Shown here piece by piece: positions 1-64,000 of a DNA stretch of 64,000 nucleotides. The first letter of the stretch is position 1. Every line of letters starts with the position of its first letter. Source of the DNA: Liolophura sinensis (lineage: Eukaryota; Mollusca; Polyplacophora; Chitonida; Chitonidae); the NCBI RefSeq assembly GCF_032854445.1, contig NC_088296.1, positions 14,698,623-14,762,622 on the forward strand, read 5' to 3'. A program made the translations under genes and the position numbers. Under the pieces are notes generated by a model. It worked only from the letters and a program-made list of their open reading frames with translations. It had not been told where the DNA came from and ran no database searches.

Positions 1-143
1 TACATTTGTCTCGAGACAAAACAATCTGTTTTCAAAAAGCCACTCAGGCATTCTGTCACTCTATATATAACCCCTGACATTCCAAAACAAAAAGTGGAAA
101 AACCTCACAACGTAATTAAAAACTGCTTTACGGAAATAATTAC

Positions 144-233
144 CTTGGTCCTCTTTTGGCGAAACGTTTGCCATGAGCTCTGGTGTCTTCGCCAACAAAA
201 TAGTCAGGGCGGGGATATTCCAGTGACCGGAAC
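144..233 (-). CDS. Gene A exon: distal cytoplasmic tail
   Basis: 90 bases between acceptor GGTATTTCCTTCAG and donor GTAATTATTT, phase 2-2, reading F-R-S-L-E-Y-P-R-P-D-Y-F-V-G-E-D and then a basic stretch. Its phase matches the 744 donor, which supports that weaker site. The Y-P-R-P segment aligns with H-V-P-R-P in the gene B exon at 21572-21619. The donor means that the coding sequence continues past the left end of the window. Confidence 0.7.
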
Positions 234-3200
234 CTGAAGGAAATACCATAAACATGTTATTGGACAGTTCATTCGTATGTGTCAGAAAGTATGTATCCTC
301 ACATGTATCAGGAGCACCTCACATGAATGAGGAAACACCTCACATGTATCAGGAGCACCTCACATGAATCAGGAAACACCTCACATGTATCAGGAAGCAC
401 CTCACATGAATCACGAAACACCTCACATGTATCAGGAAGCACCTCACATGTATTAGGAACACCTCACGTGTATCAGGAAACACATCACATGCATCAGGAG
501 CGCCTCTCATTATCTAGAACACCTCACATGTATTTGGAAGCCGCTCGACTTAGTCTTACTTTTTATGCGTAATTATCAGTTCGGAATACCTCTTCCACAC
601 ATTGTGAGGCAAACTTGGCCTTCGTCATTCCTTTGCAGGTCAAAGCAGCATATCGCAAGCCTTGAAACTTGATCAAACTTGAAATTTGAAAACTCGGTGA
701 ATTGTCTACTTTACTAACATAGGAATAGGGAATGTATACCAACCTGTCCTTTTCGTAAGCCAGCTGATCCATTCGCTCCCTGGCGATGACGTCAAGAACA
801 TCGTCTCGTGATGTGAGGTCACGCTCGTCAGGATCCAGGCGAAATGATGGGTTGTTATACACGTCATATCCTGAAGTCGCAGTTGGTAATGCCATCGAAT
901 GGTATGTTTGTCGGGTGTGTTCTGGGTAATAGTCATGTGACGTAAACGAAGGGTAGGCCGAGTACCCTCTGTGGGTGATCAGGGAGAATGGAATGGAAGA
1001 ACATTAAGTGGTTTTTCTTGGGAGATTAGAAACAAAATTAAATGTAGGTCACTGTGAACATAATCAGCTGTGTATATTCACAGCTTTATCTGTTTGGAAA
1101 CAACTTTAGGTGGTAAGAAACAAAAATAGGTGGTAGGGAAGCTAGCAAAATAAGGCTATTAGAAACATATTTATGTGGTTGAATTTATTTCTAGAAACAA
1201 TAAAAAGGTCGCTATGAGCAAAATTAAGTCCCGGGAACATTAATCTTTGTGCAACAGGAAACCGTTTTGTGGTTAAAGAGGGCAAACTGCTACTTAAAGA
1301 TCTACAATAGATTTGCATGAAGGTATTTTTTTATCTATTATTAGAACTTAAAAGTAAAGAAGTTCAAGCAAATGTGCCTGAAAATACATTTTGAACGCTA
1401 TTCCCTACAAGCCGTGAAGGTAGGATAATTCGCGAAAAGTAGGCGAATTAAAGTTCGAGGCAGGATCAATTTCGTCAAGTAGGCGAAATTAAGTTTGAGA
1501 CATATGAATTGAGACAAACAGGAGAAAAAAAAGAAAACAAATTACCTCACAGCACGGGTGTCCAGTGGATGCACGGTAGTTAGTGACGTCACATCCGTTC
1601 CGGCCGGACGTACAACTGTTTTGTCCGCTCGCCTGGGAAACAGAAAATAGCCAAGATTATGTTAGCTGTGTTTAAGTTTAAATCAAAATACCTTATAGAT
1701 GTAGAAAAATGTAGAAATGAATGAATGTAAACAACCAGCCAAAATAGGTTTATTTTTTGTATCTTTTTTTTCCTTTTCCTCCTGAGTAGTAATTTCAATA
1801 AAAAATTACAAACGCACACGTAGAACAAGGTGGCCCTGAAAAAATGCTTGTAAATTAAACAGGGTGGACAACTAATGATTTATTGAAATGTGAATCTACA
1901 AGGTAAAAATTACCAAACAACAAACTCAAAAAATTAATATGTTAATTTTAACAGAAAGCCTGTTGTCCGAGTGATTGTATTCTACTATTGCAACAAATAA
2001 ACTCAGCATAAAGGTTCTTTTAGACTAACACATTAATATGTTCAGTATGACAAAATACTGTGTTATACATGTAGTATCAGAATACATCCTTGCATCACTC
2101 AGACAAGACTCAGACTTTTCTGTTAAAATTAACAGGTTAATGTTTTGAGTGCATGTGTATAATTTAGCGCAAAATAAATGTATACATGTAAGCCGATGTA
2201 TATTGACAGGTATTTGCCTTTTTCTTACTTCTAACAAATACTTTACGTGTTTCCAAATGTTGTTATATTAGCACAGGTGAAAAGCTAGGTTTATGTTTAT
2301 TGCTTTCGTCAAGTCGCTATAGAAAGTTAAAGCAAAAACTTTGAAAGATAAAATCCAGTTCAACTGAACAAACAATCGCAAAAAAAATCTTAGTTTTGGG
2401 CCCAGTTATGTTGTTAAATGTTCTCACGGCAAGAGATCATTGAAACAAATATCCATGGTGTAATATTCGTGATTTTAAAAAGAGAAAACTTTCAAAACAT
2501 TTGAACTTTTAAAGAAAACACAACTTTTCATCTTATTGTGGATTTTAGCACGATTTTTTCCTGGGGAGTAATAGCAGACTTAACACAGTATTAATACTTG
2601 TAATAATTAATATTATTAAACGTGTATATAGCTTTTGTTGCACAGAGAGGTCCGAATTAGACTCCACTTGACGTTTGGTAACAAATCTAAGAATATCATT
2701 TTTTAAAGTTTGAATGAAACATGTTCGATTTCAATTAAAATTTTCCTTTACTTTTAATTTTAAAGAACCACTTTTCATTTAAAAGACTTGTAATCTCACC
2801 TTGTGCGTGAACGATTTTGCATAATACAAATACAGACGATGAGGGCAACAAGGATTATGAGTATAAATCCTCCCACTCCTCCAGTAATGCCGACAATGGT
2901 TACCTGCTCCTGCGAGAGGGTCGGGACAGGGGAACTTCGGGGAGGGGTCGTGGCGGCAGATACCCCTGGGAACAAGTGATGCAGAGCAATGCTAAAGAAA
3001 CTGTAACGAAGATTCCTTGCCGAAAAAAGTCAGTGGATTCGCATTTTCGTTATTATTTTAGTAAAGCCTAGATAATTACCTTACACATAAATGCCAGACT
3101 CGCCTGTGCACGCTTTACTGTTCAATACCCGTGATGAAATTCTTCAAAATTTATAATGTGGGCGGCTTTATAACTTTTCTTTTTCAAATTTTAGAATAAT

Positions 3201-4469
3201 TTCAATTATATTAGTACATGCCGTGTATGTTCGAATATCATGTTCTGAAAGGCAGTAACCCGAACTATTCCTGGTAAATGGTTTTTTCTTAAATGAGGGA
3301 AGCATAAACTGGAAAAATTTCCTTCCGGAAATATCGCGTTTGCCCTCATTACTCGTAAATTTTTTTTTCATTTTTAAAAAATAAAAAATGCCAGAAATAT
3401 TGCATTTGCCCTCATCATTCGTAAAAAAAATGTCTGCACCAAATCATGATGATAAGATAGAAGTGTTTGTATCAAATCTTCCCTTTATTCCGGTTGGGGA
3501 TTAACCTGTCCTTCACACACAAACCTCAAAACACTTTTCTAAAACGAAGTCTACTACATAATGAGAAAGAGTCATGGGTGGAGCGGGACATGGGAGTCAA
3601 ATACATTACTTGTCACCTAATCTGCATAGTTCTTGTGACAGGATAAGCCCTTGCCAGCAAGTTTGGCCATTTGCGATGACATCTTGAGGTAATAGTTTAC
3701 TGATCAATTCGGATATGGCCCGAATGTGCCCGACTCTGAGGCTGCTGGCTCGATACCCGCAGTTGCCTCAGGAAGTATTTTAACCAGTAGAATGTGTGCT
3801 ATGCCTAGAACGACCACTATAAATAACGAATAGGAGTGTTTTCCCCAGTGCGGTCGCTTTGATTTCAAGTCCAGCTCCTGCTCGAAACCTCTCCTGTAGT
3901 ATGCTGGAAGGGGTTCCATCAACCTGCGGACTTGGTCGTATAAGCAAAATATTCTTGAACACGGTTGAAAACTCCAATCAAAAACACAAAACAAAACAAA
4001 ATCAGTCCCCGGCCTTAAAGATAGAGTTTACCCCTTCATAGTTGTGTCTTGAACTTGAGTGAGAAGTGTCCATGGCCACTGAGTGGCCATTTGCACAAAC
4101 TAAAGTTTGTTCAACTCCACGCGTCCTTCACTAATCTTTGAAGTTCGTCAGAAGTTTGTATTTGGAAAAATGAAAAGATAATTAGACAAATAAATATACC
4201 AGGTATTTAATGAACAAATAATTAGAGCTCAATGAACAAGAAAAGGGAAAGAATCTCACTTTCACAGACTGGTATAGCTGCATTCCACTGTTTGTTACTC
4301 TGGCAGGTTAGAGTCGGGTTGTTGGGCGTCAGTTTAAGGCTATCCAGTGCGCATGTCAGCTTCACCGTTATTCCGACGGTTCGCCGGTAGTCGCTTAGCC
4401 GGGGTTCGCTAATGTTGTCAATTGTCAGAAGCGTCGGATTCTCAGTCAGATTGCTTAGTTTTGGACATT
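144..4469 (-). CDS. Gene A: sushi-domain single-pass membrane protein (partial)
   Basis: Five exons in a row on the minus strand, each with GT-AG borders and matching phase: 4469-4260 (sushi, phase 1-1), 2965-2800 (stalk and membrane helix, 1-2), 1632-1546 (2-2), 968-744 (2-2) and 233-144 (2-2). Joined they give one open frame of about 254 residues with no stop. The order is sushi module, Thr/Pro stalk, helix, then a long charged Tyr-containing tail, so the protein is predicted type I with an extracellular CCP and a cytoplasmic C-terminus. Sushi modules bind proteins or glycans in complement, adhesion and receptor proteins; the ligand here is unknown. The signal-peptide exon and any further sushi exons were not found, and the 3' end lies beyond the left edge because the last exon ends in a donor. 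I cannot match it to a named gene. Gene B, in the same orientation, is a paralogue. Confidence 0.82.
295..540. repeat. Minisatellite, ~21-bp unit
   Basis: About 11 diverged copies of a unit containing CACCTCACATGTATCAGGA, lying in the intron between the last two gene A exons. The unit length is a multiple of three, so the frame MRKHLTCIRSTSHESGN... stays open, but its repetitive Ser-His-Glu/Val content shows that it is an array and not a gene. Confidence 0.9.
744..968 (-). CDS. Gene A exon: cytoplasmic tail with Tyr motifs
   Basis: 225 bases, 74 codons, phase 2-2. Acceptor GATCACCCACAG, donor GTTGGTATAC (weaker than the others; reading through it would add about 60 residues and a stop at 563, an alternative 3' end). 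The tail includes S-F-T-S-H-D-Y-Y-P-E-H-T, GYDVYNNPSF and an acidic/basic C-terminal part rich in D, E and R. Y-N-N-P fits a Y-x-N SH2-type context and N-P-S-F an NPxF/Y-like sorting or PTB context; both are inferences. The first motif is shared with gene B. Confidence 0.78.
1546..1632 (-). CDS. Gene A exon: membrane-proximal cytoplasmic segment
   Basis: 87 bases between acceptor TTTCTGTTTCCCAG and donor GTAATTTG, phase 2-2. It reads R-A-D-K-T-V-V-R-P-A-G-T-D-V-T-S-L-T-T-V-H-P-L-D-T-R-A-V with no domain that I recognise. The phase joins the membrane exon before it and the 968-744 exon after it exactly. No equivalent exon was found in gene B. Confidence 0.72.
1924..2151. mobile_element. Tc1/mariner-like MITE, copy 1
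   Basis: About 228 bp with long imperfect terminal inverted repeats: left ACTCAAAAAATTAATATG followed by TTAATTTTAACAGAAA, right the complement ending TTTTGAGTG. It lies in the intron between the 2800-2965 and 1546-1632 exons of gene A. It matches the copies at 32515 and 42950. The flanking dinucleotide has drifted from TA to CA. Confidence 0.65.
2800..2965 (-). CDS. Gene A exon: stalk and transmembrane helix
   Basis: 166 bases between acceptor CTTGTTCCCAG and donor GTGAGATTA, phase 1 in and phase 2 out. Residues 1-20 are a Ser/Thr/Pro-rich juxtamembrane stalk (AATTPPRSSPVPTLS), a likely O-glycosylated spacer. The helix follows: VTIVGITGGVGGF, then ILIILVALIVCICIM, and a basic stop-transfer QNRSRTR. 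The G-I-T-G-G-V-G-G cluster is a small-residue packing motif shared in position with genes B and C. Exon length is identical to the matching exon of gene B. Confidence 0.85.
3855..4000 (+). mobile_element. SINE-A fragment (diverged)
   Basis: Keeps the head-proximal block TTCAAGTCCAGCTC, the middle CAACCTGCGGA, and the 3' block ATATTCTTGAACACGG ending near CCAATCAAAAA. It sits in gene A's intron between the sushi and membrane exons, close to the sushi exon. Confidence 0.7.
4260..4469 (-). CDS. Gene A exon: sushi (CCP) module
   Basis: Acceptor CTTTTCCACAG and donor GTGAGATTC enclose 210 bases: 2 + 69 codons + 1, a symmetric phase 1-1 exon as is classical for CCP modules. The peptide starts CPKLSNLTEN and ends with Q-W-N-A-A-I-P-V-C-E. 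Cysteines fall at exon residues 1, 39, 55 and 68 with the conserved Trp at 61, which is the C-C-C-W-C order of a sushi fold. Two N-glycosylation sequons (N-L-T at 6 and N-I-S at 18) fit an extracellular location. At 69 residues it is slightly long for a CCP; the extra length is in the first Cys-to-Cys span. Confidence 0.85.
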
Positions 4470-5420
4470 CTGTGGAAAAGATGGAAAGGTACGGATTTAA
4501 ATTATATTATTATATTACATGTGTACATTTATGGCCTCACTCGAATGTCATGTCAAAGACATGAGACATGACACCATTGACATCTACAGTTGACTAACAC
4601 AAAGCCGACCAGTAGGTGTCCCTTTAGGCTACGCATGTGCACTTGATGCACATGAGTCAAGGGGCCCCGATTTGATAACGCAGCCATACAGGTGACACTG
4701 ATGAGGGGACCAAATTTTAACTTCTATGGCCCAATAATAGTAGTAAGCCCTCAAATCGTATTGCAGATTTTAACGAAGGTCAAAAATGTTTCGGAACCAG
4801 GACTACTGTTTTGCACTTAGTCAGATCTGCTTTGGATTGGACTTAAGCTTTTTTCCTTTATAAAACTTCTTCCTTCACTTTCATGAAAACTGCTTAGATG
4901 GCCAAATGATTACAGTGTCCTCGGGAGGCGCGGGATTAAAGCCATGTCGGGTAGTACCAAAGACTTTGGAAATAGCAATTGTATCTACCTCCTTTGGCGT
5001 TCCGCTCTGAGGTTAAAGCAATGAAACAGGACTGGATGGGACTGTGTCAGTACAATTCAATTTGTTTTACCTTAGGGTTAAAAGTTTTGTTACCCTACTC
5101 CTTCTAAAATTTGGAACACCTGGTGTGCTCAATTTAGCCAATGCATATGTAATTTTAGCAGGAATATTGAGTTTCCTTTATCTCACATGGTTAAACCATC
5201 TAATGAACAATACACTCACATCTTTATTTGTCTACAGGCTGGTAAAGAAATGAAATATTCTACTTTCAATACTACTAATATCTGTCCCAGATTTTAGAAG
5301 AATTAGGGTTTTTACAGAATTAGATGCCAACAATGGTATGATTATTCGGGGCACATCTGTTCCACCTCATGTGTTAATGCATATAAAAAAATGCATAACC
5401 CATGCGCGGAATGGTAAAAG
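4470..5420. other. 5' flank or intron of gene A, no exon recognised
   Basis: Expected to hold intron upstream of the sushi exon. No second sushi module or signal-peptide exon was found on the minus strand. One short plus-strand frame (5044-5253) has no recognisable feature. Confidence 0.4.
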
Positions 5421-5424
5421 GTAG

Positions 5425-5552
5425 TACATCTGTAGACAGTAGTATTACATCTGTAGTCAGTAGTGGTAAATATGTAGCCAGTAGTATTACACCTGTAGAC
5501 AGTAATATTACATCTGTAGTCAGTAGTGTTACATCTGTGATCAGTAGTGGAT
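5425..5552. repeat. Minisatellite, ~21-bp unit
   Basis: Six diverged copies of a unit containing ACATCTGTAGTCAGTAGT with an optional ATT. The open frame over it (Ser/Val/Thr-rich) is a product of the unit length. Confidence 0.85.
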
Positions 5553-5667
5553 CAACAGCCTATAATCGGTCTACTTTGCATGTAACTTCTCGCCTACATT
5601 CAACTCAGCCCATGTTCTCTCGTCATTTATGTACGCAGGAAGGAATACACCAGCAACCTGTGCGTGG

Positions 5668-5752
5668 TGGCTGCTCCATGCCTAGTTTCTTCTCATCATC
5701 GTATATATGTGAAATATTGTTACCATGTAAAACTCCAATCAAATAAATAAAT
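5668..5752 (+). mobile_element. SINE-A 3' remnant
   Basis: Only the last part is recognisable: GTGAAATATTGTTACC..., AAAACTCCAATCAAATAAAT. Old and diverged. Confidence 0.5.
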
Positions 5753-5942
5753 ATGTCCATCTCTGTAAAATCGCTCATGGTCACTACCATGATATGTTAG
5801 ATGTACACGCTATTTTAAAGAAAAAAGACTGAGTTACCTTTTTTTCTTATTCCCTATGCTAAACTACAATATTATCTTCGAGAGACTTAATATAGGCCTA
5901 TATATTGCTCGATGCACCCACATGCATGTATATGGAGATCTC

Positions 5943-6093
5943 TGGCCCTACGTGGGAAGGTCTGCTAACAGCCTGCAGATGGTCGTGGGTTTGCCCTCGG
6001 GTCTGCCCGGTTTTCTCCCACCATAAGGCTGGCCGCCGTCGTAGAAGTGAAATATATTTGTCTACCGCGTGAAACACCAATCAAATAAATAAA
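5943..6093 (+). mobile_element. SINE-A, 5'-truncated
   Basis: Begins in the body at CCTACGTGGGAAGGTCTGC and ends in CACCAATCAAATAAATAAAT. The tRNA-related head is missing, the usual pattern of truncated retroposition. Confidence 0.85.
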
Positions 6094-6764
6094 TATATTA
6101 ACAATAGTGAATCCTGATGTCTGAAGTAAAATACAATGACGAATGGAGCAGAAATAAACATTCTTGTCGAGTTACCCACACCTACATTTATAAATTAAAC
6201 ACAGATGACTTAGGGGCGGTTTTAGTACATGTTTTGCAGATTTATTAATTTTGTTTGCTCTTGTAGGTGTAACCACGGTGCATACATCCGCTTGTATGGC
6301 GGACTTGCAAACGGTCTCTAATAAAAACATCTCTGTATTACGTGTGACCTGAGGTCACGAGAGGTGTTCACGAGACCTTAAAGTACAGGTGACTATTAGA
6401 GGTGCATGGTGCTGTTGTGGCCATTTGCGCGGCCTAACGTCTGTTGGAGAGCATTTGGCTTTTTCCAACTTAATAGGCACATAATATTCGCTAAATCAGG
6501 AAAGCACGTCAGTAACTTGACAAAAGCCCATAGTTTATTCCGCCCCAAAAACGTACTTTTCATCATATAAGGCAGTTTACGTGAGTATGGCCTCAGAGAG
6601 CAATCAGATCTATATATGAAGTCTGACTATTACCAATAGTAAAACACATTTCCATGCAACGCACATCAGCGAGTGATAGGTATAAAACAATACAACTTTT
6701 TTTCTCCTTTTAATAGTTCAAATGTTATAGAAATGGATATAAAGCACGAGACTAAAGAGAGGTG

Positions 6765-6880
6765 TAAAAATGTCCTGTGACAAGGAGGCACATTACACAC
6801 ACCACAAGTACTCCTTCGTCGTCATATGACTGAAAAGTTGGTAAGTTCGACGTTAAAACCTAAGCACTCACTCATAATTT
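6765..6880 (+). mobile_element. SINE-B 3' fragment
   Basis: Contains ACAAGGAGGCACATTAC, CTCCTTCGTCGTCATATGAC and a 3' end at TTCGACGTTAAAACC followed by ACTCACTCA. The same tail occurs at 16060, 40020 and, inverted, at 30880. Confidence 0.75.
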
Positions 6881-7574
6881 GCTTCCGCGTGAGAGAGATG
6901 AAATAGCGTAAAATCACCCCAGCACTGTTGTTAGCTTTATGCTCGTGATACATGACGTTCTAAAAGTACCACAAAACCTAGGGGTCATCCTAGAAGTCAA
7001 CTTGCTTGCGCAACCATTGGAATTTGATGCATGCTTTTCAGTCCGATGTGAACCTTTTTGTGACCCTGATTACGATCGGAGGAGTTTATATTTAGATGCA
7101 GCCTTACCACTTTGCTTTGTGCAAATAAAGGCTCGCAGATGACTTGCAATTGCCTTTCTTATATAAACATCAAAGCAGCTGTATGTCTGATCTCTAGCTG
7201 CAAAACAACTTTTACAGATCAGCACGCTGTCAGTTTATAAGGTCATGTGACACTTCTTTGGTGAACATTACTTAAGTGTGTTCTTGTTTCAGTCACGACT
7301 TGGCTGCTGTCTGTCTGCAAAACACTTCAAATACATCACTGGTAGGTATATGTTTAGATCTGGAACAGTCAGGTGAAAGTCTGACTGACTGATAGAAATA
7401 AGCACTGATGTGTGAATAGACACTGTGCCCTGAAACACGCGACTTGTGCTTAGGAATTCCCTCTCAGTTTGAAAGGTGAAATCGCCAAGCGTGAGATAAG
7501 TGATTAATGAAATCAAGACTTTTGTTTTCAGTTTTTTCTTTTCCATTTTTAGCTTAGACAAGTATCTCCTTCAG

Positions 7575-8285
7575 CCGGTATGTCTATTGTTTTTGTTCGA
7601 TGTATTGTGCGGTCGGTATGTTGTGCTAGTCTGTATGATATGCGGTATATACACGTGCATTGTGCGGTCTTTCAGTTGTGTGATCTTTCTGTTGTGTGGT
7701 CTGTATGTTGTGGGGTGTGCATTCTGTGCGGTAGTTATGCTGTGTGGTGTGTATGTTGTGCGGTAGCTACATGTATGTTGTGCGGTCGGTATGTTTTGCG
7801 ATTTGTATGTTGTTCGGTGTGTATGTTTTGCGTTCGATATGTTGTGTGGTCTGTTTGCTTTGAGGTTAGTAAATTGTGCCGTCTGCATATGGTGTGCGGT
7901 CTTTATGATGTGCTGTATGTTATGCGGTAGCTATGTTTTGTGGTCTGTTTGTTGTCCAGTAGCTTGGTTGTGCGGTCGGTATTTTGTGTGGTATGTATGT
8001 TGTGTGATGTGTATGTTGTGTGTGCTGTGTGATGTGTAGATGTTGTGTGGTCTGTATATTACGTGGTGTGTATGTTGTGTATGCTGTGTGTGTTGTGTGG
8101 TCTGTATATTACGTGGTGTGTATGTTGTGCGTCCGGTATGTTTTTTGTTGTTTGTACGCTTTGAGTTTGGCATATTGTGCTGTCTGCTTGTGCTGTTCGG
8201 CCTGTATACTGTGTCGTCTGTATATTCTGCGGTCTGCATATGTTGTGCGGCCTGTATGCTGTGAGGCCAGCATACCATGCCGTCG
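7575..8285. repeat. Minisatellite, 16-bp unit, ~43 copies
   Basis: Degenerate tandem copies of CGGTCTGTATGTTGTG. Several overlapping Cys/Val-rich frames on the plus strand and Thr/His/Asn-rich frames on the minus strand span it; 16 is not a multiple of three, so all frames read the same periodic peptide. Confidence 0.92.
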
Positions 8286-8474
8286 GGCGGCAAACTTGTG
8301 ACATCCTATCTTTCTTTATGGGCCATCCATTTCAATACATTGACCTGACTTAGCTTTTGGGAATTTCCGATGGATTTATTTGCGCACATGGTTTGCCATT
8401 TAGTAGATAACGTGTGGATATTTTTTCAAATGTAAATTCTTATAATATGTTTGACAATATAATTCTGCACACTA

Positions 8475-9190
8475 AATGAAACATTACACGATACATCGTG
8501 TATGAACATTGCACAATACATCGTGTATGAACATTACACGATACACTGGGTATAAACATTACACGATACATCGTGTATAAACATTGCACAATACCTCGTG
8601 TGTGAACATTACACGATACACTGGGTATAAACATGACACGATACATCGTGTATGAACATGACACGATACATCGTGTATGAACATTACACGATACATCGTG
8701 TATGAACATTACACGACACTTTGTGTATGAACATTACACGATACCTCGTTTGTGAACAATACACAATAGATTGGGTATGAACATTACACGATACATCGTG
8801 TATGAACATTACACGATACTTTGTGTATGAACATTTCACGACACTTTGTGTATGAACATTACACGATACATCGTGTATGAACATTACACGATACTTTGTG
8901 TATGAACATTTCACGACACTTTGTGTATGAACATTACACGATACATCGTGTATGAACATTACACGATACCTCGTGTGTGAACATTACACGATACATTGGG
9001 TATGAACATTACACGATACATCGTGTATGAACATTACACGATACTTTGTGTATGAACATTACACGATACTTTGTGTATGAACATTGCACGACACTTTGTG
9101 TATGAACATTACACGATACATTGTATATGAACATTACACGATACATCGTGTATAAACATTGCACGATACATCGGTATGAACATTACACGA
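8475..9190. repeat. Minisatellite, 25-bp hairpin unit, ~28 copies
   Basis: Unit ends in GAACATTAC and carries the perfect palindromic arm pair ACACGAT-AC-ATCGTGT. Variant units (ACTTTGTGT, ACACTGGGT) are arranged partly in a 75-bp three-unit higher-order repeat near 8805-8950. Minus-strand frames across it (MFIHDVSCNVHT...) are repeat translation. Confidence 0.93.
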
Positions 9191-11258
9191 TTAGACGGTT
9201 AGACAGAGTATAATAGGGTACTTCCAGTCCAAAGATTTTTCCCAAAAACTGGAAACTAGCTTTCTGGCTTATTATCTGGGAAAAGAACAAAAACGTGTGT
9301 CACCTATTAGTCAGAATAACGATTGTAACAAAGCATCCCGAAAAGTTCTCACAGATGTGACTGAAGCATTCTCTACGTGGTGTTAATCCATAATATCGTT
9401 AATTTATTTCCTCTTTGATCCCGTTTATTATATGTTGGATTATGACCACGCCTGTAAAGATGTACATTTCTTCCGTGTTGTAAGGATTATTATATTACAA
9501 GAAATATAACAGAATTCTTTCTTGTTTTTAACAAAACCTGTTCACGCATGAAGAAAGATTTTATCAGCTGATTGTAGGCTATAACACTCTGATTAGAGTT
9601 CAATGGTTTATGTCTAAAGGCTGGTGAGTCTATACAAGGGTCTCTACTACAAGGCCTACACTCTACTGCATATACACCTAAAAAAATTATTTTTAAGGAA
9701 GCCTAACAACAGAAATTCTTTACTGCGACTAAGCTGCAAATGCCAAGAGTGAAATTAACGTCAGGTAATTAAGTTTATTTAAACGTATGTATTGCAAACT
9801 GTATACTGTGAATTACACTGAAAAACGATTTCGACATATATTTTTAGTCAGTAAAACATAAAACCGAATACAAGTAACCTGTACTTACGTGCTATCGCCA
9901 TCTTGGACAATATTTTGCGGTTATCCCAACAATAAATATCCGGTTAAGTTTTACGACCGAAGAAGGAATGTCCGGGGCAATGATATGTACCAAGCGAAAC
10001 GTGTAAACACAACGGTAGTAGGATGGGCTTGATGACACTGGGAATGGGTACGCGCCTAAAGCTATGTGCAGATAAGTTCTAAGTTACGGTAACATATTCC
10101 AGGTGTAACTCTTATAAATTACTATATCTAACTGCGTGCATGACAAACTCCGATGGCCATCAGCTAAGGGCTTGGAGTCAGCAAGTTCGATGATTTGCTA
10201 AAGGTTGTATTCCAAAGATAGAAGTTCTCTTGAAGAATTCAGGCGTAGGAGTTTGGCGCTGATACCCGAGGGGAGAAAATTGCTCAGGTATGAACTCCCG
10301 TTCTCGACAGGTAAGATATAAACACGGTTACAGTCTGCAACTGATTTTTGTCCCACGGGGGCTAAAGCTGCATGATCTTTGAAAGTTCTTGTTCAGTGGT
10401 TTCGTCGGAGACGTCATACGGTGAATGGAATAAAACGAGCCTGCAGATGTGGGGTACTCAGACAACGCCCACCCAGACCTTTATGCCAGGCACAGACCTT
10501 AATACTAAAACGCTTATCCATGTGAGTCGAATACCGTTCTATTATATTTCAAAATAGACGTCAAGTCACGTATAATTAACAGCGATACCCACTCGTAGTG
10601 AGCCTCCTAGATGTGTCGGGTCAACCTACTCAAGGACTCGTGGTTAAAGCCAGCCGAAGTCTTTACCTATGTCATACGGGCATGTTCACTTCTTTTGACG
10701 CCGCAGTTGATGTAGTGTCCGGGTACAATAGCCTCATGGGTGTGACCGAGTTAGTCGGAATAGAGGTTTTCTATGATGTAAATTGACACAGGGCGTACAT
10801 ATAGTCCATGTATACACGGCTTACCGGATTAAACTAAAAACTTTGAATAAATAAAAAGACTTCATGCACACTGGGCCATGGGTATCTAATTTCGCTCCTT
10901 TTCTAGCGCCTGCGTCTTAACTAGTTACAGGTTTGGGTGAGAAAGTTAAGAAATTATTTCGTTAATCAATGGTCTGTGTATTCTATGATAATAATCATAA
11001 CTAACATCGCAATCGTTATCATTATCAGTATCGTAATGGACGTAATACATTGTTACATGCGTTGTTATTGCCGTCGTTTGTCGGCGTGTTGTCGTTGTTG
11101 ATTTTGATGTTGTTGTTATTATATAGTTGTTGTTGTAATAAATTTATTACACACCGCATTTTAGAATATCACTATTAGATAACAGGCACGTATGATAATC
11201 AGACCTGTTGTTGGAGAATTTTCGCAGAGGAACTACCTGTATTACAAGCTGGGATTTT
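9191..11258. other. No firm gene
   Basis: Unique AT-rich DNA without recognised exon, apart from the possible start exon at 9889-9901. Short plus-strand frames at 10372-10557 and 10598-10786 show no domain or splice support. Confidence 0.4.
9889..9901 (-). CDS. Possible first coding exon (M-A-I-A)
   Basis: On the minus strand CCAAGATGGCGATAGCAC is followed directly by an excellent donor, GTAAGTACAGG. The ATG has a good context (A at -3, G at +4). It leaves phase 1, the phase needed by gene A's sushi exon, but joining it directly would give no signal peptide, so another exon would be required. It could belong to gene A or be chance. Confidence 0.22.
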
Positions 11259-11259
11259 G

Positions 11260-11531
11260 ATTTATTTATTTATATATTTATTTGATTGGTACTTTAAGCC
11301 GTACTCAAGAATGTTTCAATTATATGACGGCGGTCAGCATTTACGGTGGGAGGAAACTGGGCAGAGCCCGGGGGAAACCCACTACCATCCTACTGTTGCT
11401 AGCATTAGGATGGTAGCCACGTACGGCCGGAGAGGAAGTCAGCATGAGCTGGACTTGAACTCACAGCGACGGAATTGGTGAAAGGTTCATGGGTTATTAC
11501 GCTGCGCTAACCAACTGAGCAGCGGAGGCCA
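11260..11531 (-). mobile_element. SINE-A, near full length
   Basis: Read on the minus strand it starts at GGCCTCCGCTGCTCAGTTGG (tRNA-like A-box region), passes the B-box-like GAGTTCAAGTCCAGCTC and ends in an AT-rich (AAATA)n tail. About 270 bp, the family's full size in this window. Confidence 0.85.
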
Positions 11532-11619
11532 CGGGATACATTTGAACAAAATATCCTGCGTGAGACACGAACTTAAGCCCATGAGTCGTGTCGGGTCATA
11601 CGAAACATTTTAACAATGG

Positions 11620-11855
11620 TACATGCTGCTGCCTCTTTTTGCGCTCAGCACTAGGGGGTTAGAGCAAGAAAACCTCACTGGTTGGCCCGGTGTTAGTATA
11701 ATGTGATGTTGGGGTGTCATGTCTGGTGTGTTCCGCATGATACTTCAGTGGCGCCAGCACTTTTGCGGCATGGACTCGCGCTGCCACAAGTAGACACAGT
11801 ATAGGCCTATGTACACACACCTAATGGCTCCTTGTCGCCATATTACCCCCAGAAA
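11620..11855 (+). mobile_element. SINE-B body
   Basis: Shares GCTGCTGCCTC, GGTTAGAGCAAG, TCAGTATAATGTGA-like, TGTCATGTCTGGTGT and CTAATGGCTCCT with the copies at 13310, 37735 and 30877. Confidence 0.75.
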
Positions 11856-12334
11856 GTGCATACGTAAGCCCATGGATATTACTCCTCAGTCAAAAAATGT
11901 CCTCAAGCACGCAACTGCTCAGAGCAATGTTCCTGGCTGCCCTCCCTACGCCTGAAGTCCGTTTATTTTAAACGGTTAAGAGGTTTTCGAGTATTAAAAG
12001 AATAGATACTATCTTGGACCTCCATTGTAAACACATTACAGCTAACGTCATTTTTTATTTTACAATCAAATTGTTTATCTTAAGAGTCAGGCCACATTTT
12101 GAGATTTTCACATTTGTGGTGTTTCAATTTGATTATTTATGTATTCAAACACCTCTGAGAATACATTTGTACGTGTACGTGCACGTGAACCCCCGACTAC
12201 AACAGCCCAACCTGAAGCATACCAGAAGTATTGTCTTTGTCAGAAAAATTAAGACTAATTATTCACCAAATTATTAATTATAATAATTATTATTATATTA
12301 ATAATTAAATTAATTTTTTACAACTTCTTCGGTG

Positions 12335-12760
12335 GCGTGATAACTAGATAACTCTATACAGCGTCTTGCTTGGCGTGATAACATGGGAATGGTTTACAGC
12401 TTGATATCTGGTGTGATAACTGGGTAATTATTTAAAGCTTGTTGCGTGAGAATTACGCAGAGAGTGATAAGTAGGTAATTCTTTATAGCTTGCAAGGCGT
12501 GATGACTAGATACTCATTAACAGCTTACTACCTGACGTGTTTACTAGATACTCATTTACACCTTGCTGTATGGCGTGATTACAAGATACTCATTTGCACC
12601 TTGCTGTATGGCGTGATTACAAGATACTCATTTACAACTTGCTACCTGGCGTGATTACTAGATACTCGTTTACAGCTTGCTATCTGGCGTGCTTACTAGA
12701 TACTCATTTACAGCTTACTACCTGGCGTAATTACTAAATACTCATTTACAGCTTCTTCTG
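12335..12760. repeat. Minisatellite, ~38-bp unit, ~11 copies
   Basis: Unit contains GGCGTGATTACTAGATACTC and ATTTACAGCTTGCTACCT. Copies become more regular towards 12540-12750. Confidence 0.88.
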
Positions 12761-13309
12761 TAGGGTGTACTTGGGCAACAGAAGGGACTGTTTCATTTTG
12801 ATGATTGTGTGAAATTGGCGCAATGCTGGGATCGCTCATCAAATAACGTGCTGGGCATCGTGATTCTTTTTGATGTAATGTAAAAGAGGTATTATTATCA
12901 CTAATTCAGCATGTAAATACCAACGTGACTTTAGTCAGCGAAAATGTGCATGGGACACGTTGTGGAGTGTGAATTGGGTGCTGGTTCATTCAATCAAAGC
13001 GATGTTCTCATCACAGCATATATATCACTCTGTGCCCAATACAGTCGTAGGTTCAAATCCAGCAGCTGCTGCTTCTGTTGCGGAATTTAGGAGAATAATC
13101 ATGATTAGCGGTGCTTTATTTCCGCCTCCGGTTTTGGCGCGTTCTAAAAGTGTGTTTAACTTTAGTGACGTAACTAAATAGATAAATCAGAAAAACAATA
13201 GAAATAAAGGAATGAATCAGCAAAATCGAAAGATTACTGGTAAGGGCATGTATGTAAGGCGTTATTCTAAGCTTTATCTCTGGGTCGGCTTATAAAAAGC
13301 CTCCAAAGC

Positions 13310-13545
13310 TGGTACTTGCTGCTGCCTCAGCAGTGAGAAGATAGAGCAAGGAAACAGGACCAGTTTGTCAGTATAATGTGACTGGATGAGGTGTCATGTC
13401 TGGTGTCTTCGGCATGGTCCTTCAGTAACGGCAGCACTTTGGCCGTCGTGTACTCGCCATGCCACAGGAAGGACACAGTAGGCTATATATACATGCACCT
13501 AATGCCTCCTCGACGACATCTGACTTAAAATTTGTCAAGTGCGAC
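13310..13545 (+). mobile_element. SINE-B body
   Basis: Matches the 11620 copy through GCTGCTGCCTCAGCAG, GAGCAAGGAAACAGGACC, GGTGTCATGTCTGGTGTC and ATGCACCTAATGCCTCCTC. The 3' end departs from the family after the CTCCT block. Confidence 0.75.
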
Positions 13546-13659
13546 GACTAACCCAAGGCATTCATACACATATATATGTATACATGCATTCTACTTTAAC
13601 TGGAAAGAAGCCTTTAAACTGTTGGTCTGTGAATGTATTACACATATAGATTATCGCAT

Positions 13660-13880
13660 GGCAGTGGGGCCTCTCACCATTGCGGTCGATGTGAGTTCAA
13701 GTCTAGCTCAAGCTGGTTTCCTATGCGCCCGTACGTGGGAAGGTCTGCTAGCAACCTGAGGATAGTCGTGGGTTTCCCATGGGCTCTGCCCGGTTTCCAC
13801 CGACCATAATGCTGGCCGCCGTCGTATAAGTGAAATATTCTTGAGAACGGCGTAAAACACCAATCAAAAAAATAAATATT
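13660..13880 (+). mobile_element. SINE-A, 5'-truncated
   Basis: Starts within the head at GGGGCCTCTCACCATTGCGG, continues through the body, and ends CACCAATCAAAAAAATAAAT. A second partial tail (GTGAAATATTCTTGAGAACG to (AAATA)n) follows at 13930-14001. Confidence 0.88.
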
Positions 13881-14082
13881 GAGAGGATAGTCCAAGGAAA
13901 CAGGATCCACTGTCTGGATGAGTTGTCGTGTGAAATATTCTTGAGAACGGCGTAGAACACCAACCAAATAAATAAACAAACAAATAAATAAATAAATAAA
14001 TACAGACGATCGCCAGAGCTGCAGAGAATTGCAGCCCACCTGAAGCCCTGTTAACAGTGAACGACCTACACTTACATACATT

Positions 14083-14337
14083 TAGTTATTTATTTACTTG
14101 ACTGGTGTTTTATGCAGTGCTCAAGAATATTTCACTTATACGACGGCGGCCAGCATTATGTTGGGAGGAAATCGGATAGAGCCCGGGGAAACCCACGACC
14201 ATCCACAGGTTGGTGGAAGATGTACGGCCGAAGAGGAAGCAAGCATAAGCTGGACCTGAACTCATACAGACGGCATTGCTGAGAGCCTGATCATTACACT
14301 GCGCTAGCGCGCTTACCAACTCAGCCACGCAGGCCCC
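14083..14337 (-). mobile_element. SINE-A, near full length
   Basis: On the minus strand, head GGGGCCTGCGTGGCTGAGTT, B-box-like GAGTTCAGGTCCAGC, and tail against 14083. It faces the 13660 copy tail to tail, so the pair forms a large inverted repeat. Confidence 0.88.
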
Positions 14338-14919
14338 TCACACTCTCTTACAGGATGTAGAGGTGAAAATGACGCTGTCTAGAAGTGCAACAAAAAGATT
14401 CCTGTAGACCACTCGTCAACGGATACAGTACATGCTCGAAAGTGAGTCAAAGCGTATAAAGGGCACTTGAAACGTCTGAATGCAGACGACACAAAACATC
14501 AGGGCAGGTGTGGGGTTTAAAGAGAGCAGAGGGTGTAAATGAAATCTTCTCCATTTTTAAACTATCACACTGTCGTCACCTCTCCGGCTGTACCACCAAT
14601 GCTGTCGTCTTTTATACTATAAGCATTTACCACAAAAAAGTCTATAAAACTCTTTACAAGTGTATTAAAATGTAGTAGACGAAGTGAACATTGCATTGCA
14701 AGAAATTCCCTTTAACTGGATCAGTGGATAGCCTTTTTGTGAATTGCTCGAGTGCTCCATTATTGTAACGATGGTGAAAGGGTGCGGCTGAAGGGTGTGG
14801 TTTTAGAAGGGCTGGCTGAGTGGTAAATATACCATTCATGAATCCCTCTTTGACCTAATTTAAGTTTAACCTAAATTTGTGGTGTCATTACTGAGCTTAG
14901 ATTTTTAAGTTGGTTTTCT

Positions 14920-15005
14920 CCTACTATCATGCTGGCCTCGGTCGTGTAAGTGGAATATTCTTGAGTACAGCGTAAAGCACCAATCAAATAAATAATTAAA
15001 TAAAT
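14920..15005 (+). mobile_element. SINE-A 3' fragment
   Basis: Contains TTTTCTCCTACTATCATGCT, GGAATATTCTTGAGTAC and CACCAATCAAATAAATAATT. Confidence 0.75.
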
Positions 15006-15257
15006 TCCAAGTTTTTCTTAACGGATAAAGAAAACTCCAAGTATTAACGTAAATACACCTAAGTGAAGTCACAATTTTAGCGCAACAAACTATTTTAAAA
15101 TCAAGACAAAATTTGACTTAAGTCTAAGGCAGCTTCGTGATATTGGGAACCGTCCACCAATTCTGGACCAATCTGGACGCCAAGCTTGGTAGTTCAAATC
15201 TAACTACAGGCTGAACTTTAGAGATCATACCGCTTTTACTGTTCCTGGTATCTTGTT

Positions 15258-15258
<1 letters not shown>

Positions 15259-15290
<32 letters not shown>
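15259..15290 (+). repeat. (A)32 homopolymer
   Basis: Uninterrupted run of A following TCTTGTTC. It may be the tail of an old retroposed insertion, but no body is recognised upstream. Confidence 0.9.
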
Positions 15291-15291
<1 letters not shown>

Positions 15292-15513
15292 AGCTCTCGC
15301 GTGACCTTGTTCGTGTGGTGTTTAACGCCATTGGGTGGAGTTCACTTCCAGTAAGGGATAGATAATGAGCTCGATCTGGCTGACAGCAGTTGTCCTCCAG
15401 TACACACATGCGCACCCTGTACATCAAACAAGACAATTATGCATAAGTTGAAATGTTCCTTTCGATGGTCTCGCTAGTGTTAAATTTAAAGGTCAGTTAC
15501 CAGTGGGAACTAG

Positions 15514-15650
15514 ACATTTATTCATTTATTTATTTGATTGGTGGTTTACGCCGTAACCAAGAATAATTCACTTATACGACAGCTGTCAGCAGGTTGCTGA
15601 AATTCCGTTCCACGTACGACCGGAGAGGAAGACAGAATAAACTGGGCTTG
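15514..15650 (-). mobile_element. SINE-A with internal deletion
   Basis: The minus strand has TTCAAGCCCAGTTTATTCTG near the head side and the (AAATAAAT)n tail at 15514. The block with TCTGCCCGG and most of the body between is lost. Confidence 0.75.
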
Positions 15651-15849
15651 AACTGGAAACTAGACATACAAAATTATTATTCGCCTAAACTCAAGGTTAC
15701 ACATGTGTAATGGGAGACTCGAGGGCGAGCCACACAGACGGTCCAAATGACAGGAAAAAACCCATCGATTTCTTCTGTGGGGAATCTTGCGTCGGATCAC
15801 ACCTAAGACCTTAAAAAAGAGCAAGTTGTAACCTTGCTTGGCTTTCAGA

Positions 15850-16060
15850 ATTAAGGGGATAGTTCAACGACTGGTTGACCCGTATCAGTATAATGGCTCG
15901 GATGGGGCGCCTTAAGTCGTCTCAGTGAAGCAGCGCTAGATAAAATAGCTGTGGAAATCCGTCCTGCAACAAGGAGGCACACTACATGCACTCTAAGGAC
16001 TCCTTCGTCGTCATAAGGCTGAAAAATTAAGTATGGCGTTAAATCGCAAGCACTCACTCT
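15850..16060 (+). mobile_element. SINE-B
   Basis: Includes the TCAGTATAATGGC block, GTCCTGCAACAAGGAGGCAC, CTCCTTCGTCGTCATAAGGC and GGCGTTAAATCGCAAGCACT. It links the body and tail fragments seen elsewhere into one family. Confidence 0.75.
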
Positions 16061-16351
16061 TCTTTGGTGTTGCAGTACGTGCGCATTTCATATATATTTT
16101 GTGAGGACACGTACATCGACAATTGTGACGTTAAAGAGGAAAGAACGAATGAGTTCACAGATTTACGAGTTTTACGCGTTCCCCCTTCAGGTAACTGAGG
16201 GCGATTTTTGCCTCCGAATGGAAAAGTGAAAGAACACTGACTGGGTAATTCTGCCACACAGGCTTTCTACACTGTTGGTTTGCATCTAGTTCAAATATAT
16301 TAGAATTTTATCTGCTTTGGATAGAACTAAAGCCCTTGTTGGCCAGTGTCA

Positions 16352-16389
16352 CTCCCCCACCACCCCCACCCCCACCACCCCCACCCCCT
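16352..16389. repeat. C-rich tract (CCACCCCC)n
   Basis: Runs of 3-5 C separated by A. The minus strand has several G3-G5 runs, so it is capable of G-quadruplex formation. Confidence 0.85.
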
Positions 16390-16828
16390 CTGAAGGTTAC
16401 CAAGATAACAAAATGCTATGACTTTACATCCAGCAACCACAGCTCAAAAAATGGTGGTCATGTTTGGTTGATTTGTTTATATGTTGTAGAGAAAAGTGCA
16501 AGCTCCATGTGGTGATATGGCATTGTACCACGTGAAAGTTAGGGGTATATATTTTTGAGGTTGAGGCTGCCAAGTTAACCAAATAAATACTAAGGAAAAT
16601 CAATGTGCTGGAGTAACCTCATTGGTACAGACGGTAATAGTTCTTTCTAAAGGATGACTTGGCCTGTTCAAATTCAGCTCTCGCTGATCTGGCTGGTTTA
16701 TTAGAGCCAACGGTTGACGGAATAAGTTTTACTCCTGACACTACGGTTTCCACAACTAATGAGCCTTACCTTCATGATAAAATTGAAAAGTTTTCGAATG
16801 CGACGCTAAACCCTACCCGACTTATTCC

Positions 16829-16990
16829 GGTCGAAAGTGGGAAGGTCTGCCAGCAACCTGCGAACGGTCGTGGGTTTCCTCGAGCCCGGATTCTTCCCAC
16901 TATAATGTTGGCCGACGTCGTATAAGTGGATATTCGTGAGTTCGTCGTAAAACATCGGTCAAAAAATAAATAAATAAATAAATAAATATA
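16829..16990 (+). mobile_element. SINE-A, 5'-truncated
   Basis: GTGGGAAGGTCTGCCAGCAA through GGCCGACGTCGTATAAGTGG to (AAATAAAT)n. The frame at 16659-16925 that enters it is not a gene. Confidence 0.82.
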
Positions 16991-18360
16991 ACAGACAGAA
17001 TAGAAAATTTGATTTGAACCAGTATATTTAATCTGGTTTGTTTATCAAAGTCATGGTAAACAGAAACACGCTTTAATTCTCCATCTTATTGTTATGGTCA
17101 CATTTTTATGCGATTTGTTTCCAGCAAAGCCTAAACATAATTGTATAAATCATTACAGGTTAAATCACATGACCATTGCCATCCTCTCTGTATATAAAAC
17201 AAGAAAAAACATTTTTGCTGGGGTCTTTCCGCTTCATTATATTTACCGTACGCTTCATGTTTGGTAACCTTACAGTTTCACACCGAACCTTTGAAGAAAC
17301 CTTTATTTCTGAGACTGTAATGAAAGTGAGCATAACAGAGATTTCATTTCCCTATCCGAGCTCTTTCTGGCAACACACCCATTTGCACACACATTTCCAC
17401 ACATCAGTACCGCTTTTACAGGCAGAGATGGTGATAATGACTCATGCGTTTCTGAGTAAATTATACACCCTTTTCGTGACTGGACGTTGATAATGTGGAG
17501 TTACTTCCCTTGATCCATACAAAAATAAACACAGTTTAAACAGTGAACTCTGAAAGCTAACAAATCGTATACGGACAATGTTTTCCCTGTAAAGGTAGTT
17601 CACTTGATTCTTGACGTCAGAAAGTCCATACTTATAATTTGGAATCCCGTCATCTGACGGCTTATTTGTGTATTTAAACTTACCGGTAACTTATCCAAAG
17701 AAATTGGAGCGACATTTTGTTCATGGCGGGTCTTTGATGTTTTTAAATCAAAGGATTTATTTATTTGTTTTTTTGTTTTTTTATTAGTGTTTTACGCCGT
17801 ACTGAAAACATGGGAAAGTATGATTTTCATATATCCAACTCTGTAAACCAAGAACCAAAAATTCACTCGTTTTCAAAAGTTAGAACCACACATCTTTCCA
17901 GCATGAGTTCCAGTATAGCAAGACAAGACATTGTGTACATGCCCTAACATACGGCTCGTTCAACGCTTACTTGATCTACTGCCTCACTTACGGGCAGCGA
18001 TATCCCGAGTAAAAAGGAAATATACAGTGTCGCCAGTCGCTGTAATATACACTTGTGTGATAGTGTGGCTAAAATGAAGTCGTTTCCTGTGGGGTTTTTT
18101 TTTTATTTCCATTCGTTTTCGTTTGTATATCGGACATATGATAGAGTGGTTGTACTGCAGTAGAAGGACAAACTATCAGTATTTATTAACTTATTATTCT
18201 GTTGTTTAAGCTAGTACTCGAAACACGCTTTTTGACAATCTACCTGATTTTTAGCCGCAGCTGAAACAGCCCCAGTTGGATTCGAACACGTGACATAGTT
18301 AGTCAAGGGCACGTTAATGTCGTCTGGCTGCCGTTTCAAAGTACACGTACCTCCCATTGT
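16991..18360. other. No gene recognised
   Basis: AT-rich unique sequence. A 104-residue plus-strand frame (17176-17490) has no domain, signal peptide or splice support. A SINE-A 3' scrap lies at about 17757-17805 on the minus strand (GTGTTTTACGCCGTACTGAA). Confidence 0.45.
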
Positions 18361-18716
18361 CCATATTTATTTATTTTATTTTTGGTTAACGTGATACTCG
18401 AGCATTTTCTTTAACTGTTACGATGGTGGATAACGTAATCGGTGATAGGAAATCACACTCCCTGTCGTGAACCACGGATATTTGGCAAGTTATCGAAGAT
18501 CTTTCCCACATGTGGCGTTGAGCGATGTGACATAGAGATATGCACACCATATTGTTGACGGGTAAGTCGTCTCTAACGGACGTTGGACGTCGGTCCCTTA
18601 AGCAGGAGGAGTGATTCACAAAATCTGTGTCCAGCATTGATTTTAAATCCGCCAATCATATGTACGGCGGAATTAAAGGCTAGCGCCTCAAACAACTATA
18701 CCACGATCCGCTCGCC
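18360..18716 (-). mobile_element. Possible third tRNA-derived SINE
   Basis: On the minus strand the left end reads GGGCGAGCGGATCGTGGTAT then AGTTGTTTGAGGCGCTAG, like a tRNA 5' half. It ends 3' in an AT-rich (AAATAA)-type tail at 18360. Only one copy is seen, so the assignment is weak. Confidence 0.35.
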
Positions 18717-18949
18717 CTTCTGTATATCAAATACAAGTAGTTACTGTTTTTGCAATTAAAAATAATACTAATACAAAAGGATGACGAATTGGCAATTTTT
18801 AATACATACAAGTTTGTTTTACCTTCATAACGACACAACGAGAATGATTTTCACGAGTATAAAAATATAGATTTATAACATAACATGCTTATAAAAGAAT
18901 AATTAAGAAATAAGAATAAAATACATCCAATTACGTTGATACAATACTG

Positions 18950-18951
<2 letters not shown>

Positions 18952-19032
<81 letters not shown>
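18952..19032. repeat. (AT)n microsatellite
   Basis: About 80 bases of perfect alternating AT. The Ile-Tyr frame on it is an artefact. Confidence 0.97.
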
Positions 19033-19036
<4 letters not shown>

Positions 19037-19849
19037 AAGGGTTTTCAAGGGGAGATAATCCTACATGTAGTTCAACTTCAAAATATGCTGTTGAAATGCT
19101 GTAGAGACTCATCATTGGCCCAAAATAAAATACAAGAGAAAGGGAAAATGATAATAAATTAAAAATAACTTTTAAACTGAATATCACTTCGAAATACATG
19201 TACACTTTGCAATTTTGAATATATGTGGGCAGGAAAGAATGCCTTTGCGACTGGTTCTTGAAAACTAAGGTGATTTATGGCTGCGTGGTATAACAGGCAC
19301 GTACAAGTAGTCATATAATCACATAAAAAATATATATTTAAACATTATAACAATTATTAATATAATTCCGATAAAGCTTTATTAATTCGTGGATCGCTTG
19401 CTGGTGTGGCAATCATGTACACGTAGGACCTGTAAGTGCGCATGTCCATAAACGCGATAAGCCATAAACGGTTCATGTCCCAATCCATTTTACTATTCAG
19501 GGGAGGCAAGTCGCACATGCATAGGTTTACGTGTATTCGTGATATAGACCATTTACAAATGCATGTTTACAATAATGATGTCACACTGCTTTTTTTGCCT
19601 TTATCAATTCAACTTTTGTATAAATGTTCACGTTATCGCAGAACCAAGTTTTACTTTCATCACAAAAACCAGTGTAAAAAAAAACTCACATGAACATACA
19701 TTTCCTACCATTTACAGCTTCCCATGCAAACGTGCTACTTGTACATGGTTTTGCTCCCCGGCACGCCTCGCCTACACATGCGCACGTTTTGCAGGGCATT
19801 TACTCTTAAACAACGGATATATAAAAGACACCTATCTTAAGATTCTTAA

Positions 19850-19975
19850 GTTGGCCGTACGTGGGTTTTCCCCGGACTCTGCCCGGTTTCCTCCCACCAT
19901 AACGCTGGCCGCCGTCGTATAAGTGAAATATATTTGAGTACGGTGTAAAACACCAATCAAATAAATAAATAAATT
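19850..19975 (+). mobile_element. SINE-A 3' half
   Basis: CGTACGTGGGTTTTCCCCGG to CACCAATCAAATAAATAAAT, with a deletion joining the CGTACGTGG block to the GGTTTTCCC block. Confidence 0.85.
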
Positions 19976-20976
19976 TCTTAAGTCACACTTCTTTGTGTTA
20001 ACCCGCTCTAAGTTTAAAACCAAATACAGTGTAAAACGACTCCCTTGCGTCCTTCCATGCACATATGTTTTCACGACACATTTAAAGCACTAAAACATCG
20101 CTTTCGCCATGTCTGTACTCTATTTCCTTTACACCAAGACAAAAATAAACTATATTTATATGGCGCAATAAATCCACAATAGCAGCGATATTATGTAAAC
20201 AATTTCATGTCATCTTGCACCCAGGATCATTTAAGTGAATGACTTATGCAAAAACATGGGACACCAAAAACATTTTCCACTGGTACACAGACAGAGCTAA
20301 AGACTATTTTTCTGAAGATAAAGACTGAACGAAACATAACGGAACTTGTACGCAAAAATACTCGCATCCATTGCATGTTTCACACTGGACTAATGACAAA
20401 TGAACAAAAAAAGCGTAGTTTAACATCTGCACACCCAAGCACTAGCTTTTCGTTGGCAGATCACAGTTAGACTGTTGTTGTTTTTATTTTAATTTCAGGT
20501 GTTGAACGTCTCACATATACCCGGATCCTTGCCACAATGGTCTGTAACCGAAAGAAAACACAAGTATGAGTTTCAGTGTCTTAGTACAAGAAATCATAGT
20601 GTCATTGTTTGTTGTTGTTGTTTTTTTTTTTTTGTTTCTTTGTTTTTTTATTATGAATGCAAGGACGTGTGGTCTTCCGCAAAAAAATTTAATTGCATTT
20701 CATTCTTTATTTCTTTAAAGAGGATTTCCTACAGCCTAACCGGCCACTAAGGAGATCTCCTCAACATAACAACAAACACATCATATGTATAGATCCATAC
20801 ATATACGTACAGACATAGTCAAAAACGTTCAAGCATGATTATTAATGTATTGATACCTTAGAGACGGGGCAACTGTGCGCCCAAAACACAGATATATACA
20901 AAAATAAAGCATAGCTAATTAGATAACTACGTTCAATAAGTCTGCAATTGCTTTTACAGAGACATAGTGGTGAAAT

Positions 20977-21242
20977 ATTTATTTATTTATTTGATTAGTG
21001 TTTTACGCCGCACGCAAGAATATTTCACTTATACGAGGGCAGCCAGCATTATGGTGGGTGGAAACCGGGCAGAGCCCGGGGGAAACCCACGGCCATCCGC
21101 AGGTTGCTGGCAGACCTTCCCACGTACGGCCGGAGAGGAAGCCAGTATGAGCTGGACTTGAACTCACAGCGGCCGCATTGGTGAGAGACTCCTGGGTCAT
21201 TGCGTTGCGCTAGCGCGCAAACCAACTGAGCCACGGTGGCCC
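20977..21242 (-). mobile_element. SINE-A, full length and little diverged
   Basis: One of the best copies. On the minus strand: GGGGCCACCGTGGCTCAGTT (A-box region), GTGAGTTCAAGTCCAGCTC (B-box-like), CGGCCGTACGTGGGAAGG, GTCGTATAAGTG-like block, and a TTTACGCCG complement before the tail. Useful as a local reference for the family. Confidence 0.92.
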
Positions 21243-21571
21243 CTAGTAGTGAAATAAGACATGTTCTGGTAGCCATTGCAGAATTAACAGTACTTTACTA
21301 TCACCATTAATAAAAGCGTAACTAGAAGTAGAAGTAATTGTTTTATACAAATTGTGTATTTTACAATGGTTATTCGTTAATCTTCCCTCAGCACAGCAGT
21401 TATCCAGGGCACGAGCAAAATAAATCTAAGACATCATATGATTATGTATGTAATATAATGATATCATGATGTAAGTGATTGTTGTGACGTCGTTGTTGTT
21501 AGTATTGTATTCGTCTTTTGTTTAACTGGCAATTTTCAGACTCATCGTTTAAAAACACGCATTATACTTAC

Positions 21572-21619
21572 TCAAATCTGCTGTCAACAATAGGCCTCGG
21601 GACATGATACGCTGGTAGC
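21572..21619 (-). CDS. Gene B exon: short distal tail
   Basis: 48 bases (1 + 15 codons + 2): LPAYHVPRPIVDSRF, acceptor CTATTTTAG, donor GTAAGTATAA. The phase is right for the 22118 donor and the P-R-P segment aligns with the last gene A exon seen. Alone it would be too short to call. Confidence 0.65.
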
Positions 21620-23141
21620 CTAAAATAGAAAAAAAAAACCCGACATGTACTATTCCCAAAGACAAGGATTTGGAACGCACAAAAAAGAACTCTAGAACTA
21701 CCTGTTTTAAATCATGGATAAGGCCTAAAACTTAGAGGCCTCAATCTAAAAAGATTTAAAACGATTACATAAGCTTTTAGGCCAATCTGAAGATGGTTGT
21801 GGACTTTCCCCGGCTTGGCTTGGTTTCCTCCCACCCTAATACTGGCCGCCGTCATATATGCATGAAATACTCTTGACATTGACGTATCCAATAAATAAAT
21901 AAATAAAAAAATTAAAAAATAAATAAATAAATAAACAAACAAATAAATAACTAAATAAAAAAGCAAACAAACAAACAAATAAATAACTAAATAAAAAAGC
22001 AAACAAACAAACAAATAAATAAATAATTTAAATAACTACCACATAAAAGAGATGTTCGAAAATAGACATAGGAGTACAAGGAAAACAATTACTTCTTATA
22101 GTCCATGCCAGATTTACCTGTTTCCACTGGGCAGCGTTGCCACGTGATTTTCCGGTCCACGTGCATCGGGTAATCTTCTGATTGGCTCTGGATTTTGTTG
22201 AACTCTCGCGCTGTCCGGAAATTTGTTGTCCCACAGCCGCATCTGTCCGAAGTCCAGCGAACCGCTCCTTCTGACATGCGTGTCGTAAAATCCTTTTGAG
22301 TCATATCCGTTACCAACCACGTCACGCCTTTCCTGAAACGACCTTGACCTTGTTGGGGCTAATGGCGGTCGTTCTCTAAATTCTAGGGTGTTGCCGACGT
22401 TGTTGTCGTATAAGTATGTTTGTTGCGGATTGTAGTCGTGTGAGAGGAAAGAATTGTGCCCGGATCCGAAATGATTTATCCTAAAGGAAACAATTTGTAT
22501 AGTATTTTGTATAATAAGAAATAATCTACCGGATGGGATGTAAGACACCCAGTTATGTGCTAAGTCCATCTTTGCCAAGTTTAGCCCATCTGCTCTTACT
22601 TTTTATATGCTAGAAACCATTTACAATGAAAAATAGGTCCTTTTTTCAAGAAGAAATGTAGTCAGCATAGAATAAACTTAAACCAGATAATTAGGCGGCC
22701 ACTCCAGTCGGTGTAGAACCATTCAAGAGTTTATCCTATTCGTAGATAAGTGTATAACAAAATGGGTGTATATAAACGTAGATCTGAATGAATTGGAAAG
22801 CGACTCAACATATAAATGACTGTTGATAAAGTTCTATGAGAAGAATCAATATACAGATAATCTTCACCAGTTGGCAGAGAAATAAAAGGAAAAAAAGGTG
22901 CTTACTGAATAAAACAGAGTAATAATACGCATTCTGTGAAGAAATGCATTTCTAGGATGTCATCTATGTGCTTACATTTGTTTTCTTTCCTCAACATGTG
23001 GATCACGCCGGATAAACCTTTGACAAATGAGGAGAAATACAATGACAAGGGCGATAAGTCCCGCTACACCTCCGACAACGGAAGCAATGATGACGATGTC
23101 CGAGTCCTTCAGGCTATTCGGTGACTCTGTCGTTGTGGAAT
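21572..23141 (-). CDS. Gene B: paralogous membrane protein (partial)
   Basis: Three phased exons on the minus strand: 23141-22976 (stalk and membrane helix, phase 1-2), 22480-22118 (cytoplasmic tail, 2-2) and 21619-21572 (2-2). Joined, the frame is open for about 192 residues. The membrane exon is 166 bases, the same as in gene A, and accepts from a phase 1 exon, as after a sushi module. The extracellular exons were not found within the next several kilobases upstream, so the sushi domain is predicted from the family, not seen. The 21572 exon ends in a perfect donor, GTAAGTATAA, so at least one more 3' exon exists. The tail is longer and more Arg-rich than that of gene A. Confidence 0.8.
21779..22030 (+). 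mobile_element. SINE-A 3' half with expanded tail
   Basis: GGTTTCCTCCCACCCTAATA and GGCCGCCGTCATATATGCAT, then an unusually long tail of AAATAAAT/AAACAAAC tetramers from about 21893 to 22030, including a duplicated ~50-bp tail block. It lies in the intron between the last two gene B exons. Confidence 0.85.
22118..22480 (-). CDS. Gene B exon: cytoplasmic tail
   Basis: 363 bases, 120 codons, between acceptor TTGTTTCCTTTAG and donor GTAAATCTGG. In genomic reading the donor immediately supplies a TAA after S-G-N-R, so an unspliced end here is possible, but the strong donor and a matching next exon favour splicing. Motifs: S-F-L-S-H-D-Y-N-P-Q-Q-T-Y-L-Y-D-N-N (shared start with gene A), R-P-P-L-A-P-T-R, and G-Y-D-S-K-G-F-Y-D. 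Y-D-N-N fits a Y-x-N context and R-P-P-L-A-P could be a proline-rich ligand; both are inferred. Confidence 0.82.
22976..23141 (-). CDS. Gene B exon: stalk and transmembrane helix
   Basis: Acceptor TCTGTGTGTTTTAG, donor GTAAGCACAT. It reads STTTESPNSLKDSD as stalk, then IVIIASVVGGVAGLIALVI and VFLLIC as helix, followed by basic QRFIRRD. The V-V-G-G-V-A-G-L cluster sits where gene A has I-T-G-G-V-G-G-F and gene C has I-V-G-G-A-A-G-L. Exon length, phases and order of elements match gene A exactly. Confidence 0.85.
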
Positions 23142-23797
23142 CTAAAACACACAGACGAAAAGTAAATGTCCGATAAACTTATCTGACATGACAATACTGG
23201 ACAACAAATCCAGAATCCACAATGCCGACGTTAAAAATGGGAAGAGACTGGAAATGAGATAGATGGTTAAATAAATCGATTATACATCAGGAAATCCCAT
23301 TTTATATGCAGAGTAAAATGCCGCATTGCATGCTGTCACAATGCGGAGTAGGCCTACACAAGCACTGGCCAACACATACCATTGCATTCTTCTTCGAAAA
23401 ACTCCTAAAGATTTAAACCAAAGACGGAACACTCAAAAACTGGGCACAATGTTTCAGAAAAGAAAAAAATCCACATGAAAAAACATCGATTTCTTCAGCT
23501 GGGGGGTCAGCTGGGAAATGCTGCGTATGACATGAACTTATTTAGTTCAATATATTGATATATCTATAAAAAAAATCATAACTTATGAATAAAATACTGC
23601 GCAGTTCAAGCCAAATGCCAATGTCATAAAAACAAAGCTGTAAATGTATGTTGCAGAATCATTTATATTTGTCACATCTCTAAGACTTAAAGTGGCACTT
23701 GTGCATACAATATCATTAGTTATATTATAGTAGTATATAAATTAGTGACATTTCCGTTTCCCCACTAATTATGAAAGCTATGGTGTCATTGTCTATG
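23142..23797. other. Gene B intron, no exon recognised
   Basis: Searched on the minus strand for a C-C-C-W-C sushi exon with phase 1 ends. None seen. Confidence 0.4.
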
Positions 23798-23837
23798 TTT
23801 TTTTTTTTGGGGGGGGGGTGGGGTGGGGTGGGGGGGT
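23798..23837. repeat. T10 then G-rich tract
   Basis: A run of T followed by G10 T G4 T G4 T G7. The four G runs form a textbook intramolecular G-quadruplex pattern on the plus strand, directly beside the 41-bp array. Confidence 0.9.
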
Positions 23838-24120
23838 TCAAGTAACTTGACAAATCAAGGGGAATACAATAACACGTATTCAAGTAACGTGACAACCTCG
23901 CAGAATACAATAACACGTATTCAAGTAACGTGACAACCTCGCAGAATACAATAACACGTATTCAAGTAACGTGACAACCTCGGAGAATACAGTAACACGT
24001 ATTCAAGTAACGTGACAACCTCGGCGAATACAAGAACACGAATTCAAGGTACATGACAACCTGGAAAAATACAATAACACATATCCAAGTCACGCGAAAA
24101 TCTCGGAGAATACAATAAAC
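23838..24120. repeat. Minisatellite, 41-bp unit, ~7 copies
   Basis: Unit contains CAAGTAACGTGACAACCTCG and GAATACAATAACACGTATT. The first copies are nearly identical and divergence increases to the right. Confidence 0.92.
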
Positions 24121-25118
24121 CTTATAATTTTACAGCAGGATCCAAACCAGAAATAACTAGATATGAGCCACTGACCTCAATGGTTATGTAAGCCATAAGG
24201 TTTGATGGTGTATTTTGTTAGTAAACATGGCAATAAAAGCTGATTTTTGTTCTATAAAGGTGGACATGAAGTATATAAGCTTCAACGAAGACAGAGGATA
24301 CTGAACGTACTTAAATGTACCTCAATCTTCATGTATGTTTGTATGAAATATGTTTCTGTGTAGAAGGTATATAAAGGGCTTTTGAACTGAGTTGTAAACA
24401 GGTATATATACCTGGCAATAAGGTATAAAATCTTTACACGATTCAAGATTACAGTTGCCGATTGTCTTGGCTACTTAGGGTAGGGCGTGTTTTTAAATTT
24501 ACTTACTTACCTCAGTAACAATATTGAGTGTGTTATGTTATATGTATCGAATGTCTTTTAGTCCTGAACCGAGCAATTCCGTGTAGTGTAAGAAAGTTTG
24601 AAAACTGTAACCAAATACAAAGGAATTCGTGAGAATGCGTTCTAGAGGTAAATAATACAGCACTCCATCACCCATTCATCCCATGTTCTGTGTAGAGTAA
24701 TATTCAGAGAATTCATTTCTAAAGAAAAATAAACAAATATATGAAAAATATCCATATGAGCAATATATTAAAACCCACGTGAAGGTGTTGGAACCATACA
24801 TATATTCATTTAGCAGTGTTCAGTGTGTGGTGCTTTTGTGTGAAGATGGACAGAAAACATTTTCCTGGAGTGAAAACAGATTTAATTGAATTCAATGTTG
24901 AGCTCCAGTGTCGTGTTATAACTAGTTTAACACGCGTATCGACAACGACATGCTCCGGTTCCAGCTCTGAATAACAGATCACACCTTTCCCTCAGTAATC
25001 TATCGCCTTGGCACATCGTGGTCGTCTTTTGAGCCTGTCTACATACTGATGTGGCTCTGCCTCGATGTGAAGATCCGGGTTGAAACTCAGGTAGAACTCG
25101 TTTGATTTTTTTTTTTTA
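24121..25118. other. No gene recognised
   Basis: AT-rich. A strong minus-strand donor (CTGAG|GTAAGTAAG near 24510) exists but the sequence before it has stops in all frames; it could only be a non-coding 5' exon. Confidence 0.35.
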
Positions 25119-25119
25119 G

Positions 25120-25352
25120 AATTGCTGTTTTACGCCCGTATTTCAGTTATACGACGGCGGACAATTATGATTATGATTTACGTTATGATTGGGCAAACAC
25201 ACAACTGCGGGTTGCTGGTACACTTTCCCACGTACACGTGCGGCTGGAGGGGAAGCTATGAGCTGGACTTGAACTCACAGTGATCCATTGGTGATAACCT
25301 CCTGACTCATTGTACTGCATTAGCAGGCTAATCTGTCGGCTAACCTGGGCTA
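25120..25352 (-). mobile_element. SINE-A, diverged
   Basis: On the minus strand, GAGTTCAAGTCCAGCTCATA, CACGTACACGTGCGG-type body and GTCGTATAACTGAAATAC remain. The poly-T at 25109-25118 marks its tail side. Confidence 0.7.
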
Positions 25353-25878
25353 AAGTGTTTATTTATCTACTAGGCGGTGATTTCTTAGATTTCAGTTAGC
25401 CTTTTCGCATTTCATTTTACACTGGGCAGTTAGTCAGAAATTTAATGAATCGGCGCAACACTTTTGCCATATACGATAATACTCTCCGACGTCGGAGTGA
25501 TTTTAAAGCATCATGCTAAGCGAGACCTCACCGTATCACGGTAAAACACCTTACATACCCCCTGGCCACTTAGTTCATGGGACGACCTTGCGCTTCGGTG
25601 TATCAATAAATCGTGACACATGTCGGCTATTTGGGGATCGTCTCACAAAGAAGTGGATATGAACGATGCAGGGACAAAGTTGCATGTAAAGGTGCGATCT
25701 TGTACACAATCATGAATGCGCTCATATGTAATAAGAAGGTTAAACACATGTCCCGTTCACTCCGCGCGTATGGGTGCGCTTATCTTACTGTCACTGATCG
25801 TTGTCCATCGCATGCATTAGCGAACCCCGCCTATCGCTGCCCCATTAACGTGTGACACGAAGGAAGTATAGGGCCTAC

Positions 25879-25958
25879 ATGTACACAGATACACGTTATG
25901 TACACAGCTACACGTTATATACACATCTACACGTTATGAACACAGATACACGTTATGT
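25879..25958. repeat. Short tandem array, ~19-bp unit, 4 copies
   Basis: Copies of GTACACAGATACACGTTAT. The small frame over it is not a gene. Confidence 0.8.
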
Positions 25959-27325
25959 TAACATGCACCTATTGTTATTCAACCACAGTAAGTTTACAAA
26001 GAAAGTCCTACATTTTACGCGCAGGCGCATTTCACTTAACACACGCTTGGTAGAGACAAGTGGAAAACAAATATCTAAACAGCGTAGCGACTTATGTCTA
26101 TATACGTAACGTATGTTCAAAAGACAGACTCATCGTTTCAAGACAGAACACCTGGATTTTAGCTGTAATGCGCCGGTAAGACATAATCTGTACAAGTAAA
26201 GTCACTCTTGACAGAGCAGCCGCGGGTCAGCAGTTCAAACTCGACTGCAGGCAACTTCCTTGTATACCCGTGGGAACAAGGGCAATTAAAAGGATGCATG
26301 GCCACAATTCGTCAACCATTCCTATACTTTAATTCATCTGGTACATCAAGAACGGTGTTTGCACTACTGTAAAGTCAAGTCCACTTAAAATTCATACATT
26401 CAAACACACGTGAAAATCACTTTGTACCCAAAGAACAGAACTGCATTTACTGTGCTTGGGCCCCTTTTTACAAACAAATCATTACGTGTGTCTGAAGTAC
26501 AGTGCAAATTCAATCGTAACAAATAATGAAGAAATACGTCACCATGGTGATTATAAATTGTGCAATGTCGTGACAGCTGTATAAAAAACGTTCTAGACTG
26601 CTGGTGTTTATTTTATGACAGGGAAGACATGTGTTTCCTGCTCTGTTTGCCAACGTTATTTTTATCTTTATATTACGTAGTAAATGATTCAAATTCAATT
26701 TAACGTAAACATCCCAGCTGTTCATCAAAAAAAGCTGCTATTGTCTTCGTATACGGTTACTCAATTTTTTTTAAAAGCGGTTTAATAGCATTTTGTGATC
26801 TTCCTTTGCAAACGTGCAAACATGTGTATATATAAAAACATTTGTTCTACATTTATAAAGTATCAAGACCACTTTACTAAGATGGCAGTTGCGAGAGTAC
26901 ATGAAATTTCTATAAGGCGGCGATCAGGTGAATGCCCGTACTGGTTCGGAATAAAACCACTGAAGCAAAGTGTATCTATAGAGATATGAACATCTTCGTC
27001 ACATTGGCTCAGTTGCAAGTTGCTTGGGCAATGAGAGTATATTTGGTGCAGCCCAAAACTATACATTTCCACTTAAAATTCCATAGAATATATACGTCCT
27101 GATGCACAGCACAACTAACTGCATGCAGGTGTTTTTCGGATTACACGGATTATAACGGATTATAGGTGTACAGGGAAAAGCATTGCGTTTCATTTGTCAG
27201 GCATACGCTTGGAATCAGCCTATAATTGGATTTATAACACATACTATATAGACATTTACAGTTTCATTCACAGCTTTCCCTGGTAATCAAGGCACGAAGT
27301 GAAGACGTTGTTTTTCTCTTATACG
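25959..27325. other. No gene recognised
   Basis: Unique AT-rich DNA. Around 26210-26260 a GGGTCAGCAGTTCAAACTCG segment resembles a tRNA B-box, perhaps an old SINE head. Confidence 0.35.
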
Positions 27326-27332
27326 CGAATAC

Positions 27333-27465
27333 GCTTTTGTGTACAAAACTGCGAAAATATGCCTTGGTCTGCAAAACTGCGAAAACACGCCTTTGTCTGC
27401 AAAACTGCGAAAATACGCCTTTGTCTGCAAAACTGCGAAAATACGCATTTGTCTGCAAAACCTTC
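27333..27465. repeat. Minisatellite, 28-bp unit, ~5 copies
   Basis: Unit contains TGTCTGCAAAACTGCGAAAA then TACGCCTT. Frames on both strands are repeat translation. Confidence 0.88.
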
Positions 27466-27526
27466 AAGATCTAAACATAGTCCTCATTGTCAAAATTTAG
27501 AACACCAATAAGACACATACACACAG

Positions 27527-27655
27527 ATATTTATTTATTTATTTGATTGATGGTACTCAAGACTTTTTCATTTATTCGATGGCGGGGAGGGGGGGGGGGG
27601 GATCCTGGGTCAATATGCTGCGCTAGCTTGCTAACCAACAGAGCCACGGAGGCCC
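27527..27655 (-). mobile_element. SINE-A with large internal deletion
   Basis: Tail at 27527 (TTTATTTATTTGATTGATGG) and head at 27655 (GGGCCTCCGTGGCTC on the minus strand) are kept. The body is replaced by a G-run (27585-27600). Confidence 0.85.
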
Positions 27656-28136
27656 AGTACACACAAATAAAGTATACACTGACGTGAAATAAAAGTTACA
27701 CCTGGGTGTTTTTAATTCCAAGAAAACATACAGTACTTATTATATTATTATTTATAATTTGTACCGCAATTAATGTACATTCACCTCGTCTGTACGTGTA
27801 TTTGTCCAAACGTACAGAAAAAAAGATTTGTTCCTACTGTTTAATAGATAAAACGGAAAGGTGCTTCCTGCCCTTTCACGCATTAACGAATATTTTTCAC
27901 AAACTCTCAAAGAAAGCATACCCACGCTCTGAAGACAATCACTTACTGTGTAAAAAAAAAAAGAAATTAAACCAATCTTCTTTTTTATATCACATCCACT
28001 GAATGGTTAGTATGTTCCACATATAGATTTTGCACTAAATGTACCAGTCATGCATCACACTGGTACAAACATACCTGATGGTTTAAAGTAGAAATTGTTC
28101 TGCATTGATTCTATTCTTGAGGTGAGCGAGGAATAA

Positions 28137-28164
28137 CAATAATAATAATAATAATAATAATAAT
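28137..28164. repeat. (AAT)n microsatellite
   Basis: About nine perfect AAT/ATA trinucleotides. Confidence 0.9.
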
Positions 28165-28794
28165 ATACAGCTAGCATTTTTAATTGGTATTTTGAACAAA
28201 ATGTGTATTTAATTTATACATGTCCGTGTTGAAAGAACAATGAGGTGAAATATAATGTTTTATCGATACAACTGCCATATAATTGGAAATAATGGCAAGG
28301 CCCAATATGCCATAATACACTGCTTATGAACCATACAGCTTGCTTTCTTTCTTTCACCACGTTGGTGGTGGCAAAGATGTACACAAAACTGCATGTATAA
28401 GAGTGAGCGATGCCTGTAATTATATTTTTGATAAAATACATGAGGAATTTGATGCACAAAGCCGAAAGAAATAATCACCCTTAGATCCACTATCCCCCTA
28501 TTCATGTTCAATGGGTGAACTGAATTTCGGGGGGTGGGGCAGGGGTGGGTGCAGGATGACTGTTCAAACAGGTTAATGATGACGTTTCAGAATTGACCTA
28601 CATTACACTGTCTTTTATTGCCTGTCCCTTTGTCTGCCTACAGCCAGATGACCCTAAGCCAGCCAATCTAAAGAGTAAATATTCCAAGTAGGGGAACAGA
28701 AGGTCCCTGGCGTCAAAAGCAGTTATAAGGTGTCGGTGGCAGGGAAAGGGGGAAAGCTCGTGGGATGAACAAATAACTGGTCAAAGCTGAATGT

Positions 28795-29600
28795 TTGTGA
28801 ATGAGTAGATAGCGCCTTGAATGAGTGCATGGCGCCACCAATGAGCACATAGTGCCTTCAATGAGTATACAGCGCCTTCAAAAAGATTACAGCGCCTTCA
28901 ATGAGCATACAACGCATTGAATGAGTATATGGCGCCTTCAATGCATATATAGCGCCTTCAGTGAGCACCTAGCGCCTTAAATGAGCATATACTGCCTTGG
29001 CAGAATATACAGCGCATTGAATGAGTATATAGCGCCTTCAATGCATATATAGCGCCTTGAAAGAGCATATAGCGCCTTGGGTGAGTATAAAGCTCATTAA
29101 ATGAGCATATAGCGCTTTGAATAAGTATATAGCGCCTTAAATGAACATATAGCGCCTTGGGTGAGTATAAAGCTCATTAAATGAGCATATAGCGCCTTCA
29201 ATAAGTATATAGCGCCATGAATGAGCATATAGCGCCATGAATGAGTATATAGCACCTTGAATAAGTATGTAGCGCCATGAATGAACATATAGCGCCTTGG
29301 GTAAGTATAAAGCTCATTAAATGAGCATATAGCGCCTTGAATAAGTATATAGAACCATGAATGAGCATATAGCGCCATGAATGAACATATAGCGCCATGA
29401 ATGAGTATGTAGCGCCTTGAATGAGCATATAACGCCTTCAGTCAAGCATACAGCGCCTTGAATGAGTATATAGTACATTGAATGAGCACATAGCTCATTG
29501 AATGAGCATATAGCACATTGAATGAGCATATAGCACATTAAATGAGCATATGGCGCCATGAATGAGTATATAGCACCTTGAATGAGTATATAGCGTCTTG
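28795..29600. repeat. Minisatellite, 20-bp unit, ~40 copies
   Basis: Consensus ATAGCGCCTTGAATGAGTAT with variant units carrying GCCATG or GCTCATTA. The longest array here by copy number. Minus-strand frames (MLIQGATYSFMALY...) are periodic translations. Confidence 0.94.
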
Positions 29601-30876
29601 AATGACCCCTAACGTACAGGTCATGGTGATCTGCATTATGCAGTTAAAGAGACATACACTTCGTGAAAGTAGCAATGGTTATAGTATTAAAGGGGAAACA
29701 TGTGAAATAGTCTATAGCTGCAGCATCCCACATAACGTTGATATCAATGCACTGAAGCCGCTCATTAAACGAATTAGTCATACTGAAAGCCCGATTGACC
29801 GCTCTACCGACAGACGGATTTACCACAACCCGACCAGCCAAAAGCCAGACAGACCGAGCTACCGACAGCCAGACTAAGCGACAGCCAGACCAACCGACTA
29901 GCAAATTTAAAGTGCCCGACGGGTTTATTCAAATAAATATAGATCGCAGAAATTACACAATGGGCATATTAAACAAAGTGAGACTGCATGGGATGATTAA
30001 AATGACCCCAACACTACATAAGTGAAAGGTGAAATCAAGAAATTCTTCCACGCCCATAGCACGCATGCGCAGAAAAATTGCATGTATACATGGGGATATA
30101 TTACCGACAAAAAAACTAGAGATATATCTAGCATATCCACTATTATATAACAGTCTCGAGATCTAATCACGTTATTGTAATAAGATGAGGAAATCAATTA
30201 TTTTGTATGGATGATTACATATAGGAAGTGTAATGCACCATCTCTTTTTAGAAACCGACGGAAAATTCCGTGAAGGACGCCCCTATTTCTCATAATCTGT
30301 TTACCCTAGTCTGATACACTAAAGTCAATGTGTACAACATGTAAAGCCAATATAACTTGCTCGGACATTCAATCATCAGGAGTAATGCATGCATCGGTTA
30401 TTTCCTGAAGCCTGATAATAAACGATTCAGTCTAATTGGAGAAGGTGTGTGAAACGCTAATTACCTCTGTGCCGTTAGACACGATGGATGGTAAGGATAT
30501 ATTATTATCCAAATCAGCAAATCTATTGATGACAGATAACGGATCAAGGACGAAGGCGTTTATGCAGTGTGCACATATTTATAAATGCTTTGTGTCTACA
30601 TGTTGAAGCCCTCTATTCACACTGAACTGAGCGGCTCTATTTCTGTTTTTTTCAATGGTTTAAAGAGACTATACGAACATGCTGGGGAAAACCCCGATCA
30701 AAAATAGCGGAACAATTTGATAAGACAATCGTATCATGTGAAGACAGTTTTAGGAATGAGAAACGATATAATATAGTTTCATGTCTTGTTTTGTAGACGA
30801 TTGACGAATGGCAATCCCCATGCGTATTCTCCATCATCTGAGTGGTTGTTGATAAATACATGCATATGTACGCTTT
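29601..30876. other. No gene recognised
   Basis: Includes a degenerate CCAGACxGACCGA-type simple repeat at about 29795-29905 which keeps short frames open on both strands. Confidence 0.4.
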
Positions 30877-31222
30877 TGCTTTAACGTCGTTCATAACAAT
30901 TTTTCAGTCATATGAGGACGAGGCATCGTTAGGTATGTGCACATATACTGTGTCGTCTTGTGACAAGACGAATCCATGCCACCAAAATGCTGTCGCCGTT
31001 GAAATAACATGCCGATGACACCAGACATGACACCCCTCCAAGTCACATTATACTGACACCGAATCAACACGTCCTGTTTCCTTGCTCTAACCTCCCAGTG
31101 CTCAGCGCCGTGCGAGTCAGGAAGACGTACCTATTTTAAGGTATTTGAAATGATCCGAACCTGGTTTGATCTTCCGACTTACAGGCGGACGTTCTAACCA
31201 TTAGGCCACCGACGTGTTCCCA
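30877..31222 (-). mobile_element. SINE-B, full length
   Basis: The only copy seen with both ends. On the minus strand it opens with a tRNA-like head, TCGGTGGCCTAATGGTTAGA then ACGTCCGCCTGTAAG and AAGATCAAACCAGG (A- and B-box positions), has the TCAGTATAATGTGACTTGG and GTGTCATGTCTGGTGTCA blocks, and ends at AACGACGTTAAAGC. About 346 bp. Confidence 0.85.
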
Positions 31223-32514
31223 TAAATACGCACTTAGCTTAACACGCTGCGTGCCTATACACGCAAGTCCGTTATGGAATCGCTAATCTGACAAAAATAT
31301 TGTAATTAGCTTGTCTATTTATATTTAAAGCACAGATTTCTTTGCCACAGGCATGTCACACAACACAATGGCTTTCGTTCGTGCATTCAATTCACAACGC
31401 ATTTATTGTGGTTTAATATAAAGCATTATTCGGGTAAAGCAGTACGGCTCTCTTCACAAACAAGGGAGTGCGCCAATACATGCAAATAAGATTAACGGTT
31501 TTAGGTCGAGATATGCGGAAATAAGCAGCTCCTATAAATGTATGTATAAGAAGAGAATGGGTGATAGGTCTGCATATTGTGTCCACGTATATGTATATAC
31601 CGTCATGCCAATGCTTGTAACAGCATGTAACAGTATACGAGAGATTAAGTATGTGACTCTCACAAACCCCGCCTGGACAGGGGATTTATACATTCCCCCT
31701 CTCTCTCACTTTTGTGGAGCACACTTGTCTTGTATTAAAACACAAACTTAATTGTGTTCTTTCCAATAAAAGTCTTGTGCCGTATTTGAACAACTCAAAT
31801 GCCGTATTTGAATTTACAAAAGGTCTTGTTTGTGTGTGTTTCTTTTTTGTGGGTGTGTAATACAGAAATGTGTACTTCACATTTATTTCACACATGATTC
31901 TGTTGGGGTAACACAAGTCATTGTTGAATGAAACAACAGAACTTGTTGTGTTAGATTTCGACAAAACTGTTTTCAACACAAGTGATCGCTCTTGCGCAGT
32001 CTAAATTTCGTTGAAAAGAATGCGTTTCATTTCTTGCAATTGTTCTTCTTAAGGTGATCAAACAGTTGACCAGGGAGAATACCGTTGAGTCAACGTTCTG
32101 GAGTTTAACAGCTCAGAAGATTTCAATCTTTCTTATTTTTTTTTTTATCCTGACATTGTAATGTGATGAGTCAATGTTCTCCATTTCACCTGACGAGCGC
32201 CGTGTTGGCTTGGAACTTGACATCTTATAAGTGAAAGCCAGCGGTTTTTGTGTGTTTTTTTTTTATGTACAACAATGCACAGTGCTAACATCTTCTTGAA
32301 ACTAATAGATATTTTTGTACAGCAGCTTTTGGTGTCATCGTTGAAAGGGCTTCTAATTGCTGCTCAAGAACTTAATGTCATGATTAAATGTCTTGTCAAA
32401 ACAAACCATCTGCTTATGCACAGACAAAAAAACATGCCAGGCCTAGATGTATTCAGCCTACTATGCACAAATGCAGCACAGCCTGCACGGTCTCTAGAAG
32501 AGATCTTTATATTA
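31223..32514. other. No firm gene
   Basis: A plus-strand frame at 32248-32520 (about 90 codons, rich in Leu/Ile) ends exactly in the left terminal repeat of the next MITE, which provides its TAA. No start context, domain or splice support; treated as non-coding. Confidence 0.35.
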
Positions 32515-32773
32515 CACTAAAAAAAATTAATCTGTAAATTTTCAGAGAAAGTATGTTGTCTTGGTGATACTGAAATGTATTATGCTATTATAATATAATA
32601 CTGTGTCGTGTTTATCCTTATATTGTGTGCGTCTAGTAGGAACATTATGCTGTAGTAATAGAACATGAGTGTGTTATACTTAATAGAATAATATGTTTTA
32701 ATAATAGAAGGCATTCTAGCATCACTCGGACAACAGGTTTTCTGTTAAAATGAATAGATTAGTTTTTTGAGTG
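32515..32773. mobile_element. Tc1/mariner-like MITE, copy 2
   Basis: Flanked by TA on both sides (32513-32514 and 32774-32775). Left end CACTAAAAAAAATTAATC, right end GATTAGTTTTTTGAGTG, with internal GCATCACTCGGACAACAGG near the right end matching copy 1 in inverse of its left end. No coding capacity. Confidence 0.72.
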
Positions 32774-33920
32774 TAGTATTTTGGGGTCATGTTTGGATGG
32801 TTTCCTCTAAACTGAACTCATAGGTTGTTCTACGTGACACAATACACTGGAGGCATTTACGTCGATTACCGCGTACAGTCATACGTTTGGTCCACCACCT
32901 ACAGGTCATGCATATTCATATCATTAGTATTAACAACCTTATACGTGCATTTTATAGCTTCGCGAGCCACTGTCCATTGCAGTAAGTGAGCTCTGTGTGA
33001 TCAATGAAAGATATAACCTTGACTAAAAATATCAAATAAAAACCATACTAAATAATGAAAGTCAGCACACGACTGTTTGCCCGCTAATGTGATCGGTACA
33101 TGCGAAAATGTACAGTCTCTAAAGCAGAATTAAGTTAATGCGACCTTGTCATTTGAACTCCCCAGCCAATCCGTTTGCAGCGCGACTAAACCTTATGAAT
33201 ATTCATAACATCATAATATGTACAAGAAAAGCAGTTTTGTCCGCCTCCATTCATAGATACGATATTCACCTGATTAATTTACCCATGTATTCAGGTGTTT
33301 TCTCATAAAGGCATTTATTTATTTATTTATTTATTTATTCATGAGTTTCTAGATTTAGTTATATACTTATAAGTTTTTGCTTATTTATCAGATAGTAAAG
33401 AATCTTTTATGCACAATACTTTTACTGCAAACACCTGACATGTGCTCTGGGTTTAATTGGGTCAGCGTCAGTAGCTGTTCTGTATGTAAAAATGAACAAC
33501 TGAGAAATATAGTTATAGTGAAAGTACGATATTAAATACATATACGTGCAAACACCACATAACGCGTGATTCTCTTAGGGAATACATAACGGTAATCTGC
33601 CAATCTATGGAACATAGTTTTTCGGGTTTTACAAAATGTATATGCACTAGCTAAACCTCACTATTATTAAGCTACTCGAGTTTAAACATGCTGGTTTTCT
33701 TAAAACATATCGATTATACTGACAGTTTTTAGCATAAAGCTCCCGGTGTAAGACGACATTTGGACACTATCGCTGTAACATCTTCTTGTCGTTGACACCC
33801 TTTGGAAGGGCGAGTTCTCAGCTTAACTCCAGTGTACGAAATGTAGCCCACATGTGGCTTAATGCGGTAATCTGATATGCAATGCGTACAGGTTCGCAGG
33901 AAATCAGTCGAGTGAATCAC
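32774..33920. other. No gene recognised
   Basis: AT-rich unique DNA with a (TTTA)n stretch at about 33310-33340. Confidence 0.4.
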
Positions 33921-34245
33921 TTTCTCAGACATGTGAAGCGCTTTTTCAGATAAGTGAAACACTTTCTCAGACAAGTGAATCACTTTCTCAGACAAGTGAA
34001 TCGCTTTCTCAGACAAGTGAATCACTTTCTCAGACAAGTGAAGCACTTTCTCAGACAAGTGAAACACTTTCTCAGACAAGTGAATCGCTTTCTCAGACAA
34101 GTGAAGCACTTTCTCAGACAAGTGAAGCACTTTTTCAGACAAGTGAATCGCTTTCTCAGATAAGTGAATCACTTTCTCAGACAAGTGAAGCACGTTCTCA
34201 TATAAGTGAAGCACGTTCTCAGACAAGTGAAGCACTTTTTTGAAG
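33921..34245. repeat. Minisatellite, 21-bp unit, ~15 copies
   Basis: Unit AATCACTTTCTCAGACAAGTG with TCACTT/AAGTGA arms able to pair as a small hairpin. Open frames exist on both strands over it because 21 is divisible by three: H-L-S-E-K-V/A-L/I heptads on the minus strand (frame 33729-34286, 185 codons) and V-K/N-H/R-F-L-R-Q on the plus strand. See findings. Confidence 0.92.
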
Positions 34246-36929
34246 AAGTGAATTCTCTCTCCGTAAAGCTTATACTGGACTGTCAACCTACGTGTATTAC
34301 ACTCTTATATACAGTAGCTTACCAAATGGGCGTGTGTCCACGTAATCCCTGGTGTGTGCACGCACGACGACCCATGTACAGAGGGTCTTTTACCGTGAAG
34401 GAATACTTTTTTAATGACTATCTAAGATCTTTTTCGGTGGGAAGTACTGGGTTTATTTACAATTATTAAGGCCATTTTCAGGACATTGATAATAACTGAT
34501 ATTATCTACGAAAAACCATCAAACTGTGGAGCAAGCAAACTTCCTTTGTGCATGGACACGGTTCATAGACAGAAGGATGTAAGCCATTTTTACAGAGTGT
34601 AAAGATAAGCCTATATGCCCATATCAAAGTGTGTTCTGGTTAGAAGATTGTAACACCAGCTTCCTTAATCGTTCTGCTAGGTGCAGAAGGTTATCTGCGC
34701 AAATCCAACCACATATGTATATCATCAATGCACACATAGGACATACTTCCGTATCATTTTCCAGCGTATCTGCCCGATCACGTGGCTGGTATTTTAAACA
34801 TGCATTATAATTTGATAACCATACAAATGTATAAAAACTATATCAGATTCTCAATCGATTATAGACATAATGTTATAGTGGATATCTTATTTTATCTTCA
34901 TTTAACAAATTTCTTGCATTTGTCCCAATATTTGTCTGATCCATGAGTTGCCCCTGCTGTACGGTAGTTTTGAGTTGTTGTTGGTGGAACAGGCACACTA
35001 ACTGTTGTCTATCATAAGGCAGTGTTCGACTAGTGCCAAACCTACACCGAATAAAAGGAAGCTGGATTGCGGTGAATAAATTTCACACAGTTTGGTGACT
35101 CTTGAAGTGTTGAATTGCTTATTCATAAACAAGAACCTGCACTTCTTTACCACTGTTACCCCATTCCTACACAGCCATGTATAATTCTGATATAGAATAA
35201 ATGATCAAGGATATGATGAAAGAGAATCCAATTCACTAACATGAACGTGGGTATGTACTCACTCATTCTGTGCCGTCTGTCTGTTAGGGGTAGGGTTCTC
35301 TCTACAATAGGTACGTATATCCAGGTAAAATAGTTGACCAACTACAAAGGTGTGTGCATTGAGCCACCATCCGCTCCAGGTAAAATCCAGGTATTTTCCC
35401 TTAGTCAGGTCAGGTACACTGTCCAGTTAACAAAGACACACCTGTACCGTATAACTTGTTCGGAAGCTTGACTGTCTTCCAAACACAGCGGGTGGAAGTA
35501 CAAAGCGATTTACCTGCCAGGTGGTCTAATCAACAGGTATGAACTGCCTGCAGATAACAGGGGTAACAGCTTAATTTTACCCGCGTCTGCTAGCCTTTAG
35601 ATGCGTCGATGTTCTCATAGCTGCGGGGCTCTTGCTGGTTCCGTTTTTTGTTACCCTGGGCAGTTTTCACAACGCGGTGTATCCGGGAATAAGCGAGCGT
35701 TAAGCGAACCGGTTCTATGTAACCGTGATATACGCTATAAGGCTTCAAGACAGCGCGACACACTCAAGCCTGCGCCTGGACTACATGCCTATGAAAAAGA
35801 TATGAATACACGTTGTCCTTGCATTAGACTCCCAGGGCCTCGTGTGTACGCTATACAGCGCACGATTATGTCTAACGCTGTATATAGGTACACATACAGG
35901 TTCTTTCCCTGCACAATAAGTTATGGATCAAGATCGGCACTGGACCGAATACAAACATGTATATGCAAGCTTACGCCCATATGCTTTTGTCGAGCTTCGT
36001 ACACAAGTAAATCTTTTCACAATCACTTCCCCGTTATTTATATATAAGTACGCTGCATAGAGCCTGACTGATGCCATTTATAGACATCCGCTTTACCTAA
36101 CTTATCTAATCGCAAAATCATAAAATAGTCGTATGTGCGGAAGAGTTCAAACAGCGAGATTCCCGAGTTGCCAGCACTGCGTCACAAAGAACTGGAAAAG
36201 TGACACCGCCATGCATTGTTGGTTAACACTTTATCAAATTATGCCATATCTCATCTAAACAAAAAAAAATGCATGCTGTATATTTAAAGTCTAAACAAAG
36301 ACATAAACAAGTGCATTGTCTGCGAGCTGTTAATAAGTTTTTTACAAACATGCTACTTGCTGGGATTTATGCAACTAAATAGTTATTACTTGTATAAACA
36401 CTCTATTTGTAGAATATATCATTTTTCCTTTTTTCCGGTTTTGTTTACTGCTTTTTTAAAGTTTAAATGAGAACATTCCCTCTGCACTGCACACCTGTGG
36501 TTAAAGTTTTCCATGTCGTTTTTGCCTAATAAGCCTGCTCTGAATTACCTATCCTGTTACACGGTAGCAACTATGACGTAACGCGAGATTAGTTTTTGAG
36601 GCGTGAAACTACGAGAAGTGGAACCTCGCCTATTACAGCATGCAGTATGTAGGTTATGGCACATTGATAGTTGTTAACAGAATGTAATAAAATACTATAT
36701 CAGAGAGCCACAGAAACATCGATAGATTGTAAATAAAGTCGGTGTTTTGAGCTAAAGAGTTTACCGACGTTGTTCTTTAATTAGGGCCAGGCTTTTGAAA
36801 TCACCTCCTCAATCTTTAAAAAATACACACCGTCTATTGTGGACTTTCTGAATGTGTTAAAACTGCCTTAAAGCTGGGTCATGAACAAGCTAATGCCAAC
36901 GTAACTTGGAAACTTACCATTAGCCAGTT
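34246..36929. other. No firm gene
   Basis: Mostly unique sequence. The 148-codon plus-strand frame at 35601-36047 is the longest non-repeat frame here, but shows no domain, no codon pattern I trust and no splice support. Confidence 0.4.
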
Positions 36930-36930
36930 C

Positions 36931-37085
36931 TGTACGTGGTAAGACCTGCCAGCAACCCGCAGATGGTCGTGGGTTTCCCCCGGGCTCTGCCCAGTTTCCT
37001 CCCACCGTAATGCTGGCTGCCGTCGTATAAGTGAAATATTCTTGTGTACGGCGCAAAACACCGATCAAATAATCAAATAAAAACA
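36931..37085 (+). mobile_element. SINE-A, 5'-truncated
   Basis: TGTACGTGGTAAGACCTGCC through GGGTTTCCCCCGGGCTCTGC to CACCGATCAAATAATC. Well preserved body. Confidence 0.88.
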
Positions 37086-37333
37086 AAATTAGCCATTTTC
37101 TTAGGTGCCAAATAATAACACAACTTTTACACAGGAGAGTGATCTCGAGGGAGGTAATTCGGTGCTGCCCTATTATAAGTCAGATTCCGTCGTGATATGT
37201 GCTCAAGAACACACTTTATGGCATACTCTGTGGGCTACATAAAATTTTTCCAAATCTTTTCCAAAATGAACCCGTGCATTACCTAAAAGGTTTACAAGAA
37301 CACATTTATCGCAAACTTTGGCGTAGTGCAGAC

Positions 37334-37485
37334 ATTTATTTTTTTATTTGATTGGTTTTGCTCGCCGTACTCAAGAATATTTCACTCATACAAGGGCAAC
37401 CAGCGTTATGGTGGGAGAAACCCACGACCATCCGCACATTGCTGTCAGACTTTCCCACGTATAACAGGAGAGGAAGCCAACCTCC
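37334..37485 (-). mobile_element. SINE-A 3' part
   Basis: On the minus strand: GGCTTCCTCTCCTGTTATAC, GTGGGAAAGTCTGACAGCAA, and a tail at 37334. A deletion removes the TCTGCCCGG block. Confidence 0.85.
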
Positions 37486-37693
37486 TCGGACACGAATGCC
37501 CCTCGTACTGCAGAAAGAAAACCCAAAGGTTTGAGCCAGTGTGAGATCAAGCACTGTACTCGTATGGTAAACGTTGCTAGGGAACAACTGGTTATTCCTT
37601 AAGGAAATAAGCCGTATTCTAAGTGTAAATTGACGGCCAATAGCGTAGTTACATACACACAAGGTCCTATTGAGGTAGAACATCGCCTTATAT

Positions 37694-37985
37694 TTTGTTG
37701 TGGAAGTCGGGCTATCCGGGATCAAACCGAGGTCGAGTCCTACCGAAGACTAAAAATGTTACTTGTTGCTGCCTCGCTTGACGCTCAGCATTTGGGGGTT
37801 GCAACAAAGAAACAGTACAAGTTGGCCCGATGTCAGCATATGATGTGACTGAGTGGGGTGTTATGTCGGGTGTCTTCTGCATGATACTTCAGTGGCGGCA
37901 GTATTTTGGCGACATGGACTCTCCCTGCCACAAGAAGTCACAGTATATGTACACAGACCTAATGGCAGATCATACTGACGCCGGG
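37694..37985 (+). mobile_element. SINE-B, nearly complete
   Basis: Head remnant GGGATCAAACCGAGG near 37718, then TTGTTGCTGCCTCGCTTGAC, GGTGTTATGTCGGGTGTCTT and CCTAATGGCAGATCATAC. A second, inverted head (CCTGGGTTTGATCTCAGGCT, minus strand) follows at 38050-38110, so two insertions meet here. Confidence 0.75.
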
Positions 37986-38625
37986 CCAGCCAGTCCCATC
38001 TGACCTCAGTTTTGAACGCGAAACGAAACAGGTACAAGTACCAAGTCTTTGGTATGACCCGACCTGGGTTTGATCTCAGGCTTCCAGGCGGACGCTCCAT
38101 CAGACGATTTGTATATTGCATCTATATCAGAATGACTGTTGTTGGCCTCCATAGTTTCTCCTCAAACTGGCGCGTACATATTACATTGAGCGTATTCCTC
38201 ATCGCTGCAGGAACACAGTGATTGTTTTCAAATGAAGGAGATGAACACAAACAGAATTATATATCGGTGTTTCCTGGTTTAGTAACATGCAACTATTTAT
38301 GGCCCTTCTAATTACTGTGGATTTTCTTTCTTTTTTTTTTCGTCAAGCAAACTTTGGCGCGTGGTTGTGTTCTTTATTGTGTAGAAATATAGGTCGAAGT
38401 GAACAAAGTAATGAATACCAACAAGGCGTAACTACAACTGAATCTAACAAACAAGAAATTAGTTGAAGAGGAAAATACCACAGAATCTAACCGGACAAAG
38501 ATGTAACAGCAATGCGTTTATTAGGGGGAGACAATTCTTAACATAATTTATGATGTACATGCGCTCTTTGGAAGTTGTCTCCCTTCACTATTGACGCCAC
38601 TGAATGTATTATTGCTTGCAGAAAT

Positions 38626-38765
38626 TCATTTATTTATTTCATTGGTGTTTTACGCCGTATTTCCCTTCTACGACGGAGCCAGCATTATAGTGGGAGGAAA
38701 CTGGACAGAGCCCGGAGTAAACCCACGACCATCTGCAGGTTGCTGCCAGACCTTCCCATCTAAGG
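38626..38765 (-). mobile_element. SINE-A 3' part
   Basis: TTTATTTCATTGGTGTTTTA and CGCCGTATTTCCCTTCTACG on the plus strand, ending where GCAGACCTTCCCATC should lead on to the head. Confidence 0.85.
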
Positions 38766-38817
38766 TTTGCAGAGGTCAGTTACAGAAATATGCATATATC
38801 CATAAAATGTTACAAAA

Positions 38818-38872
38818 TGGTAGTGTAAAGCAGAAATGCTAGTGTAAAGCAGAAATGGTAGTGTAAAACAGG
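38818..38872. repeat. Short tandem repeat, 19-bp unit, 3 copies
   Basis: TAGTGTAAAGCAGAAATGG/C in tandem. Confidence 0.8.
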
Positions 38873-39914
38873 ATAGTAAATATGCACCAATGGATTTGAA
38901 GTTTGTTAGACGCATTGGGTTTATTACACGACAAAATAAAGTAAGTACAGATGGCCAGGGGAAAAACTAGCATTGTTATGTAAGTGTAATTAAGATTTAT
39001 TTATTTATTTTTACAAATTCCCCCTTTCACTACCTGTTTACATATAAACCTGTTGTTAACTTAAAAATTGACGCCTAGCTATATAATGTCTTTACACTAG
39101 CCTTAAGGGAATGTGTATTTCTTCATAAGCTGATCTTCAATTTCAAGACAACTTTATTATGAACACATAAAGAACGATAAAATATATTAAGATGGTGTCA
39201 AATGTTATGCACACTTCGGTGAGCATGTTCAGAAAACAAATTAGTGAAGGAAGCTATGGTTTACTGTAAAGAGAAATGACTCATGTCACCTGCTCAGTTA
39301 AGAACGTGGGAGCCAACTATCTAGGGTCAAGCTGAGTCCAAAAAAAAAAAATAGAAACGGGAAGAAAACAAAAACATAAGCAGTGTGTGGACATATTAAA
39401 ATAAGTACACATTGTATAGAGAATGGTGAGGTCTTAAGTGACTACACGTATTTTAGCTCTCGTCGGAATGTTCCCTCGCCATGTTGCGAATGCCGGTTTA
39501 GCGAAGTATCCCGATCATGCATTTGGGTCATGCGAAACTGATCTCCGGCTGTTCCGGCTGGGTATGTAAGTATCGCTACGAGAAAGAGACACACCGCAAT
39601 TCAATTCCTAGTGCAGCATTCTTAATACTTTTAAATTGGACTTCCTGTTACTTAGTCAATATGTCCCCTTTTGCGATCTTTACGGCCAGAAGGAATAAAA
39701 AGACCACATGAGCAACCTGTTTTCTATACGCTACATGGACGTATTTGTGGTAAAGTTGCACAGGGATCTCATATGCTGCTTTAGGTGTAGGCTGTCGTTT
39801 CTTAGAAGATTATCGATTTTTTTAAATTGATTGATTAATTGATTGATTGATTCAATAGGACTCATGCGTCTACATCGTTCTTTGGGTTGGAGTTACATGT
39901 GCTTATATCACAGA

Positions 39915-40035
39915 AAAGAGCAGTGGAATTCTTTCCTGCAACAAGGAGGCACATTACATGCACTCTAAGGACTCCTTCGTTGTCACACGACTGACAAATT
40001 AAGTACGACGTTAAACCACAAGCCCTCATTCGCTC
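39915..40035 (+). mobile_element. SINE-B 3' fragment
   Basis: TTTCCTGCAACAAGGAGGCA, CTCCTTCGTTGTCACACGAC and GTACGACGTTAAACCACAAG. Confidence 0.78.
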
Positions 40036-40258
40036 TCTTACTTAAGCCTACGACTACATGTAAATATTCCCGAAGCGTCTAAAACATGCAGCTTTACTTA
40101 TTTCATTGGGATTTAACGTCATATTGAATACATTTTCACCTATTCCATGTGGGTCAGATTAGAGAGTGAAGAAAAAAAATGCTGAGCTCAAAGTAAACCA
40201 CTGAACTTCTCACATCTCATGCAGAGATATCTACGCCATTCTGGTAGAGGTGTAGTCT

Positions 40259-40953
40259 CATTTCGCCTACTTCTTTTGTTTGAAATTAGAAATTGGAGGT
40301 AGGCGAAATGATAATCCCCAAGGTGTGAAGATAACCATTTAATGGGATTAAAACTCCAGGGTGTAATCCGATTAAACCTCAGGGACCGTGTGGACAAAAG
40401 AATGACCCAAAGATGGACGCATAGATCATAGTAAAAAAAAATATTGTTAGGAATGTAATACATAAGAGTGGTAAATAGATAAGTGATAAATGATGACAGT
40501 TAAAAATTACAAGTGTAGCAAGAACGATGCTTTGTCGGCAAATTCCACCAATGTCAGTTGTTCTCCCTGCAACTGTTCTTTCAATCTTTGTAACTTCTCG
40601 TCCAGAGTCCGATAAGAGTTACCCCACCTCTCGTAGTTGGTATGAATTCAAGTTGTGCTTGCACTGCTGCCATGATGTTACTTAATGATTGTCTCGACGT
40701 CTGCGATCGTATTTATTGTGATAAGTGAGTAAAGTTCTGCCAGTGTCACTCTGATGCAAACGGTATTCACCATCAAGACTTCAGTGAGCATTGCGCTTCT
40801 ACTAAGTTCACTCAGCCGATGAGTGAGAGACGCTCAGTAGGAACCCATTAGGGGGTGTGCCCCCAACCATCTACAGGATGCCTGTCCGAAAAATCTGAAG
40901 TAGGCGAAATGAGACTCATAAAGGTGTGAAAGTAGGCGAAATGAGGCTAAACC
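40259..40953. mobile_element. Non-autonomous DNA transposon, 695 bp
   Basis: Bounded by a perfect 8-bp direct repeat CTGGTAGA (40251-40258 and 40954-40961), as expected of a target-site duplication. Terminal inverted repeats of 22 bp match at about 20 positions; their core is CTCATTTCGCCTAC on the left and its complement on the right. The core recurs inside next to AAGGTGTGAA (near 40296 and 40899), giving nested subterminal repeats. No transposase frame. An 8-bp duplication fits hAT-like superfamilies, but the ends are not a classical hAT start, so the superfamily is left open. Confidence 0.8.
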
Positions 40954-41184
40954 CTGGTAGAAGGTAATAGTTGAAGTTTGCGCTAGAACAGCTTTTGTCG
41001 CAAAATGCATAGACTTCTACAAACTGCCTTTCTCAGGCCGGGATTGAACTCACACCTTGATTTAGTGTCCTAAAGATTGAGAGATTCAAGCACGGACCCA
41101 AGTATTCAATTTAAATATATAAGGCGAAATAAGCGCTTTATATCTGTAATGAATGTTTGTGTGGTAGGCAGGAAGACTCAAATA

Positions 41185-41425
41185 TTTATTTACGTATTTG
41201 TTTCTTTGTTTATTTACTTATTTGATGTTAGTTTTACGATCAACTGGAGAATATTTCATTTATACCACGGCAGTCAGCGTTGAAGTGGTGTGAGGAAGCC
41301 GGGCAGAGTCTGGGGTAAACCCACGACGATCCCCAAGCTGCTGGTCACACCTTCCCATGTACGACCGGGAAGGAAGCCGGCGTGAGCTGGACTTGAACTC
41401 ACAACGATCGCATTGGTCTTGGCCA
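41185..41425 (-). mobile_element. SINE-A, nearly full length, diverged
   Basis: On the minus strand, GAGTTCAAGTCCAGCTCACG, CCGGCTTCCTTCCCGGTCG, GTGGGTTTACCCCAGACTCT and a tail at 41185. Confidence 0.82.
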
Positions 41426-42949
41426 TTGTGGGGCTACTCGGTAACCTCCAGACCAAACTGTATTATACACGTCAGAAAATAACGTAATAATTTGGATTTA
41501 AAGGGAAAACTATGAATTTAAGATCTATTACGAATTTTCTTATGGCACAGAAATTTCTTCAAATTTTATTCATGATAATAAGAAATGCTAATCGCACGTA
41601 CAGTATATTACAACATGTAAGTGTGCGCTAAACATAACACTTCTCGTCAAAATTCATTACTTCGTAACATTCTGCACGTTAATCCACTCTGGAGTTTAAT
41701 CCAGGATTAACCAACATCCCCGAGCTTCGTTACGCTCCAGTGCCCCATAGAAAATTTGCATACTTTCATCTAACATGACACACTGGCTAGGGGCAAGTAA
41801 AACATTCCGGATTGTCACGCTTCGACGAATCTAATTTATTCATCCCCGAATTAAATTTCTCGTTGTCTGTCCATACTGGTCCAGGTGTTTGTGAGTGTCA
41901 GATGAACGCGCACTGAAATCAACACAGAAGACAGGCAGATATCGACATGTCCACGCTGTGACGTTAGCCCGTTCATCGTGGATGGCACATGCACATACGT
42001 CCGCTTCAAACTGACAAAGCGCTTGAGAAGTCACAATCAGGTAAGGCGTATTTCAGTATTTTTGCATGTACACAGGCGGTAGCTAAAAGTTACCTAACTA
42101 ACCTTATAAACTCGTTTTACCTAACGTGTTTGACGTATCATGGCGCCTGTCTGTACGCAGCCCGAACAAAAGCGCACGGAGTTTGTTTACTGTTATGCGA
42201 ACTTTGACCTGTGTCCTCATCTCATTAGGCCAACGTGATTTCACTGAAAATCTGTTAACAGTCATTTTGCTCAAACCTGATAAACTAAATAATTTCCTGG
42301 CCGTGGGACACGCCATGTTAGAGAAACCGAACATGCGAGGCGGTGTCACTCGTATGTCTCACGCTCAAATGGCTAAGAGGCAAAACAATATCCCCTTGAC
42401 GTCAGCGAATGTGTACCCAGATCTGACGGCATCAAACTGATACCATAAAGGCGCTTTCGATTTTGTCCATGTGTGCGATTTGCTTACTTTCAAAAATAAC
42501 ATCACCAAATAAAAAGGTATGCTTTTAAAACTTTATGTAAGATGCTTTATCTAACTCCTTATACATTTGGTCTAGTGCTATCTGTTCCTTGAACAAGACA
42601 CTTCATCTTGATTAGCATTTATTTTTATTAACACTTCTGCGTTTCCCCGCATAGCACTGGAAGGACACTTACACGCTGGGAGTCTACGTAAAATTGTAAG
42701 ATTAAACTTAATTGTAATGTAAATATAGATTATTAATTAGCTTATGTTTTGAAATAATACATAAAACGTTAATTTATAATTATCCGTATATATACGGTAT
42801 TAAAAAGAAACAAAAACAAAGTTCTTTCTATAAATGTTTATGTGTTACATGTTGAAAATCTGATCTAACCTGTGAATTACTTTTCAATACTTCCGTAATT
42901 TGACGTAGAGCGATGCTACGGAGCAAAGGGACCCGGCTCTGTCGTCGTA
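41426..42949. other. No firm gene; one weak short frame
   Basis: A plus-strand frame at 42126-42440 (104 codons, or from the inner Met near 42195) ends about 70 bases before an AATAAA at 42509. It has no recognisable domain and no convincing signal peptide, and could be chance or the last exon of an unknown gene. Confidence 0.25.
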
Positions 42950-43191
42950 GACTCAATAGATGAATCTGCTTATTTTAACACTAAGTCTGTTGCCTGAGTG
43001 ATTCTAGAATGTTTTCTGCTGTTAAAACTTAACTCTGTGTCATATTCAACGTAATATACTGTCAGACTAATATAATCTTTATGTGTGTTGCATTTTACAG
43101 AATAATGTGTCGCTATAGTAGAATGCATTCTATTATACGTTTATATTCTACAGTCAGTTTTTGTTAAAATTAACAGATGAATTTTAGAGTG
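42950..43191. mobile_element. Tc1/mariner-like MITE, copy 3
   Basis: TA on both sides (42948-42949, 43192-43193). Ends GACTCAATAGATGAATC and GATGAATTTTAGAGTG. The TTAAAATTAACAG block near the right end matches the other two copies. It lies 46 bp left of the 32-bp array. Confidence 0.72.
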
Positions 43192-43237
43192 TAACGTCGC
43201 ATTTCGAAACCTGCGTATTGCTACCGATTGCATATGC

Positions 43238-43525
43238 GTGGATGTGAATCGTGTGTCATCGCCTATATCGTGGATGTGAATCGTGTGTCATCGCCTATAT
43301 CGTGGATGTGAATCGTGTGTCATCGCCTATATCGTGGATGTGAATCGTGTGTCATCGCCTATATCGTGGATGTGAATCGTGTGTCATCGCCTATATCGTG
43401 GATGTGAATCGTGTGTCATCGCCTATATCGTGGATGTGAATCGTGTGTCATCGCCTATATCGTGGATGTGAATCGTGTGTCATCGCCTATATCGTGGATG
43501 TGAATCGTGTGTCATCGCCTATATC
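43238..43525. repeat. Perfect minisatellite, 9 x 32 bp
   Basis: Nine identical head-to-tail units, starting GTGGATGTGAATCGTG and ending CATCGCCTATATC, spanning exactly 288 bases with no mismatch seen. There are no spacers, so it is not a CRISPR array. Complete identity points to recent expansion or to assembly collapse or expansion. Confidence 0.95.
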
Positions 43526-45267
43526 AGGCGGTGAGATTAAATCGGCTTACCGCTGTATATATTCTTAAAATTTCACACGTACAAAAGATGTTAAATATTT
43601 CAGATCCGCAATCTACCTATATATCCAACCGACCACCTTGAAGCTAAAGTGGTAAAGAAATGTAATCGTGATTACATTGTGCTATATCAGTATGTATCAA
43701 TATTATATTGGGTATATTAAAAACGTATAAATTTTCAACATTCCGTGTGTCTGTAGGATACAATGCAGGCACAGTTTTAAAGAAACTTAATCTTGACTTG
43801 TTATTAGATCGATATCACATCAATTCTAAATTTTTGACATGTTTTAGACATTAAGACTCGTTTTTTACTCAAACGTCGTGCTGGCTTGATTTGTCAAGTA
43901 AATGAATTAATACTCATCGAAGTTTTTCTTTTTCAACAGCGGCGTTGTTAGCTTCGTGCAACAACACCTCTGCGTTTGTTCTTGAAATGGATCACATTTG
44001 ACATCTACGCAAAACTCGCGCTGATTAAAAGTGGTTTCTTGTGTTCAGCTGTCCTAGTCCAGCTGCTGTCTATTTGGGTTTCACAGTTCAAGCACGATCT
44101 TGTATAGTTTATATTTAACAAGGAGTGATGTTAACTTGCTGTTTTATTGCAGATGCAAACATTTACCGGATTTACCCCAAACGCTAAATGATGAACCTGT
44201 TTTTTTTCTCTTTACGGTTCAGTGTTATTTTGGCATTTATACCAGACGAGATATTACCACTCTAAGCTTCACTGGCCTATATGTACAGCACTGTGTATAT
44301 ATGTGAATATTCATACATGCAAATTAAATGATGTTTAACACGTTGATCCTTCACGATTGGTTTGATATACATTATATGCATTCTCACTGAACTACATCCA
44401 CACAGGTGTTTTAAACAACTTTTTTCAAACACATAACATGTCTTTATAGCTTCTGGATAGTCGTTATTAAACCCACAACCCAGGAATTTTAGCCAAATCG
44501 TTTTAAGAAAATCTGGACAGTTTGCACGGTGACGCAAATTGTGTGTCTACAGTGCATTAACTTGTAGATTGGATTTCAGCATGGTGTAGCATTTACCTGT
44601 CCCGCGCACATCTATATATAGAGGACCCATCATCGTTTGTATTTTTCTTCTGAACCAGTTATGGCCGTTGATGTTACTGTTACTGTTAGCCAAATTGCCC
44701 ATTGATCCTTGATGAAATCGTGCCGACTGTGACCCATGTATAGTGCAATTGGAGGATTTACTCTGTGGGTATTACGCAGAGATTTGAGCTCGGATCTCCT
44801 GATCCGAAATCCAGGACTTTAACAGCTGTGGTAAGGATATTGCAACCTATGGTAGCACTGAACAGCTGTGCACGTTGCTACAAATGGTCACGTGGAATCA
44901 TTTCTTTATGGATGGGGCCCAGATGCCGAACACTTCCCGATGCCGATCTTATTCGCGCGAGGCCAGAGCACTTGTCTGTGACAAATGATCCTGTTTTGAA
45001 TAGACAAGCGCAGTATGTCCGAAATAGTGTTTTAACTGAGGCAGCACTTTAAGATATGTCGGTAATGGGACAGACGTCTTACACACCAAATAAACAAAAA
45101 GATATAGTACCCAAATTAACATCGCTGTGTGTGGCAATCCAAAGCGTAATTAAAACCTGTAATTGTTGCCAACAATACCAGTCATGAATTCGGTATCTGT
45201 TATATAAATATCACTAAAGTCATTAAAAATAATGGATGTAGAGATAGATAATCGAGTAATTATCAAA
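43526..45267. other. No gene recognised
   Basis: A minus-strand donor (GGGACAG|GTAAATGC near 44598) after an open 58-base stretch from an acceptor-like site near 44656 is possible as a small exon, but two frames are open and nothing identifies it. Confidence 0.3.
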
Positions 45268-45269
45268 TT

Positions 45270-45424
45270 ACTGGTGGGAAGGCCCTATCAGCATCCTGTG
45301 GGTGGTCGTGGGTTTCCCCAGGTCTCTGCCCGGTTTCCTCCCACCATAATTCTGGTCGCCGTCGTGTAAGTAAAATATTCTTGTCTGCGTTGTAAAACAC
45401 CAATCAAATAAATAAATAAAAAAT
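45270..45424 (+). mobile_element. SINE-A, 5'-truncated
   Basis: CTGGTGGGAAGGCCCTATCA, GGGTTTCCCCAGGTCTCTGC and CACCAATCAAATAAATAAAT. Confidence 0.87.
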
Positions 45425-46695
45425 CAAATTACTGACCATAAAAAAACACCCCTAAATATTAATATTTATAAGCCATTAAAAGCCTTTTAGCGCATATATT
45501 TCCCTTTCCTAATGTTTCACTTTCTGTTATGTTTTTTCCTCTTGGGGCATTTATGTACAAAGGCGATCAGGTTTAAGCACCGATATAGCGGCATCACGTA
45601 TATTTACATATTTGTCGTACATCTTCGTTGTAACATTCCACATGCACCACTTATGCTACATATGTACATGTTAAATGACACTCAAGAAAGATTAGCAATG
45701 ACCTGGTTTGCATCGTAAACTAAACTTGAGTAAACATCACGTCATGAATAGTTGGGGTTTAACCTCGTACTTAGCAATTTTTGCAGTCATTGCGTTGTTG
45801 ATGCGTTGTTGTGTTTTGAACATCAGTGATAAGCGAATGTCTTCCACTGACGTATCCCTCACTTAACTTGTACATTTCGTGCAGCTAAATAATATATCGT
45901 TACAACATTTCATCTGCGATTTAGCTGTGCGTGAAAGCTCTCGTCATTTAGCGTATAAGGTACATAGATAATGGGGCATGTGAAACTAACGGATAACCTC
46001 GAACCGGTTTAATATGGGGCTGGATTCACCGCTGCTATTGGGTGTATACGCTCAGTTAGTATGACCATGTACGTTCATGTGTGTACAGATAAGAATATTC
46101 GTGCCTTACCGCCGTGAGGTAGTGGTAAGATATCTATCATTTAAACCGAGTGGCTATGACAGAGACTGGGGTCTCAACGTTTTAGGCCTGCACGCAAGCA
46201 CGGTAACGCATGTAGAGATAACAGGTCAGGGAATTAGATTGTGGCAAATTTGTACAAGTACGACGACAAAAAAAAAAAAGTTAAAAAAAAAGGACCTCGT
46301 GCTGTTTATATATGTTCACGCACATTTTATTATCTTTACAGGTTTTCCGCTTGTGACAGTAAATTGTGACGTGGGACGGAGCACACCCTCTTCTGAGTTG
46401 GACGGATATTCGAGGAAGATAGCGGGATTACTCCACCCTTACAAACCAACGCATGTTTGATTTTCGCCTGCCTGACACGTTCGACCTGGAGTCAAAGGTC
46501 GAAGGACGCCACTGCTAGTGTTTCAGCGACAGAAGCTCCATACGCGCTTTAACTAAACAGTTTACATGCCACTGATGTGTCCGGCAGTATATGGAATTTA
46601 CACCGAGCCTCCGCGGGAAAACAAACCGTAATTACCCACGCCACCTTCTGGATTTCTCGTGATATCTCGAGTCTATCAAATTAAACGGGATTTAC

Positions 46696-46748
46696 CTGTG
46701 GTATCACCTGAAGATGTCAGCACCTTTCCCAATAGGTAAGTGGCTTTG
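46696..46748 (-). CDS. Possible second exon of the signal-anchor candidate
   Basis: 53 bases (1 + 17 codons + 1) between acceptor ATTCTCCTACAG and donor GTAAATCCCG on the minus strand. It reads KATYLLGKVLTSSGDTT and takes a phase 2 join, which is what the 48553 donor supplies. A plus-strand donor (CCAATAG|GTAAGTGG) overlaps the same place, so the strand is not certain. Confidence 0.25.
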
Positions 46749-48552
46749 CTGTAGGAGAATTTAGTACACAAATCTGTGAATATTTAATGGCACACATTCA
46801 GCTTTTAAAATTGTCTTAATTATTCCCTGCCTATGTTGTGTATTAATTTGGCACACTGATATAGCAAACTGTTCTATGTCAATGCTGGATATCACATATA
46901 CGGAGCACTTCATTAGGAAATGTACTGTATAGGCAAAAGGTAAAACTTTCGTCTAATTGCTGTTTTTTTTTTTTTTTTGGTTGTTTTTTTTTTTGTTTCT
47001 CATGCGGACGATATCTCGGTGAAAAGGGCGTTGCACGTGACATCATTAGCTTCACAGAACAATATAGCCAGTCCGCCATATTGAAGTCCTGTTTACATGG
47101 GCTAGTATAACCGCTGTACCCCAATATGCTGCCAGAGGAAGGTCATGCAACCTTTCTGTAATCTGTTCATGAGTAGTTTATGAGTAATTTTTCAAGTGCA
47201 GATTAATCTGCATTTAATTATTTTCTTTCCAGAATTTAGGTCAAGTATCCAAGATGGTTAAGTAAAAACAGGAAAGTGTGCAAACGTACTCAGACCTTCG
47301 CCTCCTTTCTCTGCTCTTGCCACCATGATTCGAAGATACTAGTTCTTTAATTTGACAGTCATATGCGTTTACAGTGATAATATCAAACCAGTGACAAGAC
47401 AAAACGAGGGAATGTAGTTAACTTTTAATACCATTGTACGTAGGTTAGTGTCGGCGCGTGCGCATGTTTATTCATAAAGCTAATTGACAGATACATATAT
47501 GTACAGCGTCAGGTCTGGTGTCGTCCATGCGGAGTTAATGTCAAGCAGCGCTATAAGTATGTCAGGAGTTATCATGCTAGCTTATTAGAATGAGGTGATC
47601 CAGGGGGAAAAAATGGAAAAAGGACGTTTATAGTGACGCGACTCTAAATGAAATATTTGTGATAATGATGAAAACTATTAAACAATGTCCCTTTTACAAG
47701 AATAAAATATTTCTTTCAATAAAAAGAAGTTTTACAACAGAGTAATTTGCTTACAAAACATCTGGTTCTACGGTGGTATGCTGGCGCTTTATCCCTAATT
47801 TTTTCGATTTAAATACAGGTAGTTCGTTTCAACACCTGTTTAGCGAATTGCAGCCATGTCTCCTTGTCTCTTTGCACTGGAAGCAGACGTCAAAAATGCG
47901 CATCTTAGAATCCACTGTTTAAAGTGTTGTTGATAAACCGAATCCGAAGAGAAGTAAATCCAGTTATTTTCTTGCACTGACAGTTTAAAATGGATTTTCA
48001 TTTAACATATACCTAATATTAAACTTTTTCGTGTCTTCAGCAAACTCATTTTAAAAAAAACAGGCTTGCAATGGACTATCGCCTACTATATACAAACATT
48101 TTCTTAAATGTATTAATTTAGTAGTAGTTTTAAAACCTGACTCAATGCAAGTCAGCAAATGAAGTTTGTTATCACTTACAAAGGACATGCAAAGGTGCCA
48201 TTCTTTTGTAACTGAGAACGACTTTAAAATTCCAATTACGTTGCACAATTTCCAGCTCCAATCACATGTTTTTAATACGAGCAATGCATGAACGGGTTAA
48301 TTTAACTAATGCACCTGCTTGAATTATTTGACGATGGAGTCATGAGTACATATTTGCACAGAAATGAAGATTTTTTAATCCAACAATGCCGGTGCACTTT
48401 AAATTAGCAGGATAAACATAGTGTGGGGGTGATTGCAAACTCAAGCTACGCGTGACGAATGCAAAAGTAGGACGACAGATGCTTATTGGAAGTATTTTGT
48501 GATTCAGTGTTTTACATTTGCCTCTCCTAAAATAGTTTTATCTACCACATAC

Positions 48553-48782
48553 GTTAGTACTGTAAGTAAAGGTACCCAGGGCCAGCTAACTTTCTCCGGC
48601 ACTGTTACCATTCGAGATGACGTATCGCCCATCAAGCACAATGTAGGGCTACTTAGGGTGTAACATGCAACCATTATAGTGGTTATAAACAGAAAAATTC
48701 CCGCTAAAAATTCGGTTTTTTTACGTCTCTCTCGAGGTCTACACATTAAGTCAGTGAACCGGAAACTACGCACGATGGGCAT
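48553..48782 (-). CDS. Candidate type II signal-anchor first coding exon
   Basis: ATG at 48782 lies 2 bases after a possible acceptor (GACGAACAG, preceded by a pyrimidine-rich stretch). The frame opens MPIVRSFRFTDLMCRPRERR-KKTE, then a hydrophobic helix FLAGIFLFITTIMVACYTL, then a luminal-type stem with TSSRMVTVPEKVSWPWVPLL. A strongly basic N-terminus before a single helix is typical of Golgi type II enzymes such as glycosyl- or sulfotransferases. A good donor GTATGTGG follows at 48552; without it the frame ends at 48504 after 92 codons. No catalytic domain was found, so the function is unassigned. Confidence 0.35.
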
Positions 48783-51334
48783 ATCTGTTCGTCATACGCA
48801 GAGGGTTAGGCAGAGAATAGCAATTAATAAATCCAGCAATCTAGCAGATCAGTTTTCATTGGATTTTTATCTTTTTTCACATTTTAACATTTACCTAAAG
48901 TGAGCAAAAACATAGCAAATCCAGTAAAATTACATGTATACCTGGAAACTCGCAACAGGTGATCGAGTTAATTATATTATAAAAGGCTGTATATTCTCCA
49001 AAGTCAAGTCATCCAAATCCATTTGTGTATACATCCTACAAGTGATAAACTTCAAAGTTCCTAGGATGAATTATAATTTAAGGAAAAAGAAGTTACCCCC
49101 CCCCCCCCAAAAAAAAAAAGAAAAAAAAGAGAAGATTGTGAATCAAAACTTAATTTCGCCAAACGGCTATTGTGCGGATGCTCATTACACGGTCTAACAA
49201 ACAAAAATATCGATGTGTCGTCACAAGGTACGAGACATGCGTTGTCTTCAAAAGCATGTCACGATAAAGAGCAAAAAAAAAAAAACAACAACCCTACCCA
49301 CTATATGAACAATATGGATAACACGCAGAGAGCCGCTGATCACATCTAAAAATACGACAGCACCCAAACCTAATCAGCAGCATTTCGACTTTTTTCTCGA
49401 ACTACTGATCATTTGTAAGTCATTCACGTGTTATATTGGTAAATCAATCCAGAGATTTATGATCCCGAAGCATTCTTCTCTCACTGGTAAAACAGATTTA
49501 TTGCGTTATTATTTTCTGAATGTATGCATGTCTTCCTAGTTTACTCTACTTCATATTTGGTTTCATTCTGGTTGGCTCATCCACGTGAAAGGGTCATTTA
49601 ATTGTTGTGCTTTTTTTTTTGGTGCCGTTTGATTAGTTTCTTATCAGAGAAGCTAAAAGTATCATTTTAAGGCCCATATGTGCCGAAGGTACATTTTATA
49701 TACCAAGCTTTAGGTGCTACACAATCATTCATGGCCATGTGTTATTGCATAAAGTATAACGGTACGAAGGTTAACAGACAGACGTAAAGCGCTAAAGCCC
49801 ACGTGACCTATCTATATCTGTGTATCCTATATGACCATAAATTTTATCCATAGTTAACTCACCCATTTTTTCCTGATTCTGAGAGTTGAGAGTACTCTTC
49901 ATTTTAGAAAGGTGTTTTGAAATTTGCTGGGAACATGGGATGACATTGGAAAATTGTAAGTTTTAGAACCAAAAATAATAGTCTGTGACATTTATTTGCA
50001 TCAAAAAATTCACTTTTGTGAGCCAAATTTTAGGTGATTCAGGGTATGTATCAAACAATTTAAATGAAATTGAATGTGTATGATTTATAACATGCTAAAG
50101 GAGGTAAAAATTACTGAAGCTTTATGTATAGGCACTATGTTTGACTGCTGTGTTGTTGCTGTACCTGTTATTCATGAGCCTCTTCTAATTATGGCTGGTC
50201 GATTGAAAATATTTAAAATGCGCATGCATCGAATTTTGTGGCATTTTATCGTTTATTATTTTAGTAATATGACACTTTGCAATTCGAAGGTTTTAATTCT
50301 TATACAATCATGTACCTGAACGAAGGATCAAGATCGTGAGTCAATGCGTTTTTCATTCACATCATTGACTTTTACGGCCTATCACATAATATGTCGATCA
50401 CCTGGACATGCTTAACTCTCCATTAACTTAACTTAACTCTGGGGAAAAATCTTTAGGATAAAGTCCTATTTCATGGAGAACTGATATTTACATTAAGCAG
50501 GGCGCATTCGAAGTCCATGTGTACGTGTACATGTATGCCTTCAGCTATTATCACGCACGTCATCCAAAACACATACCGCCGGTAGCCATGTCTTTATCAA
50601 TAGCCCGCTTAAGCTAATGTCAGTCTGCAGCTCAACTTGAGTGAAAACGGTGTTAATTAGTTCTGCTGAAAACCAGCCATCCCAGTGGTTTTTTTTTTTA
50701 TGTTTCAGTGTTAATCACTCTAGGTGTTTTTGTTGGAAGCGGCAATGTCTTGTTCTTGATTGTAGGGTAAAGATTTGAAGTGCGCATGCGTCCGAGCTTG
50801 GATATGGACATTGTTCATTTCACTTTCTTTGCCTCTGACGCATATTTTTCAGAATTTTTCTCCGCGCACAAATAGCAATTTAATTTTTTCTATTTTTACA
50901 CATGATCAGAATCATATTTTATTCTACCAAAATGTATAAGTATAATAACGCTCTTAAATATCGCCCATAACACTCTGCATATTACATTTTACCTTGTCTT
51001 TATCATTTATTAGTGTCGTAATTTTTTATACGTTTTTTTTTTATTTTTTCCCTTGATCTATTAAGACAACCGCGTGTACTTATTAGATAATAATCCACCA
51101 TAAGCCGTTCCCTAAATTCTCGTAATACTGCATTCAGCACGACATAGTATATTAATCCGTAATAGGCCCCCTATACACATGCGGTCACAAGAAAACGTGT
51201 AGTGCCTGGTGTTTTGGAGTTTAATTTATCTATGGCATCTAACATTTGACAATTCTCAAGGGTAGCTAACTGATGTCAATCAACGATCAACGATCATGTC
51301 GTGTATATTGAAATCACACTCCATTCCAAATGGA

Positions 51335-51340
<6 letters not shown>
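48783..51340. other. No gene recognised
   Basis: AT-rich; short homopolymers such as C10/A9 near 49097-49118. The plus-strand frame at 50074-50319 shows no support. Confidence 0.4.

Positions 51341-51431
<91 letters not shown>
51340..51431. repeat. (AT)n microsatellite
   Basis: About 90 bases of alternating AT; Ile-Tyr frames on both strands are artefacts. Confidence 0.97.
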
Positions 51432-51433
<2 letters not shown>

Positions 51434-53604
51434 TCATGCTTCATTGCTGCTGAAGCTGTGACGATTGTTAGCAACGTAGTACTCGTGTGCTACAAGAGAA
51501 CAACGCTTGAACCTGATTTGTACGCTTACGTTTTAGAAATGACAATGGTGATCGTAAACCACATTTGCCTCGTACATTGTGCAAATGAACAATGTGCAGG
51601 TGAATAACTTTTCTTGCCTTCATTTTTACAAGAATTCTACATCATACAGGTAATGATTCGGCAGCTAAAAAGAACAACATTTTGAGACAATTGTATTTGC
51701 AAATCATTGCATCCTTGAGTCGAAAAGAACTAAGTAGCAGTCTACATTTATTTACTGCAAGTATTCGCCATTAGAGATGATTTGGGGTCGACTGTAAATA
51801 TTTACAGTAGGGTTGACCTGATTGTAACTTCTAGTTGTAAGTTATAACTGTTGTAGCTGATAATCACATGGAGCAAGACAGTGATCTCTAATCATTGTGG
51901 TGATTTACAATCAACTTAGCCTTACAACCCTTACACGCGCTCCTCATGTGATGCCTCAAAAAAAAAAAGAAACAAAAAATAAGCGTCATTTGGCTGAAGT
52001 TATACAACTCATACTCCTTACAGCGCATGCGTCGTTCTCTACATTCGCATTAAATCGGTGCCACCATTAGGAAATCTTGAACAACGCCAAGGTCACATGC
52101 ACACTCATCATGTAAAAAACGTGCGTCGTGCGGGCTTCAAACCAGTCTAGTGGTGGCAGAGATGTAAATCGAATGTGGAGAGCGACGCATGCGCTGTAAG
52201 GAATGTGTACATCAGCTCCACCATAAACCATGATGTGCAATCTTTACATAATGAGATTGCATGTGTAAAGGGCATTATAAGAAACAAAGATTTAGACGTA
52301 TTTTTTTTTTTTTTTTTCACTTCCTGCTTCATCACCATGGCTCCAAAATGACCTTGTGACCTTTGTGGTTGCAGTGATATAAAGCAAACGCAGATAGTCG
52401 TGCCTGAGCATTAAGGAGCATGATCTAGTCCATGCTACGTATTTCTGTAGGGACACCATATAACCTTTTTCAGAATCACAAATGTACAAGTTGCTTGATG
52501 AATGTTTTCATCACAGATAAATGAGTGAGAAATCAAGGACACCCAGTCAATGCTCGAGCCATTCTGACGGTCGCACAGAATGACAATTAAGCATCACAGT
52601 CTACTAAATTCCGCTGGTAGTCATAATAATAATAATGAATTGATGAAATTCTTCATTGTAGATTTATGCCAGTGATTCGGTTGACAGATCTACGTAAAAC
52701 ACAAAAGGAAATCAACAATAACATTTTATAACGAATGATAAATTCACCCCGAACAGAGTAAAATGATGTGACAACGTAGCCCTTCTCACCATTGGTACCA
52801 TCCGTCTAAGTATCTCAGATATTGCCAGGGGCTGTTTGTATATACTTACACACTCGCTACTTCTTAAAATACATTTATTTAAGAGAATAAAAAATAATGC
52901 AAAAAAGCAACAACTGACTACTGATCATCACATGGTTGCAAAAAAATCCTCCCTCACCCAATAGAGTATCTGTTAAAAAGATCGCTACCCTTTAAAAGTT
53001 GGACTAGAATGATGACACAGATATAGTAAAGCCATGAAACGATGTGTTATCTATTTTTATACGTGTAACTCTGAACCATACCTTCTATATAGCGAACGGA
53101 TATCGTTTAACATTAGGAACGTTGTACTTGTAATGTTAGTCGCGACTGTATCTGTATGTTCGCGTGCATTCATCGCTCGCTCTGGTTAGAACAACGGCAT
53201 GTACACATGAGTGGTATTTATCGGCTTGTATATATAGCAATGGCTCTGAATTTTGTTCCCGTTTTACACCAGGTCAGCGTCCTAATGCATTATAAAACGT
53301 ATATCATTTGTCACACACTACATAATATTTCTTGATGCTCTTTGTTTCGCGATGTGTAATTCTCTGCCACTCAGAATACGTGTACAGTCTGTAGGGAATT
53401 CTCTAACCACAGAACCAGTCTGTTGGTCACACGACAGGTTTCTTTCAAACAGTCATTACCGTTACTTGGTCTCTCCATATTACAGAACATTACACAAGGA
53501 GTGCCAGGGAAATGTTAGGAGGGTGTGTACATGAGTACTTTCTTCCGTACAAAATGCATAATAAACACACACGTTCTTTATGTCAATAGCGACTATCTCT
53601 GTAT
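51432..53604. other. No gene recognised
   Basis: Unique AT-rich DNA with scattered homopolymers (T17 near 52300). Confidence 0.4.
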
Positions 53605-53606
53605 TT

Positions 53607-53732
53607 CTGTATTTATTTATTTGGTCGGGTTATAAAACCGCACGAAATAATATACCGGTTATATGGCGTACTGAGGTATGGGGATGGAGGAAACCGGGCT
53701 GCACCTGCGTGGAGAAAACCGTTACCTTTCGG
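53607..53732 (-). mobile_element. SINE-A 3' fragment, diverged
   Basis: TGTATTTATTTATTTGGTCG, TTATATGGCGTACTGAGG and GGAGGAAACCGGGCTGCACC remain. Confidence 0.65.
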
Positions 53733-55257
53733 TAGTTATCTAATATACTACTTGCTTCAGTGTAGTATCTGATATTCAAAGAACGGAATGGGTGACCATA
53801 ATTCTTTTAATTCAGTAGTCATTAAACTCACACAGTAATGGGTACATATTGACAATCAGATAACTTAATGTTGTGAACATGAGCTTTTATCTATATAAAA
53901 ACGAGCCCACATGTCCATGAATAAATAAACCCTGTTTAAGTGTATACATCCATTGTCTAGGTAGCGCATAACCTACAGGTTACAACAGGTGGTTAGTTGA
54001 CCTATCAAACAGGAGAGGGAGCGTCGTATTTGTTTTAGTGACCATGTATATTTTGACCCCTACATATCCTGGTTAATACGATCCTAAGGGCTTATCCCAC
54101 TCCATGCAGGTATTCACTGCACTTTACCTTTATAATTAGTCGTCTACCTGGCGACCTCTGACCCAGGAGCCGGGCTGCTAGGCAAGGCAAAGACCCATTG
54201 TAGCCTCTGGGTTTGCTATTCAGTATCACTAAATGATGAATGTTACTTGGTAATTAAAATGCTTTGCTGGTTTTAAGAGGAATATCACACAGCCCTGTGG
54301 CTGCAAATGAGTCAGGGGATTATCTATAACGTAAACTAGCCCATTTTAAAATAAGATGACCGCAGGTATCGTAAGATCCGAGTTTTACGGTTTAAGGACT
54401 GTCTGTTTTTCATCGTAAACTGTTGTGCATTATTACCACATTATTGTAGTCTCTAAACACAACTAGTACTTAAGTGTAATAAAAAAAAACAAAGAAAAAA
54501 AAAACAAAATAGCCAAATCAACCACAATCAGCATAAATCAACTAAATAAAAAAAAACCCAAATAAATAAATCAAAGGAGAACAAAAAACAAAAAAAGGAA
54601 AGAAAAGGAACAAAATAAAATAAATAAATGAATGAAAAACAAATCACCAAATAGTTTATTGCGCGATGGATATACGAATCAGAGACTGGGCTGCTGTGTC
54701 AACGTTAAACACTGTGCTTCCATTAATGTGACTAGCAAATATAGTTAGTAATTTAGTTTACGTTATGTGGTGTCGTTTACATTGTGGTGTCGTTGATATG
54801 ACTTTCCAGTGAGGCCGCACTATAACTATGACGACAATGACAGAGACCTGTGAAAATCCTCGAATATGAATACTTGTGGAATTAATATCCATGTCTTTCA
54901 ACAAGGCAACTAGCCGTCGTTTCTCCGGAAATACACCGCTGTAGTGTTCGATTTGAAAACAAGTAAGAATAAAACGGCAAAGACAACACAGAAATGGAAA
55001 AAAAATGTCCTTTGAAACAGTGGAACTTTTTGTTTCGAAGCTTTTTCCAACGGAGTACACTGCTTTTAAAACATCGGATTCAAAGCGTGCTCTGTTGGAA
55101 CCAGGTTGGTATCATTCACGTCCCCATATACATCACACCGGCACATTCTTCTTAAACAAAGTAGTTTTCAAAGTTCGTTCGATCAGTTCTAAGATTACTT
55201 GCATATGCATTGTTAACGCTCAAGTCTCCCAATCTCTGTGTGCGAAACAACATATCC
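53733..55257. other. No firm gene
   Basis: An A-rich tract (AAATAAAT/AAAACAAA) covers 54480-54640. A minus-strand 100-codon frame (54758-55060) has one hydrophobic stretch near its start, but no splice or domain evidence. Confidence 0.35.
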
Positions 55258-55258
55258 T

Positions 55259-55410
55259 GGGGCCTCCGTGGCTCAGTCGGTTAGCGCGCTAGCGCAGAGC
55301 AATGACCCAGGAGTCTCTTACCAATGCGGTCGTTGTGAGTTCAGTTCAAGCTCATGCTGGCTTCCTCTATTCTACGGCGTAAAATACCAATCAAATAAAT
55401 AAATAAATCA
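55259..55410 (+). mobile_element. SINE-A with intact head and deleted body
   Basis: Best tRNA-like head in the window: GGCCTCCGTGGCTCAGTCGG then TTAGCGCGCTAGCGCAG, and GTTGTGAGTTCAGTTCAAGC. After GCTGGCTTCCTCTATTC it jumps to TACGGCGTAAAATACCAATC and the tail, losing about 120 bp of body. Confidence 0.9.
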
Positions 55411-55850
55411 ACACATCCGTATGTGATGTCACTGGTCATAATATAATCCCAAACGGCCCCCGTGGAATGTACCCTTACAAATTACAAAGCACTTTACCCT
55501 GTTACAAAATATCTAAAACAGGAAATCAAACTTCTCTCCTTATCCACGTTTAATGACGATTTATTAAAATTCTTTTCACGATAGTGTTTTATTCGCCCTT
55601 AACACATGATAGCTCTACTAACGATACTGCATATGGTCATGACACTCTTAAGAAACGCGAGAAATCCGCAATCGTGGAAATCTGCAAGCCCTGGTAGCAG
55701 ACGTGTATCAGCCATAATCTTTAAGTGCAAAACACGAATGTTTGGACACGATGTCCAGTTTAAGTGAATAGTAGCACTTTACAGCCTAATCTTGACTGAT
55801 CGTTTGGTCGTCGTGTATAAGTGTTGAGTCGGTCCATGTGTGTGTGTGTG

Positions 55851-56001
<151 letters not shown>

Positions 56002-57802
56002 ATGTGTGATTTTTATGATTCTTATTTGCAAAGTATTGTATTAGAGTCTCAACTCAGCCATGCTTATATTTGTATGATTCGTCCCATACAAGCATTATTG
56101 TGACTTCCTTTGTAAAGACGAAGACCCAAAAAAAACCAAAAAAAAAACCCGTCATCTCATTCAGTATTAATAAGTTTGTCTTGAATAGGCTTACACTTTT
56201 GGGAAATTCAATGCATGCAAGTTATATGTTATTATTTATATGTATTACGCTATCAACTACATTGAGGAGTTGTTTCATAAAGTTACAAATTTACTTTGTC
56301 GTTCGTAAGTTGGACGGACAGTGACTTTAATAAGACATAGCTTCGCTGGTAATTAGCGCACTAGAAAACGCCCCAGGGGGTGTTGTCGTATACGTATTAC
56401 GAGCAATACCTTACCTATATGCCATGGGTTCTAGTAGTGTCAGGAAAACAATAGACACCTGTGTTCTAGGGGTATAATGTGACCAAGATCATTTTAGATG
56501 TACGCTCTCTCCTCACTCCACTCCTTACATTGTTGTATTGTAATGCTGAGTTAGTGCTTACTTTGCACGTGTCTCATTCAGTACCATTTAAATTTAAGTC
56601 TACTTGACACGTTCGCATATCGTACTTAAAACAAAGGAAGCTTAAAAAAATGTAACTGTTGTTAATCCATTAACAAAAATAGACAACGTAGCAACGGTAA
56701 CATTAACATTTCACGTAGCATTTCATATAAAGACATATTAGAAAGTAACTCGAATGAAGGCTAATTATTAGCTATTATTACAGCTATACACCTGTATCAT
56801 AAATGACTACAAAATACATTTTGTGTAAGTGTGTTTTATATACTTAACTTCGGCGTCATACAAAAGCATTATTACTGCCATTTTCTTTGGCTTTGAAATG
56901 GACGATTTCTGACTCACCACATATATGTAGATGCAGGGCAAGAAAAGGTCATTACTAACGTACATATAGCCTAAACCACAGCAATGATATTTTTTGCTCT
57001 GTGCGAGGATCTGTGATTCGGCCTCCCTCACGTATCCTTTACATCTAACCCATAATGCATTTCGTCTGCAGACATTGACTTAATGAGAGAAGGAACCATA
57101 ACACAGCATTGACATTAACAATGGCGTAATTCATTTTAAGTGTAAATCTCATGTCAGCGTTATACGTGGATACTATTTACAAATCAACACATACGTCATC
57201 AATTGCTTTCCGTATTTTTGACTATAGAATGAGATCACTACATTTTATTGTATGTTTAGGCCTACCTATTGTGACCTGACGCAAACGTGTGCCATGGGGA
57301 TGTCGTTGTTGTAAATTTCCTTTCGTCTGTTTTGCAATCCGCTTTTACACAAGCAAACAGGGACATATGTGTATCAGTCTCTTTTAATGAGGAACAGCAC
57401 ATCCTTGATTACTGATACTTTATTTCCAATAAAATTTCGCCATTTAAACATCTAAATGTATGAATGAACACAGGCATCGCCAAGCAGGACACGTGTGATA
57501 CATGGTCCATATTTCGTCACGTATCAGCTTTAACACGACACAGGTGTGAAGTCTTGCCTTGTCCCCGCCCTCAGACATGAGACCGCACAAAACAACATGC
57601 GAAGACCTCAATAATACACTATAATAATGACTTCCAGTAACCTGAAACGCTAAAATATACACAATGTATACATTTTCATATAGAAAAAGATTCTAGCACA
57701 GCAACAGCAATCTATTAATACTCAAATGTCCCAGAGAGGCAAGTTAATGAATAATTTTAAAGATTAACGGTAATATTGCAAAAATACCATTAAATAGCGG
57801 TC

Positions 57803-57805
<3 letters not shown>
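56002..57805. other. No gene recognised
   Basis: Nothing supportable; a weak minus-strand ATG-GCA-TAT-AG|GTAAGG near 56415 could be chance. Confidence 0.4.

Positions 57806-57807
<2 letters not shown>

Positions 57808-57875
<68 letters not shown>
57808..57875. repeat. (AT)n microsatellite
   Basis: Alternating AT, about 68 bases. Confidence 0.97.
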
Positions 57876-57880
<5 letters not shown>

Positions 57881-58570
57881 AGTGTAAATAAAGTGTCTAT
57901 TGGAGAAAATACATTCTCAGCAGTGATACTGTATACTGTTAGTACACGGCACGGTCCCGTTGGACGGCGTAATGGAAAACCTGTGTAGGTGTATCGGTTA
58001 TCTTGTAATATCTTTTTATGTCGTTATGCATGGGTAAACTTATATGAATAAACTAAGCTTTACACATGCAAATTTCAGCGTTGACAAAATCACTGTATCG
58101 CAAAATATAACAAAGCTTATCAAACGGAGAACATAGAGGGGGTACTTACATATAAGTTCTGCAGAAGAAACACATTTGTTCAGAGGGCACTTAGAGCTTT
58201 TCATATAAAAGGGGAATATAAAAGCACTACGATGTACTTCTAACTTAGTGCTGATCCATTTATATAAATGGTGACGCATTTTTGTTCACGCGAGTAATTA
58301 AGAAAGAAATAAAGTGGCAAAGTAACTGATAAGCCTGTTAAAAGATCGGAGGACAATTTTTGAGCATGTCCATGTAATAGAATAAAGGGTATGATATATT
58401 GCAAAATCAAAATCTGTCCTCAAGTATTATACGTGCGTTGATGTAACTAAACCCGACGGTGCATCTAATTTCAACTGCCACAGGCCACTTGTGTGACTCA
58501 GTATGTGTACATAAGTACATTACACTAAGTTTGCTTAGCTTCAGTTGCATTTTACCAGTATTGCGGATGT

Positions 58571-58573
<3 letters not shown>

Positions 58574-58644
<71 letters not shown>
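58574..58644. repeat. (AT)n microsatellite
   Basis: Alternating AT, about 70 bases. Confidence 0.97.
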
Positions 58645-58646
<2 letters not shown>

Positions 58647-61604
58647 ATTTTGTCAACGCAACAAAAGCTATTTGTTATATACTTTTATGCAAAGGTGCTT
58701 CATCCGTAGAGGTAAATTGTCTGTGTAGGGGTACACAATAGATATCTGGATACATGCAGGTATTCTTTGTTTTGGACGGTCTAGGCGTATTGGTCTCATA
58801 TTTTTTTTGCGTAACTGTTTTGGAGATGTGATAAAGCGAAATGCAACAACAACGCACTGATTTATTTCGTGTACTAGACTACTTTCGATTATTTTACGTT
58901 TTTTCTGTGTTTTGGAGGCTACAGTCGTCTATTTTGTCGCTGGAAAGACAAAGTAACAGAGGTGCTATAAAAATTCATACTTTTGGCATTTACGATAGAT
59001 CCCTTATAACACAGATGTATATGTCTTATGATTTATGATTTATGCTACATATACATGCAGATGCCTGCAAAGATATCAGCGTAGTTATGATCGCATGCTG
59101 GTTTAAAAGAAGAAAAAAAAACGATCAGATTTTTTTTCTTGGGATTCACAGATCTACTATTTGTACTGTACTCTTTGACCTCGATCCAATTTTTAAGCTG
59201 CCAAACAAACGGGTTGGCACACAATCGAATGAGCACTTTGTAAATGTATTAAATTGGTCATTTTTGACAGTCAGCCCACAAGGAGAGATCAACACAGAAA
59301 GAATATTCCCAAATTACAAAGTTAGCTGTCACGTGATTTGGTGCCCTGCATGATGAAAACTGCTATATCAATCGGTAGGCCTGTATCCAGTTAAGTCCCG
59401 TTCATAGGATACGAATTGTAGTACCAATTTATAGCGTTCGATTTGCAGTGTTCCACAAAATTTGCATGTAAAATAGTCGCATGCGACTTGTCTTGGATAT
59501 AGGGTTTTTCTCGTTTAGTCCCGTTGCTAAGGCCTGGCGTTCTTGTCAGCACGTTTGTCATGATGAGTTGTTGACTGTAATTTCCATGATGTGTAATTTA
59601 ATAGTAGATCTTGCCAGGGATAGTAAGCAATACATTGCTCGGTTTCAGTGAGCGGTACACCAGGCTGCTTTCTCTCCACATTACACTTGTTTTGTTTTAC
59701 TTATGTGATACTCAATCTATAGATTTATGGTAAAGTTGTCGTTATTTGTAGGGAGTTTTAATTTCGAGTCAAAATCTTTTGTGAGAGTGTGGAACAGCAA
59801 ACTATATTTTATGTGCACGTGTGCATGAATATAATATTAACCATAGTGAGGTATTTTCCATGCGATAAACAGCTCTGTTTACGTGTGGGGCATCTAGTGA
59901 GCTGACCTATCGGTCGGTCAATTTTTATGACATCTCATTTCTTCACCCGAGTAAGACAGTCGCATCTTGACATTTTATTATTTAACACGTGTTGTTCGTT
60001 TAACCAGGGACCTTGATGTAAGACGACATCGACGTGCTTGGGAATATTGCAGCAGCTGCGAGTTTGCAGTTGCTTTTGTCCTATATACATCGTATATCAG
60101 TATACAAAACCAGTTGGATGCATATGTATAAATTTGTGATGCATTTAAAGGCGTACGGCGTAGAGGGTAAAGCGAGAGTAGCGACGATTTTGTGATAGCT
60201 GGCAAATGATCACACGTAACCGGTGAAATTATTTATAGGACGGGACTGGTCTAGAATTAGGAAAAAACACTGTGCTGTGATCAGATTTTACGTGGAGTAA
60301 CGTTAAAACAGTGGATGGGGACTAGACCTCTCGGAAATGCTTTGCCCACCGGTATAACTTTGTTTTATGCGGGAATGCAATATCATTACTCATGCACATA
60401 GACAAATAGCATGCGCAGTAGAGGATGATAGGCTCTCGTAAACACACCATGTGTATTTTCGCAAAAATAGCTCTACATAAAAAGAACACTTTGCAAAAGA
60501 AAGTTGAGATTGCAAATGTTATGCGTTTTATTATTTTGTTGTCTGAGTGCTCACATGTAATTGCAGGTACGCTGTGGTGAGGTCACGGATCTGGGAAAAC
60601 GTTAATTCTCTGCAGTTTAAAAACCACATTTCCTGGCCGAAAACTAATTTCCGTGCGTAATGAGATATCATATGCATTATATCCATTTCCTGTGAATATT
60701 AAATAGCCTGTGCTAGTCATCACACAGGCATGGAAAATCACAAAAGCACGGATACTTCTTTATTTACTTCATTGACACCGTTAAAATTATGACTTATGAA
60801 AAACTGATATCCCAGTGGGATGATACGACACCAAGCGGCGATGTTCGCATGATTGATTAACATTTCACGCATTATACGGCAATTTGCTAAGTTTTTTTTT
60901 TATCTATCTTTTCCCACCGCTTTATATTTTGATTTTTGCCCCTCAGCATCCAGTAAAACTTTGGATTAACTGCAGAATTATTATTCATTGCGGACCTCCG
61001 GAAGCACAGCCGATATGATCCATCTCTACGCAGGTGGCGGATTATCAGGAAAAGTAGTAAATTGTGGAAGACTGCGTATATTATGTATAGAAAAGATAGA
61101 AAACAAAGATATGAGATAAACATGACAGATACATGACAAATGTGATCAATTATGATTTTCTGACACCAATTTGACTTTATTTTTAAGGATCACAGATGTC
61201 TTTCTAATTAGTCATGCATGCAATAAAATATGACTGTTCATTCCCACTGAGTTACCCTCATATGCGGCGCATATTTATATATTTATATATTTATTGCATC
61301 GCTTTCTGATGTCTATCCTGATGTTTCATCTCTGTTCCATACAGACCTTTCAAAAGTGAGCAATTTGAGTGGTTTTAAGTGATAACCATGGAAACAATTG
61401 GTCGGGTAGAGGGTAAAAATATCACGAGACTTAATAAAACTAAGTGTCAACCGATACAGACAGGATTCAGTAGTGTGGTTAAGAGAATAAATGAGAATTA
61501 TAAATCAGTATTTTCACCCTAACCCTGCCCAGCGCTCAGATCACTCCCGACATGCACACTTCATAGGAAACAGAGTATACCTCTTTAATATCAATATAAA
61601 GGAC
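58645..61604. other. No gene recognised
   Basis: Several 60-100 codon frames (for example 59042-59353) without domains or splice support. It may be intergenic DNA upstream of gene C. Confidence 0.4.
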
Positions 61605-61605
61605 T

Positions 61606-61764
61606 GTTTATTTATTTTTTTGATTAGTGTTTTACGCCGTTTACAAGAATATTTCACTTATACGACGGCGGCCAGCATTATGGTGGGAGGAAACCTAGCG
61701 CAGCGCGGAAGAAATCCATGACCATCCTAAGGGTTCTGGCATCTACCCACGTACGGCCGGGGAG
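61606..61764 (-). mobile_element. SINE-A 3' half
   Basis: TTTATTTTTTTGATTAGTGT, ACGACGGCGGCCAGCATTAT and CCACGTACGGCCGGGGAG on the plus strand, truncated before the head. Confidence 0.88.
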
Positions 61765-61904
61765 TATAAAAGACTAGAACAAACTGATTAAATTCAGAAC
61801 AACGACAACGACGTCGTAGCTGGCAAATGATCACGTGTGATTTCTTAAATCCGGCGTCTGGTCAGTTTTCCTCCCATGTTAAATTATTATTGTCCCAATT
61901 GTTT

Positions 61905-62357
61905 GGACGTATGGAGCTACAACAGCACTCTGGCAACTTCTGTAGACGTATGGAGCTACAAAGGCACTTTTGCACTCGTGTGAGATATGGAGCTACAACG
62001 CCATTCTGGCACCTGTGTGGACGTATGCAGCTACAAAGGCACTTTTGCACTCGTGTGGACGTATGGAGCTACAATGGCACTGGCATTTTGTGTGAACGTA
62101 TGGAGCTACAAAGGCACTTTTGCACTCGTGTGGACATATGGAGCTACAACGGCACTCTGGCATTTTGTGTGAACGTATGGAGCTACAAAGGCACTTTTGC
62201 ACTCGTGTGGACGTATGGAGCCACAACGGCACTCTGGCATTTTGTGTGAACGTATGGAGCTATAAAGGCACCTTTGCACTCGTGTGGACGTATGGAGCTA
62301 CAACGGCACTCTGGCATTTTGTGTGAACGTATGGAGCTACAACGGCACTCTGACAAC
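61905..62357. repeat. Minisatellite, dimeric ~77-bp repeat
   Basis: Two alternating monomers: one of 38 bp (CGTATGGAGCTACAAAGGCA then CTTTTGCACTCGTGTGGA) and one of about 39 bp (CGTATGGAGCTACAACGGCA then CTCTGGCATTTTGTGTGAA). Frames on both strands over it are artefacts. Confidence 0.93.
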
Positions 62358-62402
62358 ATATGAAACTCTCGCGAGCTTTACCCGCTAGGAACCTGTCATG
62401 TC

Positions 62403-62568
62403 TTACAAATGTAGCATTGCTTCTCAGTATTTAGCATTGCTTCTGACAATTTAGCATTGCTTCACAGTATTCAGCATCGCTTTTCAGTATTCAGCATTGC
62501 TTCTGACAACTGAACAATGCTTCTGACTATTAAGCATTGCTAATGACTACAACGCATTTAGCATTGAT
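62403..62568. repeat. Minisatellite, ~20-bp unit, ~8 copies
   Basis: Copies of TAGCATTGCTTCTGACAATT with TCAGTATT variants. Confidence 0.88.
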
Positions 62569-63035
62569 TGTGACTGTTACTGTCTTTTGTGTGTGTGTTT
62601 GCACGACGCTGTAGCTGAACTGAATGCCAAAGGATCTGAATGTTTTGCGAAAACTCCTAAATGTGGGCACCAAACATGACATCCGATCGACCCACCTCCA
62701 CACTGTGCCTTTTCCCTTAGTCACCAAGCTTGACTAGGAGAAATATATCGGGTTTGCTCCTATCGTGCTTAAGCACGGCTCTTCGCCGCTTTGACCGAGG
62801 CGAGGCGTTAAACTAGAAAGCTGGCTCAATATTACCGAAAACAAAAATTCACTCTTAGCGGCTTATGGATGGCTGAGTGTCACATTGTAATTTCTCCTTC
62901 CCCCACCCCACCTAATCAAATATATAGGTGTTAGCCAATAATCACACTCATAAGCTTATGGGAGGTTCTCGAATCGAGTGTTCTTGGGTTCGCTTAGTTG
63001 TTTGCTTTTGTGTATTCTTATCTGTCTTGTTTCAG

Positions 63036-63188
63036 CGTGCCCGGCGCTGAGAACGAATGCTGACATTGTTTCACGGACCCAGAGGGCAGTGACTTACAGA
63101 TGTTCCCGAACAGTCGAGGTCTTGGAAGGGAGTAAGACGCTGTTTTGCACAAACGGAACTTGGAGCGGTCCTCCGCCAACATGTAAAG
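63036..63188 (+). CDS. Gene C exon: sushi (CCP) module
   Basis: 153 bases (2 + 50 codons + 1) between acceptor TCTTGTTTCAG and donor GTAAAGCAC. It starts CPALRTNADIVSRTQR and ends N-G-T-W-S-G-P-P-P-T-C-K. Cysteines at residues 1, 22, 37 and 49 and Trp at 42 fit the sushi pattern closely, including the W-S-G-x-x-P-x-C ending. One sequon (N-G-T at 39). Shorter than the gene A module and nearer the standard CCP length. Confidence 0.9.
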
Positions 63189-63824
63189 GTAAAGCACGGC
63201 GAAATCTTCCAGTGATTGTCACATTCGTTAACTTATTTTAGAAAAGAATGCAAACTTTTCATATCACATTTATATACACTAACGTGGAGAATTCCCTTAA
63301 ACGCAAAACAAGTATGAGACTATAGATACTTGTCATCTAATTCCGTTTTACCATAAGGTTTACAGAAATCCGAATGCTAATAGAAAAGGAAAGTGTAGAC
63401 ATATGTCGCAAAGTATAGTGCGCCTAACGATAAATTTGCTTCAGTTATGATTAGTTTACACATGCATGCAAATCAGTGGAAACGTAACGTGCATAATACA
63501 TGCAGGCGATAGTACAAGACTTCAATCGTTTCAATAAACGCGTTGGTCATTACAAATTTAACCGGCCAAAGTTTAAAATCTTTTTGGGGTGCGTTATATT
63601 AATGAAATGTCATCGTTTTCAAATTCTGTATTCACGGTTTACGCTGTTCCAGATATCGGAGGACTCTCAGAAAGGGACATCACTATTATATTCGGCATCG
63701 TAGGTGGCGCTGCGGGTCTGGCGGCCATCGGGATATTCATCGGGCTTCTTTTTATGGCGTGCTACAGGAAAGACCGGGCTAATCGATACAAAAGCGATAT
63801 CATGGCAATGAACATCAGGAACGG
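63036..63824 (+). CDS. Gene C: sushi-domain single-pass membrane protein (partial)
   Basis: Two phased plus-strand exons: 63036-63188 (sushi, phase 1-1) and 63653-63824 (stalk and membrane helix, 1-2), separated by a 464-bp intron. The phases and order are those of gene A, so the three genes share one ancestor. Gene C points the opposite way to A and B and lies about 40 kb from B. The stalk is much shorter (about 8 residues). The signal peptide exon upstream was not found, and the cytoplasmic exons lie beyond the right edge since the last exon ends in donor GTAGGT. Likely a type I surface protein with unknown ligand. Confidence 0.85.
63653..63824 (+). CDS. Gene C exon: stalk and transmembrane helix
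   Basis: 172 bases (2 + 56 codons + 2), acceptor ACGCTGTTCCAG, donor GTAGGTTTTG. After GGLSERD the helix reads ITIIFGIVGGAAGLAAIGI and FIGLLFMAC, then Y-R-K-D-R-A-N-R-Y-K-S-D. The I-V-G-G-A-A-G-L cluster matches genes A and B. It starts the cytoplasmic tail with basic residues as expected for a stop-transfer. Confidence 0.87.
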
Positions 63825-64000
63825 GTAGGTTTTGTACATGGAAACATAGTTATTTGTTTATCCGACAGCTGTTTAAAGCCATGTGATAAATGGTTTATAT
63901 TTGCATAATTGAATACATATAGAGTACTTACTGCTTTGATTGACCGATCGTTGTATAATTAGGAGAATTTTCCTGACTTTCCCATTTCCCCAATGAGAGT

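Follow-up and report, generated by a model that had tools for sequence, protein, structure and literature searches.

Three loci in a 64-kb stretch of chiton DNA (the whole stretch, 14698623-14762622 of scaffold C2, hereafter the window) each contain a predicted membrane-spanning exon, and the question that they raise is whether they belong to one family of receptor genes or are unrelated genes with a common layout. The original prediction had described them as three paralogous sushi-membrane genes with one conserved exon-phase plan and had suggested a lophotrochozoan source. The source is indeed a chiton: the assembly was first published as Liolophura japonica (PMC11068029) and was corrected to L. 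sinensis (PMC12441733). We scanned both strands of a 264-kb region and searched the genome of 609 Mb in 632 contigs. The exon classes that had been predicted are present at genes A and B on the minus strand and at gene C on the plus strand, ten exons in total, and the three membrane-exon lengths (166, 166 and 172 b) and their phase, 1-2, proved correct. The sushi exons of A and C are phase 1-1 by frame and splice sites, and the phase 2-2 assignment of the tail exons holds in A (three exons) and B (two exons). These exons, and all further exons and junctions given below for genes A to G, are predictions read from the DNA; negative window coordinates lie to the left of the window.

4469-4260, minus strand: gene A sushi exon, 210 b, phase 1-1; Pfam Sushi score 21.9 bits, splice sites and frame
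2965-2800, minus strand: gene A membrane exon, 166 b, phase 1-2; found by the hydrophobic-core scan, matches the gene D membrane exon
1632-1546, minus strand: gene A tail exon 1, 87 b, phase 2-2; frame and splice sites
968-744, minus strand: gene A tail exon 2, 225 b, phase 2-2; contains YNNPSF, weak donor GTTGGT
233-144, minus strand: gene A tail exon 3, 90 b, phase 2-2; contains YPRPDYF
23141-22976, minus strand: gene B membrane exon, 166 b, phase 1-2; hydrophobic-core scan and shuffle comparison
22480-22118, minus strand: gene B tail exon 1, 363 b, phase 2-2; its single match in the genome is itself
21619-21572, minus strand: gene B tail exon 2, 48 b, phase 2-2; contains VPRPIVD, weak donor context
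63036-63188, plus strand: gene C sushi exon, 153 b, phase 1-1; Pfam Sushi score 25.7 bits, groups with generic sushis
63653-63824, plus strand: gene C membrane exon, 172 b, phase 1-2; hydrophobic-core scan
64446-64514, 64859-64975 and 66307-66366 (right of the window), plus strand: likely gene C tail exons, all phase 2-2

Gene A has a fourth predicted tail exon (309 b, phase 2-2) to the left of the window. The membrane exons were sought on both strands of the 264 kb as open segments between AG and GT, 100-250 b long, that combined good splice sites with a hydrophobic core. Nine segments over all phase classes passed, and the 1-2 class consisted of exactly A, B and C, at thresholds placed just below the scores of B and C; a slightly higher setting missed these two by rounding. 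A looser scan returned 31 segments, ten of them 1-2. Among these ten were the membrane exons of A, B, C and a further gene, D; the others used alternative acceptors of B and C or, in three cases, came from two places around 103-104 kb.

The absence of further members had been named in advance as an observation that would count against a family. We found D to the left of the window and three more genes, E, F and G, on the same scaffold, 9.6-13.5 Mb from the window genes and with a derived sushi and the same 1-1 / 1-2 plan.

-28812 to -38714 (29 kb left of the window), minus strand: gene D, sushi exon 204 b (1-1), membrane exon 148 b (1-2), 2-2 tail exons
Scaffold C2, 1.209 Mb: gene E, sushi exon 213 b (1-1), membrane exon 175 or 181 b (1-2; two possible same-phase donors)
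Scaffold C2, 5.119 Mb: gene F, sushi exon 225 b (1-1), membrane exon 163 b (1-2)
Scaffold C2, 1.183 Mb: gene G, sushi exon 201 b (1-1), one 1-2 membrane exon

Only Sushi reached its cut-off among the Pfam families. Against the curated Sushi (PF00084) cut-off of 20.7 bits, A scored narrowly over, and C, D (34.7 bits), E (30.7), F (25.6) and G (28.6) also passed, all six with four cysteines and a tryptophan. Matches below cut-off were to HRM for E, F and G, and to a few membrane-segment models for the membrane exons of A and C. A profile built from 17 sushis of the same genome placed only A, C and D above the inclusion threshold in the 264 kb. The prediction of three sushi-membrane genes therefore stands for A and C; for B, neither the Pfam search nor the 264-kb profile scan returned a sushi exon, none was found in the ~38 kb upstream of the gene, and with no such exon in reach B is not established as a sushi gene. 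In every gene read except B, a single 1-1 sushi exon precedes the 1-2 membrane exon, so that in A, C, D, E, F and G one predicted sushi adjoins a single membrane span. An AlphaFold model of the A sushi, with the C sushi as second row, had a pLDDT of 38 and was useless.

We also searched upstream of A, B, C and D for signal-peptide exons or further extracellular 1-1 exons, did the same in the 1.4 kb upstream of E and F, and looked for a common upstream peptide; each search returned chance-level pieces only. Since no signal peptide or other ectodomain exon was found, the ectodomains of A to F may be incomplete, and an ectodomain larger than one sushi may exist. One candidate for a shared ectodomain exon, a segment encoding CTYTVSSC, was rejected as a dispersed DNA repeat, being alike in several frames and on both strands and carrying a stop in one copy; it is a trap for exon hunting in this region.

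38121-37864 (minus strand), 30842-31015 (plus strand) and ~11824-11735 (minus strand): copies of the dispersed CTYTVSSC repeat

Agreement of exon phases across the three loci had been judged very unlikely by chance. This part of the original prediction fails, because elsewhere in the genome sushi and membrane exons usually have these phases as well. When the eight top sushi matches elsewhere were examined, all five that could be scored were 1-1 (two of the five being neighbours on one contig); the other three were unscorable, two lying inside long open frames and one having no clear acceptor. For membrane exons, we used the seven weak genome matches of the D exon as chance-matched controls: five were 1-2, of which three are apparent near copies with weak donors, one was 1-0 and one had an uncertain start. 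A published statement that does not mention sushi holds that every domain type dispersed through exon shuffling in animals is of class 1-1 (PMC8001218). Thus, while all six sushi exons read across A to G are 1-1 and all seven membrane exons are 1-2, so common a plan is no mark of a family, and support for a family comes from sequence similarity and not from phase. The case shows that intron phases which agree at sushi and membrane exons, as they commonly do in extracellular modular genes, are weak evidence of kinship.

The membrane exons were compared by shuffling, with outer part, core and inner part kept apart and 1000 shuffles per pair. The A-D pair scored 102 (z 7.2, 0/1000 shuffles), B-C gave z 6.4 (0/1000), D-F z 5.3 (0/1000), D-E z 5.0 (0/1000) and A-C z 4.5 (0/1000); A-B scored 65 (z 4.2), which was reached in 2/1000 shuffles. 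Only these six of the 21 pairs among A to G had at most 2/1000 shuffles, and the other 15 had 5 to 256/1000, among them A-E (58), A-F (129), E-F (162) and E-G (256). The control exons were again drawn from D's seven chance matches (all seven in the phase comparison, four in the membrane-exon comparison and six in a further shuffle comparison), and since they were picked as the best chance matches of D, they are biased towards D and its relative A. Against the four unrelated membrane exons, B and C reached z of at most 2.9, A z 2.8-5.4 and D z 5.0-6.0; two of the four reached the A-B score when compared with A (72 and 66), and none reached that of A-D. The A-D, A-C and B-C pairs accordingly stand out from the controls, A-C from C's side only, and A-B does not rise above A's best controls. 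In a search of the 609 Mb, the D membrane exon matched itself and then A at E 5.9e-6, the other seven of nine matches having E 0.15-0.53; no sushi passed in the 3.1 kb around each of these seven, which were on that ground set aside as unrelated. A genome-wide protein search with the C membrane exon returned itself alone.

Kinship among the sushis was less even. The A sushi matched itself, and D, E and F were the best three of five further matches (E 0.125, 0.133 and 0.305, all weak), each followed by a 1-2 membrane exon. Searches among A, D, E and F were individually weak (E-values 0.13-1.5), and for the D and E sushis, generic sushis of other chromosomes were matches equal to or better than that of A. 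The best further match of the F sushi was G (E 0.0067, 51%). A search with the C sushi (20 matches) found no other match on scaffold C2. In shuffles that also move the cysteines, so that any two sushis would do well, eight of ten pairs gave 0/300, A-C gave 7/300 and C-D 40/300. A tree of 23 sequences, in which the six sushis of A, C, D, E, F and G stood with 17 generic ones (11 of the 17 from one locus) in a short alignment, separated A, D, E, F and G from the rest with UFBoot 85 (usual threshold 95) and joined A with D at 92; the C sushi sat among the generic sushis and not with A. The spacing from the first to the second cysteine was 36-44 in A, D, E and F and 31 in G, compared to 23-33 in the 17 generic sushis and 21 in C. 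Of the generic sushis, 15 of 17 carry a Gly-Tyr or Gly-Phe after the second cysteine, a pair that A, C, D, E, F and G all lack; it is thus missing from all five sushis of the derived branch vs. two of 17 generic ones. With moderate confidence, we place A, D, E, F and G in a branch with a putatively derived sushi, apart from the generic sushis of the genome.

Elsewhere in the genome, canonical sushi exons form dense groups on scaffolds C13 (6.3-7.9 and 29 Mb), C7 (37.4 and 58.5 Mb), C6 (22.7 and 71 Mb) and C9 (8.1 Mb). In this canonical scan 239 candidates were returned and 150 matches scored, all of the latter on scaffolds other than C2.

Long predicted tails extend over 2-2 exons in A, B, C, D and F, and partly in E. 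In C, D, E and F the choice of tail exons relied in part on a composition score that had been trained on these same tails, and the exon ends are for that reason less sure than those in A and B. An NPx[FY] motif occurs in the tails of A, C, D and E and is absent from B and F as far as these were read; composition shuffles gave a chance of ~1e-4 for at least four of six tails with the motif, which was chosen after the tails had been seen. A PRP motif is common to the tails of A, B and C. The tails are otherwise mostly unalike: 13 of 15 pairs had 71-457 of 500 shuffles at or above their score, including A-C (278) and B-C (193), and the lowest counts were those of A-B (8) and A-F (12). Genome-wide protein searches with A tail exon 2 and B tail exon 1 matched only the exons themselves.

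The claim of a local family of receptor-like proteins is therefore borne out in part: membrane-exon sequence and the nearby gene D favour it, and the missing sushi of B, the generic sushi of C, the barely similar tails and the usual phases weigh against it. We think it probable that A, B and C belong to separate genes in a small, diverging cluster of type I single-pass receptors with D as a fourth, that A and D form a derived-sushi branch with E, F and G, and that the tails would recruit adaptors. The less probable reading that comes nearest to it, unlikely as we judge it, is that the receptor genes A, B and C are unrelated and have just the widespread extracellular-module and membrane-exon layout in common, A and D being the one true pair. 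It would explain why the phases are so ordinary (5/5 scorable sushi exons 1-1, 5/7 chance membrane exons 1-2), why the C sushi falls among generic ones and B has none, why the A-C and B-C tails do no better than shuffles and why the A-B membrane exons do no better than A with two of four unrelated ones. It does not readily account for the B-C and A-C membrane scores, which B or C did not approach with the unrelated exons, for the position of all three genes inside 64 kb, or for an NPx[FY] that also occurs in C and a PRP in all three window tails.

Two further alternatives concern the nature of the genes. B, with a membrane exon, two open 2-2 tail exons and no sushi exon in the ~38 kb upstream, might be no independent gene but an alternative cassette of membrane and tail exons, or else a partial copy, borrowing the ectodomain of another gene by splicing; we hold this to be very doubtful, as both genes are on the minus strand with B upstream of A, which puts A's sushi out of its reach by ordinary cis-splicing, and the gap could also be due to long introns or a divergent ectodomain. 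The proteins could instead be membrane-bound complement regulators or synaptic CCP proteins and not signalling receptors, which we consider improbable. Complement regulators have several sushis and short tails, unlike the single-sushi, long-tailed proteins predicted here. Compared with solved structures, a profile made from the sushis of A, C and D did give its top matches to complement receptors, CD55 and factor H, but these would be expected to lead the list for any sushi profile. That invertebrate CCP proteins act at synapses (PMC9083331) is a further point in favour of this alternative. We conclude that the small cluster of putative receptor genes is real, with a wider predicted family on one scaffold; exon anatomy, sushi domain, membrane span and kinship are shown at the level of sequence, with A, B and C as a probable family and C as a possible close paralogue of A.

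If the favoured reading of a diverging receptor cluster is correct, at the cell surface the sushi would bind a ligand, either a protein or a glycan, the NPx[FY] motif (A, C, D and E) and the many tail tyrosines would recruit PTB-domain or clathrin adaptors, and ligand binding could lead to internalisation or signalling. The strong divergence of tails and sushi loops suggests a ligand or partner of its own for each copy. A recognition or adhesion role is plausible for these putative receptors.

Known sushi proteins resemble the chiton genes in part. SEZ6 and CSMD are type I proteins with several CUB and sushi domains and an NPxY-type tail motif; orientation, sushi and motif are alike, and the several CUB and sushi domains contrast with the one sushi found here. 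SUSD3 and SUSD6 have a single-sushi layout. Likened by description only, these vertebrate proteins have a sushi, a single membrane span and a cytoplasmic tail, as do the chiton genes; we know of no NPx[FY]-like tail motif and no tandem cluster among SUSD genes. The SUSD family is described as six proteins with one or more CCP domains and a membrane span in all but SUSD1 (PMC9083331). The allorecognition system of fester and uncle fester in Botryllus is also likened by description only: one sushi exon (exon 5) together with membrane exons and a partial local duplicate recall the chiton genes (PMC3549757). Fester differs in that three membrane spans are predicted for it and that some of its exons match no known domain. 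The most far-reaching proposal, a chiton-specific, chromosome-linked family of fast-diverging single-sushi receptors whose tails recruit endocytic or phosphotyrosine adaptors, forming an immune or allorecognition-like repertoire independent of tunicate fester, is a long shot. Should the family prove real and restricted to chitons or to molluscs, it would add a receptor class to the little-studied immune and adhesion repertoire of chitons. A literature search at the level of titles and beginnings of abstracts, with most subscription journals outside its scope, found no description of the family, and A to G look like ordinary yet undescribed recognition or adhesion receptors.

The flanks and the window also contain repeated DNA. 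To the left, at ~-100000 to -77600, two stretches ~15-16 kb apart have many peptides in common, mostly at 65-100% identity, and are likely a recent duplication; one of them contains an open frame of ~1050 codons at -84000 to -87149. A second left-flank pair (~-60200 to -58200 and -48200 to -46600) has many near-identical peptides. Within the window, tandem arrays with units of ~20-80 b lie at 297-533, 8480-9191, 12496-12754, 23837-24118, 28798-29605, 33904-34238, 43232-43525 and 61904-62349, of which the 32-b array at 43232-43525 is 99% uniform.
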